64,000 nt of DNA from Exophiala sp. HKRS030 (Eukaryota; Ascomycota; Eurotiomycetes; Chaetothyriales; Herpotrichiellaceae): contig JAHWDD010000006.1 in assembly GCA_023897205.1 (NCBI GenBank), positions 1,302,001-1,366,000 on the forward strand. The letters run 5' to 3'. The notes beneath the pieces are model-generated. The model ran no database searches. It was not told the DNA's origin and was given only the letters and a program-made list of their open reading frames with translations. The stretch's first letter is position 1. Each line of letters begins with the position of its first letter. Below are positions 1-64,000 of the stretch, piece after piece. The translations under genes and the position numbers were made by a program.

Positions 1-258
1 TGTGTAGTATTGCGGGGAGCTTCAGCTGCCTCGAGAACCTGATTTCCATCTCGCTAGCCGAAAACCACGGCGGTCAATCAAGTCAATACCTGCTGATCTC
101 CCGCTTTCTGCTTTATGTAGGTAACACGCAGCTCAATTCACGAGCTCACATAGCAGCCCGCGACATCTCTCATCCCCAGACTTGACTTTTGTGACCACTC
201 TCGTCTATAGCGGAAAAAAGCAGAAATTCCCATCTCCAAGTGAGGAACTCCCTACGTC
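1..258. other. 5' flank of the TRP channel gene
   Basis: No gene is recognised here. The stretch directly precedes the first ATG of the channel gene and probably holds its promoter and 5' leader. Confidence 0.4.
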
Positions 259-2177
259 ATGGTCAAATGGTCACGCCTCTTTGGCGCAGAGCGCGACTCT
301 CGCCATCCGCGCGAGGAAATGTGGAGGTGTAAGATACCAAAAGCTCCTCTGCAGTGTCCTGGATGCAGCTCTTCTGATATACTGCAGTACTTCCTAGTCA
401 TACCAATGACCTCCCCGCTACAGCCTACCCTGCTCGTGAAGTCACCAAAGTCGCCCTCCGCTTGAAATACCATATCGAAGAGGTCATACCTATTGAACTC
501 CCCGAGGACAAGATCACCGCTGCCAACTCTGGCGTCATCACGAAGAAGGTGGTTCAGACTGCCCTTGAAGCTGGAGGAAAAGACTACTCGGCCTGTGTTG
601 TGTACTGTCTGCTTGTTTGCAAGAGATGGTTCAAACACCAGGCGACCCTGGAACTATGGGATGCAGATCTCCACGAAGTCCGTGCTGTAGCCTGCGAAAT
701 AATTGCTAAACGCATTATCGAGGCTGAAGAAGACCAAGAATATCTCATGCAGAAAGTCCTTCTGCAACGGTATAGTGTTGTACGCAAAAACGAAGAATCT
801 GCCCCAGCCAACGTTATCGAGCGTGCTGTCGATCTACACTGTCTCACTGTGATAGGCTCCTCGGGCTATCAAAAGTGCATCAAGTACCTGTGGCGTGGCT
901 GGATTCAACAGGATGATGAAGATGCTGCCAATTACCGTTGGTATGAAAATCGCGACAACACCAACTACTGGGTTCACTATGACCCCGACCGGATGCGCAC
1001 GCCATTATACCAGAATGTAGTGCAGGTCTCGGTGTCAATTCTTTATCTGATCCTCTATACACAAGCGGTAAACACCATCAATGAAGAGGGAGATCTTGAC
1101 GTTGTCGAAGGGATTCTTTATGTGATGACGGCAGGTTTCATATGCGACGAACTCGCTAAGCTGTGGAAAGTCGGCCGTTACTATATCGGCTTTTGGAATG
1201 TGTTCAACAACTGTCTGTACGCATTACTAACGGCCTCTTTCGTGATCCGTATCACAGCACTTGCACACAGCCCTAATCACGATGACGAGCGTCGGCGCGA
1301 TCTGAACAAGCTCGGTTACCATATCTTCTGCTTCAGCGCCCCTATGTTCTGGATGCGTCTACTGCTTTACCTGGACACGTTCCGCTTCTTCGGCGCCATG
1401 TTGGTCGTCCTCAAGGTTATGATGCGCGAGTCATTGATTTTCTTCTTGCTACTCGTGGTGGTATGCGTTGGTTTCCTTCAGGCGTTTATCGGGCTGAACC
1501 AGGTCGAAGGAAACGCGAGCATTACCACCTTCATCATCACCAGCATGGCGAATTCGGTGATGCAATCTCCTGACTTTGACGGGTTTGACAACTACGCTCA
1601 CCCCTTCGGGCTGATATTGTACTATATCTTCACATTCGTGGTGATGGTCATCCTGTTGAATATTCTCATCGCACTATACAATTCAGCATACGAGGATATC
1701 ACCGAGAATGCGATCGACGAGTACATGGCCATGTTTGCCCAGAAGACTTTGCAATTCGTCCGAGCACCGGATGAAAATGTTTTCATTGCACCACTCAACC
1801 TCATTGAGATGTTCTGCCTGATTCTGCCCTTCGAATGGTGGATGGACAAAGCCCATTACCAGCGGCTCAATGATTATGTTATGGGTATTGTCTACAGCCC
1901 GTTGCTCCTAGTCACAGCCGCGCTGGAAGCAAGAGATGCGAGATCTGTTCGAGACAATCGGAAACGAGGTGAAGAGGATGACGACACAATTGAGGAGTGG
2001 GAAGAGATGGAAGGGGAACTTGATTTTGAGAGCGAGGGCTGGGCTAAGAAGGTGGAGAGTTCGAAGCCGATCGTCGATGTCGATGCCGACGTGGTCGAGA
2101 TCAGGGAACTAAAGGAGCAGGTCAAGGAGCTCAGGGATATGGTGAGAGCCATGAGTGTTGAGCCAGGGAGCCAATGA
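259..2177 (+). CDS. YVC1: TRP-type vacuolar calcium channel, YVC1 family
   Basis: Predicted cation channel that releases calcium from the vacuole. Exons 259-328 and 388-2177; the 59-nt intron starts GTAAGA and ends CTGCAG. The join gives 619 residues. Starting at the in-frame ATG at 462 would lose a conserved N-terminal stretch (VTKVALRLKY at about 40-49), so the two-exon start is preferred. Seen: a cytosolic N-terminal region with the conserved block ELWDADLHEVRAVACE, several hydrophobic segments between about residues 230 and 480, a pore-like stretch around SMANSVMQSPDF, and the segment FVVMVILLNILIALYNSAY typical of the last TRP helix. The C-terminus is acidic and ends in a short heptad-like coil (VVEIRELKEQVKELRDM). 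Length is close to that of yeast Yvc1 (675). It sits in the housekeeping flank, with no functional link to the catabolic block. Confidence 0.93.
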
Positions 2178-2778
2178 ATGTACTTGACTAGAAAATTGGC
2201 TGGCATTCTGGCGGCAGTTACTGATATTGGTCAGGGCAGGATGAACGAAGCCTCGATCCCTTGTGTCTTATAGCCAGAGCTTTCGGCAAGCACTTCGGAC
2301 GTTTGATTTTGCAAAGCCCGGGCCTCAAAAAGTGTAACATGTTTGCGAATCCATTTGGTGGAATATTTGTATTTGACTTGGCTGGCGCCCCAGAGCATAC
2401 ACAGAGGAGGGTAACTTGGTCTTGCTAATTTAAAATGATGATTGTTTTCCGATCAGAATTGCCATCCATATGTTGAGCTTCCAAGACTATTGAGCGCAGG
2501 CAGCACAGCGTACAGACCTAGCAATCTGGTTTAGTTATCGAGCGTGAAGCGGAGACATCGATATGATGAAACTCGAGTCATGGGTGGGGGATGTTTTTAC
2601 CTACCTGACTCGTCTGCACTTCTCGCAGACTGTAGATCCTTGTGTCTCTACAGCATATAACTGATCCACAGAACAACACAAAAGGAATCACTTTGAGGCC
2701 TTTATCGGATTGAATTGCTAGACTGTCACGAAGTCCATCCTTTGATTAATTGGGCTCTGCCATCTGCCTCTTGTCGCA
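2178..2778. other. intergenic, YVC1 to BUD32
   Basis: Tandem genes on the plus strand flank this 0.6-kb spacer. It holds the 3' end of YVC1 and the BUD32 promoter. Nothing else was recognised. Confidence 0.4.
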
Positions 2779-3795
2779 ATGGATGTCACTTCAACTCCCA
2801 CCACGGCCGCCGTGGCAGATGCACAGAGACGAGATGAACCGTTCCTCCCTGCACCTTTCAACACGATAACTCCTCGGCCGGAACTCATTGCGCAAGGCGC
2901 CGAAGCCTTACTATACCGCACACACTTCCTCAGTCCCGAGACGCCCGCCGCTTTGAAAGCCAGACCAAGCAAAGCCTGGAGACACCCGACGCTCGACGCC
3001 CGCCTCACGAAACAGCGCGTGCTCGCCGAGGCTCGCATCCTCGCCAAGTTGGCCTCACTGGCGGGTGACGAGACGACCGAGATCCACGTCCCCGCCGTGC
3101 TGAGTCTGGAGTGGGACGCCGCACGTAAAGTCAAGGGTTTGAGTCAGGAGCAGAGAGGTGCACGTGGCGCGGGTACAGGTGCAAATGCAGGTGCCGGCGC
3201 GTGGCTCCTCATGGAGTGGATCGAAGGACACAGTGCGAAAGAACTTCTGCGCAGATGGGACACATGGTACCGTTCTGCAAAGGCCCACGGTACCGCCACC
3301 AGCGAAGAGCTAGCCGCCCAAGAAGAGCAAGTCAAGATCCTCCTCAGGAGACTCGGGAAGGCGATCGGGAACATGCACAACAAGGGCGGAGTGGTGCATG
3401 GAGATCTGACGAGCAGCAATATCATCGTCCGCCCGAAAAACCTGCCAGAGCAAGACCAAAATCAAGTGAACGGGTCGCTGATGACCAACGGAGACTGGAG
3501 CACCACACAAGAATCGCAATCTATAGCTTCTCCCCCGCCGGACCTCACAGGTGATATTGTCCTGATCGATTTCGGATTGGCTACGCAGTCGATACAAGAG
3601 GAGGATCGTGCTGTGGACTTGTATGTCCTCGAGCGAGCCTTTGGGTCAACCCACCCTCGACAAGAAGACTGGTTCGATGCCGAAGTTATTCAGAGTCAAG
3701 AAGGATATAGGGGGAGTTACAAGGGCTCAAAGGTCGTTCTCAAACGTTTAGAAGATGTTCGAATGAGAGGCCGAAAGAGAAGTATGCTCGGCTAG
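2779..3795 (+). CDS. BUD32: BUD32 atypical kinase of the EKC/KEOPS complex
   Basis: Small PRPK-type kinase/ATPase of the KEOPS complex, which makes the t6A tRNA modification and affects telomeres and transcription. Uninterrupted 338-codon gene. Seen: glycine-loop substitute QGAEALLY (39-46), the KARPSKAWRHPTLD block (60-73), catalytic HGDLTSSN (207-214), DFGLAT (264-269), and the basic C-terminus MRGRKRSMLG that is diagnostic of Bud32. It is longer than yeast Bud32 (261) because of a Gly/Ala-rich insert near 127-140 and a low-complexity insert at about 219-255 between the catalytic and DFG motifs. It converges on the next gene with only 81 bp between the stop codons. Confidence 0.95.
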   Translation: MDVTSTPTTAAVADAQRRDEPFLPAPFNTITPRPELIAQGAEALLYRTHFLSPETPAALKARPSKAWRHPTLDARLTKQRVLAEARILAKLASLAGDETTEIHVPAVLSLEWDAARKVKGLSQEQRGARGAGTGANAGAGAWLLMEWIEGHSAKELLRRWDTWYRSAKAHGTATSEELAAQEEQVKILLRRLGKAIGNMHNKGGVVHGDLTSSNIIVRPKNLPEQDQNQVNGSLMTNGDWSTTQESQSIASPPPDLTGDIVLIDFGLATQSIQEEDRAVDLYVLERAFGSTHPRQEDWFDAEVIQSQEGYRGSYKGSKVVLKRLEDVRMRGRKRSMLG

Positions 3796-3876
3796 AAGCC
3801 AAAAAGTACTTTGAGAATCTCGCACAAAAACGCCATGCTAAATAAGACGAGATACCTTGCACCGCATCGGCCGAGG

Positions 3877-4902
3877 CTATAAGCCTTCTTCATCAGGCTT
3901 CTCCTCGATGCAGCTACCAAGCTGGGCGACAGCAAAGTACCCTTTGTTCTCAACCACTCCACGGTTCTTCACGACGGCCGTATATTTGACAACCCACTGG
4001 GGTTCAATGTCGCCTTTCAAGCCAGGTTCGTCCGCCCCAGCATTGGGACATGCGGCAAGGATGCCTGCTCCATCTTTGCTGGGTCCCAACAACTCTCTCG
4101 TCGTCCCGGGTGGCAAGATGTCCATGCAGTCGGCGTGAGTCAGCAGTTCGATCTTGTTCTCCTTGGCATACACGATCAGCGGTTTAGGTACAACGCAGCA
4201 GTCCTTGACATTGATCTGGTCGACAGTCGGTCGCACTTTGACCTCTGGCAGGAACTTATCAAGGCGCTCAGAACTGAACTCCGAGACGCCAAGTTGAGAT
4301 ATCACACCTTTTTCGTGTAATGACTCCAGGACCTGCCACGTCTTGATCTGGGCGTCCAGTCCTTCCGACTCGTCGCTGCGTGCGCTTTCATCGTCTTCAT
4401 CTGCCGACACTTCCTCCTCGTCGTCGGCATCGAATGTCACGCCCGGATAGCTGGCGATCAAAAGATCTATATTCTCAATGTCCAGCTCTTTCAGGACCAG
4501 ATCGATCGCTTCCCGCGTGTGTTTACACCGTCTTGTACTCGGGATGCCCGGAAGGAAGAAAAGCTTGACGGTCACGTCGTAGGACTCTCGCGGTTCTTTG
4601 AGCGGCGTAGGTCGCCATGAGGGAACGTATAGTGTGTCATCTTCCTCGGTGGTCCATTGTTTGTAATCCGGGGTTGAGTCGGCGTTTTCGGAAGAAGCAG
4701 AGGGGTGGTGCTGGAACGAGGCAAAGTTCGATCTCAGCGAATTGATCAGTTCGATGTTGGACTTGGAGAATAATGGTCGCCGGACAATGGACTGCCCAGA
4801 GGACATTATGTTACTACGCAAACGAAAAGAATTAGTCTCCAGAAAACCACAGGATATCGGTCTCTTGGTGGAGTCATACGATGTAGAAAGAATCAACTTC
4901 AT
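3877..4902 (-). CDS. Glutamate-cysteine ligase modifier subunit (GCLM-like)
   Basis: Regulatory partner of the first enzyme of glutathione synthesis, built on an aldo/keto-reductase fold. Exons 4880-4902 and 3877-4813. The 66-nt intron (GTATGA...GACTAAT...TAG) is a multiple of three and has no stop, so it looks coding. Removing it gives the clean start MKLILSTSNIMSSGQSIVRR. Final length 319 residues. Seen: the AKR-like core VLESLHEKGVISQLGVSEFS, followed by VRPTVDQINVKDCC and IELLTHADCMDILP, which match fungal GCLM relatives. An acidic linker (DADDEEEVSADEDDESARSD) interrupts the barrel. The catalytic AKR tetrad is not evident, as expected for a modifier subunit. Confidence 0.88.
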   Translation of the reverse strand: MKLILSTSYDSTKRPISCGFLETNSFRLRSNIMSSGQSIVRRPLFSKSNIELINSLRSNFASFQHHPSASSENADSTPDYKQWTTEEDDTLYVPSWRPTPLKEPRESYDVTVKLFFLPGIPSTRRCKHTREAIDLVLKELDIENIDLLIASYPGVTFDADDEEEVSADEDDESARSDESEGLDAQIKTWQVLESLHEKGVISQLGVSEFSSERLDKFLPEVKVRPTVDQINVKDCCVVPKPLIVYAKENKIELLTHADCMDILPPGTTRELLGPSKDGAGILAACPNAGADEPGLKGDIEPQWVVKYTAVVKNRGVVENKGYFAVAQLGSCIEEKPDEEGL

Positions 4903-5678
4903 TTTGGCGAGGCGCTGTGTTTTGTCGCCTGGTCCGTATATGTAGTTTGAGGCACTGCTCTTCTTGACTTTGAATAGTCGTTCGATCTGCTGTGCCGACT
5001 CAGGTATAGGTTGTATGGACTTGCTTGGTCGTTGGACTAGAAATGAGAGGTCGTCCAGCTGGGGACTCACGCGAGGCTTGCGTGCGCCGGGCGTAGGATT
5101 GAGTTCGATAGGATATGAACAAAGTATCTCCCCGCGTTCTCTAGGATCGCATCAACAGAATCAATCAGCCTTGCTGTATCAACACGACGTGGGCGCACAA
5201 GACACAGACTATCTTCAAGATTGCCAACGCCCGCAAAGTGTCAAAGCGGAATCCCGCAGGCGGAGACGTCGAAAATGTTGCACCGTATCAGTAAGCTACG
5301 ACGGACCATTGTGACACCTAGACGCAAGGCTGAATACTTCTTCTATGAATGACTCCCCCTTTGACCCTCCTCTTAATACCGAGCTTGAGCAAGGGACCCC
5401 TCTGTCTCATGGCCCAAACTTCGCTGTTACTCACTTCGGATACAGGGACGATCTAGAGCCTTCCCAACTCTACTTGCTTTAGTCCTTGCATGGCCCATCG
5501 ATTCCTCGCTATATAATCGTTCGCGAGCTATGTCACGTTGTAAACCTACATTGGCTCTCCTCCATTCTCCTTTACTATAATGGGTTACGTTGTCTAGTTT
5601 TGTATAACTGAGAGCCATCACTTCAAGAGCGAGGAGCGCCATCGCAACACTCCCCCTGGCTCGTAAGGCTAACAACTA
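4903..5678. other. intergenic, boundary of housekeeping and catabolic regions
   Basis: Holds the GCLM promoter and the 3' side of the first ADH. Short ORFs here lack family character. No repeat or transposon was seen at this boundary. Confidence 0.4.
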
Positions 5679-6990
5679 TCAACCTCCCGGGATCAAAGCC
5701 ACTCTACTTTTGATCTTGCCTGCATGGAGATCATCTAGCACTTGCGCCAGCTCTGACAAAGGCCTCGTGATCACTTGTGGCTTGATCGCCCCCTGGGCTA
5801 TTAGATCCAAGACCTCCTGTAATACTTCAGTTGAGCCTGCAAAGCTGCAAAGGATGCTTAGTTGCTTCCGGATCGCCAACAGGGAATTCAAAGTCGGAGA
5901 CGGCCCTATGAGACCGACGAGGACGATTGTACCTCCTGGTCGTACTAGTAATGATCAGCACCAGATTCTTTTCAACCTACCACTTCGTCGTGGCAAGGAG
6001 AATCAATTCTTACCGGCTTCAACAGATGCCGAAAATGTCGCTGGGGATCCGACAAAGTCTATCGCTTTATCAATCCTGACATTGCGATCCTTGAGCCATT
6101 GTGGGATGTCCTGCGTTTCTGCAGGAATGACGTCGTCTAGAGCGATTCCGAACTTGACTGCTTCGTCCAGAACAAGCTGCCTTTTGTCGAACGCGATGCA
6201 CCTGGCGCCAATATGAAGCAAAATCTGCAATGCATTGAACCCCAAACCCCCCAGGCCCAGAAGGAGAACAGTCTCGTCCGCGCTGACCTTGCCCCGTCCA
6301 ACGACTGCTTGATAGGCAGTCAAGACCGCGTCCGTTGCGACCGCCGCCATAGGCGCATCAATGCCATGTGGCACTCTGACAGCGGCGGATTCCCTGACCG
6401 CGATATACGGCGCGAAAGCTCCGTCTTGTCCCAGACCGTATCGTTGAACTCCCGGAGATGTGCAGATGTGACTCGAGCCATGCATACACTCTGAACATGC
6501 AGGCTTGTCGCAACCAGCAACGCATACCACCGATACCATATCACCAGGCCTGAATTTGGTAACTTTGCGCCCTACAGAAACCACTTCGCCGCAGCATTCG
6601 TGGCCCTTCATGAACAGCGATTAGGATTCATCCTGAAACGGATCTTCACAATTCTCTGGAGAAGCCTCACCATTGTAAATGCATCTTGCTGCCAAGGGGT
6701 TGGCTTCTCCATGTCGAGAATTGTTATGTCACTGTGGCACACTGCAGTCTCGTTAAAGACCGGCTCCTAAAAAAGAGTGTGTCACAATCATACCGCCTGC
6801 AGCGAGCACTTTGAGAAGTAGCCCGTCGGCTGATACTGGGGGCCGTCCGACCTCGATCAAAGCCTGGGACGATTCAGTGAGTACACAGTATTAGCCCGCT
6901 AATCCAAGCTGGTTCTCTCCTTACCACTTTCTTTTCCGGGAAGACCTTCCGCCATGCTCTCATTTTTTGGGTCTTTTCATCGGAAGACAT
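5679..6990 (-). CDS. Zinc-dependent alcohol dehydrogenase (MDR family)
   Basis: NAD(P)-dependent oxidation of an alcohol to an aldehyde or ketone. Five exons on the minus strand: 6925-6990, 6794-6863, 6671-6741, 6014-6605 and 5679-5944 (354 residues). The joins restore VLAAGVCHSDITIL and DAFTMGHECCGEVV, giving the catalytic zinc ligands Cys and His-Glu, and EAVRPGGTIVLVGLIG near the C-terminus. Also seen: the structural-zinc cysteine cluster CDKPACSECMHGSSHIC and the Rossmann motif LLLGLGGLGFNALQ. It is a different subfamily from the ADHs at 9714 and 60407. It is the leftmost gene of the catabolic block. The substrate cannot be read from the sequence. Confidence 0.9.
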
Positions 6991-7729
6991 GTTGTTTGAG
7001 AGCGAATTGTCAGGTTACAACAGAGATGGACGGATGAGGGAACAAGGGAGCGCGTAACACGAAACCTAAGATACACCTCAGGTTCAGTCTACCGATTTCA
7101 GCCTATAATCGACGAGCATGTGTTAAGATGCATTCATTTCCTGCAAGAGAAAGATTCTCGTATCATAGTACGGATGACTACCTATTGGTTAGTTTTGTCT
7201 TTGGATGTTGGAAGGCATACTGGTAGTGTGGGGAGGACGTGGGTTTTCGCGTACCGACCTCCCAGAAATCTCATATCCTGAGGTGGTCGGTACAGAGATT
7301 AGACATCGGGTATCAGCCCCCCGGGGCGGGGGGGTAATAGGGGTCCGCCATTCGGCAAGTTCGGTAACGAGGCTGCGAGCAACTTTTGCCGATTGGTTCG
7401 TAAAAGCGATCCCCAGACAACCTGGTGGGGTGACCGAGCGACGACACACGTTACCTTCAGGAAATAAAAGTTTGGAAGGGGATTCTTTATTTCTGTGATC
7501 CATTCAGATCTCCATGGTTATTGATATAAGCAGTGCTTTGCCTGTCTTTCCAACGTCCCAGTGTCCGCACTTAGCGTTGGCACTCCCTCGGGCCTTCTTT
7601 TCTATTCTGTCCAGTGTGCGAAAGGCATTCTGCGCACAAGCAAAACGTTCGGTATAAGTACAGATCTTTCACAACCTATCCTAGCTGACCAGCTACCTTA
7701 GGCTCACGAGTTCACGAAAATCGGGCCTA
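6991..7729. promoter_or_regulatory. divergent promoter, ADH / SDR
   Basis: Both flanking genes start from this 739-bp spacer. It contains an imperfect inverted repeat at 7251-7293 (arms GTACCGACCTC and GAGGTGGTCGGTAC) with CGG/CCG triplets, and a GC-rich self-complementary run at about 7315-7334. Zn2Cys6 proteins commonly bind CGG triplets; binding here is inference. Confidence 0.4.
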
Positions 7730-9107
7730 ATGTATCGCTACACCGGCGCAGTGGATTGTAACAGTACATTCGAAAGGGGTGATCTGAAGGACAAAACTGC
7801 CATAATTACTGGAGGTGAGCATGGCTTGTGGCGGTTTGTTGGAAATTGACAGTACCAGCATGCTGAAACTCGTATAGGAGCGAAAGGCACAGGTCAGGCT
7901 TATGTGCGAGCCCTCTATCAGTCAGGGTGGGTGATGCCCCAGACGATCCTGCCCTACAGCTAGATTTTGCCGGAATATTTTTCTCTACTTGAAAAGATGA
8001 AGAAGTCTTTGGACGCTAAAACACACATGTACAGCGCGCGCGTTGTCATTGGCGATATAGACGAGCAACAAGGATCCAAGCTGCAATCGGAATTGCATCC
8101 GTGAGTCTCTCTACTTTCTATCGAAGCCCCCTGACGAGGTGATTCACTCACCGTGTCCAAAGTTCGACCAAGTTTGTCAAGTGTGACGTGTCATGCTGGG
8201 AAGATCAAGTGTCACTTTTCAAGGAGGCCATCAAGTTTTCGTCCAGCGGCGCAATTGACATAGTCGTCGTTAACGCCGGCATTGGTGGTGTCGACTCCGT
8301 CTTCAATACGACCCGTACGTTTGCCCACCACTGTTTTCATCCTCATTCTTTTCTCGTTCGCGATGCTCTGCATAGATACACAGGTCGAGGGCTTGGGTTG
8401 ACGGTTGAGTACCGAATTTTCCAGCCGAGGATGACGAACCCCAAAAGCCGCAACTCCGTACGTTGGACATAAATCTCACCGCAGCTTTGTACACGATCAA
8501 GCTGGGTCTTTATTACTTTCGGAGACAAGCTGCCAACTCTGATTCCGGTCGCGATCATTGTCTGGTTCTTCAAGGGAGCGTAGCTGGCTATATCGATTTT
8601 CCGGGGATGTTGGAGTATGGAGCTTCCAAGTTTGGCATGCGCTCTGCCATGCGGAATATCCGATCGGCGGAGGACACCAATGTCGTTCGCGTCAACATGA
8701 TTGCTCCCTGGTACGTCCCAAGGATCTGGCGGGTTTTCCGGGGGAGAAAACTGACATGGCCAAAAACAAAACCCACAGGTTCATCGCCACCGACATCTTG
8801 CCTCCCGGTCGGGCAGAACTTATGAAAGCCAATGGGATTGAATTCGCATCTCTAGAGAGCGCAGCCGAAGCGCTAATGAGGATTGTATCAAGCCGAGATG
8901 TCTCAGGTGAGTGGGTGGTCTTGGCTGTCAGATTGTTCCTACTTCCGGGCCTGTTTAACTAAAATGTGACTATTACCAGGACGAGCTTTCGCCATTGTCC
9001 CAAAGACAGACGCACCTAGCGGTTACATTGATCTTGACGTCGATGACTTCAGAGACTGTGATCTCATGAAAAGATACAACAAGCTGGTCCGTAATCGGTT
9101 GGGTTAA
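7730..9107 (+). CDS. Short-chain dehydrogenase/reductase, 15-PGDH-like
   Basis: Classical NAD(P)-dependent oxidoreductase. It is fragmented into seven exons: 7730-7814, 7878-7926, 8035-8100, 8163-8314, 8425-8710, 8779-8906 and 8980-9107, total 297 residues. Every junction keeps frame. Seen: cofactor motif TGGAKGTG (27-34; the usual form is TGGxxGxG), the strand VVIGDIDEQQG whose acidic residue suggests NAD(H) preference, NAGIGG (104-109), catalytic Ser169, and Tyr182-xxx-Lys186 in YGASK. Resemblance is to fungal 15-hydroxyprostaglandin-dehydrogenase-like SDRs, which oxidise secondary alcohols. It is divergent from the ADH and in tandem with the next ADH. A role in secondary-alcohol oxidation within the cluster is inferred. 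Confidence 0.9.
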
Positions 9108-9713
9108 TGATACAAAGCCACGAGCCGAGTCCTTTGATAATCCGGGCGCTTGGTGAATGGGACAAAGTATTTCGATTGTGGGCATGAAGTCTTCTCTTCC
9201 GTTACAAAATAAATGTTCCAGCACGTGTGGATGGGCCGAGTTACGAAAGTTGAAAAATGAATACATGACTATATATTGTCAGCAAAACTCATACAAGTCC
9301 GTATGGATAATTGTTTGTTCACTTTCTCCACGCGGTCAACAGAGATTTGTAGACGTGAAGATTCTAATTAAGAATTGAGGGGGCTAGTAAGTAGGTAGTA
9401 ATGAAATCAGTACTGGACAAGAGTCAGAAAATACAAGGGAGGAGTTCGGCAGTGCCCTGAGTGCAAGGAAGGGGGGGTTGACCGCTTCGGTAAAGCTCGG
9501 CCATGTTCTCACTTCCGCAGACAAGGCTGACTGACCTCCACTCCCTCAATCGGCAATATTTTGAACTGGAGGTTGAATTTAACCCTACCACCCTGCACTT
9601 TTACCGGATGTCGAGGATCATTCAGGTGATTTCGTGGGCTCTTTAGGCATATAGGACGACGACATCGACCATCAACGTCCGGGTTCACTTCTTCGGGTTC
9701 ACGATCAGGAAGG
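9108..9713. other. intergenic, SDR to ADH
   Basis: Promoter region of the second ADH. No feature beyond this was recognised. Confidence 0.35.
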
Positions 9714-10922
9714 ATGGTTCCACTTGACATTCCTTCACACCATGAGGCGGCGGTGTATGATGAACCGGGCAAGATTTCGACGAAGCTCGAAACGGTCGAA
9801 ACTCCCCGACCGAATGTGGGAGAGGTCCTTGTCCGTTTGACTCACTCCGGGGTGTGTGCCAGCGACATGGCCGTCATGACCATGGGTTGGAAACATCTGG
9901 TCAGACCGACACCTAAAGGCCAGGTTGGCGGCCACGAGGGTGTCGGTGTGGTCGTTGCTCTGGGCTCCGACGCCGACTCCCCAGGTCTCGAGGTCGGACA
10001 GAGAGTGGGAATCAAATGGTTGGCCTCGGTCTGCGGAAACTGCGAGGCATGCCTGTCGGGCGCCGACTCGTGCTGCACCGCCAAAAAGATCAGTGGCTAC
10101 CACGTCCCCGGTACTTTCCAACAGTACGCCCTCGCCCCGGCTCAATACGTCACGCCCATTCCCGATGGCCTGGCGAGCGAGCAGGCGGCGCCTCTGCTGT
10201 GCGGCGGACTCACCGTCTACAGCGCCCTGCGGAAGTCGGGTGCGCACCCGGGAGATTGGGTCGTTGTGCCGGGAGCCGGCGGCGGGTTGGGTCATCTTTG
10301 TGTACAGATGGGACGCGCCATGGGGTTCAGGATGATCGGCATCGACTCGGGAACCAAGAAATCGCTGGTGAAGGATGAATGTGGCGCCGAGGGTTTCGTC
10401 GATCTTGGTGACTACAACAACAACGACGGCGACGACGGAGGTGCGATGAAGATGATCGAGGACGTCAAGCTCATGACCGGAGGGCCAGGGGCCAAAGCCG
10501 TGATCGTGTGCGCCGCCAGCAACGCCGCCTACGCCCAGGGTCTCCGGATGCTCAAGTTCAGGGGCACTCTTGTGTGTGTCGGCGTGCCCGAAGGCGAGAG
10601 GGTACCCATCGAGTCGGCCGACCCCGGTTCCATCGCCGGACGGGAGCTGCGCATAGTGGGCAGTGCCGTCGGCACCCGGAAGGATGCCATCGACGTGATG
10701 GAGCTCGCGTCAAGGTAAGACCATATCTCCACCGACAAGCCCTTCCCTTGAAACGCTTCTCAAGTGACGATCGTGACTATACTGACAAACCACTCGTGTT
10801 GATACAGAGGGATCGTCAAGACTCATGTGGAGATCTTTGGGATGGAACAGTTGACCACGGTGTTTCAGAAGATGCATGCACAGCAGCTACAAGGTCGCGC
10901 AGTCATCAGCCTAGAAGGTTAA
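9714..10922 (+). CDS. Zinc alcohol dehydrogenase, yeast ADH1-type
   Basis: Medium-chain NAD-dependent alcohol dehydrogenase. Exons 9714-10714 and 10808-10922 (93-nt intron) give 371 residues. The second exon adds the conserved end IVKTHVEIFGMEQLTTVFQ. Seen: catalytic zinc ligands Cys48, His74-Glu75 (GGHEGVG) and the later PLLCGGLTVY cysteine; the structural zinc cluster Cys107, 110, 113 and 121 (CGNCEACLSGADSCC); and the nucleotide motif VPGAGGGLGHL. In yeast ADH1 the residue after the first zinc Cys is His (CHTD). Here it is Ala (CASD), as in the paralogue at 60407, which suggests a distinct substrate class. It lies inside the catabolic block and converges on the permease gene. Confidence 0.92.
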
Positions 10923-11354
10923 TATTCGATGAAGCACATAAACTGTTGCACTAAACCTACAGGACAGGGTCGGTCGTCTTGGTAGAGAGAGAGAATACGA
11001 TGATAGAACAAGATTGACCAGATCAGGCACAATAAAGTGACTTGAGCTTGTGTATTTGTACTGTATGGGTTCAATAACAAGTATCAGATCAAGTTAGCCC
11101 CCACTCACTTCAAACAGTACTAGAAAGTATTAGCTGCGTTATTTGTCTAGCGAGAATAATCTGTTGATTGAAAAGTTGTTCGGAAAAATCACATCTGTAT
11201 GTTCCTATAGATAACCAATAGCCTTTCCTTCAGATCACCCTCTGGTATCATGATGGTGGCTATGGGCTACCAAATGATACCACCTAGTTCATTCACTGCT
11301 CTGTTTCATCTCTTGACTTTGTTAAGGTGAAAGGTGTGCAAAATATCGGTCCGT
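10923..11354. other. intergenic, convergent 3' ends
   Basis: Lies between the ADH and permease stop codons. AT-rich; probably 3' UTRs and terminators. Nothing else was seen. Confidence 0.35.
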
Positions 11355-13122
11355 CTACAGAGTGTATCTGAAACCGACCAGACCTTGCAGCGGAGTTCCA
11401 TCACGTTCGGCCTTTTTGTTCATTCTGAAAAAGTGAAGATCCAAGACGGCGACCAAGACGATTGTCAGTATGCAAAACCTAAGGTTTCAGACGGATTAAA
11501 AAACGGCATCGAAAATCACAAAACCGGACTTTGATGGGTCCTCTTTGACTCACCCGATTGAAGCGTAGATCCCCGGCAGATACTGGGGCGCATCCTTAGC
11601 TCTGAACACCAGTGCTCCCACGATGCCACCAGTCCCACCCATGGTGATCAAGCTGGCACTGCAAAAGGCACGCCTCCAGGTTCCACGGATGTTGTTGGAC
11701 TGATAGGCCATGACAGTGGGGATTGAGGCGTTGCATCCGGCAGTGACGAGGAAGACGCCAAAGTATTGAGAGCCCGCCGACTTGGTCCAAGCCAGAAGAC
11801 ACAGACCACATATGGATTGTAGCGAGTTCCAGACAAGATGAGGGGCGCGAAAGCGATACCTGTCGGCCACCCAGCCTTGGGCGTACATGTAGAAAGCGGT
11901 GAAGATGTATGGAGGTGTACTCAGGGCGTTGGCCGCGAGGATACTGTAGCCCATTTTGTTCCTCAAGATGAGCGGCAGGAAGAAGGAAATCGAGTAGGAC
12001 ACCACTGTACTCGACCTTTCACGTATGTGGTCAGCATAAGGTCGAAATGTGACCAGCAAAGAAGAAAACTCACAAAAACATCATTCCCATGGCCCACACT
12101 TTCCAGTCCAACGCGGTGCTCAGGTACTCGCGCAGGTTGAACTTGTCATTGTCAACCTCGCCGCGATCCTTCTCCAGCATCTGGACCACTATTTGCAATT
12201 CCCGAGTGGACAAGAAGCTTCGACTATTTTTGGCCTTGTTCGGGAAGTCCACGATCAGGTACGCGCCCAGAAACCCAACCAGGATGGTCAGCACACCTTC
12301 CCAAATGAAGATATACCTCCATCCAAGATAGCCTCCGACGCCCTGCATTTGCATGAACCCTGATGCGAGGACTCCGGACAATGATCCTCCGACGAGACTG
12401 ATGAGGTAGAAGGTCGCGTAACGTTTGTGGACATCATCTGTTGAAAAAGAAAAGCTATCAGAAATCACGTCATCCTCCAAACATTTCATTCATCGAGGGG
12501 GGATGAAAGGGGTGCTTCTTGAAGACGTACAGCGACGATACCAACTCTGGAGCAGAAACAGGGATCCAGGGAAGAGACCTGCTTCGAGCGTTCCGATGAT
12601 GGCTCTAATGGCGACAAGTTGACCCCAAGTCTGGACGAAGCCAGCACACAGCATGACGACCCCCCAGAGCAGAACTGACGCCGGTAGGAAGTACCTGGGA
12701 CCGATCTTCTTGGCTAGAAGGGCGCCGGGCCACTCAAAGACCACATAAGTGGGAAAGAATGCAATGGCGACCGTGGACTGTCTCTCAGCTATAGTGTTAA
12801 TACATGCGCGGTATGTAGTAGATCCCAAGAACCGGGGGATGAATGATGATGGGGGTGGGGGGCTCACGTAGCGGTTGCCCACGGTCAGTTTCAATTCCTT
12901 GGCCATGCCTGCATTTGCGGCGTAGCCCAAGTTGACTCTGTCCATCAAGGACACGGCGAACATGAAACCCGTGGCCAGGATCAGTCGCCGGTCGATTTTG
13001 TGGACTATGCGTCGCTCCTCATCCGGAGATACCTGGATCTCCGACTCGTTGTCTGGGCTATCTTCGAGCTCGTGGCTCGATGATGGCCTCTTTTCGGTAT
13101 CGATTGAGAGTTCTGGCGCCAT
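11355..13122 (-). CDS. MFS anion permease, Dal5/allantoate-permease family (Soa1-like)
   Basis: Plasma-membrane symporter of the anion:cation symporter family. Members carry allantoate, vitamins and, for yeast Soa1, sulfonates and inorganic sulfur anions. Exons 12868-13122, 12531-12777, 12074-12437, 11554-12015 and 11355-11478 give 483 residues. Seen: an acidic hydrophilic N-terminus, then KIDRRLILATGFMFAVSLMDRVNLGYA (helix 1, family signature), GPRYFLPASVLLWGVV, a second half beginning SYSISFFLPLIL, and a cytosolic tail. About 12 hydrophobic segments are apparent. The acceptor before STVAIAFF was chosen because it preserves frame and the family motif NRYS. It is divergent from the alkylsulfatase, so uptake of a sulfated or sulfonated anion is a reasonable inference. 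Another small carboxylate is also possible. Confidence 0.88.
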
Positions 13123-13750
13123 TATGGATGTGGAAGATCAGCGCCAAGGTTGATCCGAAAAAATAAATCACCACGATGCGCGCACGTGGTCCAAGTTCCG
13201 GATGCTTGACGAAAGGTGAACGTCTGGGGGTGAGGTACATTGGCTAGGAGACTAAAACCTGGGGAAGTTATCATGCTTTTTTTAAAGGATTTCATCGGCT
13301 CTGATGTTAGCGACGAGGATGCGAATGTTGAACAACCGAAGTTACCGAGTAGTGTGTACGTGGAAGAGGATTGGGTTCTCTCTTGACAGCCCTACTGTAA
13401 CTGTCCTCTCATGGGGTCTTTCGGGTGGGGAATGGGGAATCCCCGTCTGAGGCGAGTCTGTGGAAGGTAGATTGCGGGGATTGACTCGAATCCGGGTGTG
13501 GATCTACAAGGTTCTCGGCCCCTTGGTTGTCCTGCCGAGTCATCCATGTGCCGTCTCCCGTCTGCCGAACCATCTCAACCTAAGAACATGTAGCTTTTTG
13601 GCGAGGTGTGCCGGCTCGCTTCAACACTGCTCGCAACTCGAGCTCCAACAGGAATCCCTACGCGCTGATCTTGACCACCTCTTGTGCTCTTGCTGGATAT
13701 GTGCGGAAAATCCTTCTCGCCATAACCCTCAAGATTCGAAAGTGCGAGTC
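13123..13750. promoter_or_regulatory. shared divergent promoter, permease / alkylsulfatase
   Basis: A 628-bp region serving two start codons. A CACGTG palindrome lies at 13183-13188. In yeasts this is the Cbf1 site, which works with Met4 on sulfur-assimilation genes; use of it here is inference. An open frame runs from 13460 into the sulfatase, but it is poorly conserved in character and is treated as leader. Confidence 0.45.
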
Positions 13751-15658
13751 ATGGCAGCATCACAGTATCTGACCCCGAGTTCATCTGGACCATCTTTCGA
13801 GGATACTCAGGACTTTACCGACGCCGATCGAGGTTTCATTGGTTCATTGAAGCCATGCATCATCCGAAATGCTCGTGGGAAGACCATCTGGGATAATGAT
13901 GTCTACGACTTTGTGTATCAGCAAAAATGTCCACCCACCGTGAATGCCGGCCTCTGGAGACAGGCGCAGTTGCTGTCCAAGCAGGGGCTGTACCAGATCA
14001 GCCAGACCATCTATCAAATCCGTGGCTTCGACATATCGCACGTGACCTTTGTCGAGGGCAGGTCCGGCGTAGTCATCGTCGACCCCTTGATCTCATGCGA
14101 ATGTGCCTCGGCCGCTCTGAAGTTCTATGAAAACCACCGAGGTAGCCGTCCGGTGAGGGGGGTCGTATACACTCACAGCCATATCGACCACTACGGCGGC
14201 GCTGCCGGGTTGTTCCCTGGTCTGGAGAATGACGCCGTCCCAGAAGGCGTGGCGGTGGTGGCACCGGAAGGATTCATGGAGGAGGCCTTGTCGGAGAATG
14301 TCATTGCCGGCCCCATCATGCGTCACCGCGCGGCGCACATGTACGGCTCACGCCTTGAAAGGTCTCCCTGCGGCCAGGTCGGAGTCGGTCTGGGCATGGC
14401 GTCGTCGACGGGGAGGACCAGCCTGATCCCCCCGACCGCGATCATCAAACAGACCGGCGAGCGACTGACGATTGACGGGGTGACCATGGTTTTTCAGATG
14501 GTGCCCGACACAGAGGCTCCGTCGGAGTTCAACATCTATTTCCCGGACAACAAGGCCCTTCTGATCCCGGAATGCGCCGGTCATGCTCTTCACAACATCA
14601 CCACCCTCCGCGGGGCTCTGGTGAGAGACGCCAAAGCATGGGCCCGGTATCTCGACGAGTCCCTGGTGCTTTTCTGTGAAATTGAAACAACCGACGTGCT
14701 CTTCGGGAGTCACTCCTGGCCCACGTGGGGATCGAACAACATCAGACGCTACCTGGGAGAGCAGAGAGATCTTTATGCCTATCTACACGATCAGACCATC
14801 CGCCAGATGAACCGCGGACTGAATGGGACCGAAATCGCCGAAACCTTCGTCCTGCCTCCCAACTTGAGGCGTCGTTGGCATACGCAGGGCTTTTATGGGA
14901 GCATTAATCACAACGTAAAAGGGATCTATCAACGCTACATGACCTGGTTCGACGGCAGGGCCGAGAACTTGTGGAGATGGCCCCCAAAGGAAGAGGGCTC
15001 TAGGTACGTGACTTGTATGGGCGGACCCCAAGAGACCCTACGAAAAGCCAGTCAATTTCAGGCCGACGGGGATTTGAGATTCGCAGCAACCCTTCTAGGT
15101 AACCTGGTGGCAGCCAGGGAAGAGTATCCCCAGAATGTCCGAAGTCAGAGCCGGGAGATGCTCGCACAAGTCTTTGAGAGCCTGGGATTCGGATGTGAAA
15201 ACACCCTTTGGAGGAATTTTTACCTCACCCAGTCGAAGGAGTTGCGGCACGGGGACCATCAGCGCAGCCAATTCTCTCCACTCCAGGCGTCGTTCCCACC
15301 CCAGATGTCGGTAGAACAGTGGTTCGAAGGTCTCTCCGTCAGTATTGACGGCGCAAAGGCCGGAGAGGAAGGACAAACGATGCAGATTGGTGTAGATGTC
15401 GTCGATAAAAAGGAGAGCTGGGTCTTGATCTTGAGCAATGGTGCGCTCACTTATCGAAACGTGACTGGAACATCACCTCTGACCCAGGTTCCCGGACATG
15501 ACCTCGTTCTCGAAATCGAGATGAGCAAGCTGAGAGAGATTTTAACGGGCAAGGGAGACCCGAACAGACTTCAGATTCTCACGGGCGACATAGTTTGTTT
15601 GGAGAGACTTCTTTCACTGGCTGGGCTAGGCAAAATCGTCAGATCAGCAAGGATATAA
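13751..15658 (+). CDS. Alkylsulfatase, SdsA1/BDS1-type metallo-beta-lactamase
   Basis: Secreted-like or intracellular hydrolase that removes sulfate from alkyl or aryl sulfate esters such as SDS, giving an alcohol and sulfate. Single exon. The ATG at 13751 gives 635 residues, close to bacterial SdsA1 (658) and yeast Bds1 (646); the frame stays open upstream to 13460. Seen: binuclear-zinc motif THSHIDHYGG (141-150), the Glu/His block PECAGHALHN followed by TLRGA, the third His in GSHSWPTWG, an alpha-helical dimerisation region, and a C-terminal SCP2-like lipid-binding domain (from about 520). No signal peptide is evident from the chosen start. The intronless structure among multi-exon neighbours fits bacterial ancestry, as proposed for yeast BDS1. 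Confidence 0.93.
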   Translation: MAASQYLTPSSSGPSFEDTQDFTDADRGFIGSLKPCIIRNARGKTIWDNDVYDFVYQQKCPPTVNAGLWRQAQLLSKQGLYQISQTIYQIRGFDISHVTFVEGRSGVVIVDPLISCECASAALKFYENHRGSRPVRGVVYTHSHIDHYGGAAGLFPGLENDAVPEGVAVVAPEGFMEEALSENVIAGPIMRHRAAHMYGSRLERSPCGQVGVGLGMASSTGRTSLIPPTAIIKQTGERLTIDGVTMVFQMVPDTEAPSEFNIYFPDNKALLIPECAGHALHNITTLRGALVRDAKAWARYLDESLVLFCEIETTDVLFGSHSWPTWGSNNIRRYLGEQRDLYAYLHDQTIRQMNRGLNGTEIAETFVLPPNLRRRWHTQGFYGSINHNVKGIYQRYMTWFDGRAENLWRWPPKEEGSRYVTCMGGPQETLRKASQFQADGDLRFAATLLGNLVAAREEYPQNVRSQSREMLAQVFESLGFGCENTLWRNFYLTQSKELRHGDHQRSQFSPLQASFPPQMSVEQWFEGLSVSIDGAKAGEEGQTMQIGVDVVDKKESWVLILSNGALTYRNVTGTSPLTQVPGHDLVLEIEMSKLREILTGKGDPNRLQILTGDIVCLERLLSLAGLGKIVRSARI

Positions 15659-15866
15659 ACTAAATGACTGGTGATATTGGTGGGATCAAGTTAATAGGGC
15701 TCACAATATTTGCTTGTAACCCATTGAACTCATTTCATTTTGACTCACTCAACTGCTTAGAGAAAATTTTGCTGTCTCACTGGAAGAAGATAAAGGCGAC
15801 TACTGCAGTTCTTACAGCCGGCGTTCAAGGTAGGCGCAAATCATGATTTCCAGCAAGACATTTCTC

Positions 15867-17433
15867 TCACAAGATGGCTTTTTGGGACTTCGCTATCATT
15901 TCGACGTAGCGAAGGCGGGGATACTCGTACGCTTCCGTCATCATTTCCGGCGCTGCGCCATACCATCTCAAAGTCACCGACATCTTCCCACCCCCAGCAG
16001 GAGCCGGTAGCCAATTGTCAGTCCATTCTTTGGGCGGTGGGCTATTGGCAGGCTGGACAAGGACTTCAAAAGGCCCATCTTTTCCCTTGTCCGCCAGAGG
16101 CGTTCCATCCACAAACCTCAGGTTGTCCCTGTCTCCCAGGCAGAATCTGTTTAGTCGGTTGGGGATGAAGTACTGCTGGGCGTTGTACGCCGTCAGACTC
16201 CAAAAGCCTCCCGGGTTGAGAACTGGCCGACGTGAGAATCGGATGACAAGTGCCTTTCCCGGAGCAAGGTAGATGGACCCCTCCAGAGAAGGATAGGTCG
16301 CCTGATCCGGTGTCAGACCAAGGTATCCGTACTTTGCGATGGCAAACCTGGCGGCATAGTCCGAACCAAAGTTACCCATGCTTTCAGGGAACCAAGACAC
16401 CCATCCATTGCCATGGTCCAGCTTACCCCCCGGCTCCCGGCGGGCAGCCCTGGCTTCGCTTTCAGCCTGACGCGGGAGGATGGAGAGATCAGCTTCACCA
16501 CTTGAATCCCTTGTCAAGATGCCGTCCTGAATCCCGCTCATCGACAAAGCTTTGGAAATAAACGGCCGGTCTCGACGAACTGGAGATGGAAGAATTGGCG
16601 CGAGAGCTGCAGTGAGGCGGAGGACACTTTCTACGATCGAGATGTCCTTGCTTGGACGGTAGCCGGGTTGCGTGAACAGAGACAGATCGAAGGGAGGACC
16701 AGCAACGGGTGGCACGCCTCTTTCGATAACCACGACTCGAGATTGATCTTGATATCTGTTTGCGAGGCTTTGATCGGCAATTGATGGCGTTGTGGCAATT
16801 CGTACCAGGCAGATACCGTACATACTGGACATGGTGATACAGCCTGCATAACCGTCGATATCGCCGCGTGAACAATCAAGACTTAGACCAGGTTCCTCGT
16901 CCTCTGAGCAGCGCACCAAGAACTTGCCTGGTTTGTGATTCTGCAGACTATTGACATTTGCGAGATCATTTCCGTAGCTACAATTGGAGTATAAGTATTA
17001 TGATTGGCTTTCATCACGAAGAAACCCCAAAGATGAACAAAAAACGAGGAGAAAGTCTGCTCACCAGTCGTAGAATGACCAGCACCAGTAGCGGTCTGGT
17101 ATGGAAGGGATAGAAAATTCCAACATCTGCGCCGACAAATCTAGGAGTACAGTACTGTACAAAGTATCGCCATTGGGGCGAATGACTTTCAGGTCGGCGT
17201 CCGTCGAAAGGCGTCGGTCATGGTAGAGCGTGTTGACGGAAGCACGGGGAGATGAAGCCACGAACTTTCCAAACTCGAGCAGAGGATACCCATACTGAGA
17301 GGAATGTCAGTGAGTGAAATCGGCCCCAAAAAGATACATGGACATTTCAGGTAAGATATACCATGTAGATAAAGTTGAGCGCATCTTGACGGGTCTTCAA
17401 CTCCCGAAGGGATGGTTGGCTTTGATGTCCCAT
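15867..17433 (-). CDS. DUF1254/DUF1214 domain protein
   Basis: Protein of unknown biochemical role; relatives are widespread in soil bacteria and fungi. Exons 17362-17433, 17065-17294 and 15867-16977 give 470 residues. Seen in order: the DUF1254-type N-terminal block NFIYMYGYPLLEFGKF and DTLYSTVLLDLS, then FYDCYGNDLANVNSL, and a C-terminal DUF1214-type part with PGGFWSLTAYN, RFVDGTPLADKGKDGPFEV and WLPAPAGGGKMSVTLRWYG. No signal peptide was noticed from the MGHQS start. It shares a 437-bp divergent promoter with the CoA ligase and its stop lies 208 bp from that of the sulfatase, so it belongs to the block by position. No function is claimed. Confidence 0.87.
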
Positions 17434-17870
17434 GGTGATGGTCCGGTCGACAAAAGACTCACGGGGGAAGATGTACTTAGCTGGGGCCTCCGACGTTCGC
17501 CAGGCTCATACAATTATATACAGTGGACTTGAGTGTATGAAATAACGAGTACGATGGTGGTCATGCTCACTCCTCCACATTCACCTCCGCATCGGTATCG
17601 GCATCGGCATGATCCACTTTGCTCGGCTTGGGCTCTCACGTCGGCAATGGCTGAGTTAGCCGATCGACTTATAGTCCAACTTCATACCAAGTTTCTTTAA
17701 ACAGCATTGTAGCGGACCCTATCTTAGCTATGTGATTGTGGATGAATCCGACTTTCGAAACTTTGGAGCGTTGGGCACACAGAACATTCTGTAGCAAACA
17801 GTGAAATTTGGCATTGAGAGATCATGTATTCTTCTACCACCCCTTGTCTATCAACTATTATACTGACCTG
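17434..17870. promoter_or_regulatory. divergent promoter, DUF1254 gene / CoA ligase
   Basis: Bidirectional 437-bp region. At 17591-17610 there are tandem hexamers of the form ATCGGT/ATCGGC, placing several CGG triplets six bases apart. This is a plausible docking site for a Zn2Cys6 regulator, not demonstrated. Confidence 0.4.
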
Positions 17871-20013
17871 ATGACCAGGAGCGGTGAACCCGAGGTGATA
17901 TGGCGCCCGTCACAGCGTCGAGGGAGAAATGGGATGAGGGAGTATCGACTACATGTGAATCAGAAGTTTCATCGGGATTTTTGTGACACACACGAGCTTC
18001 AACGTTGGTCCGTTGCTCATGCTCACGAATTCTGGCTCGATTTATATGGGTATTTGAAGATCCAGCCTCCTTTGCCCGCAACCATGACCAAGGCATACGA
18101 CGACACTGTTCCCATGAGCAGCATTCCTGCCTTTTTCCCGGGTCACAAGCTGAATTATGCCGAGAACATCCTTTCAGAAAATCCGAACCCGGAAACCGCC
18201 GCCGTCATCGGACTCGTAGAAGGCGACGACGACTTCCTCAACAAGCCTCGAGAAGTTCTCAGCTGGCAACAGTTCCGCGAGCGAGTGAGGGAGACATCCA
18301 GCGCGCTAAAGCGTAGTGGCATCAAGAAAGGCGACCGTGTCGCAGCCATAGTAGGTGCCTCGGTATGGGCGGTGGTCCTATTCCACGCGACGGCTTCCAT
18401 GGGCGCCATCTTCACGTCCATCAGTCCAGAACTCGGCCTCAGCGGTTGTGTGAGCCGGTTGCAACAGGTCCAGCCGAGCATCATCTTTTTTGACAGCCAT
18501 GCCATCTACAAGGCAAAGGCAACCTCCACGGCCGAGAAGCGACGACAGATCTTGTGCCAGCTCAAACCCATGCCACAGGTCTATGTCATCCCCGTCACCA
18601 ATAAAGGAGGCTCCGTTATCGATGACGATGTTCCCTGGATAGAGGAGTTCTTGAGTCGCGCATCGGCATCCGACGAGCTGACTTTCGAACGAGTACCGTT
18701 CAATCATCCGTTGATCATATGTTACTCCTCTGGAACCACGGGGACCCCGAAATGCATTGTCCACAGCCACGGCTTGATCTTACAACTGAAGAAGATCTCC
18801 GTGGTCCATGATTGTTTGGGTCCTGAAGATATCGTGACACAGTACGCCAGCACGTCTTGGGTCGTTTTCTACGGCATGTGTGGTCACCTTAGCTCCGGGG
18901 CAGGCATCGTACTGTACAACGGCAGTCCCTTGTACCCGGATGCGAAACAACTTTTACGGATATGTGATAGGTTCAAGGTGTCGTTTCTCGGCCTGTCACC
19001 TAGGTTACTGTTGGAAATGGAGATGTCTGGAGCACAACCAAAACTCGAATTCGAGCTGTCTCGCTTGAAGACCCTCCACACCACCGGTGCCCCCTTGTCT
19101 GCAGAGCAGTATCAATGGATTTCCCGTGCCTTTCCACCGGACATGCAGATCTGCAACATCGCCGGAGGTACGGAGAATGGCACAGCACTTATCGCTCTCG
19201 ATCCCGATGGACCAGTTCGCGTCGGGGAAATGCAGACCGAGTCACTTGGCATAAGCATCGACATTCTCGACGCCGAGACGGGTGAGTCGATCGCAGACAC
19301 CGGGGAGCCTGGAGAGCTTGTCATCACCATGCCGTATCCCAGCATGCCGTCCTTTTTCTGGGGTGACAAAGGTGGCAAAATCTATCGCGAAGCATATTTT
19401 GAGCGTTTCAGCGACAAGGATGTCTGGGCGCAGCATGACTGGCTGAAGAAGAACCCAAGCACTGGCGGTTTCGTTATGCTGGGTCGAAGTGACGGGGTCT
19501 TGAGTACGTTTTATTCTCCTCATACACCACCACTCAGCTTAACAAATTGCGGCGGTCGTGATTCTTTCGTTGCTGACTCTTCGTTTTCATGCTGCAGATC
19601 CCTCAGGAATCCGTTTCGGTAGTGGTGAGATCTACGCCATCGTCGAAAAGGAACCTCTGCTCAGCTATTTCAACAACGTGCTTTGCGTCGGTCGGCGTCG
19701 TCCACAAGACGTGGATGAACAGGTGTTTTTGTTCGTCGTCATGAAACCTGCGACCCCCTTCACTTCTAAGATTCGCGAGGAAATCAAAAGTGCCATTAGG
19801 GCGAATTTGTCCCCACGACACGTTCCCAAATTTGTCCTCCCGGTACCGGATGTGCCAATGACCATCAACGGGAAACGCGTCGAAACGATTATCAAGAAGA
19901 TCATCAGTGGAAAGGACGTCCAGCCAAGTGCCACCGTCGCCAATCCACAGTCGGTGGAATATTTCAAGCGATTCAGAAGCCTTGAGCAAGAGCCAAAAGA
20001 CGCAAGGTTGTAG
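17871..20013 (+). CDS. Acetoacetyl-CoA synthetase-like acyl-CoA ligase
   Basis: ATP-dependent adenylate-forming ligase that makes an acyl-CoA from a short acid. Exons 17871-19503 and 19598-20013 (94-nt intron) give 682 residues. The frame is open upstream to 17808, but without an ATG. Seen: the N-terminal AACS/ACS region with FPGHKLNYAENIL, P-loop YSSGTTGTPKCIVHSHG (about 285), IAGGTENG, the acyl-adenylate hinge SDGVLNPSGIRFGSGEIY restored by splicing (typical of acetoacetyl-CoA synthetases), and the catalytic lysine in MTINGKRVE near residue 635. The family acts on acetoacetate; cluster paralogues may use other short acids. Here it could activate acids from oxidative cleavage of ketones, which is inference. 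Confidence 0.9.
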
Positions 20014-20878
20014 GCTGTCACCCAACTTGTTCAACGGCGGGCACGCTGAACGTCTTCAAACGTATCGCCATGTGTGTGGCCCTCCCATGGATTCGCATCA
20101 TCGAGGATCTGCATATATACTTTGGATAATTGATGTGCTACCCCCTGAAATGTACACCCACCGTTTCGCACATCATAATCATCATCTTCAACGATACAAA
20201 TGACACGGTTCTGCCTTTAAGCTGGTCCTTCGCGTCGCATCCACGTCTTTTTCATGATAGTCTTTGTCTCCGTCAATGGTCAACGGCCAATTTACTCGAT
20301 TATCACTCCACTCACATTTGCAATACATGTCGTTGTGGATTTTTTTGCCTCCGATTGAATGACCGACGCCTCCCCCAAACCTTTCCCCATAGCCAGGGAC
20401 GGAGTATTGTGGGGCCCAGGGTCTCCTCGGTACACGTTTCATAGCAATATCGTAATTGTCGTCCCAAATCTGCGCGATCTTGCAAACTACCGAGTTTGCC
20501 GAAACGTCACTTCATGTGAGCACGGTTCCATTTCCGCGCACAAGACGTGACCCAACACTTGATCAGATGAAAGAGAATTATGCAATACCCAAGCCCCAGA
20601 CCGGTCTCGAGAGGAACTGTTATGATAGGTTTTCAATACACAGCACAGTAATGACATCTAACAGCTTCTGATCGTTCTACGCCAGATTGTAAGGAATGAG
20701 AAACATAATGCTTAGAAGTACTTCGCTCTCATGGTATCGTGTAAGCCTCAAAACCCACAAACTGGTCACTCTGGATCACCCTCGCTTTCACCAGCCTCTC
20801 AGTCCAAGCCTTTCTGTCCTTCTCTAGCTGAGCCTCAACACTTGCTATTGTTGCTTTTTTCGAGGTCCACGTGCGAGG
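20014..20878. other. intergenic, convergent 3' ends
   Basis: An 865-bp spacer between the ligase and monooxygenase stops. Only short unconvincing ORFs were seen, and no repeat. Confidence 0.35.
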
Positions 20879-22445
20879 TTATTCTGCCTTCAGACGGGTA
20901 AAGGCCAAATCTTGATGCAGGTCGCCGAATTTGGCATTCCAATAGTCCCTGAAATAGCTGGTCCTGGCCGCCCACGGACCGCGATCCCCGGACTGGGGCA
21001 TCGTGCCCCGTTCCACGGCTTTCTTGACGTAGCTGCTGTTAAGGTTGAGGAGGGGGATACGCTGCATCGGAGCGGCGCCGGGATGCTGTGAGGCCAGGCG
21101 TGGAACCACACTCGAGCATTTTTCTCCGCGCATCTTCTTGACAAGACGGACGAACAACTGGGCGGTAGCGTCCGCCCCGAGGGTCCAACTCATGTTGGTG
21201 TAGCCGAAAACGAAGATGAAGTTGGGGACGTCTTGCAGCAGGGCGCCCTTCCAGGCCAGCTTGTCGCCGAAGTTGACCTGCTTGCCATCTACTACTAGCT
21301 TCGTGTGTCCGCCCATCTCGACCCTCAGTCCGGTGGCGGGGACAATCAAGTCCGCCGGGAGTCGAGCGCCAGAGTTCAACAGGATCCCATCCGACTCCAC
21401 CGTATTGACCGTGTCAGTGACGACGTGGCCTTTTCCTGAGCGCAGGGCGGCGAAGAAGTCTCCTCCGGGTGTGATGCACATCCTCTGCTGCCACGGGGAG
21501 TAACGGGGTATGAAATGCGGGTCACACGGGACGTCGGCGGGGAGTTCAGTGGCCACTCGGCTCTGTAGGATGCGTCGCGCCTTGTTTGGAAAGTACTGAC
21601 AGAACCAGTAGATAAGGTACGTGTTCAGAATCGCTCGCCAGCGGATGACTTTGATCGCCCACGACGTGGGAAGCCAGCGTTTGATGGTCGGGACGAGGGG
21701 CGGCACGATCGGGTTCGCCAACAGATAGCTAGGTGATCGCTGCAGAATGGTTACGGATTTGGCCTTCTCCGACATGGCCGGCAACAGGGTCACTGCAGTT
21801 GCACCACTACCAATGACGACCACGTTCTGATCGGAATAGTCGTAGGACTCGTCCCAGAATTGTGGGTGGATGACCTTGCCTTGAAAGTTTTCTAGGCCAG
21901 GGATCGTGGTTTCCAACGGCTGCTCGTAGTCATAGTACCCCGTGGCCATGATCACGTACTTCGCACGATATACCTTGCGTGCCGCGGCGACAGACTGGCC
22001 ACCATCGTGACAGGTGGAGTCGATAGTCCATGACTGCTGTTCTGAAGACCACGACAATCGATCAACTTTGTGATTGAAGCGAATATGTTCCATTAGGCCA
22101 TGTTTATCCACGGTCCGCTTCATATAGCTCAGGATGGCTGGAGCAGACGCGATGGGATGGTTCTCCGTCCACGGCTCCCAAGGAAATCCTAGATTGCCAT
22201 AATCAGCAGGGGTAAGGAGGGTAGTGCGGTGGTGAAGGCTCAGGCTTCTCACCAAAGGTATAAAGATCCGAGTCAGATCGAATTCCAGGATATTTGAACA
22301 AGCTCCAGGTACCTCCAAGTTCTGATCGGTTCTCCAGAACGATATATCTCAAATCTCCGAGCTCGTGTTGGATGCGATATGCGGCATTGATGCCACTGAT
22401 ACCGGCGCCCACGATGACGACGTCGTAGTCAAGTGCCTCGAACAT
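20879..22445 (-). CDS. FAD/NADPH Baeyer-Villiger-type monooxygenase, AlmA-like
   Basis: Flavoprotein that inserts oxygen next to a carbonyl (ketone to ester); AlmA relatives are linked to long-chain alkane growth. Exons 22253-22445 and 20879-22188 (64-nt intron) give 500 residues. Seen: the FAD Rossmann motif VVIVGAGISGINAAY near the N-terminus; [23 protein letters not shown], the AlmA/BVMO signature restored by splicing; a full FxGxxxHxxxW fingerprint in FQGKVIHPQFWDES (about 165-178); the NADPH Rossmann motif VVVIGSGATAVTLLP; and the late block NFIFVFGYTNMSWTLGADATA. It shares a 0.9-kb divergent promoter with the aldehyde dehydrogenase. A role in turning a ketone into an ester within the cluster is inferred. 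Confidence 0.92.
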
Positions 22446-23341
22446 GACGGTTTTGCGAAAGCATAGACGACAAGGAAGCAAATTATGACCGGTTGAAGAT
22501 CAATGAAGTTTTGTACTTGTTCACCTTTGCTGACTACTAAACTGGATGGACGTCTGCGGGGGAGAGGAGGGTATGTAAAGCAGCACAAAGTCTTTGTACT
22601 ACCCCAGTCAGGGCATCGTTTTAGTTAATGTAATCTCGAAGTCTGTAGTTCTGATTGTATCTGGTGACTGTGACATAAGGTTGAGACCAATTCTACACCC
22701 AAGGCTGCCGAAGTGGAAGTTGAATCTTTGGAGCACTCGGTATGTTCGGCAGACGCTGTTTGCAGTCTGGAGTTGGCTGGGTTGTGCCAGTGGGGACATC
22801 CTGACGCTACTCACATTTCCGTCGCCTCTTCCTCGTTTGGAGCAATCAGATCAGATGGAAGTGTCGAGACAGTCACCCGATAAGAGCGGCAGAATGTAAT
22901 TAGTGGCCATCCTCGGGTCGTTATGCTTCGGCAGCATGTATAGCCTCGGCCAACAGGTAAACGAGGAGGGATGGATTGATGGTTTTCGACAACCTACATC
23001 GTGCAGCTTGACAAGTACGTATAATTATGTGAGAAAAGAGATAGAGAAGAATCTCTTATTACTTCAATAAAACGGAAGTGTAAGATGACGCGATAGGATA
23101 AGACAGACCAAGTAGGACAGCATAGGGAGTAGTGGGAGATACAAGAAGGAGGTTAAGCCTCGCCGAGTATAACCTTTCCATTACGTGGGATGCACCAGCA
23201 ATAAATTATTGGCCCCCTTTCGTGTAATGTTCTTTTGGTTTTGAGAAGATTCTTTGGCCTGTATCATTCGAGCCTCGACCCCTTCTGACTTGAACAATCA
23301 TCAATCCAACTACACGACCCATAAGCCACACAGTTTCGACA
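22446..23341. promoter_or_regulatory. divergent promoter, monooxygenase / aldehyde dehydrogenase
   Basis: Bidirectional 896-bp region. No repeat stands out. Short ORFs inside it look spurious. Confidence 0.4.
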
Positions 23342-24997
23342 ATGCCTTCCAACGGGTACAAACCCATATCCTTCTCGACTTTCGCAAATATAGTGGACGG
23401 TCAGCCGCGAAAGTCAAGCAAAAGTACTTTTGGCGTTGATCCCACGACCAAGCAGCATCTCTGGGAAGTGCCCATAGCCTCGGCCAGCGATGTGGACGAT
23501 GCGGTTGTTGCTGCTCATCGAGCGTTCACCGATTGGAAGTTGACCCCTTGGCAAGAAAGGACCGAGTACTTGACCCAGTTCAAAGATGCCATCAAGGCTC
23601 ACGAAGAGGATCTCATTACCCTATTGTGCAGAGAAACCGGCAAGCCTCGAGGGGCGGCCCAGAGGGAAGTCCAAAACTGTCAAATGTTCGCCGACTGGCA
23701 CATCAATCTCCCGGAGCCCAAGGGCGACGAGTATGATCTCGCCGACCGGAAAATCATCCACAGATGTGTCCCTCTCGGTGTGTGTGCGGCCATCTGTCCC
23801 TGGAATTTCCCCGTATTGCTCAGCCTGGGCAAGGTTTTGCCGGCACTTTTGATGGGCAATGCGATCATTGTGAAGCCAAGTCCATTCACCCCGTGAGTGA
23901 TTTACAAATTCTCCCCTTTATGGTGATTATGCAAATGCATATGACAAGGTAATCTATCTGACTAACAGACGTCCACTATATGTAACAGTTATACAACCCT
24001 AAAAATGGTCGAGATTGCGAATCTGGTCTTCCCACCGGGACTCGTTCAAGGTCTTGCCGGCGATGAGGCTCTGGGTCCAGCTCTCGTTGAGCATCCTGAC
24101 ATTCAGAAAATCAGTTTCACTGGATCGACGACTGCAGGAAAGAAAGTTATGGCTGCGGCGGCCAAGACGCTGAAGCGTGTGACCCTCGAAATGGGCGGGA
24201 ATGACCCTGCTATCGTCCTGCCAGACGCGGATATCGAGAAAGCGGCTTTTGTGATCGCCAGGGTATGGAAACCATTCTTTTTGCTATTGTTCAATTTGTT
24301 TGGACCTCTGCCCGTTATTTCCGGAAGTCGAAAAAAAGAATCAAGGCTAATCTTCCATAAATTTAATGGGCAAAAATAGGGCGCTTTCGCCAACTCGGGT
24401 CAAGTTTGTATCGCATGCAAACGGATCTATGCACACTCCTCGATTTACCAGCCGTTTCTGGAAGCCTTGGTCCAAGCGACCAAGTCTTTCACGGTCGATC
24501 CAACCCGGGAGGAAGGCCTTCTAATCGGCCCTGTGCAGAACACGATGCAGTATGAAAAGGTCAAGACGTTTTTTGAAGACTCCAAGGAAAAGTCGTACAA
24601 GTTCGCCTACGGCTCCGACGCGGTTCCAGAGAGTGCAGGAGGCTATATTATCCGTCCTGCGATCCTCGACAACCCTCCCGATAACAGTAAGATTGTGTCC
24701 GAGGAGCCCTTCGGACCTATAGTGCCGGTTCAACGATACGAGACGGTGGACGAGGTCGTCCGCCGGGCGAATGCGTCTGAGGCCGGTTTGGGGGCCACCG
24801 TGTTCGGCTCCGACCCTCGAGTGCTGAGCCAGGTGGCCAGCCAACTCGAGAGTGGCATGGTGTGGATCAATGGGCCTCCCGAGGCGAAGCCAGAAGCCCA
24901 GTTCGGTGGTGTAAAGCAGTCTGGGATCGGCACCGAGTTTGGCACCCTGGGTGTGCTGGCATACTGCAATGTGAAGACTATTACCACGTACAAATAG
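23342..24997 (+). CDS. NAD(P)-dependent aldehyde dehydrogenase
   Basis: Oxidises an aldehyde to the acid. Exons 23342-23892, 23989-24262 and 24380-24997 give 480 residues, a normal ALDH length. Seen: PLGVCAAICPWNFPVLL, KPSPFTPYTTLK (restored at the first splice), FTGSTTAGKKV, catalytic Glu251 in LEMGGNDP, nucleophile Cys285 in NSGQVCIACKR (the usual form is CIAGKR), EEPFGPIVPV and the end FGGVKQSGIGTEFG. It is divergent from the monooxygenase. Together with the ADHs it would complete alcohol to acid oxidation in the block. Confidence 0.94.
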
Positions 24998-26818
24998 ATG
25001 GCTAGCAGCGGCGGACGGACTGTACATATCCCGGACGATGGGGTGCGTTCAGACTTCAAGGGTGGGTTATGATAAAAAAGACATCTGCAAAAATCTCACC
25101 ATGTGTCTGTCCAGTGTTGCTGTATATTTCCCTTTGGGAATTCCCTATGGATACCAAAAGTCTCCGTAGCTCGCACGTATCTTCAATAGATTGTCGGGAT
25201 AATAGAGATGGGCGACCCATCGAGAGACCCGATTCCCCTAGTTTTTCTCAGTATGGAGTCATGCATCCATGATATCGCTTAATACAATCATATACATATG
25301 AATCTGGTATCGCGGCACGAGGCTGCGTTCGAACGCGGCAGAATTCTTGTCGGATTTGGCAAGGCAGAAGAACAATTTGCCAGCATATGCCGACGTGCCG
25401 TGAGCCTAGCTAGAGAGAAAGAGAGAGGGAACAGATCCTGTATCAGCCAAGTTTAATATTCTGGAGGGCGAGCCACAGACGCAGATCATGCGTTTATGCG
25501 GTCTCGGTAGGTCAAGTGAAGCGAGGTTCAACTCCGGATCTGCAATTGCTGAAACCGCATTTCTTGGGTATCTCCCAAGCCATGGTGAGAAAGTTGGACA
25601 ACAAATCCTCCAGCACAACAGTTTGCTGTTTACTAGTACCACGGTTCTAGAAAGAGAGTGTGGAAATCTAACCAAGAAGAAAGAAAAGTCTCGTGACCTC
25701 TACTATCGATCCTACAATAGCTGATCCTCAAAATAGCACGTGGAGCATCAGTAGACGTTCATGGAAAGAGCACAATCTCTCCAACTAAGGCCAGGAGACT
25801 GAGACTGGCGCCCCAAGGAGCTCAACCTCGCCTCAGCAGGAGAGCAAGGACATCTCCCGACACTTTCGCCAAAATTTTACTTATTCGTGGGAATAAATCG
25901 CCCCGTTGCAAAAGTCGGCGCCGGGGATCCGAACCTGTTAAATTCCAAGCTCCACCAAAAGCCATGCTTCTGCTGGGCGACGTTCCAGAGTTTGGAATGC
26001 CGTAAACCGTCAACAATCGACCTTTGCGATGTCTAGCCAAGAGCCATGCTGGCCACGCCGACAACTCGCTCGCGGGACATGAAGTCCCTTGCAACGAGAG
26101 GGAGACCATTCGACTAGTCAATGCGAAGCCCTCCCACCTGCCAGCCCTTGGAGCGCCAACAACGCTCTTTTCGAACACGTATTTGGAATACTGCCGGCTC
26201 TGCAGGAAAGAACAGGATTCCATGGTTGAGCTCTCCCTTAACCATATCCTTTTGCCTCTGGTCCCAGATAATGGCGAGAACCAGATTATCCATCCGATCA
26301 GGACCAGCCGGATACCAATGAGGACTCCGACCGTGAGTCTTCGGACGGTTGACGGATTCTCACAAGTCAAAAAGATATCACTGAGTGCAGGACCTGCTGT
26401 GAGGATGCGTTGGCCAAGGCTGAGCAACGGCAAGTGCGTATCACGCCAGCAGAGGGAATGCAAGGCTCGGTAGCCGGTTTGTTGAGAGGCCGCTGTCAAC
26501 CTAGACTTGACATTTTGTTCTACTTTGAAGGACCATCTTCAAGTGACCTCGCCGTGGGGAATGGAGCTGCAGTATGACATCGCGTTTCGCGATATGAGGC
26601 CGTCATCTAACGAGAAGACATTGAACGGCATTCTGCAAGCCTGCAAGCCTCCAAGCCTCCAAGCCTCCGACCAGAGATCGAAATCCATCGGTTAACTGTC
26701 CGGGTTGATACCTGGATGTGGCCAGCACATTGTCTGAGCCTGGTGATAGGTTATGTTTCCAGGTAGATGAAGAAGCAGGAGTATGCGTCCGGGTCTGCCA
26801 AACATCGTAATGAAACTG
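24998..26818. other. intergenic with possible decayed sequence
   Basis: A 1.8-kb spacer between the ALDH and the regulator, convergent. Overlapping opposite-strand ORFs (25822-26499 minus, 26024-26473 plus) have no motifs I recognise, and other frames are broken by stops. It may be an old gene remnant. It also contains a perfect 12-bp palindrome at 25325-25336 and four 8-bp repeats at 26635-26666. Confidence 0.35.
26635..26666. repeat. 8-bp tandem repeat (SCAAGCCT)x4
   Basis: Four head-to-tail copies of GCAAGCCT/CCAAGCCT, the last two identical. Noncoding microsatellite beyond the 3' end of the regulator gene. Confidence 0.8.
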
Positions 26819-29047
26819 CTACGATAACAATTCCAAGTTCATCGAGGGCTCAGGGTTGAATATATCGTTCGTGTCAAAAATTGAGGGATTATTCGAGTCG
26901 GCGAATTCATCAAACACCCAGCTAATGTCGACATCTAGATGGTGTTGATATTCCACTTCATCCAGGACGAATGCTGAGTGGGTGTATTGCTGTCCCAACA
27001 TCTTCAACCGTGGGGCAAGTGACTGGGGAAATGGGAACAGGTCATGGACCATATGCACTGGAACCGCGGAGGCTGAATGACGCGAAGTCGGAGGGACACA
27101 ATCTCCGGAGTCCTTTCGCCGCAGCCGCATGATGGTATTTTGGACCACACCAGCGCCGTGCCACTTTTTCCGCAGTATACTCAAAGTGATTTCCAGGATG
27201 TCGAGCTCCTGCCGGGAGATGTCACGTTCTTCTTCAGTCTCACAGCTGGAACCCAGCAACGGCGCCGAAGCAACCATCACGTACCAATTGTGGAAAGCCC
27301 AGAGATGGTTGACGTCGTCGCGGCAGTTCATCTCCTCGTACAACCGCGCAATACAAGACGACGCTACCAGTGCGTGAAAGGAGCCCGTGGAAGTCAGTGA
27401 AACCCTCTCGTATTGATGGCAATAGTTGATGATGGCCACAAAATACAGAATGTGAACTTCGAAAATTTCCCAGCGGTACTTTTTGCGTCCCTCTGGCGAG
27501 TACAAACGGATCTGGGAAGGCAGGCTCTGAATAAAATCCTGGAGGGATTCGAGAATGCTTTGACTCTGGCAATTTCAGACTTTCGTCAGCCTCGAATGCT
27601 CACATACGGCAGATTTTGGTCCCCAAGACGTGTTGGACTGTGAGTGAAGTTTGGTCGACGAGGCGACGGAAGAAAAGGGGTCTTAGGAAGGGACGGGATT
27701 GAGGAGAGGGACAATCGATGATTTACACGCGTACCTCGAGTGGGAGAGCCTCGGGAGTCAAACTCGCCAAGTCGTGAGTTTTGTGAAGAATCAATGAAAG
27801 CTTTACCAAAGACATGTTGATGACACACTTCATATCGGTGTTAGGATAGTCAGCCAACGACAACGGGCTGACTGTGAAGTCTTGTGGTTTAACGAGACAG
27901 GGCCGAACGAAGGCGCAGGCCATCATCTTGTCCACCATCTACGCTCGTTAATGAAACTGCGCCTCGCTTCGACCAGAAGTCAGGGGGATGGGCGATGCTT
28001 ACGAAGATAGTCCACGCTATACGACGTGCAATACCGGATTGTGGTTTCTGGGCGTAAGTGGAATCCTTATGCAAACCCATCTGGAACATGAGGTTTGCAG
28101 CAACGGACAACCAATGCCAGGTGCCATCCAGCGTGAGACCAGTGGGGCCTTTGATATTCCAGATCAGCATGAGGCACAGGACTTTAAGAACAGTGAGGAA
28201 GTTTTGTTCGTGATTGGCGAAGAGGAGGCCTTTGACTCTGGTGTAGTACTGGTCGGCGTCGGACAGCTCAAGTGGTTCGCGGGGTTGTCTTATGACAGCT
28301 CCAACGAGACAGATTCCATACTTCAGCAGTAACGACGACTGCTCTGCCCCGGATAGGTCGCCTGGGTCAAGGACTGGCAAATAAAGGGAGGCGCGATTCT
28401 CATAGTACTCAATCGACGCCTCGAGCATGAAACTGGACGGAAGCTTGTTCGCGCCACTCACTTCGAGCACTCTTTGACCAACCTGGTCAGAGAAACTGGC
28501 GCCAGATAACTCGTCGGCTGAGGACCATAAGCCGGTCAAGAAAGATGAATCGCCAATTACCACTTCGCTTCGTGCGGAAGGTCCCGTTTGAGACAGGTGC
28601 TCCGGACTTGTGACAGGGTCACCATTACGTCTCGATGGCTGAGAGTCGGTGGGTTGACGGGTATCGGAGACGCCAGCTAACGATATGGGTGATACATGAG
28701 ACGGCGTGGGTAGACGTTGGTGGTTTGCAAGATGTTCAGGATTCCGTCTAGCTGCGGCTCGTGGTGCTTGACGAGGTCGGGGTCTGGCCATAAGTTAGTT
28801 TTCCAGGTCGGAATGTGACTCTCGCATGTGACAAGAGGTAGCTGTTTCATACTCGCATAAGACTCCATATACACGACACTGGTGACAAACACCGTCTGAC
28901 GAGGTCATCAAGTCGCATTTGACCTGTTACGTCGTCAATATCGCCGTCGCCCCTGTTAAAATTCAAAGGCATATCTACCTTTCTAGAATGGCAATGCATG
29001 CAAACCAGCCTTGCGCGCTCACGGGCCGACGGCTTCAGTCTCGGCAT
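26819..29047 (-). CDS. Zn2Cys6 transcription factor, likely cluster regulator
   Basis: Sequence-specific nuclear regulator. Exons 28979-29047, 28853-28923, 28003-28783, 27735-27938 and 26819-27565 give 623 residues. The DNA-binding domain appears only after splicing out a 55-nt intron inside it: CMHCHSRK joins VKCDLMTSSDGVCHQCRVYG, giving CX2CX6CX9CX2CX6C at about residues 16-46. The linker then reads PRPRQAPRAAARR. The middle region has YENRASLYLPVLDP and WHWLSVAANLMFQMGLHKD, as in the fungal_trans (Fungal_trans/PF04082) domain. The in-frame codon at 29119 is TTG, so the first ATG at 29047 is used. The fourth intron (169 nt) is the least certain. Its position at the end of the catabolic block suggests pathway control; that is inference. 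Confidence 0.87.
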
Positions 29048-29770
29048 ATTGGCAGCAAGTGCCACAATCTCCGTATCGGGGGATGCAGCGTCGCTCGATA
29101 GATCGTCGCGAGGATTCAAGTGAGACCGAGAGCGAAGCGGACCATGCTGTAGGAATTGTTCATTTGACGTTGTTCGAGTTTGTCAAGAAGTTCCCCGCGG
29201 GGCCGGAATGGAAGATTATTACTCCGTAAATACTGGCTAGTATCCACCAAGGGGGAAGATGATAGTGTTATGAGGCATTCATCGAAGCAGCATTAACATT
29301 TGCATCGGAACTGCATTAAAATCTCCAAACCATGGCTATGGACATCCTCGCTGTACAAAAAATGGACCGGAGCCCTCCAAACTCCGCAAACGCAGCGGAA
29401 AGAGATGACAGTCTCTGAGAAGGAAGCAAGGGATCTTCTCTGCTCGATCCTTCGCCTTCGATAACGCGTATACGAATAGTCCAGAGCCATCGGAGAACCA
29501 AAGACATGCTGCGCAATACAATCCGCAGGAACAGATCTTGCAGGGAAGACTCGGATGTCCAAGTCGAGGTTCACATTCAGATATGCCGAAGGTACCGAGT
29601 CTACCGATCCAATTACAGCTTGTACGAAGGATAACGCGGCAGTCAGTATCACTCAATTTCGTAACCACTATTGACTTGGGGCTGGGGTTGATTCAAGCAA
29701 AGCAAGATGATCTACAAACCCTGCGACATATCACGGCGATGTCACGGCCAGACTTCCTTCCCCATCGAAA
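29048..29770. other. intergenic, regulator promoter
   Basis: Upstream of the Zn2Cys6 gene and downstream of ZNG1. Short ORFs (for example 29293-29652) have no recognisable domain. It marks the right border of the catabolic block. Confidence 0.35.
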
Positions 29771-32015
29771 TCAATGCTGGTGCTGCCGACCGGATTGATG
29801 AGGATGCTGATGTACATGCCCTTCTTGCTCGTCCTCAGCATGTACATACTCAGGCCAATCTTCGAATCCATCTATTGAGGTGATGCTTGTATCAGAAGAA
29901 TGTTCGCAAAAGTAACACCAGAGTATCTGTGCTAACGGATCGGATCAACAACTCTACTCACCGTCAAACAACTGCGCCAGTCTCTCGTTTGCTGTTTCCA
30001 TATCCTTGGACGATCTCATGATCTTCTCCCATTTTTTCATCTCACGATCCGTTAGCAGGCAGCGATCGAACTCGCTCTTGAGACCGTTATGATCGAGTTT
30101 CTCGCCGATGAAGACAATTTCTTGCCTTCGGTCGCCCCATGGTTCCTCGAAGTCAGCTTCGATGCTAGCGCGTGTGTCCGCATCGAGAGGCCATTCAGCT
30201 TGAGTGAACGTCAATTTGGATACACCGTATCTTGGGAGCGCAAGGAGCTGTACCTTCGTCAATCATACAAAACCACGGGCCTCCACCTTGCAAGGTCAGC
30301 ATGGTACCAGCCTGACTCCATTCACCATGTAAACTTGGGCGAGTGGCAAGCCAGAAGAAACCTTTCGAACGCAGGAGACCGGAGAAGATAGGATTTGTCT
30401 TCTTGTTCTGGGCGACCACCTGCAAGGATTGACCAATAGGTTAGTCGGGAATGCACTGACTTTGTTCCGAACTCTCAAAGAAGTCCAGTCTCCTGGTTTT
30501 GTATTGCACAAGCACGACCAAGAACCGCTGGTTGATAGCTGAGAATCGGAAAGTTAAAGCACTTACCTCCGGTTCAATGGACTGGGAGAAATCATCCTCT
30601 TCCTCCACCTGGTCACTGACATCGGAGAGCATGTCTTCGTCCTCAGCCTCGCTGTTGGTGGACGCATCATTGCCACCACCGCTCCCGGGAGAATCCTCGC
30701 TGTCATCGCCTTCTACGCCCATACCATCTTTGGCATCGTCCTCTTCTTGATCTTGTATCTGCCCCTCCATGATGACAAACTTATCGTGGATCAATTTGTA
30801 CAGGCGCCTTGGACTGAACGGCCGCCGGGCTCGGTATATAAAGCTCGATATGCCGTATCTGCCAGGCTATTATTAGAACACCAAATTGTTTACGACAGTT
30901 CTTTATTTTGCTCACTCTTCTGTCTCTGGCTTCGGACCGATCTTGATCTGGCCATTAACCTCTCGTTTGGCGAGGTCGTGCAGGCTCTGGAGCCAGCCCA
31001 TGCTAGTGGCAGCCTTCTCAAAAGAGAACTTCTTGGTGCCGATAATATCTTGCACATTGACTTTCGCATAGTTGGCTTCTAAAACTTTGGCTGCAGGGTT
31101 GAGCTGTTGAATTATGCTTCGGATGCGAGACCTTGCTGCCTCGTTGACGCTGTTGGCTTTGTTGATGATGATGGTATTGGAGAATTCTCTGTAGGGAGCG
31201 GGCTGATGTTACCAGTGCCTTCTCTCACAGGTAAGAATCTGTTGCATAGAATAGGTCGCTTACATTTGGTCCACCATCAAATCAGTTACGGTGCGTTCAT
31301 CCTCAGGGTCAACGCCGTCCTTCCCCCACCGGTCCGTGATGAAGTCGGTCGTAGAGAAGTTGTCGAAGAAGTTGAAAGCGTCAACTACAGTGATCAGGGT
31401 GTCCAGTTTGACGATACTTTGCAGACCTCCAAGTTGTGCTCTAAATTCATCCCGTCAGTCTGTGTTAGGTGACTCTTCGCCGAGGCGGAAGGCCTCGGGA
31501 CTCAGGGTCGAGTCAGGAACATACATTTCCTTCAAGAGTCTCTCGTCTTCCTGCTGGTCCAGCATCAAGCCCTCGTTGGCGGCATCAATCATGGCCTGAG
31601 CAAATTCCTCGGTAAATGTCTCCGCAACCTGCATAGGTTCGCTGATCCCGGTACTCTCAATCAGTATGTATTCGCACATCCCATTGCGTGCGAGCCTTGC
31701 GAGCTCTTCAAGGAGATCACCGCGTAGTGTGCAGCAGATACAGCCATTCTCCATCTGGATTAAGCGTTCCTGCGTCTGTGATACGACGTGACGTTTGATC
31801 AAGGATGCATCGATGTTGAGGGCAGCCATGTCATTGACGATAACAGCGATGCGTACGGCGTGTTGATCGGATGTCAGGACATGCTTTAGGAGTGTTGTCT
31901 TCCCGCTGCCTAGGAAGCCAGACAAAAGTGTCACAGGAATGGGATTGCGAGAAACTCGGTCTGATGTTGTGGCCATGTCTGCATTCCTGTACATCTTGCG
32001 GGTCTTTACTGCCAT
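29771..32015 (-). CDS. ZNG1/CobW-type GTPase zinc chaperone
   Basis: G3E-family GTPase that hands zinc to client enzymes (methionine aminopeptidase in the ZNG1 group). Seven exons: 31525-32015, 31264-31440, 30916-31188, 30567-30858, 30254-30419, 29962-30198 and 29771-29871, total 578 residues. Seen: Walker [11 protein letters not shown] (33-42), CxCC metal motif in NGCICCTL (C92, C94, C95), [33 protein letters not shown], then a CobW C-terminal domain with FWLATRP and [15 protein letters not shown]. The last exon encodes [13 protein letters not shown] and a His-rich tail. A long acidic insert (EEEDD type) interrupts the C-terminal domain. The donor at 30253 was preferred over 30268 because it keeps the spacing before EWP. 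An 84-nt intron containing TGA separates exons 1 and 2. Confidence 0.9.
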
Positions 32016-32778
32016 GCTTCAGTTGGGAGGAAATACCAGCGCTCTATAGATAGCTTCCACACGAGCAAGTGAGAGGAAGGGAGAAAGGGAAAGCAGAGAA
32101 CCATTAGGCACCTCCCACTTTAAGTACAATATAGATACAATTGCAAATGTCCCGTACTTGGTTGGGTGCCCATGCTTGCCGCGCGGGCTTTTGGCAGATC
32201 GAGGACCTTAAGCAGAGTAGACGAGATGCCCCATTGGCGGAACTACCGTCAAGTGACTGAGAGTCAGCAGAGCTTCCAAGTCGAGTACTGTTTCGACTCC
32301 CAATGTTGTACAAGTTGTCGCGCATCTTGCTAGTAGTGGTATCTCTCACGCTGAGAATAGATATAAGCGAATCACGAAGCATGAGTCAACCATTCCAAAC
32401 TCTCAGATCATGACACATATCCACGTCTCTGGATTTTTGACGATGCGATGTGACAATAGTCAACGGGTAGAACACGCCAGAAGAAATACATTACAACAGG
32501 CGCCATTGGGGTTTTCGCATGATGAATGGATACATGAAGCCAGTAACGAGAACTGTGTAGAGGAGCTATTGTGGCGTCAATCAATAGCGCATAGGGCTGT
32601 GGCTTTGGCTGTGGCTGGTGTCGAATAAACGTGACATCGATCTGGCCGTAAATTAACCGCGTCTCTTGGCTTGGCTGCGATTTCATCCTGTGATCCGCTC
32701 CCGCTTTTCTATGGCCTTAACACTTTTCCTGATTCCACCTGTCTTCCTTTCCGTTGCATTCGTGGCCTGGGAAGCAAG
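32016..32778. promoter_or_regulatory. divergent promoter, ZNG1 / AP-1 sigma
   Basis: Both flanking genes start from this 763-bp region. Nothing more specific was recognised. Confidence 0.35.
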
Positions 32779-33637
32779 ATGGCTATCAAGTAAGGGGGGA
32801 CTCTGCTATTTGCTACTGTTGAGAGACTAACATCGTCCAGCTATCTCATCTTGCTGTCTCGACAGGGCAAAGTGGTACGACTATCCTTTCTCTCAGGTCG
32901 CCCACCCTCGAATTTTGACTGACCTCAGACCTGTACAAATAGAGACTTGCAAAATGGTTCACAACCCTTTCTCCCAAAGAAAAGGCCAAAATTATCAAAG
33001 ATGTTTCTCAACTCGTTCTCTCCCGCCGCACACGAATGTGCAATTTTCTTGAGTACAAGGGTGCGGACGTTCATGTTTTGACACTGCCAGTGTTATTCCC
33101 ATCCACGTTGCTCTTCCATTTTTGCATGCATTAGGCTGACACTGCTTGACTTCTACCAGACACGAAAGTTGTCTATCGTCGCTACGCTTCCCTGTTCTTC
33201 ATTGCCGGTTGTGCTTCCACCGACAATGAACTGATCACCCTAGAGATCGTCCATCGATACGTTGAGCAAATGGACAAATACTATGGCAACGTCTGCGAGT
33301 TGGACATTATTTTCAACTTCCAAAAGGCATACTTTATACTTGATGAGCTCCTCCTTGCTGGCGAATTGCAAGAAAGCAGCAAGAAAAATGTTTTAAGATG
33401 CATAAGCCAGGAAGACCAACTCGAAGATATGGAGGTAAGTTGACTCGCTTCCGTCTCCCAGCTTTGAGCGCTCTGTTCGTGCGAACATCCATTCCTATGA
33501 GCGTCACGCCAAGTTTTCAAGCCGTCGATTCAAGATTTTGTTGCCGTACGCCTCCACCCGATGCCTTTGCGTACACTGTGACTGACTGCGGCGCTCCATA
33601 AATTCAGGTTGAAGAAGAGGTCACCAAACTCATGTAG
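32779..33637 (+). CDS. APS1: AP-1 clathrin adaptor small subunit sigma-1
   Basis: Small subunit of the trans-Golgi/endosome clathrin adaptor. Exons 32779-32789, 32841-32874, 32943-33060, 33160-33434 and 33608-33637 give 155 residues (yeast Aps1 is 156). The first coding exon is only 11 nt (MAI plus two bases) and the last 30 nt, so no single open frame reveals the gene. Spliced motifs: [88 protein letters not shown] and the end VEEEVTKLM. The [10 protein letters not shown] and [13 protein letters not shown] blocks place it in AP-1 rather than AP-2 or AP-3. Confidence 0.95.
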
Positions 33638-34896
33638 AACATGACTATGGAAGTCTTGGGCGAATTTCGCCAGGACGCTATGGTTGCTACAATATAGCTT
33701 CGACCGAGGACGGGATGTTCGGACATTACGAGCTCGAGCAAGACTTTTCTAATTATGCAAGATCATGAGGTGATGCAATGGTTGACGGGTTTACTGTTTT
33801 GCAGGTTACAGAAACGGCCCTCAGAAATGGCGGTCTGATATGACTTGCTACAACGACTCCATCGAGAATTATGGGTTGGGGGTTCTGGCGTGGTATGGTG
33901 AATTCAATGATACCCTTATGATACATGGTCTTTGCAAACAAGGACTCCTTCCCTGCAAGCGCTATGCTGCAGGAACGTCATGTACAGTGTATGAAAGTCA
34001 TGATATAAACAAGCATGTTAAGCCGTCACAATTTTCGGAAATGCTAACTGAGCCAGCGGCGTCAGTTGTTTCGTCGAGCCGTCCTGCGCATCATGTTCCA
34101 AATTGTGCTCAATATCGACGGCTGGTGTTGTTCGGGATATTATCCTCCTGCAGCGGCCTCCTAAATTGGAAGGGCAAACCACTGAGTCAAGTTATTTCAT
34201 TTACTGGACTTCACGCAATTGCAATATGATGGATTTGCCCGCCCATCTGTGACCTTGCAACATCGAGGTGGTCTAACAAGGACACGGGGCGAGATGTCGG
34301 CTGGGAGTCAATTTCTGGTGGGTTCCGCTCGGGCCCTTTTCCCTTGGACAAAACCATCACTCTGCATGTCCAAGCTGCTGTCACATTTATCCGAACTGGA
34401 CATGGTCAGGATGATGTTCTGAGCCCAAGTCCATTGTCGTCGCTCGCTTCGAACATGTGGACGACGCTTGCTTCGCTTATTGGTGGTCAATGCGTATTCA
34501 GTCACGTGATTTCCCGCGGCAATGGTCGCAGTCAAGTTCAACCTCAACCACCTCCGCAAACACGTTCCCAACTACGTCCTCATCGCATCAATCACCACAC
34601 TCTGATATGGCTTTCTATCAATCATCATTGACCTGCTAGACGTCTACCGTCTGGCTTTTCACGTCGCCCAAGAGCTGTCTCTGCAGCCAGCCTTGATATC
34701 TCTCTGTCAGCGATTGAATTGCTGATTCAGGCCAAACAACTCAGTACGCCTTAAGACATCGACCACGCCGACGGCGCGAGACTCCATCATCAGAAACCTG
34801 CCACGACTGATCAGCGCGATAATTGAGACTGTTCTGGGCTCCGAAGGCACCTGCTCTTGAATGCGATTGAGCTGACCTGCGGGCAACGAGATCAAG
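33638..34896. other. intergenic, AP-1 sigma to MAF1
   Basis: A 1.26-kb spacer holding the 3' end of the adaptor gene and the MAF1 promoter or 5' leader. ORFs such as 33840-34229 lack recognisable features. A CACGTG lies near 34504. Confidence 0.35.
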
Positions 34897-36029
34897 ATGA
34901 AGGTGCGCATTACAAAGGATCCGGTGTTGGAAATGTTCAGCGACTGACAGTTGTTTAGTTCGTACCTAGTCGAGACCTCGATATCGTCACCTCGGCCCTA
35001 AATTTCACCACGCCTGATCTGCAGGTGATAGGTGGTTGCGACCTGTACACCACGAAGGCGGCGGGAGGAGACAAAAAGCTCTATAAAAATATTGAACATG
35101 ATCTTGAAGCGCAGTACAAGTCGAATCTACAATTCTCCCATTCACTATCACCGCCTCAAGCGCATCTCATGGCCTCTAGCCTCAACCTGAGCCGCAGCAG
35201 CCCATTTGGAAACCTCGGCATGATCAGTTCGAGGAGAACATACGCTTATCTGATAGCCACCTTAAATGCCAGCCATCCGGATTACGACTTCTCGGCCACG
35301 CTGAAACCAACAGATTTCAAAAGAGAGAGGAGCTTACGGCATGTAATGAACACTCTGGACACAGCTCTCTATAATCTTCGTCCACGTCCACAAACTACCT
35401 CGCTCCGTATACCAGGCATGCCTCCCGAAACCACCGTTACACCTTCGACCCAAACGCAATGGGGACCCGCAATGTGGAGATTGATCGATCAAAGTATGAG
35501 TTTGCGCGACTGCACCATCTATCGATATGCACCAGAGGACTTTGATCCATTCGAGGACGACGAAGAAGGATCTTTGTGGTCAATGAATTATTTCTTCTTC
35601 AACAAACAGAGAAAGCGCGTGTGCTATCTATACCTTCGAGGCGTTAATATCCTGGCCATGTCTGCAATTGACGGCCTTCGAACACCAGTCAAGGCCAAGT
35701 ATCATACGGACACTGAGTCTGAAGGATGGGCAACACCAGATCTGGGTGCTCATAAGCGAGCAACATATTGGCTTGGAGATCGACAAGTGGCTGAGACGGA
35801 CGACGGTCATAACCAAGATCTCGAAATGCCCTCCATCGAGAGGCCACTTTACGGGTACAGCCCTGAGTCGAAAGATGAGGAGGAACAATTCTCACCGCCA
35901 GCGCGACCTGTCGTCGACGAGCACGATAACTATGTGTTGAGTGACGAAGATGTCAGGAGTGCTAGGAGTGCTAGCAAGAGCACTGCAAGAGGGGTCAGTG
36001 AAGAGGTGGTCGGACCTATGGAGGTTTAA
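34897..36029 (+). CDS. MAF1: MAF1 repressor of RNA polymerase III
   Basis: Conserved nuclear repressor of tRNA and 5S transcription under stress. Coding exon 1 is only 6 nt (34897-34902, Met-Lys). A 56-nt intron follows, then 34959-36029, giving 358 residues that begin MKFVPSRDLDIVTSALNFTT, the family start. Seen: GGCDLYTTKAAGGDKKLYKN, LNLSRSSPFG, SSRRTYAYLIATLNASHPDY and the C-terminal globular block YRYAPEDFDPFEDDEEGSLW and NYFFFNKQRKRVCYLYLRG. The tail is acidic and Ser-rich, probably a site of phosphorylation. The open frame alone would begin at 35025 and miss the N-terminus. Confidence 0.95.
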
Positions 36030-36615
36030 TTATCGCAACCTTCTTTTCCTATGGGTGTCTAGTGTGAGCTTTGAATTGTGGGAGTTTGTATTTGTACTCT
36101 TGATACCCAGGCTTTTGACGGTATTTACGCGGCCGGTGGGAGCGGCTTCAGAGGACCCGTCTGGATATGCAACAAAAACTCTGGCAGAGTGTTTTGTAAC
36201 GGTCAAGGTGTTATGAGTGTTTAGGCTATTTGTTCGGAAGCATACGAATGGCTGTGTTGGATTCTGGAGTTCAACAGGGCGCATTGTTTGGGGCTGAGGA
36301 AAGCGTGATATCCGTAATATTATTTAGCTTGTTCAATCTAGCCATGAAGTATATCAATGGACATATGTTTCTGACTACTTGTCCTCATCACTTAAGGTGT
36401 ATATTGTGTCACTGTGTTGAAGGCGTAAATATATTTTGGTTGATGCGGAGCACATGCTTGACCTTATTGGTGACTGACGTCGCGTTCATACCACGTCTCC
36501 TCAGATTCCCTAGATTCGCAACGCTCACTCCATACAAATACCGAACAATACTACCAAATTGCTGACAACCTACACTCGTCAAGTCGTTAATCGATCCTTG
36601 ATGACAATTTGAGCC
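36030..36615. other. intergenic, MAF1 to coiled-coil gene
   Basis: AT-rich 0.6-kb spacer between tandem plus-strand genes. Nothing was recognised. Confidence 0.35.
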
Positions 36616-38566
36616 ATGGGAGAGAAAGAAGACAAAGAAAAGGCTGAGAAATTGGCAGCGGCGAAAAAAAGGGTATATTCTCCCGTCCGATCCTGACAAA
36701 ACTGCATGGACCAAGAGTGTCTTATGTTGCATGCCAATATGCAATACTTGTTTGATGTATTTTGAAAAAAATAACTAACCCTGTTTTGAATAGGTCGCTC
36801 AACTACAAAAGAAGAAGAAAGCAACTTCAGGTTCAACCAACGCAGGCGAGAAGTCGGGTTCGAAAAGCAAAGCGAAGAAAGCCGACAAAGCCAAAGACGA
36901 TGAAGTAGATGGAGCTGAGGCCGAGCAGGAAGAAGTTGTAGAAATTCCAGATGACAATGCGAAGCCAGCCGATACCGACGATGCAAGCCCAGCTGCGCAG
37001 ACGGCTACCGACGCAGACGAAGAAGGTCCCAAGGATGCGGAAGCCCAACAATCTCCCGATCCCTCCTCTGCCCCTTCGGCCGAACCTGAGTCGGTCTCTC
37101 CTACCAAGGGCCCGCGACATTCCAGCCGTCAACCCAGCGTCAGTATACAGAGTAAGATCCGCAGCACGAGCTTTAGGGACAATGGACCGTTGAGCCCAGC
37201 TGCGGCGCCGGGAAGCTTGGCCCGTATTGAAGAGCTTGAGCGAGAGAACAAACGCCTGGCTAAGGAGGCAGAGGAACATGAGAAGAGATGGCGACGTGTC
37301 GAGGAGGAATTGGAGGAACTGCGCGAGCAGAATGCCGAGAAATTGGCCGACTCCAACGGTAACGAGGAGAGTGGCACGGCCGTCAGCAGACTCCGTGCTG
37401 AAATTGAGACATTAAGGCGCAGGTTGAGTACGTCGAGTCGGCGCGAGAGTGTGGGTGCCAATGACGGCGGTTCTTTACGTGCAGAACTCGAGAGTAAGGA
37501 TGCTACAATTGCCGATATGCAGCTTGAGATCTCCCGGTTACGAGGACAGTTGTCCAGCCAGACTGCAGGTTGCGAGACGCATGGAGAGCAGATTGCGGCG
37601 CTGCAGGCAAACCTCTCGAGCGCAGAGGCAAAAATAAAAAGCCTCGAGACCGAGCTTGGTGACACGAAAAAGGCGCTCAGTAAAGCCAGCGAAAAGGCCG
37701 TCATAGATGGTACGGAGAGGACAAGTAAGGACACGAAGATTCGTGGACTAGAGAGAGAATTAACCGAGGCTGTCACCCAAAAAGATGAGCTTACGAAGAA
37801 AGTCGAGCAACTGGACAAGAAAATTGAGGCAATGAACAAATTACACCGGGAGGCAGAATCGAGGAATGCGGCCAAATTTGCGAGCGCAGAAGCGAGCGCG
37901 AGAGAGTTACCTGCGCTACGAGAGAAGATCGCAAAAGCAGAGAGTGAAAATACGAGGTTGAGAGAGAAGCACAAACGCGTCATGAGTGGTGACGGAGGCG
38001 GTGAAGGATTGGATGAGCTTGAAGACGAAGAGAGGCAGAAGCTCGAGAGGAAGATCAGGGAACTTGAAGGACAGGTCTTTGATCTCCAGCGAGGTGTATG
38101 GAGAGACAAACGGGTACAGATGCAGCCCAGAGGAGATGATGCTTCAAGGACATCGATGGACCAGGCTGAAGAGTTTGACGAGGTCGACCTATCTGGGTCT
38201 GGGAATGCTAGCAGACGAAGGAGCTCTGCGAATGGTCTACGTCAGGGACAGACAAAGCATTCAGGCTTCACACAGGTCTTGAACTCAGGGTTGGCGGCAT
38301 TCAGAGCGAGCACGACATCGCCAGATGCGCAACATCGAGGGTCGACGAGACCCAGGAATGACTCTCTGTTGGAGGAATTCGACGATGACGCGTTTGATGA
38401 AAGTGCTTTTGCAAGGGCACAGCGAGAAGAAGAGCAACGGAAGATGGTCGAGCATGTCAGGGAAGTGAAGAGAGGACTGAAGCAATGGACTGGCTGGAGG
38501 TTGGATCTCGTAGATGCCAGACGGGCCGGTGCTGGAGTTGGGTTTGGAGAAATCTTTGATGTGTAG
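36616..38566 (+). CDS. Coiled-coil protein conserved in filamentous fungi
   Basis: Predicted structural or tethering protein with no assigned catalytic function. Exons 36616-36672 and 36794-38566 (121-nt intron) give 609 residues. Seen: a basic start MGEKEDKEKAEKLAAAKKR, an acidic Ala/Pro/Ser linker to about residue 150, then a long heptad-rich coil (about 155-430) with repeated ELE/RL patterns, and a distinct short C-terminal motif QWTGWRLDLVDARRAG ending GEIFDV. Fungal relatives are often labelled 'M protein repeat protein', a name reflecting only the coil. The C-terminal motif resembles a small targeting domain, but I cannot name it. Confidence 0.8.
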
Positions 38567-38770
38567 AGAGGAATCATGAGAGAGCTATGAAGAAACGAAG
38601 ACCAGCGAGAAACACAGAATGTTGGCTAGGTGAACTTCTCGGTACCTGGTCGATGCCGTGGCTGCAGAGAAGAGGTATTTTGTTGTTATATGAGGATGAA
38701 CCAAGCAATCTAACCACATTCCAACCTCATCAACGTTCTCTGCCTTATTTCAACCTTCGACCTTGTTGAT

Positions 38771-39989
38771 CTAATTACTTTCTTTTGCAATCTGATGCAG
38801 CACCTTCTCATATTCTTCGACATCCTTGGCCCCGACCAGTGTAAAATCTCTCTTCTTACCTTCGAAAAGGACGTTTGGGATGCTGTCTATGCCGTTTGAC
38901 GCCTGTTCGCGGATCAGCGCCTTTACATCCATTAGACCCTCGCTTTTGTCCTCAATAACCGCTCTGGCTTCGTCTCCAGGAATACCAGCATCGGCGGTAG
39001 CCTTCAACAATGTTTCATCAGATGCAGGGCTTTTCTCGTCCTCGAAGAATTGATAATATAACGCTACAAGAAGCGTGAGTATGGCGAACGGACCCAGGGC
39101 AGGGGAAAAAAAAGTCACCCACAGTTTATGATTTTGTCGGCCGTCTCGAGTCCCTTTTTCTCTTGGAAATATTGAATGACACGGTGTGCCTCCAGAGTGT
39201 TGGAGATTGTGCCGCCAAATTTGAACTTGATGCCAGCACTGTCACCGTAGGCAGTCATCAACGTGGTATACTGTCCCGGCGCGCATGTCAGCTCACTGGC
39301 TTCTGAAAGGACAGCGAAAGGACGATGGGTTCAAGGGAGATCAGCTTTCCCCGGACCCTGCATCATCATGGACAACTCATCTAAGATTAAGAAAAGGTCC
39401 CGGCTTAGACGATGACATGTTTCAGTCCTGCCTGTCAAAAGCGATGAGGGTGTTGGAAATGCCATTACCCACCATCTTCATCTTCTCCTCTGAGTCACCA
39501 TAGCGAGTCTTTCCATACCATTCGCGTTTATTCATGTCTTCCTTGGGAGCATCTGGACTCAACTGGTAAGGGAAGTACTTGACTACGAAGGTGGTACTTT
39601 TCGCATCTTCACTTTGTCCGAATCGACGGAGAGCTGTCCTGTTCGTCAGTCTGACAGTCCCATGGCAATCGTCGGGTGTTGATCAAAGAGAGGAGATTGT
39701 GCGTTAATGCAGATCATCATGACGGATGTAACAGACCTTCATCCAGTCTAGAATGCGATACAAGCGGGTCAGCTGTTCAGCGACATCCTCGAAGATGTTG
39801 TGTTCCTAGACCAAAACCAAACCTTTTCTTTGCCAAATACGTCCTGAAGATTGACAATCAGCGCAAATACGAACCGACACAACTGGCAGATTTCAAATGC
39901 GGCCAACTTTCCCAGGATCAAGGTCGACGGATGTCTTACCACGGACAGATGGTATCCAAGGTGAACGACACCTGGGATTCGTACGTCAT
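38771..39989 (-). CDS. DsbA-like (FrnE-type) thioredoxin-fold protein
   Basis: Thioredoxin-fold oxidoreductase or isomerase relative of 2-hydroxychromene-2-carboxylate isomerase/FrnE. Five exons: 39940-39989, 39823-39843, 39473-39638, 39123-39270 and 38771-39063, total 225 residues. Exon 2 is 21 nt, and introns 2 and 3 are long (184 and 202 nt). Seen: TLDTICPWTYLAKKR with a single-Cys CPW site (15-17), YGDSEEKMKM, LMTAYGDSAGIKFKFGGTIS, NTLEAHRVIQYFQ, ATADAGIPGDEA and SIPNVLFEGKK with the cis-Pro loop. The joins restore KKRTALRRFGQ and KIINSLYYQFFE. Substrate unknown. Confidence 0.86.
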
Positions 39990-41363
39990 TCTGTGAGCCT
40001 TGGTCCAATTTCTGCAAGTTTCCGTTTCACTTTGCACCACGGTGTCGGGCAAAATCAAGGCGGCACGGCGAACAGGGCGAGTGTAATTGAAAGCTTGACC
40101 ACGTTTTCCTGTCGTTGCAACCACTATGCAGTCGAGGCCAAAATGGCGATCTGCAGGTGGGATGTGCTTGTAATTTCAACGTCGACCACGGACATCCGGA
40201 TCACTAATGTTTTCGCCTCGCCTGATTTCCCCGCTGGAAGAACACCGACCCATGACCTCGATTGGTCGACTGTTGGTTTGGTCGTGCGTGGATGGTCTTA
40301 TTCAGCTACACAGTACTTACTTAAGTGACCGGTCTACATACAAACGGACGTTGAGTGACCAGCTGTGTGTGCTGGATTATTGAACCCGCTCCGCATGAGG
40401 TTGCTGCAGCAAAAAGCCACAATTGCGTGTGCTCGCCAGTGGGAGGGGATCAGCACGCAGGAGCCGATGCTTGAGTCCTCCAATCTATCGCCTATCGAAC
40501 CAGAACGCATGCCCGTCTCACGCTTCGATCCCTCGCAAAGATCAGGAGAAGATCTTTGGTTTCAAGTGCAGGGCTGGGGAGAGCCTATTGTGAGGGTGAA
40601 CAAAGCTCCTTGGCCAGCCTCCTGGACCGTGGGCAAAAAAAGCCACAAGCGCTGACAGACGACTGGCGTAATCGAGGCCCGAACTCAGCGGAGTCGCGAG
40701 GTAGAGCGTTTGCCGTCCCCTGCATCACGCCGCCAACCGAGCCTGATTCGGCTTGTCAAAACATGCTTGGCGGAGGTTGGTGCTGTTTCACATCAATACC
40801 CGCCTCCCATTGGGTCATCACGGACGACAACCAGCTCCCTAGTGCTCCCCAGCCAACTCTTTTCCCGGTCGGTCGCAGCAGGAACTGCGGTTTTGCTCCC
40901 GTGGCCAGCCTTTCGATTCCCTGCACGACCGGGGGTCCACCATTCTATACAGGTGCCCTAGTCCAGCCTGGTCTGTCTGTCCCCCTTTTTTTTCTATACC
41001 TGGGCGCCTCAGCAGATCAATGCCTGCCACGCATGTCACTCGCGAATTTTCAATTCACTGAACTGCCTGCCACCCCTGAGTACAGGACTAGTGGTGGTCC
41101 GAGACCCCAATCACGGTCCAGTCGCACAGCCGAACATGTCAACCACTCTGCCACCGCATGACGTGCGTGGATCGTCCTCGAGGGGTATTTAGAACCCAGC
41201 TCCCACGCTGTTTGTCGACCATTCTTTTGTCCATCCACCGTTGCAACAAATCCATTCACTTTACTCTACTACAGCAAGAGAGTCCTTCGTTCATACAAAA
41301 GACCAACTCGTCCCATCCGTTTGACTTATCCAACTAGACTTAATATCACAACAATCCAACAAA
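39990..41363. promoter_or_regulatory. long divergent region upstream of the wall-protein gene
   Basis: A 1.37-kb region between two divergent starts. A TATTTAG element near 41187 followed by CT-rich sequence suggests a strong core promoter for the wall protein. The 201-codon frame at 40556-41161 has no domain character and is considered chance. Confidence 0.35.
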
Positions 41364-42533
41364 ATGAAGTCGGCTGTCATTGTTGGTCTTGCAGCTGTTG
41401 CTGCTGCTGCTCCTGGCGGCCCAGGAGGATGGGGGGGCCAAGGCCAAGGAGGATTCGGAGGCCACGGACAAGGCCCTCAAGGCGGAGGCCCGGGAGGTAA
41501 TGGTGGTAACTGGGGAGACTGGAATGGAGGAAATGGTCAGTTGCCTACCAGCGAAGAAACACCAACTCCTAGCCCTCTGCCCGCATCATCTTCTGCTATC
41601 CCAGATCCCATCCATGCAGGATGGGGTGACTGGACTACCACTACCACCACCACCACCCCTTCCCCAAGCCCAATCTCCCAAACCACCACCACAACAACAA
41701 CAACCCCATCAGAAACAATGTGGCTAGATTGGACTACCTCTACCACAACAACCCCCAGCCCAAGCCCCATTTCCCAGACCACTACAACGACCACTACCCC
41801 ATCAGAAACGATGTGGCTAGATTGGACTACCTCTACCACAACAACCCCCAGCCCAAGCCCCATTTCCCAGACCACTACAACGACCACTACCCCATCAGAA
41901 ACGATGTGGCTAGATTGGACTACATCTACCACGACGACCACCCCTAGCCCAAGCCCCATCTCCCAAACCACCACAACTACCCCCTCAGAAACTGTCTGGC
42001 TAGATTGGACGACGACGACAACAACAACTAACTCTGTATCTCCAGCCCCGGCTCCCGCTTCCGAACACTGGAACGACTGGACCACCCCAGTCGCTCCGGC
42101 ACCTGCTCCAGCAGAGACCACTCACTGGCAAGACTGGACCACGACGACTTCGGTCCCAGTGGCACCCATCGAGACCAGCTCTACCGCCTGGCAAGACTGG
42201 ACTACCACCACCTCGGTCCCCGTGGCGCCCATCGAGACCTCCTCCACCGTCTGGGGAGACTGGAATTCGACCTCTTCGGTCCCCGTCTCACCCATCGAGA
42301 CTTCCAGCCACGTCTGGAGCGACTGGACCACCTCGACCCCTCCTCCGGCCCCGGCGACCACCACACCTCCCCCTGCTCCTGCTCCAAGCACCACCGTGCG
42401 ACCTTCTCCATCTTCCACCACTCCAGTCGCTCCAGTGGTGAGCACTTTCACTGGTGCCGCCGCCACTGCTCAAGTCGGTGGATTGAAGATCGCAGGTGCC
42501 TTGGCTGCCATCATCGTCGTTGCTCTGCTGTAA
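41364..42533 (+). CDS. GPI-anchored Thr-rich wall protein with WxDW repeats
   Basis: Predicted secreted, heavily O-glycosylated cell-wall or surface protein. Single exon, 389 residues. Seen: signal peptide MKSAVIVGLAAVAAAAP; a Gly/Trp-rich segment (GGWGGQGQGGFGGHGQG); then about eleven WxDW(T/N) motifs (WGDW, WLDW, WNDW, WQDW, WSDW) separated by Thr/Pro/Ser spacers such as PSPSPISQTTTT; then a Pro/Thr stalk and a C-terminal hydrophobic tail GLKIAGALAAIIVVALL after small residues, consistent with GPI addition. Two consecutive 93-bp units are identical at the DNA level. No catalytic domain. The WxDW repeat resembles no family I can name. Confidence 0.85.
   Translation: MKSAVIVGLAAVAAAAPGGPGGWGGQGQGGFGGHGQGPQGGGPGGNGGNWGDWNGGNGQLPTSEETPTPSPLPASSSAIPDPIHAGWGDWTTTTTTTTPSPSPISQTTTTTTTTPSETMWLDWTTSTTTTPSPSPISQTTTTTTTPSETMWLDWTTSTTTTPSPSPISQTTTTTTTPSETMWLDWTTSTTTTTPSPSPISQTTTTTPSETVWLDWTTTTTTTNSVSPAPAPASEHWNDWTTPVAPAPAPAETTHWQDWTTTTSVPVAPIETSSTAWQDWTTTTSVPVAPIETSSTVWGDWNSTSSVPVSPIETSSHVWSDWTTSTPPPAPATTTPPPAPAPSTTVRPSPSSTTPVAPVVSTFTGAAATAQVGGLKIAGALAAIIVVALL
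41718..41903 (+). repeat. 93-bp in-frame tandem repeat, two identical copies
   Basis: Copies at 41718-41810 and 41811-41903 match at every base, and a diverged third copy starts at 41904. Each unit encodes 31 residues starting with the WLDW motif. A perfect match implies recent duplication or gene conversion. Confidence 0.92.
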
Positions 42534-45330
42534 GCAAGGACCGGCTCGACATCTTCTGTCCCTTTTTTTCAATTCGGCAATTTTCGGACCCCTGGATTCT
42601 CTGAGAGAGAAGAAATGGGCGGGAACCCGATTAATCACGGAACACCAAAGTCTACTGAGATGTTGCACTCTGCGGCTCTATTTCGACTTGTTTCATTTTT
42701 GCACCAACAACAAACACTAATGACTGGACACGACAATACAATCTTTTTTTTTTCTCGACAGGGTTATAAAGCGCTCCTGACGCTTGACACCGCTGACGCG
42801 CAATGGGGATCATGGAAATATGGCAATATGGGAATACAGGGTAGAAAGGAACAGGAACAATAAGGGAACATTCTACTGAGGGTGTGTTTCCCTTGGGACA
42901 CAAAAATGGTTTGGGAGGGGGAAGCATTTTAGGTAGCTTATTAGTTTTAGCTATATGCAAAATTTTGCAAGTCTCTTTTGATAAAAAAAAGAGAGAAGAT
43001 AGAATGAACCCAAAAACATTCAAATTTATTCTACGTCTTTGTTTTTCTCTTTTTTCTCCTCTCTTGGCTTCTTGTTCTTCGAGTGTACAGAAGAGACCAT
43101 TGCGATGCAATGGCTATACTTGACTGTTCAAGGTGAGTGAGGGCAATTCCGCAGAACAATTCAATTGACACCGTCATCAGTTCGTGGCGACGGTGGCGGT
43201 GCTGGTGACACGAGGATTAAAATAGTATCGTAAGTGGTCAGTAGTTGGTCAAAAATGTCTCAGTCAACGTGTGACAATTGAATGACCCGACAGATGGATG
43301 GATGGACAGACAGGCATATTGACATGGGATTTGATCTAGGGCCGAGTTGAGTGGTGTGTGTTTTGCAACGCAAGGACGTACAGTAAGGACGTAATAGAGG
43401 AGAGTACAAGTCGAGTCACGAGTTTGACCCAGAAAGTGCAGAGTACCATATTTTGCCTCCACCATGCAATGTGTGAGAGGTGAAAGGGGGCGACGGACAG
43501 ATGTCAATGTTTCTCCGAGGGGTAGTCACGCAATAAATCAAGACAGTACAGGGTACAGGTACATCATGCATCACGTCAAAGCTCATGTCAAAGGAACATG
43601 TCAATCATCATTCACGCTCTTGGTGCGGTGTGGTGTGGTGTGGAAGGATTCAGGGGTAAGAAAAAAAATGTACCGGAGGGAATCGAGGGATGATTTGACC
43701 GTGCTGTACTTTACACATAGACACCACAAAACACACTTACTCAAGAGGTAGACATCATCACCAGTGATCGTTTTACCTTGGTACTGTAATTCATACGGTG
43801 TGGGAGTCAGGGCTGAAAAAGGTCGAGTGAGAGCATGGACTAGATACTCCGGTACAATGGCCATGACGGTTTGATGGACAGATATCACACTCACGTTCAC
43901 CTTCCCGACGTCTTGGATGAGCACGAGATTTTACTCGTAAATAGCACAAGTATGATTGATGAGTCGTGGACGCCACATGGATGAATGAACTAAACGAGCA
44001 ATGTACTTCATACAGTAGGTTCCGACAGAGGTCGAGCCCAGCATGGTGGTGGCTACACAAAACGAGCAGTCTGTACTTTACTTCCGTACTACAGGTACCC
44101 TCGGTCGAATGTCCCTCCCTCTGATGTGGGTTGATGGGACGGGAGACTTGCGTTTCAAGATTCGAGATGAAACAATACCTTACCTACATTGTACGGAGGA
44201 GTAAAGAGTATGCAGGCGGGTAAGTTGAATGAATCCACAGGAGAGATGGATGATGGATGATGCTACCGCTGCTGTAAAAGGAAGCTGGAGAGAAACCGAG
44301 AAGTAGAAGTCCTTCGTGTCTGCAAAGCAGTGGAGACACTAAGTATGTACGTACATGCTAGTCCGGATCACGGAATCCACTGCATATGTATATCATTGCC
44401 GGTGTACAAGAGTACAGCGTTCGAGTAACAAAGTACTTGCATACATGTTGTGAACCTCCTGAGAGATACATAAAACTGTGGGGACTTGACTGGTGTGGGA
44501 ACCCGGCACTAAGTAAAGGGGGGATCTTTTTCTCCCCCGGAAAAGGAAGGTCAAGAGTGACAACGGCTTACATCTTACTCCCGTACAAGTACAGTATGTA
44601 GTGGTCAACGTAAGGGGGGAGGAACTATGAGCTAATATGCGAGTAAAAGAGTTGGAAAAGGATGCCAGTCTCAGAATCCATGTGGGAGTCATTTGAATCT
44701 TTGAAGTTTTACACAAGATGTCTGGTGAGAAGGAGAATTCGAGTTTAGGTTATGTAATGATTACATGTACGATGTGTGACTGCGCTGTGTAACGAAGGTG
44801 TACACTCTACAGTGAGATCCTTGTACAGGTAAGGAGCAGAATAGCAATAAAGACTAGATGCAAGGAAATGTCGACTGTCCGGGATAGAGTAGAAAGATCT
44901 GTTGCTCGGAGGAGGGAGTCGCTTCATAAGTACTCGGTGGTGAATGGGGATTTTCACTGGCCTGTTGCAAGTGTCTGTGATTCTCAGTTATCTAGCCCCA
45001 TTGGGAGCAATCAAGCAAAGTCATATGTATACGTTTGGAGTTAGGTCAGGAAGAAGAGACGAAGCTGTCGAGACTCTTATATGGAGTAGTTGGTAGAGTA
45101 GATGCTCGCTCGGCAAACTTGCCATGTGTTTCTCCGCATTTCACTAACTCCTCCAAATTGTTAGAGCTTCATTTCATGCTCATGAGATCTGATGTGACAT
45201 ACGATACGAGCCCACAAGAAAAAACCAAAAATGACCAGATATACAGAACAATGACCAATACTTCACGCCTTTCGGGCATCTTTATATCATCCGGCCTTAT
45301 CTAAAGGCTGAATCTACCTCGCCAAAAACA
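42534..45330. other. gene-poor 2.8-kb region
   Basis: No protein family, tRNA or transposon was recognised on either strand. It includes simple-sequence stretches (GGATG runs near 43295 and 44245, TGTGG repeats near 43625) and many GTAC tetramers between 43.3 and 45.0 kb. It may hold long UTRs or a noncoding RNA; there is no direct support for either. Confidence 0.35.
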
Positions 45331-46539
45331 ATGCCACCCACATCGAGAGGAGGCCTCCTCGTTCTGCGCTTTATCAGCCGTGCTTCTTCCACCTCAACCA
45401 TCTGCGCCCGAACTGCTCATACCCGTACACTCCCTCCTCTACCGTCCTCCCCTCCAACCAAAGGAAACCCCCAAATTAAAGTCCCTTCTCGACCTCATCC
45501 CGAATCTCGGCCTTCTAACACCAATTCCTCCATCCTTCAAATCCTCCGGTCTCCCACCAGCCGACGTTTGCTATGGTACTTTTTCTTCGTGGTACCTCCC
45601 GTCGCCTTCTTCATATCCCAGTTCCCTCTGCGTATCGCGACCGTCCGTGGCCCGTCGATGCAACCATACCTTAACCCGACATGTTCTCCAGACCTTCCCG
45701 AACCAGCCAACGACCGCATCTTGCTCCAAAAAGTCACCTTCCCGGGACGCCCGAGCATAGTCTTCAGGAACCCACCATTCCACCTCCACCGAGGTCAGAT
45801 CATAGTCTTCTACGCACCCCACGACCCGACGAAATGGGCGATCAAGCGTGTCGTCGCCGTTCCCGGGGACCGCGTGACCCCTCGACCGGGCTACCCGGGG
45901 GGTGACGATCCGGTCGTCGTGCCGTACAACCACATCTGGGTCGAAGGCGACGCGGACGGCCGCGACAAGACCGTCGACAGCAACTGGTATGGCCCGATAA
46001 GCCAGAACCTCGTGCTCGGAGTGGCCAAAGCGGCCTGGGCACCGTGGACGTGGCCGTGGCAGTGGCACGGCCTGGGGAGTTGGGCCGACCACGATTACCC
46101 TGCGAAGAGACAAGGACGAGTCGAACAAGACGTCGTGGGCGAGGCAAAAGTCGATCCGGATCAGGTACGCATGGGTCAGGCGTTCGCGGATGGAACGGCG
46201 GCGAGGGAGTTGATTGCGCTCCAGGCCAAGAGAGAATTCTTACCCTCTATGATGGCGGACAGGAAGAAGCTGGACAAATTGCGCACGATATACGCGTATG
46301 CAAAGTCGGAGTTGGAGCACAACAACCCGGGGTCGGTGGACGTGGCGCAGGCGTTGGTGAATGAGCTTGAGACTGCGTTCACACGTGTCTCTCTGCAACA
46401 GGATGGGAGCGAGCTGCCTCCTATACCGTCTGCAGTTCAAGAGGAGGAATCAAAGAGAAAGCAGCTTGACAGATACCTTGACAAACAGCGGGAAAAGGGA
46501 GCGATTACGGCGTCCCATGGTACCTTGAGCACGGCGTGA
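45331..46539 (+). CDS. IMP2: Mitochondrial inner membrane protease subunit 2-like (S26)
   Basis: Signal-peptidase-type serine protease that matures proteins in the mitochondrial intermembrane space. Single exon, 402 residues. Seen: a basic, Ser-rich N-terminus fitting a mitochondrial presequence; one hydrophobic anchor at about 81-100; nucleophile Ser109 in GPSMQPYL; general base Lys172 in WAIKRVVAVPGDRV; HIWVEGDADGRDKTVDSNWYGPIS, the conserved NxxxSxDSR-like box; and LGVAKAAWAPW. Yeast Imp2 has 177 residues. This protein carries a 75-residue leader and about 160 extra charged C-terminal residues with helix/coil character and no known domain. Confidence 0.9.
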   Translation: MPPTSRGGLLVLRFISRASSTSTICARTAHTRTLPPLPSSPPTKGNPQIKVPSRPHPESRPSNTNSSILQILRSPTSRRLLWYFFFVVPPVAFFISQFPLRIATVRGPSMQPYLNPTCSPDLPEPANDRILLQKVTFPGRPSIVFRNPPFHLHRGQIIVFYAPHDPTKWAIKRVVAVPGDRVTPRPGYPGGDDPVVVPYNHIWVEGDADGRDKTVDSNWYGPISQNLVLGVAKAAWAPWTWPWQWHGLGSWADHDYPAKRQGRVEQDVVGEAKVDPDQVRMGQAFADGTAARELIALQAKREFLPSMMADRKKLDKLRTIYAYAKSELEHNNPGSVDVAQALVNELETAFTRVSLQQDGSELPPIPSAVQEEESKRKQLDRYLDKQREKGAITASHGTLSTA

Positions 46540-46856
46540 GTGTTATAGCAATCCTGTCCCAGATCGCGATATACGGGGTCTTGTATAGTTCTTTGAAAAG
46601 GGCATAGCGACGGCGTTTTATCAGGTGGAACCAGTGTTCATAGCACATGAGCGTAGAATCAAATGCATCTTTATCGTCCCAGGCTTGTATAACGTGTGTG
46701 CGCAACCCCTCAACACCTGGGCCCCCTTTATGATCAAAAGCAGCCATCGACAACAACGTCGATCCCTCGTCTGAGAAATGGCAGCCTATTGACCCGACAG
46801 ACTACAATTACCAATCGAGGAGATTCCAATGCATCTTCATTTGCTTCATCAATCTA
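46540..46856. other. intergenic, convergent
   Basis: A 317-bp spacer between the IMP2 and GLTP stops; probably the two 3' UTRs. Confidence 0.35.
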
Positions 46857-47510
46857 CTACCACTTGGCTTCCTTGCTGGCCAGGAACGCCTTTAGGATGG
46901 CCACCAGCCTCTCCAACGCCGACACCCACTTCTCCAGAGCCTGTCTGATGACCTCGGGGTCTGTCCCTGGACCACCCAATCTCACGTAAAAGTCCTTTCG
47001 GTAAGGGGTGGCACTCATGGCCGCACTGAAGATCGGCTTGACCAGGAACCCGTGGTGAGGTGCCAGTGTGTTCTTGTACGCTGCCCTGAAGCTGTCCGCC
47101 AACTCTTTGTTCGGTTTCGCCTCGGTGGGTGCTACGGCCGCGTTGCTCGTCAAGTCCGCCCTCAACGACTGCGCGGTGAAGTCGAGACCCCGGACCAGCC
47201 ACAGCAAACCCTCGGTGGCCTTGTGTGACTTCGAGGCCAACTCGGCCCTGCAGAGGGACTGGAGGGTGGCCGAAGTGTCGGGGCTGGCCTTTTGTCTCTC
47301 ACGGACCTTGGTCACGTTGGTCGTCATGTCATTTTTCACGGGAGTAAAAGCCACCGATCCCAACAAGTCAAACAAGGTGGTGGTCGCTTCGGCGGCGTCG
47401 AGGAATTCGCTGGTAGAGATCTCCTGGTCGGCCGAGACGGGGACGTCTTCAAAGTGCACCTTGTGTGTGTCGAACCAGGTTTTACCGGCGGGAATCTGAG
47501 TGGAAGACAT
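46857..47510 (-). CDS. Glycolipid transfer protein (GLTP / HET-C2 type)
   Basis: Cytosolic lipid carrier for glycosphingolipids. In Podospora the homologue HET-C2 takes part in heterokaryon incompatibility. Single exon, 217 residues, a typical length. Seen: the sugar-head-group site residues Asp61, Asn65 and Lys68 in NDMTTNVTKV, Trp105 in LLWLVRGLDF and His154 in LAPHHGFLVKPIFSAAM, all in the expected order and spacing. The end SALERLVAILKAFLASKEAKW completes the all-helical fold. Nothing indicates which allele class it would represent in incompatibility. Confidence 0.94.
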   Translation of the reverse strand: MSSTQIPAGKTWFDTHKVHFEDVPVSADQEISTSEFLDAAEATTTLFDLLGSVAFTPVKNDMTTNVTKVRERQKASPDTSATLQSLCRAELASKSHKATEGLLWLVRGLDFTAQSLRADLTSNAAVAPTEAKPNKELADSFRAAYKNTLAPHHGFLVKPIFSAAMSATPYRKDFYVRLGGPGTDPEVIRQALEKWVSALERLVAILKAFLASKEAKW

Positions 47511-48642
47511 GACGACGGGGAGGAGGAGGAGGAGTTGTTATAGCAAAAGGAGTGACGAAGTTTTATTCATGTACGATCTTTGAGAGATGGTGGGAAAAGA
47601 GTATGTACCTGGTAATTGGTTACTCGTGGTAGAGAGGGACACGGTGGAACAAGAAGTCGGTGGACATTAATTGCAAAGAGGGAGCCACATGCGTCTGTGA
47701 TGTCAAGGGGGGGGAAACAGATCGACAATGGGGAGGCAAACAAACTACCCAAACATGTTCTACCGCAATAAAGATACACACCACACATATTTGTATCCTT
47801 GAACAGAAGAATTGATGTTGATAAAGAAGTATCCAGCGGAAAATATATTATTGGAAATTTGATCCAGATCTTCACAGCGACACGAGAGACCTCGTAGAGA
47901 CTTCGAAGATATTTATCACCACAAGAAACAACCCCTCCTTTACTGACAGTACACAGTATGCAACAACTTTAAAGGAGATCGATCCTTTTTTCTTTCTTTT
48001 TAATTTCATCAAACGCCATCTTAGATAGGCTATAGGGCTTCTTTCTGTTGGTTATTCATCAATATTCCGGTGCTCATACTAGAAACGACAAAAGGTGTAC
48101 GGAGTAGAAATTACACGAGCAGACAATATACGTTGGGGGCCGGAAAAGAATAGTATTGACTGACAGAATATCTTTTCTTCTAAACGCACATCAATATGCA
48201 GCATCTGCCGCATCATTTCTTTGTCATGACAAGTCATTCTATAAAAAAACACGGCCAACTTCCGTCGAGCCTCTTAAACGGCTGTTGACGATTTCCTCTT
48301 TCGTTCAAAATACGAGAGCCATCGGACTCGCCGACCAACGAGGCTCCATTGGCGCATATGCTGTAACCAGAAAAAGGCATATCTCGGCTTGGTTATTCTC
48401 TGATGCAGCCCCATGGACCCTTTTTTAGGCGAGGCGAAAGAAAACCATATTTCTGGAATCAGTTGTACGAATACGCTTTTACACTATTGAATACGTCCTT
48501 CATCGACATCTACAATACGGTGATAAAGTGTCATTATCATCATGGCGTCCATATGTGCAAACGGACGACTTCGTGGTCGTGAAAGCTGACTATCCTACGT
48601 CTTGGATGTTCTGCCTGAATTCCTTCACCTTTTCATTCTTGC
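47511..48642. promoter_or_regulatory. divergent region, GLTP / transcription-factor-like gene
   Basis: A 1.1-kb AT-rich spacer with T-rich runs. No gene was recognised. It marks the left edge of the second accessory block. Confidence 0.35.
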
Positions 48643-50057
48643 ATGGCGGGGAAGAAGAGAGTGCCATCGACGGCCTACAAACAACACATTCTTTCATGGA
48701 GGACCGGACCGGCTCAGGCTGCTCGACTAAGAGCTCAATCGCTTAAGTCCACAACCAATCCCCAGAAAGGTGGACAAGCAAAGACGCCTGGAGAATCTTC
48801 AGAGAGCACCTCACCTGTCCAACCGCCAGAGCCGCTGTTGGTGTCAACGAATACTGTCGCACAACCGTCGCCGTTCTCCTTCCAAGGCACATTGGCTCCA
48901 GCTCTGTCACTTTGTGAGTAGTTCGAAATGGGGACCCAGCCTTTGACTGACCGGTTCTGGGACTAGATATTCGCGACGTCGTTCCCAGTTTCCATCGCCG
49001 ACAACTTCACCAACACGACGGCGTGGACGGCAAGTTCCTACAAGCAGTTGTTCCTTTCGTTCTCCATCACGAAGTCGTCCAGAACTCGTGCGGCGCAGTC
49101 ACGTTACTCATCCAGGATTTCACAAAGACCTCACTGGTTCCGCGCATAACGCGCGAAGTTTACCAATTAATCGAAAAGACATACATATCACTACGACGCT
49201 CCATTTCCGAAGGACGGTCCTCTCTCGATGCCACCATCTGGGGCATTGAAGCCTTGATAGCTATCTGGAACTTCGTCGGCGAGTACGACAAGACGGAAAT
49301 CCACCTCAAAGCGATGCACGATTTGTTGATCGCTCACGGTGGTTACGAAGCTCTGGGCTTCGACGGGTTCCTGGCTCGAACCGTCCAGTCCTACTTTAAC
49401 CATTTCAACGCCATGAGAGTTGTACAAGTCGAGATGACCGAGGCTGGGCTTCGAGCGACTGCCGACGCCGCAATTTGTGACGAGGCCCTCCGCACGATGC
49501 CGAGTCTTCCCGATGGTTTACGCAGTGTCATCACCACACAAACTCTGACGTACCAATGCATAATGGTGATGGAGACAGTGTCTGAGTGGCACGCATCGTG
49601 GAAATCTCAAGGTCTTTCCGCCGCCGCGAGAGTCGAACAGTCTCGTCACCTAAACGTGGCAAGGTGTCTCCGACTACTACAATTATCGCAACCATCGACT
49701 CATCGCCATGACATTCTCGTTGCACTCGCGCTTCTGGCATACTGCACTTACCGTGGTGCCGACATGGACTCGTGCTGGATCGTCAACTGTAACGTCCAAA
49801 TCTGCTGCAAGAGTCTCATGATGCAGTCTTTCAGTGCATGTGACGCGTCGTTGATGATGTGGACAGCCAGAATGCTTCGGGCTGTTTACGGGCCCGACAA
49901 CATGACTTGTGCTTTTTCCGATCGACTTTCTTCGACTGCAATCGCGCAATGTGTTGGTGGTGACGTGCCGGGAGTGACGGACTGTACGAGATTCTTTTGG
50001 GATGAGTCATTGACGTTTCATCTATCATCATCTATCCAGGCAAGACAGAAGGGATGA
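48643..50057 (+). CDS. Fungal transcription-factor-like protein without a zinc cluster
   Basis: Resembles the ligand or activation half of fungal regulators (Fungal_trans_2/DUF3468 type). Exons 48643-48913 and 48967-50057 (53-nt intron) give 453 residues. Seen: a basic N-terminus MAGKKRVPSTAYKQHILSW with no cysteine pairs, a Ser/Pro linker, then an all-helical region with GVDGKFLQAVVPFVLHHEVV, ALIAIWNFVGEYDKTEIHLK and MHDLLIAHGGYEALG, the last two typical of the family. The C-terminal part is Leu/Ala-rich. A cofactor or repressor role is possible; DNA binding is not supported. Stops converge with the SDR, 101 bp apart. Confidence 0.75.
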
Positions 50058-50158
50058 GATTATGAGGGCTGTTTTCAAAATAAAACTATCTTGACTCACA
50101 CTCGCACCTTTACAACAAGACGGTATCCTTTCTTTGTCTCGGCATTCGATTTCCTGAT

Positions 50159-50971
50159 CTAAAAAGGTATGACCTCACCAGACCAATCTCTGAACCCACC
50201 ACTCGTCTCTTTTGAAGCGGAATCAATCAATCCCAACAACCCTTTACACGCTTGTTCGATGGGTGTGAAGCGCTCCATCAACTTTGGGTTCACCTTCAAC
50301 ATTGCCTCCAATTGATCTTTATTCTCCCTCATCAGGTCCGTCATGACGGGTCCGGGAGTCAACACCTCGACTATCGTTTCTGGATATTCGACGCTCAATT
50401 TCCGCATGGCGTGGTTCAAGGCGGCTTTACTCAAGCCGTACGCCAACGTGGAAGAGTGGGCGTGCTGGGGGATCAACTGTGTAGACCCGATGGCCGAACT
50501 GATGGCAATGAATTTTGTCGGTTTGGGGCTCATGAGGGACGACGACGAAAAGAACGCCCGGAAGAGGTCGAGGGGAGCGATGGCGTTTACCCGGACCGAC
50601 GACAAGATGTCTTCGGCCGGAGTGTCGATGGCGGGTCCGCGCTTGGTGAGCATACCGGCGTTGGCAATCACAACATCGACGTGGGTGATTTTGTGGGATG
50701 GGGATTGAAGTGTCGAGATGGCCTCGTCGGCTGATCCAGGGACGGAGGCGTCGTATGGAATGACGATGAGTTTGTTGAGTGATTCGTGGGCGTGGGCGTG
50801 GGTATCAACAAGTGACTTTGTCGTTTCGTGTTCCAGGTCACGAACGAGTGCGACGACCGTGGTGTTGGGTCGTGACAGAATCAAATCGGTCAAACATCTT
50901 CCGATACCACGATTGGCTCCGGTAATGAGGTATATTGTGTTTTTGTTCTCGTTGCTGGCGGGGATACTCAT
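50159..50971 (-). CDS. Short-chain dehydrogenase, norsolorinic-acid-ketoreductase-like
   Basis: NADPH-type ketoreductase fold. Single exon. The ATG at 50971 gives 270 residues; the upstream frame to 51010 starts with TTG and is not used. Seen: TGANRGIG (about 17-24), NAGMLTKRGP, Ser in ISSAIGS, catalytic Tyr and Lys in YGLSKAALNHAMRKL, and PGPVMTDLM. Relatives include AflD/Nor-1-type enzymes and many single-copy oxidoreductases, so a secondary-metabolite role should not be assumed. It lies tail-to-tail with the regulator-like gene. Confidence 0.9.
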   Translation of the reverse strand: MSIPASNENKNTIYLITGANRGIGRCLTDLILSRPNTTVVALVRDLEHETTKSLVDTHAHAHESLNKLIVIPYDASVPGSADEAISTLQSPSHKITHVDVVIANAGMLTKRGPAIDTPAEDILSSVRVNAIAPLDLFRAFFSSSSLMSPKPTKFIAISSAIGSTQLIPQHAHSSTLAYGLSKAALNHAMRKLSVEYPETIVEVLTPGPVMTDLMRENKDQLEAMLKVNPKLMERFTPIEQACKGLLGLIDSASKETSGGFRDWSGEVIPF

Positions 50972-51637
50972 GGTGACGTGAAGACGGGGGATGATATGAG
51001 GTGTCAACAAAAGATGGAAACGTCACGGATACGACTCGTAATGGTGAAGAGTAATGCTCAATGGTGATGGGAGAATAACTGTACGAGTGTGGAGTACAGA
51101 GTAGCTCAATAATATGGTCTGTTTTGTTCTGTTCCGTTTTGGCAAGGTTGAGGCTGAACTTTGGTAGAGGATCCGGGAGAAAAGGGAGGTCAACCGTAGG
51201 GGTTCTTGTCCAACATTTATATCTTCCAATACACCACCACTCAACATGCCCACAACACAACCAACCATACGGCCGGGGGCAGTAGTTTACAGGGCTTTGT
51301 TTCCTCACCGACCTGCAACCATCTCCCCCGTGTACAAAGTACATACGAAAGGGTGACTCTGGATTTAACGGCGGAGTTAAAAATACACCATGGACGGACT
51401 TAAGGTACCTAGATCGAAGACCTATGCCAGTGCCCTCAAAAGCCTGATTCGTATCACATGGATGCTAGGATGTCTGTGGTACTCGGACTTTGCTGATCTC
51501 TCCTCGTCAAATCAAGGGTAGATCCTCGTGGTTCTTGTAATTTCGTATGACATCGGTTCTGTCGTCCCGGGGCCACTATTGTTCCTTGGATGATACGAGC
51601 AACGACCAGCAATGATATTCGTATGAGGCATGGGTAT
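50972..51637. other. intergenic, SDR promoter
   Basis: A 666-bp spacer upstream of the SDR and downstream of the next regulator. Nothing specific was recognised. Confidence 0.35.
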
Positions 51638-54118
51638 TTACCCAAGCATGACTATCAAACACATTCAAAAAAAAAATTCATTAGCCTCGGGACCCTTAAA
51701 CCTTTCACATACCGGTACTCGTGTATGCGGATCAAAGTGACAGAGACAGTCGGGGGGGCCGCGACTTCGAGAGAACTTACCTTCCAAATTCCAGTCCTTC
51801 ATGACCCCCAACCAATGCAAATCACCCTTGACGGTGTAGTTCATGAAACCTGCCCGGGTGATTGGATCGATGCCCTTTTTGAACGCGGCAGTGTCAGGAA
51901 AGTCGGATACCCCTCTACCGTGACCGGGTGTTGGTGGTGGCTGAGTCTCCTGACACTGATGATCTGTCTCGGACGACAATGGTGGTTGTTCCGCTGTTGC
52001 TGCCTCAAAATCCGATTCGACCGTGGACATACGTGTACTCGCGGTGTTTGAATTCGACATTGGCGTAGGTGTGGTCGATAAAGATGTCGACTCCGGTCTC
52101 TGTGTCGCCGTCGTCGTGCCTGTCTTGGCCACGAAATTGATTTCTTCAAACTCATCTCTACGTCTCCATACTTCGAGAGTGATTTCTTTACAGCGATCCA
52201 CGATCCCCGTAATCATTTTTTGACCCATCAATTCCCACCTCTGACGAACCCATTCCCTGTCGTCGTCGTCTATCGCTTCACAACCTGCAGCTATCAGAGG
52301 GAAAGCCTGGACGATCGTGGTGGGGGATCTCAGAGGGACCGTGGCGATGAAAATCAAGGTTTTGGATGCCAACTCCCAAACGGACTGTCTCCACGGTAAT
52401 TCGGGAACCGCCTGTCTCAGTAACAATAACGCGGCCCACCGGTAAGCTTCGGCTGTCTGGATGGCGTCCGACACCGTGGGGTGAAGCTCCGAGAGATTGT
52501 CTAGCTGTATCGACGGCTTCCACCGTTCAATGTCGGTCCTCAATTCGACGGCCTGTGAGATTATGGCGGGCGAATTCCTGTCTGCAGACCTCCTTCGAAC
52601 TTTGCCGACCAAGTCGTCCAACCTACCGATCATGGGGAACAAGGTAATGGCACAACCCATCAAAGGGTCAATCTGCTGTTTCGAGGGGATGTGGCTGCTC
52701 AATGAGGTGCAGGCCATCATGAAATCGACGTCGTTGGAGGTTTGGGAATTCGGACAAGTCAATCGAGCGATGACGTCCATGTACAGACAAGTGTTGGCCA
52801 AAAAACTCAGTCGACTCAAGTCGCTGCCTGAAAGGGGAGAAGTTTTGTGGTTGGTTGCCGCTTGACGAATCAGAATTTTCGCCTCGTTGATATGATCGAT
52901 CCCCGTCGAAGAGCTTTCGTAATCCCAACCAGCGGCGAAACCCAACGCAAGTCTCGTGGCGACGACGGACATCGACCATGTCAGTGCGTCGGCGTTGTCG
53001 GTGTGGGCGGAAACGTCCTCGGCGAGCGCTCGAGTAGAGGCTTCAAAGTGTCGTAATCCCGGGAGGCGATGTTGAGGTTGAGATTTGCACATGTGAAGGC
53101 AAGTCATGGCGGCGAGTGCGTACTGCAAAGCGGGATGGTCAGAAGCCAGAGGCCAAATCAATGTCCGCCACGGATTCCTGCTCTGGTCTTCTTTGATGGA
53201 CAAGATCTCGCACGTCCGGTGCTCGAAGAGATGCTTGATCGTTTCGGCTGCGGCGTCGCCGGCCCCGGGCTGTTCCTCTGGAACTGCAACGAAAGCAAGA
53301 TCGGACTGTATTGCCGTCGTGACGGGAACTTTGGGGTAATGGACGAGGGAATCGAAAGTGGTGTCGAGTGCCCGATCCAGTTCAGGTATTGGGGCCGTCA
53401 CGTCGTTCATCACGTCGTCATCCATGAAGGAGTCAAAGAGTGACTCGTGGTTGAAAAAGTCCCACACCGAGACATCCGGGCCAAATTCGAGGTCTTCAGA
53501 GTGTGCGGATTGATCGGATAAATGAGCGGTTGGGAAGAATGCATCTCCAGCAGAATTCGATTGTTGCCCACGATCATCGATACCATTCGCCTTGTATCCA
53601 TCTAAATCGATCTCGACCGATTCAGAAGGCACATAAGAGAGTCCCGTAGACTCAAGGGTTCGAAAAGGAGAAGCCGTCGATGCAGATGTCGATACTGATG
53701 GATGACCCGCAAAAGAATTCGAGGTTTTTGATTGCGAGACTGCTGAAGGACCATCTTCTCGCGGATGATTGTTCAGTCGAGGCTTCTTCTTCTCTGACGG
53801 CGGCTGAAGATTGATCTTCGGATACGAATCCAATGACCTGGGCTGGTCCGTCCCGACTTTCCTTCCAACTGGCCTCCATTTCAGAAATTTGGGATACCCG
53901 CCACATATCAGTCCTCGTCGAGTGCACTGTTGGCAAGCCGGTTTTGTCTCGTCGCATTTTCTCCTTCTGGTCTTACATGAGACGCAGCCATTGCGACTCT
54001 TGGGCTGTTTCCGTTTGGATACTTGTTCGACTGGTCCTGGGTTGACGTTCCCATTCGGAGCCAGTGGAACCAAAGACTTCGTCATACGTTCTGCTGGATG
54101 GGTCTCATATCTAGCCAT
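51638..54118 (-). CDS. Zn2Cys6 transcription factor
   Basis: Nuclear regulator of 783 residues. Exons 51781-54118 and a 14-nt terminal exon 51638-51651. The terminal intron (51652-51780) starts GTAAGT, has a GCTAATG branch site, a ten-T tract and a TAG acceptor. Reading through it instead would append a basic, Cys-rich tail ending in Phe runs. Spliced, the protein ends VMKDWNLEVMLG. Seen: CVSCKTRRRKCDETKPACQQ with CX2CX6CX6CX2CX6C spacing at about 45-72, then GGYPKFLKWRPVG. The middle region (about 290-640) is the Fungal_trans_2-type helical domain (LICxxA-like RTLIWPLASDHPALQYALAAM and ALTWSMSVVATRLALGFAAG). It could control the adjacent dioxygenase genes, by position only. Confidence 0.87.
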
Positions 54119-54507
54119 ATAGTGAGTGTGGTCGTCGGTGTAAACAGGAAAGACGAGTGTCTAGAACCAGCACAGGCAAGGCAGGGGATATGGGACCTTC
54201 AGAGACATGTCTGATAAGTGTAGATAAGAAGTGGCAAGTTTATTGTGTCTTCGTATTGTGAGCGGCGGAGGTTGTAGAGAAATTGGAGAGTGGAGAGAAT
54301 GAAGATGAAGGAAGAGGGTGAGGAGGGGCTTCCACCACATTACGGGGAACGGGTATCCCGAACTACTAGTTCTATCGTGATTATCATAGCATTAAAGTAT
54401 GTATAGATCATAAAAGACACCATTGATGTTTGAAAAGTGACCGTCGCAAATTTCTATTATATTTTCACTTGGCCAGAGTCATGGCTCATATATAATGCAG
54501 TCATCAA
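54119..54507. other. intergenic, regulator promoter
   Basis: A 389-bp spacer upstream of the Zn2Cys6 gene; the dioxygenase ends on its other side. Nothing else was seen. Confidence 0.35.
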
Positions 54508-55505
54508 TTACTGGTTGGCCATCTCGAGAAAAGTTCTCAGATTTGATACTGGATCCTCGTTCTCTACTATCCCTAGCGCTGAGGAAGGCTTCGAATATCC
54601 GAGCAACGAGAGCATCTTTTCGCTCATATTAAGCACCTTACTCCTCGGAACTGCCAGAAACTGATTCTCTTCTGTACGCATGTTCCCACGTACAAAGAAC
54701 AATCCATGGACTCTTCGAACCTCATCGGTGGTCGCATTGTGACCGCCGCCGTGGTAACAGGAGGCTAGGAAAATCAGAGCCGAGCCTGGTTCCATTTCTG
54801 AGGGGAGGAAATTGTTAGCAACTAGAAAATGTAGGCAAAAGGGTAGGATATTTCCTCACCGGCAAAACAGATCTCATCTAGACGAGGTACTCGTGTATCG
54901 TCCCACTTGTGAGATCCTGGGATGAACATTGTGGCACCATTCTCTCGGGTTGTCTGGGAACCCGCCACCAAGCATGCGAATTGCCCGGCCTGTTTCAGGT
55001 CAAAGTGTGCTCCTCCACCATGCCGTGTTCCGTGCGTGTTGTCGTCTCTGTGAAGTCTCTGGCGAGGTGCGCCCGGTCCGATATGAAAAGTCATGCTGAT
55101 ACTCAGGAGAGGGTCGATGGTGTTGTGTTCGACGTGATCCTCGCGTATCACGTCAAAGTTTTCTTGTAAAATGTGAGTGCGTAATTTCTCCAACACCGGA
55201 TATTCACACATTCGAGCGACCGTGGGAGACTTTCCCACGAGGCCAGCCACGGATAAAGTCTCTCTGGGAAGATTGGGCAAGGCTCCCTTCTCGGAGCGTG
55301 TTTGTTTTCGATGAGCCTCCACATCCCGATCAATGGCCGAGAGCTCTTCGGCGGAAGTGAATCCTGTCAGGATTACCCCTCCATCTCGTTCAATGACTTC
55401 GAGGATCTCTTCAATTGGTGCATTTGCCGGGATTTTGGTGATTGATGTGGTCGGTTGGTATGTAGGGTCAATTGGCTCAGGAGGCCCGAACATGGACAGA
55501 CCCAT
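54508..55505 (-). CDS. Phytanoyl-CoA-dioxygenase-family 2OG-Fe(II) oxygenase
   Basis: Non-haem iron, 2-oxoglutarate-dependent oxygenase. Exons 54860-55505 and 54508-54797 (62-nt intron) give 311 residues. Seen: PANAPIEEILEVIERDGGVILTGF, the typical N-terminal start of fungal PhyH enzymes; the iron-binding HxD pair His152 and Asp154 in RLHRDDNTHG; GATMFIPGSHKWDD; and the distal His231 in SCYHGGGHN, restored next to MEPGSALIFLAS by splicing. Family members hydroxylate lipids or tailor fungal natural products (for example FtmOx1 relatives). It is divergent from a second, unrelated Fe(II) oxygenase. Substrate unknown. Confidence 0.9.
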
Positions 55506-56112
55506 TTTCTATGGTGTGTGATGTGTGACGTGTAATACAGTAGTTGTTTCCTTGACAAAGTCCTTGTTGTCCTAACGAACTGATCCGTGTTATATGTGGA
55601 CGGAAACTGATGCTTGATGCTCTTCAAGACTTGACCCCATAGGGCCCTTGGAGGATGTATTTATTGCGTGGTAGAGGAGATATCCGCCTGGTACCCGGGG
55701 GTGGTGATCCACCACTTCAATCCAATCAAACGTTTGGAATGCGAGGGGATTAAATTTCCCAATTCGGCAGTTTCTGGAGAGCTCCTTGCACGCCCTTCAC
55801 ATGCCTCCAAGGCCCGTGTGCTAATGTGTCACTGTTTGGCAAGGTTGTAATTTTGATGCCCCGATCAGGTCAAGTTCATATGATAAAAACAGTTGATGGC
55901 ACAGCGTGACGACGGCCCGATAACCAGATTTGTCTGAGAAAGACATTGGCATTGACAGGCTGTTCATGTTGTCCGGCCGGTTATGCCGATAAGCAACAAG
56001 GGGCATATCAAAGCGAGGGGGTGGCCCTTCATGTCGACTTCTTCAACTTGAACGTTGCTGCCCATAGATGATATTTTCCCTCTTGCAGTAATCAAAATCC
56101 TTGTAATTCATC
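55506..56112. promoter_or_regulatory. divergent promoter of two 2OG oxygenase genes
   Basis: A 607-bp shared promoter region. No repeat was recognised. Confidence 0.4.
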
Positions 56113-57223
56113 ATGGCAACAGTTGATACTCGTCCAGCAGTCCACAGCTTCAATATCAGTCCCATAATCAGTGAAAAACTGACTCCAGGCAGTTCCGGAC
56201 CTTGTGTGAAGTTTGACCCTGATAGGCACTTGGCTTATCAACAAGATCCCAAGGTTGTGACGCTCAAGGATATCGGCTTGTCAGAAGATGTTGGTATCTC
56301 TCCGGTTGCAAGTTCGGAACCATTCCCTCTCTTCACCGAAGAAGCCATCAATATCATGAGAGGCGAGATATTCCAGCAAGAAGTCTGGGACAACTGTATG
56401 CACAGTACAGAGTTTGCAGGTTGTCAACTTAGGGGTCATTGTCCGAAGTAAGCAATACATCGCCTCATCGTTCACCAATGTTACGGACATTCGGCTGATC
56501 ATATCTCCCCAAGGTATGCACCGTTCATGTATGATGCGTGGAATAACCCCCGAACGCTTTCGATCGTCTCGAAGATTGCTGGGATTGATCTTGTACCGGA
56601 GATTGACATTGACATCGGCAACATCAATATTTCTGTTCAAGATCCGTTGAAGGACTATAAGAAACAAGAGAATCAATCCGATGACGATGTCCCTGTCACC
56701 AAATGGCATTATGATAGTTATCCCTTTGTCTGTGTCGTGATGATGAGCGACGCATCACAAATGCAAGGTGGTGAAACAGCAATCAGGACTGGATCAGGCG
56801 AATTCGTCAGAGTTCGAGGTCCGCAAATGGTAAGCTTCTTCGCTTTGGTGGTGAAGTGAGCATCTGCTAACTTTTGCTAAGGGCTGTGCTGTGGTGCTTC
56901 AGGGCAGACACATCCTTCATCAAGCTTTAGCTGCAAAGGGAGGCAGTGAACGTATCACCATGATCACTTCATTTCGACCTCGTGATCCCTTCGTGAGGGA
57001 TTCCTCAGTGCTGACCAGCATTAGGCCCATTTCTGATCATTCAGAGCTATATTTCCAATGGACAGAGTACCGTGTCGAGGTCTTGCAAAAACGCCTGGCT
57101 GGAATGTTGAAGCTACTGAAGGAGCAGCATACAGCTGGGAAGAAGACCGATGTTAAAACCATCAAAGAGTTCCTCAAGCAGCAAGAAGAGTGGCTCTCCA
57201 TCACCAACGCTGAGATAGTTTGA
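56113..57223 (+). CDS. Fungal Fe(II)/2OG dioxygenase-like protein
   Basis: Predicted non-haem iron oxygenase, not closely related to the PhyH neighbour. Exons 56113-56447, 56514-56829 and 56882-57223 give 330 residues. Seen: HxD in TKWHYDSYPFVCVVMMSDAS (His177, Asp179), GGETAIRTGSGEFVRVRGPQ and the distal His230 in LQGRHILHQAL, joined at the third exon, followed by SERITMITSFRPRD with a candidate 2OG-binding Arg. The C-terminus (about 265-330) is a charged helix. The fold assignment rests on these spaced ligands. The family is common in filamentous ascomycetes, usually unnamed. Confidence 0.84.
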
Positions 57224-57628
57224 GGAAGCGAAGAGGAGAGCATGTGCATAAGCATAGTTCATCTCTTGGGAAGTACCCAGAAGGGTCCTCGACCGCATTT
57301 CAGATGAAGTGATGGCTATGTCTTACCGTAATGGTGAAGCTATGATAGATATAGATTGACCTGAAGCTGCTGCTAGCGATTTAGCGATTTGTTAGAAGAT
57401 ACGATGAAGTTGTAACATCTTACTATTCCTTACTGCTGTTCCTCGGAATATGAACAGCCAAGAATGTTGTGGATACGCCGAACTCCGTCGCGGGGAAATT
57501 GAATGGAAGTAATTACGTACCGATCATTGTCCTCATCATTCGTAGAAACATCATATCCCGTCGCCTTCATCAAGAGAGAGAGATTGTCTATAGTCTTCGG
57601 TTTGTCTCTGCTTCTACAGTAAATCAAG
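57224..57628. other. intergenic, oxygenase to cupin
   Basis: A 405-bp spacer in tandem orientation; promoter of the cupin gene. Nothing else was recognised. Confidence 0.35.
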
Positions 57629-58279
57629 ATGGTCGAAGTCAAGCGCTACAAACTGCCACCAACCGCTCTCATACCAAACTCGCCGCATCCTTTGATCCAT
57701 TACCCCGGATTTGTATCTGTAGAATCCGGTAATGATGCGGCAACCAAGATCTATGACCTGTTCTCTAGTAATGGATGGAAGACGCAATGGATCTTTCGAT
57801 ATGGTCAGACTCAGACGTCGCATTACCACAGCATGGCGCACGAATGCATGGTTGTCCTGACTGGGACAGCTACCATTCGCTTTGGCGTGGCCGACACGGA
57901 CCCTGACCTGGAGAAGAGCACCTATGGACCCGGCAGAGAGGAAGGAGGAATTGAGGTCAGCGCAGGACCAGGAGACGTCTTCATCCTACCGGCGGGAACA
58001 GCCCATAAGACCTTCAACACGAACCCACGCACGGAATTCAAACTATTGACTCCGGGCGATGGTCATACAGTGGCAGCTGAAGATGTGAGAGAGGCCCTTG
58101 CCAACATTGACCTTTCTGGCTTCACCATGATTGGTGCTTACCCGAAAGACGGGGGGGAATGGGACTTTGCGAAAGGAGGAGAAAATGCAGGCAATTATGA
58201 GCAAGTCTGGTCAGTCCCAAAGCCAAAAAAGGATCCAGTGCTTGGAGACTCGGAAGAAGGTATATGTGGACAGTGGTGA
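57629..58279 (+). CDS. Cupin-domain protein (YjlB-like)
   Basis: Small beta-barrel protein of 216 residues, single exon. Seen: first cupin motif SHYHSMAHECMVVLTGTATI with the His-x-His...Glu metal ligands, and second motif GDVFILPAGTAHKTFN with the fourth His. A C-terminal GAYPKDGGEWDFAKGG stretch matches fungal and bacterial YjlB-type cupins. The family binds a divalent metal, but its reaction is not established. It is tandem with the Fe(II) oxygenase, so co-regulation is possible. Confidence 0.88.
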   Translation: MVEVKRYKLPPTALIPNSPHPLIHYPGFVSVESGNDAATKIYDLFSSNGWKTQWIFRYGQTQTSHYHSMAHECMVVLTGTATIRFGVADTDPDLEKSTYGPGREEGGIEVSAGPGDVFILPAGTAHKTFNTNPRTEFKLLTPGDGHTVAAEDVREALANIDLSGFTMIGAYPKDGGEWDFAKGGENAGNYEQVWSVPKPKKDPVLGDSEEGICGQW

Positions 58280-59257
58280 CTTATTGTATGAGTACGATGA
58301 TTGAATAATGAAATCAGAGGGCATGAAGCTTTGTAATGTTATGATGCACTTGATAGTGACGATGACCTTTCAGCCTCGTGTCAAGTTCAGCCCTTTCGCC
58401 TGATACTCGTACCCGGAGATTCCTGCCGGCGAGTGTTTGGGAAATAACGTATCGGAAAGGAAGCCTTGTCGAGATTCTATGACTTCTTCCTTTTCGAAGT
58501 TTGACCCTTGGTCCAAATGTCCGTCCTCTTTGCTCCCCGCCAAGTTGTATATCCGGGAAAGACCATATAGCAGTTGAGATGTCGCAATCTTTCGAATCGC
58601 CGCCGGCCAAGGACAAAGCTGCGGCCGTCGTTGATAACGTGACTGTGGTGACACGGCCAATGAGAGCATTCCAGAGGTCATGGCAGCACCACAGCCAGAA
58701 GGCCGGCTGCAAATAATGTTGTCGGTGGTGAATCGGTTGGAGACCATGCGGCCAAAAGCAATGCAGCTGCCGCAACTCGCCATCAAAACGCGGATGTCGA
58801 ACATCCTCGCATCAGCAAGGATCAGGAACCAGACATTACCGTTGAATCAGCTCCAGCCGGTCCATCGGTCACGAGGACGACGCCCAAGGTCAATACGGAC
58901 CAAGTGCCGCTAAATGGCGAGGAATCTGCCTGAAGGGACAAAGGATGAAACATGGATACGTCTCGCATGAAGTCATTGTCACTGATCTACTAATCAAGTC
59001 GATCAAGATGTGATTTGTGTGCATGCCGTGGCCTGTGGGTCAAGCAGAGATCGTCATCGATAAGTGAATTTCGAATCTCAGGTCCAGATTTGAACGGCCA
59101 GGAGAATCTCATCGTCTAAGTGGTTTTGTTGATGCCCCGTCCTATGTATTCAGATGCTCGTGGCCGGAATGATGAGATATCCTTTGCTCATGGATGTCCG
59201 GTGATAGTCATGTCCAGGCGAAGGGCCCCTTTTTATGGGAGGATCTTATGGAATATA
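58280..59257. other. intergenic with a possible gene remnant
   Basis: A 978-bp spacer. From an ATG at 58579 a 45-codon frame runs (MSQSFESPPAKDKAAAVVD). A second plus-strand frame then continues after a stop to 58933 with a protein-like Ala/Ser/Glu-rich tail (ISKDQEPDITVESAPAG). The frames do not join without a shift or an unseen intron. No family was recognised. Confidence 0.3.
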
Positions 59258-59740
59258 TTAGACAGATGCAGAGACACTGTTCCCGATAAATGCATTACCT
59301 TCTCCCACTTCTGAATCAACTGTAGACGTTCTCGTGACAGGCGAATCTGTCGTGGACTCAATTTCCATCGATTCTGGAGATGTCTCATGTCGTGGCACGA
59401 GAATGCGACTCTCAGCTTCCTGACGTACTAACTTTCGGAGCCTTTCAACCTCGATTTCTAGACTAAAGGCTCTGCTTTCGAGGTACTCGGTGTACGTAGG
59501 TGGATACTCTCGTCTCGAACGTTCATATGACTTCTCGCACGTTAAGCCCACTGACGCGCATCGTGAGCAATTGGGGTGCAAATCATCACAACGAGCCTTG
59601 AGAATTCGACATCGAACACACGCTTTGGGTACACGGGTTGAATGCTGTTGCCTTGGTGCTATGTATGATAGGCCGATGGTGTTGAGATCCTTCGATACTC
59701 CTTGCGCAGGTGAAGTCAGGTTCGTTGAGGCTTGCATCAT
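59258..59740 (-). CDS. Short Zn2Cys6 DNA-binding protein, possibly truncated
   Basis: A 160-residue protein with a complete binuclear zinc cluster (CVRCRILKARCDDLHPNCSR then CASVGLTC, CX2CX6CX6CX2CX6C, about residues 41-68). A linker EKSYERSRREYPPTYTEYLE and a heptad coil SLEIEVERLRKLVRQEAE follow, as in dimerising Gal4-type regulators. It then ends after a Ser/Thr-rich stretch. The usual 400-residue fungal_trans domain is absent, and none was found in the following 0.9 kb. It could be a truncated regulator, a stand-alone DNA-binding protein, or a gene with an intron I missed (a GTAATG donor candidate lies at the GEGNAF codons). Confidence 0.7.
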   Translation of the reverse strand: MMQASTNLTSPAQGVSKDLNTIGLSYIAPRQQHSTRVPKACVRCRILKARCDDLHPNCSRCASVGLTCEKSYERSRREYPPTYTEYLESRAFSLEIEVERLRKLVRQEAESRILVPRHETSPESMEIESTTDSPVTRTSTVDSEVGEGNAFIGNSVSASV

Positions 59741-60406
59741 CTCTGGGGGAGACTCTGGAAATTATGCATTCGCGAGAGAGTGGAAGAGCCAGAGATGATG
59801 ATTGCGTTTGCGGGAGACATTGGCCCAAACAATAAGTCTTCATCCTTTCGAAACATCAGTGACAGCATTGACTCAAAGATCTTACCGATTTTCGGTTTCA
59901 CTGATTCAAGGTGAACGATTCGATACCGACTGACAGCTTCTTGAGTCTGTGGGTCAACTTATGTTCGTCAAGACATACGTCGGTGTTTGCGGTCCGGAAA
60001 CCGAAGGACTAAGACTGTTGATCACCTTCGCTTAGCAAAAGTACGGCTGGCGGACCGTTCAGCCACTGTCGATCCCAGGATTCACTGCTGCCACTACGCC
60101 GTACCCCAAACCAAACATCCCACATCACCAGAGGAACCTCACGAAAGATGAGGATCTCCTCTCTCGAATATGGAGCCCCCTCGCTCCTCCGCTTCTCCCA
60201 TGGCGGGGGGTGCGGGAATTGCGAATGGGTATAATAAGTCAAGACAGACTCTGTCGCATATTGGGGAGACCCTGGTCATCATATCTCAAAAAGAGGTGCA
60301 AAGCAAAGCAAAGCAACGCAAGGCCAGTGGTGAATTGTGAATTTATTTACAAAAGAAATTTCCTTTTTAATTTTGTCATATCTTTCTTCTTAAACACGTG
60401 TACAAG
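59741..60406. promoter_or_regulatory. divergent promoter, short regulator / ADH
   Basis: A 666-bp region. It contains the microsatellite (GCAAA)n at about 60298-60322 just before the ADH start, and a TCCGGA-type palindrome near 59992. Confidence 0.4.
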
Positions 60407-61631
60407 ATGGCGACTCTTGATATCCCACACCAACAACGAGCGGCAGTCCGTCAAGGCGAAGGAGAGTCGACCAAGACGGTGGTGAAAAACATCGATGTGC
60501 CACAACCGGGTCCTGGCCAGATACTTGTCAAGGTCAAGTGGACGGGTGTCTGCGCCTCTGACAAGTCCCTCCTTCACGATGAGTGGAAGCCCTTTGGGGT
60601 TTCCATGATGCCTCAAACGAACGGTATCGCTGGTCACGAAGGTGCCGGTGAGGTCGTGGCCGTCGGCGAAGGCATGAACAACCGCTGGAAGATCGGGGAC
60701 AGAGCCGGCATCAAGTGGATTGCGAGCACCTGTGGAGAGTGTGAATTCTGTCTCAACGGAGTGGATGAAGTGCACTGCATCAGACAAATTAACAGTGGCT
60801 TCACGGCTCCCGGCACCTTTCAAGAGTACTGTCTGGCCGACGGCAGATACACCTCCAAACTCCCTCCCGGAGTGAAGGACGAAGAGGCTGGTCCCATCAT
60901 GTGTGGAGGCGTTACTGCTTACGTCGCATGTAAGAGGTAAGGGAAGTCCGGGCTGCTTCTAGAGAGGTTCAAGTCGCTGAAATTTCTCTTTTCTCTAGAT
61001 CTGGAGTGCGTCCTGGTCAATGGTTAGTCTGCCCTGGAGCGGGTGGTGGCCTCGGACATTTCGCAGTACAATACGCTCGAGCCATGGGTATCAGAGTCAT
61101 CGCCATCGACGGTGGCAATGAGAAGCGAGACCTTTGCAAGAAGCTTGGAGCTGAAGAATTCATCGACTTTACAACCACCAAGGATATCGCAGCGGAGATT
61201 ATGAGAATCACCACCTATGGTGCGCACGGTGTCATCGTCTTCCCTGCCACCAAGGAGGCATATGCCTCGGCTCCATCGTTTGTCCGACCAGGAGGCACAG
61301 TGGTCGCTGTTGGTTTGCCTAACGATCCTACCGTCCTTGCAGGAGCTCCACCCATCATGCTGGCCCTGAGAAGACTGAACATCGTCGGCTCCGTCACAGG
61401 CTCGTTGAAGGATGTGGAAGAGGCTCTTGATTTCACAGCGAGAGGTCTTGTTCACGTAAGTGCAACCGCCACGACCGATTCCGGTCTTCTATTCACGCCA
61501 CACTTGACTAGTGCTAACTTAATGTCCAGCCTATCCTTACAAGAGGAACACTTGAGAATTTGGATGAATTCGTGGCGAAGATGAAAGCTGGAAAATTGGT
61601 AGGACGAGGTGTCTTGCAAGTTGCGGCATGA
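60407..61631 (+). CDS. Zinc alcohol dehydrogenase, ADH1-type (paralogue of 9714 gene)
   Basis: NAD-dependent alcohol dehydrogenase. Exons 60407-60936, 60999-61455 and 61530-61631 give 362 residues. The last exon adds RGTLENLDEFVAKMKAGKLV, the standard ADH end. Seen: WTGVCASDKSLLHDEW (first zinc Cys, Ala in place of the usual His), GHEGAGEVV (His-Glu), structural zinc cysteines in CGECEFCLNGVDEVHC, GPIMCGGVTAY, and VCPGAGGGLGHFAVQYA for NAD. It shares the CASD variant, the start pattern xLDIPxxxxAAV and overall order with the ADH at 9714, but has one more intron. It is tandem with an acyl-CoA synthetase. Confidence 0.93.
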
Positions 61632-62284
61632 ATGGGCGGCATGAATGGTGATACCTTTTCCTCCTATATCCGAAATGGCCGGCTGCGAGGAATTAGATAG
61701 AATCAATACCAGTTACAATGTAGATGACAAAGACGACTTCACCAACTTCATCTAGGGTTACTTTCACCGAATACTCGAAAGTAGACCTAAGATAGACTGC
61801 TTTACCAGGATGATGTTTATTGCAGCTGGCTTCCACCGAGGCTAATAACAACAAAAAAGGGCTGCAATCATTTCCCGGCTCCGTCCTACGTCAGACAGCC
61901 CCCTATACCTTACATGCGGGACGATACCTGGGCATGGCTGGAGTAAATGTGATATTCGTCATGTACGGCTTTCCGGACCGAATCCCTTGTACCGCCGCAC
62001 CGAGGGTGAGATCTAGATAAACCGGGGGCGGAATAAGATGTGCGGAGTCGGGAAAAGGAGTTGCTGCCCATCCACCCGCAACCATTCTCAGTTAGTCTTG
62101 CACAATACTGAGCATTGATTCGAATATACAGGAAAGGAAGCGCAGAATGGCAGTCGGAGTCTAGTATGGAATACCGCAAACACTTTTACGGTTCCTCGAC
62201 AACATTAAGTTAAACCCATACTCTCATTTGCAAGTACAGGTTCGCCATACAGACACCCAAGCGACCGACTGATCGGCCGACAAG
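61632..62284. other. intergenic, ADH to acyl-CoA synthetase
   Basis: A 653-bp spacer in tandem orientation. Nothing beyond the promoter region was recognised. Confidence 0.35.
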
Positions 62285-64000
62285 ATGCTTCAACCTGTAC
62301 CGGAAGATGTCATGGAGCCTCCAGAGTACTTCAACTTCGCAGCAGATGTGGTCGATAGGTGGTCTGAAAGCGATCCCGGTCTGCTAGCAATGCAATGGAT
62401 AAGTGACCAGTCAACGACCCCTCTCAAGTTGACATATGAGCATTTCAGCGTTCAAAGCAACAAGGCAGCGGCACTGTTAAGGAAACTTGGTGCAAAGCCT
62501 GGGGACAGGGTAATGATGGTCCTCAATCGTGTACCGGCTTGGTGAGTTGAGAATCTTACTAGTTCAGAGGCTTGTTCCTAAATCTAACGGATCTTTCATC
62601 ACAGGTGGGAGGTAAGCAAGATTTCTGATATCTGAACAATTCTTGCAGCATTAGAGTGATTATGCTTACAAGTCCGTGATAGATTGCAACGGGAGTACTT
62701 CGAGCAGGCCTGGTGCTTTGCCCATGCACAACACTTGCCACAGCCAAGGATATTGAGGTTGGTCCTTCCTACAATACCACAACATCATGCTCAATCACTG
62801 ACTTGTACCATCATTTCATCAGTACCGCTTGATCAGTTCGGCAGCCAATATCTTTGTGGGTAACCAGGCCAGTATCGCCAGTCTGGCAAAGATCCGCAAA
62901 AATTGCCCAGCTCTCCAAGTCGTGCTCCAAGCAGACGGAGAACAGCTGCCAGGAGTCATTCAGTACCAGTCCGCCGTCGATGGCATTGCAACAGGTTCTC
63001 CGACAGCTCACAAAACCAAGAAGAGCGACCCAGCCTTGATCTACTTCACGTCAGGGACGTCAGGACCGCCGAAGATGGTACAACACAACCACATTTCTTA
63101 CCCACTAGGTATAGTCCATTGATTACCAGTTCTGGCATGATCATACCTGACTTGGAAAAGCGCACTTGCTCACGGGAACTTACTGGCTGGGCCTATCTCC
63201 CGGAAAGCTCTCTTGGACACTGGCAGAGCAAGGTTGGGCAAAAGCAGCATGGTAAGTTATGTTTTTGTTTACACACGGGCTACAGCCTGTCACCTCTTGA
63301 GGATCCCGTCATGTTTGTCAATCGCTCACGGTATAAAGGTCATGGTTCGCAACGTGGAACACGGGTGCCACACTTTTCATACAAGACACCAAAAAGCCAT
63401 TCTCTCCGAGTGAGACATTGGATGTATTGAACACTTACCCCATTACGAACTTTTGCGCCCCTCCTACAGCATATCGACAATTGGTGACAAAACAAATGCA
63501 TCAACATTGTGCTTCTAATACTCCAAAAGCTCTTGAAAGATGTGTTGCGGCAGGAGAGCCCCTTGATGAGGGCACCCTTGAAGCCTGGAGAGCAATGACG
63601 GGTCTTCAAATCAGAGAGGGTATGTTGGCATTCCCATTTCTTGACCTGTAATTTCACATATTCAACAACCTGTTCGCTGACTCAGGGCTATTTGATTTGT
63701 TCTAGGATATGGTCAAACGGAAACCATTCTTGTGGCCGGCAGCTGTGAAGGTGTGCAGATCCGCCCTGGTAGCATGGGCAAAGCCCTACCGGGCGTACCT
63801 CTCCACGTCATCGACGACGTTGGTCGACCGGTAACTGCCGGAGTTGAAGGAGAGATTGCAGTGCTGTCTGTGGATGAACGAGGGCAACGAACCCCTTTTG
63901 TGTGCGACGGTTACATGTCGAAAGAAGGGAGTCTCTCTCACAAATCGAGAACACGACTATCTTCCGACGGGTCCGTCAATGGACAATGGCATTTGACTGG
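62285..64000 (+). CDS. Medium-chain acyl-CoA synthetase (ACSM-like), 3' end outside window
   Basis: AMP-forming ligase for medium-chain or aromatic acids; the gene runs off the window. Exons seen: 62285-62541, 62605-62611 (7 nt, Trp-Glu), 62683-62757, 62823-63108, 63161-63251, 63339-63619 and 63706 onwards, about 450 residues. Seen: PPEYFNFAADVVDRW (typical ACSM start), P-loop YFTSGTSGPPKMVQHNH, then LTGTYWLGLSPGKLSWTLAE, GWAKAAWSWFATWNTGATLF, FCAPPTAYRQLV, and the adenylate motif YGQTET. It stops just after GQWHLTG, where the Asp of the ATP-ribose motif (TGD) should follow. It is preceded by an ADH, so alcohol-to-acyl-CoA conversion is a plausible shared role. Confidence 0.9.

Follow-up and report, generated by a model that had tools for sequence, protein, structure and literature searches.

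The alkylsulfatase gene g5 of the 64-kb window (the whole stretch of DNA that was analysed) lies in a block of ten intact neighbouring genes (g1-g10, 5679..29047) that is rather likely to be a single regulon, inducible and catabolic, by which a black yeast (Chaetothyriales) breaks down organic sulfate esters. The original prediction that these genes form a single unit round the alkylsulfatase is upheld by a promoter motif common to both halves of the block and by loci elsewhere in the genome that carry paralogues, and all ten genes were found where they had been predicted, with uninterrupted spliced models and GT-AG introns. The substrate, the order of the reactions and any role of the DUF1254 protein g6 in the pathway are what we infer from here on. 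The regulator g10 would bind TCGGYA repeats at the common promoters and before its own gene, turning the block on. The permease g4 would bring in an organic sulfate anion, and the alkylsulfatase g5 would cleave the ester, presumably inside the cell, to sulfate and an alcohol, which the dehydrogenases g1-g3 would oxidise. If the alcohol is secondary, g8 may convert the ketone to an ester, to be cut by an esterase encoded outside the block; the alcohol or aldehyde from the ester would be oxidised, with g9 catalysing the last step, and the ligase g7 would load the acid onto CoA for beta-oxidation.

Pfam and NCBIfam profiles bore out the predicted gene families, and the motifs expected of the families of g1, g2, g3, g5, g8, g9 and g10 (by definitions from general knowledge) are present in the models. 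The first three genes encode a zinc alcohol dehydrogenase (g1, 5679..6990, minus strand; 354 aa, 5 exons; PF08240, PF00107), a short-chain dehydrogenase/reductase (g2, 7730..9107, plus strand; 297 aa, 7 exons; PF00106, 102 bits) and another zinc alcohol dehydrogenase (g3, 9714..10922, plus strand; 371 aa, 2 exons). The MFS permease g4 (11355..13122, minus strand; 465 aa, last exon uncertain) is putatively of the anion:cation symporter (Dal5-like) type, scoring 105 bits against MFS_1 of Pfam and 164 bits against its best NCBIfam match, TIGR00893, which is below the cut-off of 395. The intronless g5 (13751..15658, plus strand; 635 aa) has an uncertain start codon because the matching database protein is 732 aa long. 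Its Lactamase_B, Alkyl_sulf_dimr and Alkyl_sulf_C domains all score above the Pfam cut-offs, and it contains the metal-ligand motifs THSHIDH, APSEF, ECAGHALHN and SHSWP. The HxHxDH motif with further metal-ligand motifs is the hallmark of type III alkylsulfatases; by domains and motifs g5 is thus a type III (metallo-beta-lactamase) alkylsulfatase, predicted to hydrolyse alkyl sulfates. Its relatives of known structure are PSdsA (to which it aligns), YjcS, Pisa1 and SdsA1. The sequence family and metal-ligand motifs are common to g5 and the bacterial enzymes SdsA1, Pisa1 and PSdsA (PDB 2cfu, 2yhe, 4nur), from whose scores no preference of g5 for primary or for secondary sulfates can be read. 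A crude look at hydropathy made no secretion signal apparent in g5.

The DUF1254/DUF1214 protein g6 (15867..17433, minus strand; 470 aa, 3 exons) matches Exophiala oligosperma LTS17_001751 over its full length at 100% identity after rounding, at least two residues being different. Both domains score above cut-off and the fold matches. The predicted structure of a near-identical database match of g6 (P0121) has a pLDDT of 92.8, but assigning a function through the fold failed: the clear matches are only three uncharacterised proteins (four entries), and weaker ones look like common beta-sandwich resemblance. The Vibrio proteins VPA0735 and VPA0106 (PDB 3vb9, 3u07) are structural-genomics targets without a named function, and offer nothing to transfer. 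The acid-CoA ligase g7 (17871..20013, plus strand; 682 aa, 2 exons; PDB 4wd1) passes the TIGR01217 equivalog cut-off (524.9 vs 520.9 bits) but misses that of the NF002937 (PRK03584) subfamily (576.3 vs 639 bits), and is therefore classed only as acetoacetyl-CoA-synthetase-like. The flavoenzyme g8 (20879..22445, minus strand; 500 aa, 2 exons), a full-length match to Knufia peltigerae H2204_003137 at 100% (rounded) identity, carries FQGKVIHPQFWD and two Rossmann motifs, GAGISG and GSGAT. FxGxxxHxxxW(P/D) is the fingerprint of type I Baeyer-Villiger monooxygenases (BVMOs), to which g8 is assigned by that fingerprint, with ketone oxygenation as its predicted reaction; in the PDB it is matched best by putative flavin monooxygenases and by cyclohexanone and phenylacetone monooxygenases, along about 220 residues. 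The block ends with an aldehyde dehydrogenase (g9, 23342..24997, plus strand; 480 aa, 3 exons) and a regulator (g10, 26819..29047, minus strand; 633 aa, short internal exon uncertain; PF00172, PF04082) that has both the CX2CX6CX5-12CX2CX6-9C pattern of a Zn2Cys6 protein and a Fungal_trans domain.

The block had been predicted to lie between two housekeeping flanks. Downstream are CobW and Maf1; upstream are genes for a YVC1-like channel and an aldo/keto reductase, as well as a kinase/phosphotransferase-like ORF, the reductase gene (3880-5151) being one that is not clearly housekeeping and has no TCGGYA density peak. The lack of an esterase in the original prediction agrees with the Pfam/NCBIfam scan, in which no block ORF scanned matched an esterase family. 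Ten ORFs in the intervals 25.4-26.5 kb and 29.3-32.6 kb were scanned for an overlooked gene or esterase, and CobW (31458-32018) was the sole match of a scan that could miss intron-split ORFs and those shorter than about 100 aa. Natural-product tailoring commonly involves BVMO, SDR and ADH enzymes, and FMO/BVMO-like sequences abound in the genome (93 exon-level matches), as might be expected if the block served not for feeding but for removing or remodelling a single sulfated compound, be it a toxin, a sterol or a secondary metabolite. That role is highly improbable, given that no polyketide, peptide or terpene synthase was found among 37 ORFs scanned in the window (a scan covering part of the downstream ORFs) and that the permease, ligase and aldehyde dehydrogenase suggest assimilation.

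The ten genes are arranged as two single genes and the four divergent pairs with common promoters of the original prediction, and the hexamer TCGGYA is concentrated at these promoters: it occurs 25 times in the 4,059 bp of block promoters in which it was itself discovered (mean 3.47, maximum 9 in 300 shuffles) and 14 times in 16,737 bp of gene bodies. Among hexamer families it ranks first, with a score that a single control set out of 300 exceeded (a simple repeat); all six block segments have at least three sites, a distribution that controls approached with at most five segments, in 2 of 300; and the five density peaks of the window are without exception at block promoters. The common g1/g2 promoter (739 bp, 6991..7729) has seven sites with a perfect direct repeat TCGGYA-N3-TCGGYA at 7352, the region 5' of g3 (9108..9713) three sites, under the peak threshold, the g4/g5 promoter (628 bp, 13123..13750) three with a one-mismatch direct repeat at 13334, the g6/g7 promoter (437 bp, 17434..17870) four, three of them within a 6-bp repeat at 17592-17609, and the g8/g9 promoter (896 bp, 22446..23341) four with a perfect direct repeat at 22737. 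Another perfect TCGGYA-N3-TCGGYA (20488..20502, minus strand) is in the convergent gap between g7 and g8, not an obvious promoter, and a triple array with a 9-bp period upstream of g10 (29584..29607, minus strand) is a candidate autoregulatory site. Five of the 70 genome matches to TCGGYA-N3-TCGGYA, two of them overlapping, fall in 22 kb of the block, where about 0.03 would be expected. Genome-wide the repeats are near chance (70 vs 59 for the reversed control; 150 vs 179 for wider-spaced repeats), so the signal is one of local concentration; because it is concentrated at promoters of both halves, it argues that g1-g10 are one regulon. When CGG pairs 0-20 bp apart were counted in twelve regions, CCG-N3-CGG occurred 5 times vs 1.6 expected and CGG-N7-CGG 9 vs 3.0, and no other pair or CGG-N-CCG type palindrome passed a loose threshold.

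The block promoters were also scanned with a CYS-3/MetR-type consensus taken from general knowledge; no full site was found, and control by sulfur starvation was rejected on the single one-mismatch match, in the g8/g9 promoter. The precedent for such control is BDS1-SOA2 of Saccharomyces, where a type III alkylsulfatase gene is syntenic with a Soa/Dal5-family permease gene, a pairing to which g5 and the putatively Dal5-like g4 would correspond, and where BDS1 is reported to be upregulated under sulfur limitation (PMC5857272, PMC5303821). By analogy, the block would supply sulfate under starvation and its oxidative enzymes would only clear the alcohol, an unlikely function since its own Zn2Cys6 regulator, several oxidoreductases and CoA ligase seem better suited to carbon use; the yeast pair is described as sulfur assimilation in those reports, whereas oxidative enzymes and a Zn2Cys6 regulator are among the ten genes of the block.

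The genome has three alkylsulfatase genes, each adjoined by a divergent g4-like permease gene, and three clear DUF1254 genes (with a weak fourth match), two of which are within 5 kb of an alkylsulfatase gene. The C14 locus combines alkylsulfatase, permease, regulator and a TCGGYA array; the C12 locus alkylsulfatase, permease, DUF1254, SDR, ADHs, BVMO-type enzymes, ligase and esterases; the C17 locus DUF1254, permease and regulator; and the C1 locus permease, regulator, a TCGGYA array and a type I sulfatase non-homologous to g5. These loci point to sulfate esters, an assignment strengthened by the same permease and regulator lineages adjoining the unrelated type I sulfatase. Triple TCGGYA arrays give 11 matches at nine places in the genome (control, 4 matches), three of these places being the block, the C14 alkylsulfatase/permease promoter and the C1 locus, which also has four wider-spaced repeats in 6 kb. 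Density peaks elsewhere number five in 60 kb of C12 and one in 30 kb of C7; the C12 alkylsulfatase/permease promoter has three sites and no peak, and the g10-like regulators of C12 are about 22-27% identical to g10. Tentatively, the permease and Zn2Cys6 regulator lineages may be a sulfate-ester uptake-and-control cassette with its own TCGGYA code, spaced differently by locus, redeployed within this genome beside sulfatases that are not homologues of one another (type III at C6 and C14, type I at C1) and beside DUF1254 (C6, C17). If so, DUF1254/DUF1214 would serve sulfate-ester metabolism as an enzyme or binding protein not recognised before, and the block would encode, in a fungus, the whole route from sulfate ester to acyl-CoA via a Baeyer-Villiger step. 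Extension of the code to other loci with type I sulfatases was rejected, no wider-spaced repeat being near the permease-sulfatase loci at C4:1444407 or C5:846020 among the matches listed (of 150, through C6:838981, a range ahead of the C10, C14 and C6:4449753 loci). A permease lies within 8 kb of 2 of 21 type I sulfatase loci (0.47 expected, p 0.08), within 12 kb of 5 (0.71 expected; 4 loci without C1) and within 15 kb of 6; this linkage was set aside as main evidence since the outcome depends on the distance chosen.

Tblastn with the ten proteins over 40 kb of C14 matched the alkylsulfatase, permease and regulator only, and the best paralogues of g7 and g8 are at loci that gave no match to the other nine block genes, save a 31%-identical permease at C9. 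The block might accordingly be two adjacent modules co-expressed under one regulator with no single linear pathway, an old sulfate-ester core (permease, alkylsulfatase, DUF1254, regulator) beside a lineage-specific ketone/acid module (ligase, BVMO, aldehyde dehydrogenase). This division is rather doubtful, in that the g8/g9 promoter has perfect TCGGYA repeats as does g1/g2, and C12 independently joins the core with three enzymes bearing the BVMO fingerprint, a ligase and esterases. The C12 SDR is not the best paralogue of g2, so the SDR and ADHs there may be independent, and their membership in a duplicated cassette was rejected.

Whether related species keep the genes together has a divided answer that also bears on the two modules: alkylsulfatase and DUF1254 are linked in at least two further fungi and perhaps in six, but no g8-like BVMO was near an alkylsulfatase among the 120 BVMO and 120 alkylsulfatase matches listed, one BVMO possibly sharing a contig with an alkylsulfatase at far-apart locus tags. 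Since the listed g8 homologues are not near alkylsulfatases, the Baeyer-Villiger half of the regulon looks lineage-specific, and it is less well backed than the sulfate-ester half.

No earlier description of a fungal cluster of the same kind was found among the titles and abstract openings that the literature searches listed. A close functional parallel is the bacterial SLF module slfRCHSL of Psychrobacter plasmid pP62BP1, for which SDS degradation is reported as demonstrated (PMC10779009). Both it and the block are compact and cluster an alkyl sulfatase, alcohol dehydrogenase, aldehyde oxidation, an acid-CoA synthetase and a dedicated regulator. As outlined in that report, slfRCHSL is an operon of five genes with an AraC/XylS regulator, a ligase termed fatty-acid-CoA synthetase and no permease, BVMO or DUF1254 gene, whereas the block has all three, divergent genes and the acetoacetyl-CoA-synthetase-like g7. 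Having a Zn2Cys6 regulator and divergent genes in place of an AraC/XylS-controlled operon, the block would work like the module without belonging to it, and is best read as SLF-like in function, to which a fungal permease, control by a Zn2Cys6 protein and further oxidative genes are added.

Sulfate-ester use by fungi is poorly known. A 2018 review (PMC5857272) presents yeast Bds1 as the sole fungal family member then characterised both genetically and biochemically. In 2022 came MaAts of Metarhizium acridum, like g5 a type III alkylsulfatase of a filamentous fungus, whose deletion lowered alkylsulfatase activity; the available text (PMC8951457) concerns stress tolerance and mentions no cluster, whereas g5 is in a ten-gene block. 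The proposed regulon and its predicted binding site open the way to a direct test of which sulfate esters serve black yeasts as food and of the role of DUF1254. Exophiala, E. oligosperma included, is described as recovered from dishwashers and the waste water from them, and Exophiala and Fusarium taxa are credited with surfactant metabolism (PMC4750988), which makes the block a candidate for the basis of life among detergents and of surfactant removal.

The window lies at positions 1302001-1366000 of contig C6 in the Exophiala genome (59.8 Mb in 50 contigs), and the ten genes of the original prediction, with their coordinates (a block at 5679-29047 of the window), were matched by ten spliced models: ADH (g1), SDR (g2), ADH (g3), Dal5-like MFS permease (g4), type III alkylsulfatase (g5), DUF1254/DUF1214 protein (g6), acetoacetyl-CoA-synthetase-like (AACS-like) ligase (g7), BVMO-like FMO (g8), ALDH (g9) and Zn2Cys6 regulator (g10). 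All ten models are open, have GT-AG introns and contain the expected domains and catalytic motifs; the four divergent pairs predicted earlier are likewise real according to the spliced models. The block thus exists as predicted, and it hangs together better than could be demonstrated at first reading. The type of cluster was already known; this is a new fungal variant, catabolic, with a testable regulatory code. The top full-length matches of g6 (Exophiala oligosperma LTS17_001751) and g8 (Knufia peltigerae H2204_003137), both 100% identical after rounding, bear conflicting species labels, and one public record may therefore carry the wrong name. From these matches, the organism is probably a black yeast of the Chaetothyriales.

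The putative regulatory code is TCGGYA (TCGGCA or TCGGTA, on either strand), found by seeking words common to six promoter regions. The block promoters (4,059 bp) contain 25 copies, against an average of 3.47 and never more than 9 across 300 dinucleotide shuffles; gene bodies contain 14 in 16,737 bp. With a peak defined as a 600-bp scanning interval containing at least four sites, the 64-kb window has five peaks, every one of them at the block (g1/g2, g4/g5, g6/g7, g8/g9 and upstream of g10). To allow for this post hoc discovery, the motif was set against 300 control sets whose segments had the same lengths. One set bettered its log10 p of -11.4, through the simple repeat ATCATC, and none equalled the presence of at least three sites in all six block segments (control maximum five segments, in two sets). 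Sites are often arranged in tandem every 9 bp as direct repeats (CGG-N6-CGG; 7352, 20488, 22737, 29584, 29593), with a one-mismatch copy at 13334; the repeat at 20488 sits in a convergent gap. The shared promoter motif suggests that the block is one regulon. An aldo/keto reductase gene (3880-5151, minus strand) adjoins the block outside the motif peaks and may or may not belong to it.

Genome-wide, TCGGYA-N3-TCGGYA has 70 matches versus 59 for the reversed control; five of the 70, two of them overlapping each other, are within 22 kb at the block, where simple arithmetic predicts about 0.03. Triple arrays number 11 matches at nine places (control, four matches), three of which are the block and loci on contigs C14 and C1. 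Among other fetched stretches, peaks were found on C12 (five in 60 kb), C7 (one in 30 kb), C14 and C17 (one in 40 kb each), and none in the C9 stretch or the two C2 stretches.

A genome search found three alkylsulfatases, each with a g4-like permease transcribed divergently. At C14 (386501-426500) the alkylsulfatase is 67%, the permease 49-58% and the g10-like regulator 45-55% identical (40% across an N-terminal piece), and the alkylsulfatase/permease promoter is the one place in 40 kb with a motif peak. The second large catabolic locus, C12 (705001-765000), surrounds a distant paralogue (51%) with a permease (40%), DUF1254 protein (38%), SDR (31-36% over long pieces), two ADHs, several FMO-like genes, an AMP-binding ligase and at least two g10-like regulators (22-27%). 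The BVMO fingerprint occurs there at three places, two less than 7 kb and one about 24 kb from the alkylsulfatase. The esterase class that was not found in the block is present at C12, as an alpha/beta hydrolase (PF07859) and a COesterase (PF00135), yet about 16-18 kb from the sulfatase. In a tree of the three genomic alkylsulfatases with those of the 120 best hits over 560 amino acids long, the window and C14 copies share a six-member clade (support 0.79) and the C12 copy belongs to a separate 17-member clade, which makes the alkylsulfatase-permease-DUF1254 linkage at C12 either old or convergent.

Two further loci combine g4-like and g10-like genes. C17 (144135-151653) has both beside a DUF1254 gene (37-43% in the main pieces) and, by genome search, no alkylsulfatase; the one peak across its 40 kb sits immediately upstream of that DUF1254 gene, and its permease promoter has zero TCGGYA sites. 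C1 (4370885-4380205) has a g4-like (46%) and a g10-like (35%) gene, as measured over the main pieces, followed by TCGGYA sites arrayed about every 12 bp and then by a type I sulfatase (predicted 594 amino acids; PF00884, 181 bits), the predicted N-terminus of which resembles a signal peptide. Type I sulfatase loci number 21 in this genome after merging, and C1:4266196-4278758 has matches worth four such genes in about 13 kb. The BVMO and AACS-like queries have 93 and 61 exon-level matches, respectively.

Linkage in other species was judged from protein records (same organism, contig of equal size, locus tags) for 16 named proteins at least 57% identical to g5. Among the matches listed, six share an organism and equal-size contig with a DUF1254 homologue: Penicillium lagena (adjacent tags N7510_004161 and N7510_004160), Pseudogymnoascus VKM F-3775 (V491_00274 and V491_00276, 10-kb contig), Aspergillus sclerotialis (51 kb), Cadophora DSE1049 (93 kb), A. 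ambiguus (661 kb) and P. antarcticum (7 Mb, by itself uninformative). The ten without a DUF1254 link among these matches include the C14 copy itself (E. oligosperma LTS17_009586) and that of E. xenobiotica, whose two genes are on contigs of different size. Clustering of the protein database at 90% identity can conceal members. Of the best 120 g8 homologues, one (E. aquamarina) is on a contig equal in size to that of a listed alkylsulfatase, with tags wide apart (A1O9_06163 and A1O9_05496), and none shares an equal-size contig with a DUF1254 match, among the matches listed. An alkylsulfatase-DUF1254 core is thus partly conserved, and among these matches from other species no BVMO was seen to accompany it.

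Two non-homologous sulfatases, type III in the block and type I at C1, adjoin the same permease and regulator lineages, a pattern that favours sulfate esters as the class of substrate. The proposed pathway would begin with desulfation of a sulfate ester, followed by alcohol and aldehyde oxidation and then acid activation; a Baeyer-Villiger step, the chain length and the primary or secondary position are each something that we infer. The bacterial SLF module (slfRCHSL) of a Psychrobacter plasmid is parallel in desulfation, alcohol/aldehyde oxidation and acid activation (PMC10779009), and the permease-sulfatase pair parallels BDS1-SOA2 of yeast (PMC5303821). The ligase g7 passed one acetoacetate-CoA-ligase cut-off and failed another. 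The fold of g6 is predicted confidently (pLDDT 92.8, on a near-identical database match) and clearly matches uncharacterised relatives only; the block is a possible clue to DUF1254. The g5 (13751-15658) and g7 (17871-20013) proteins end in ARI and ARL, respectively, which resemble peroxisomal PTS1 signals.
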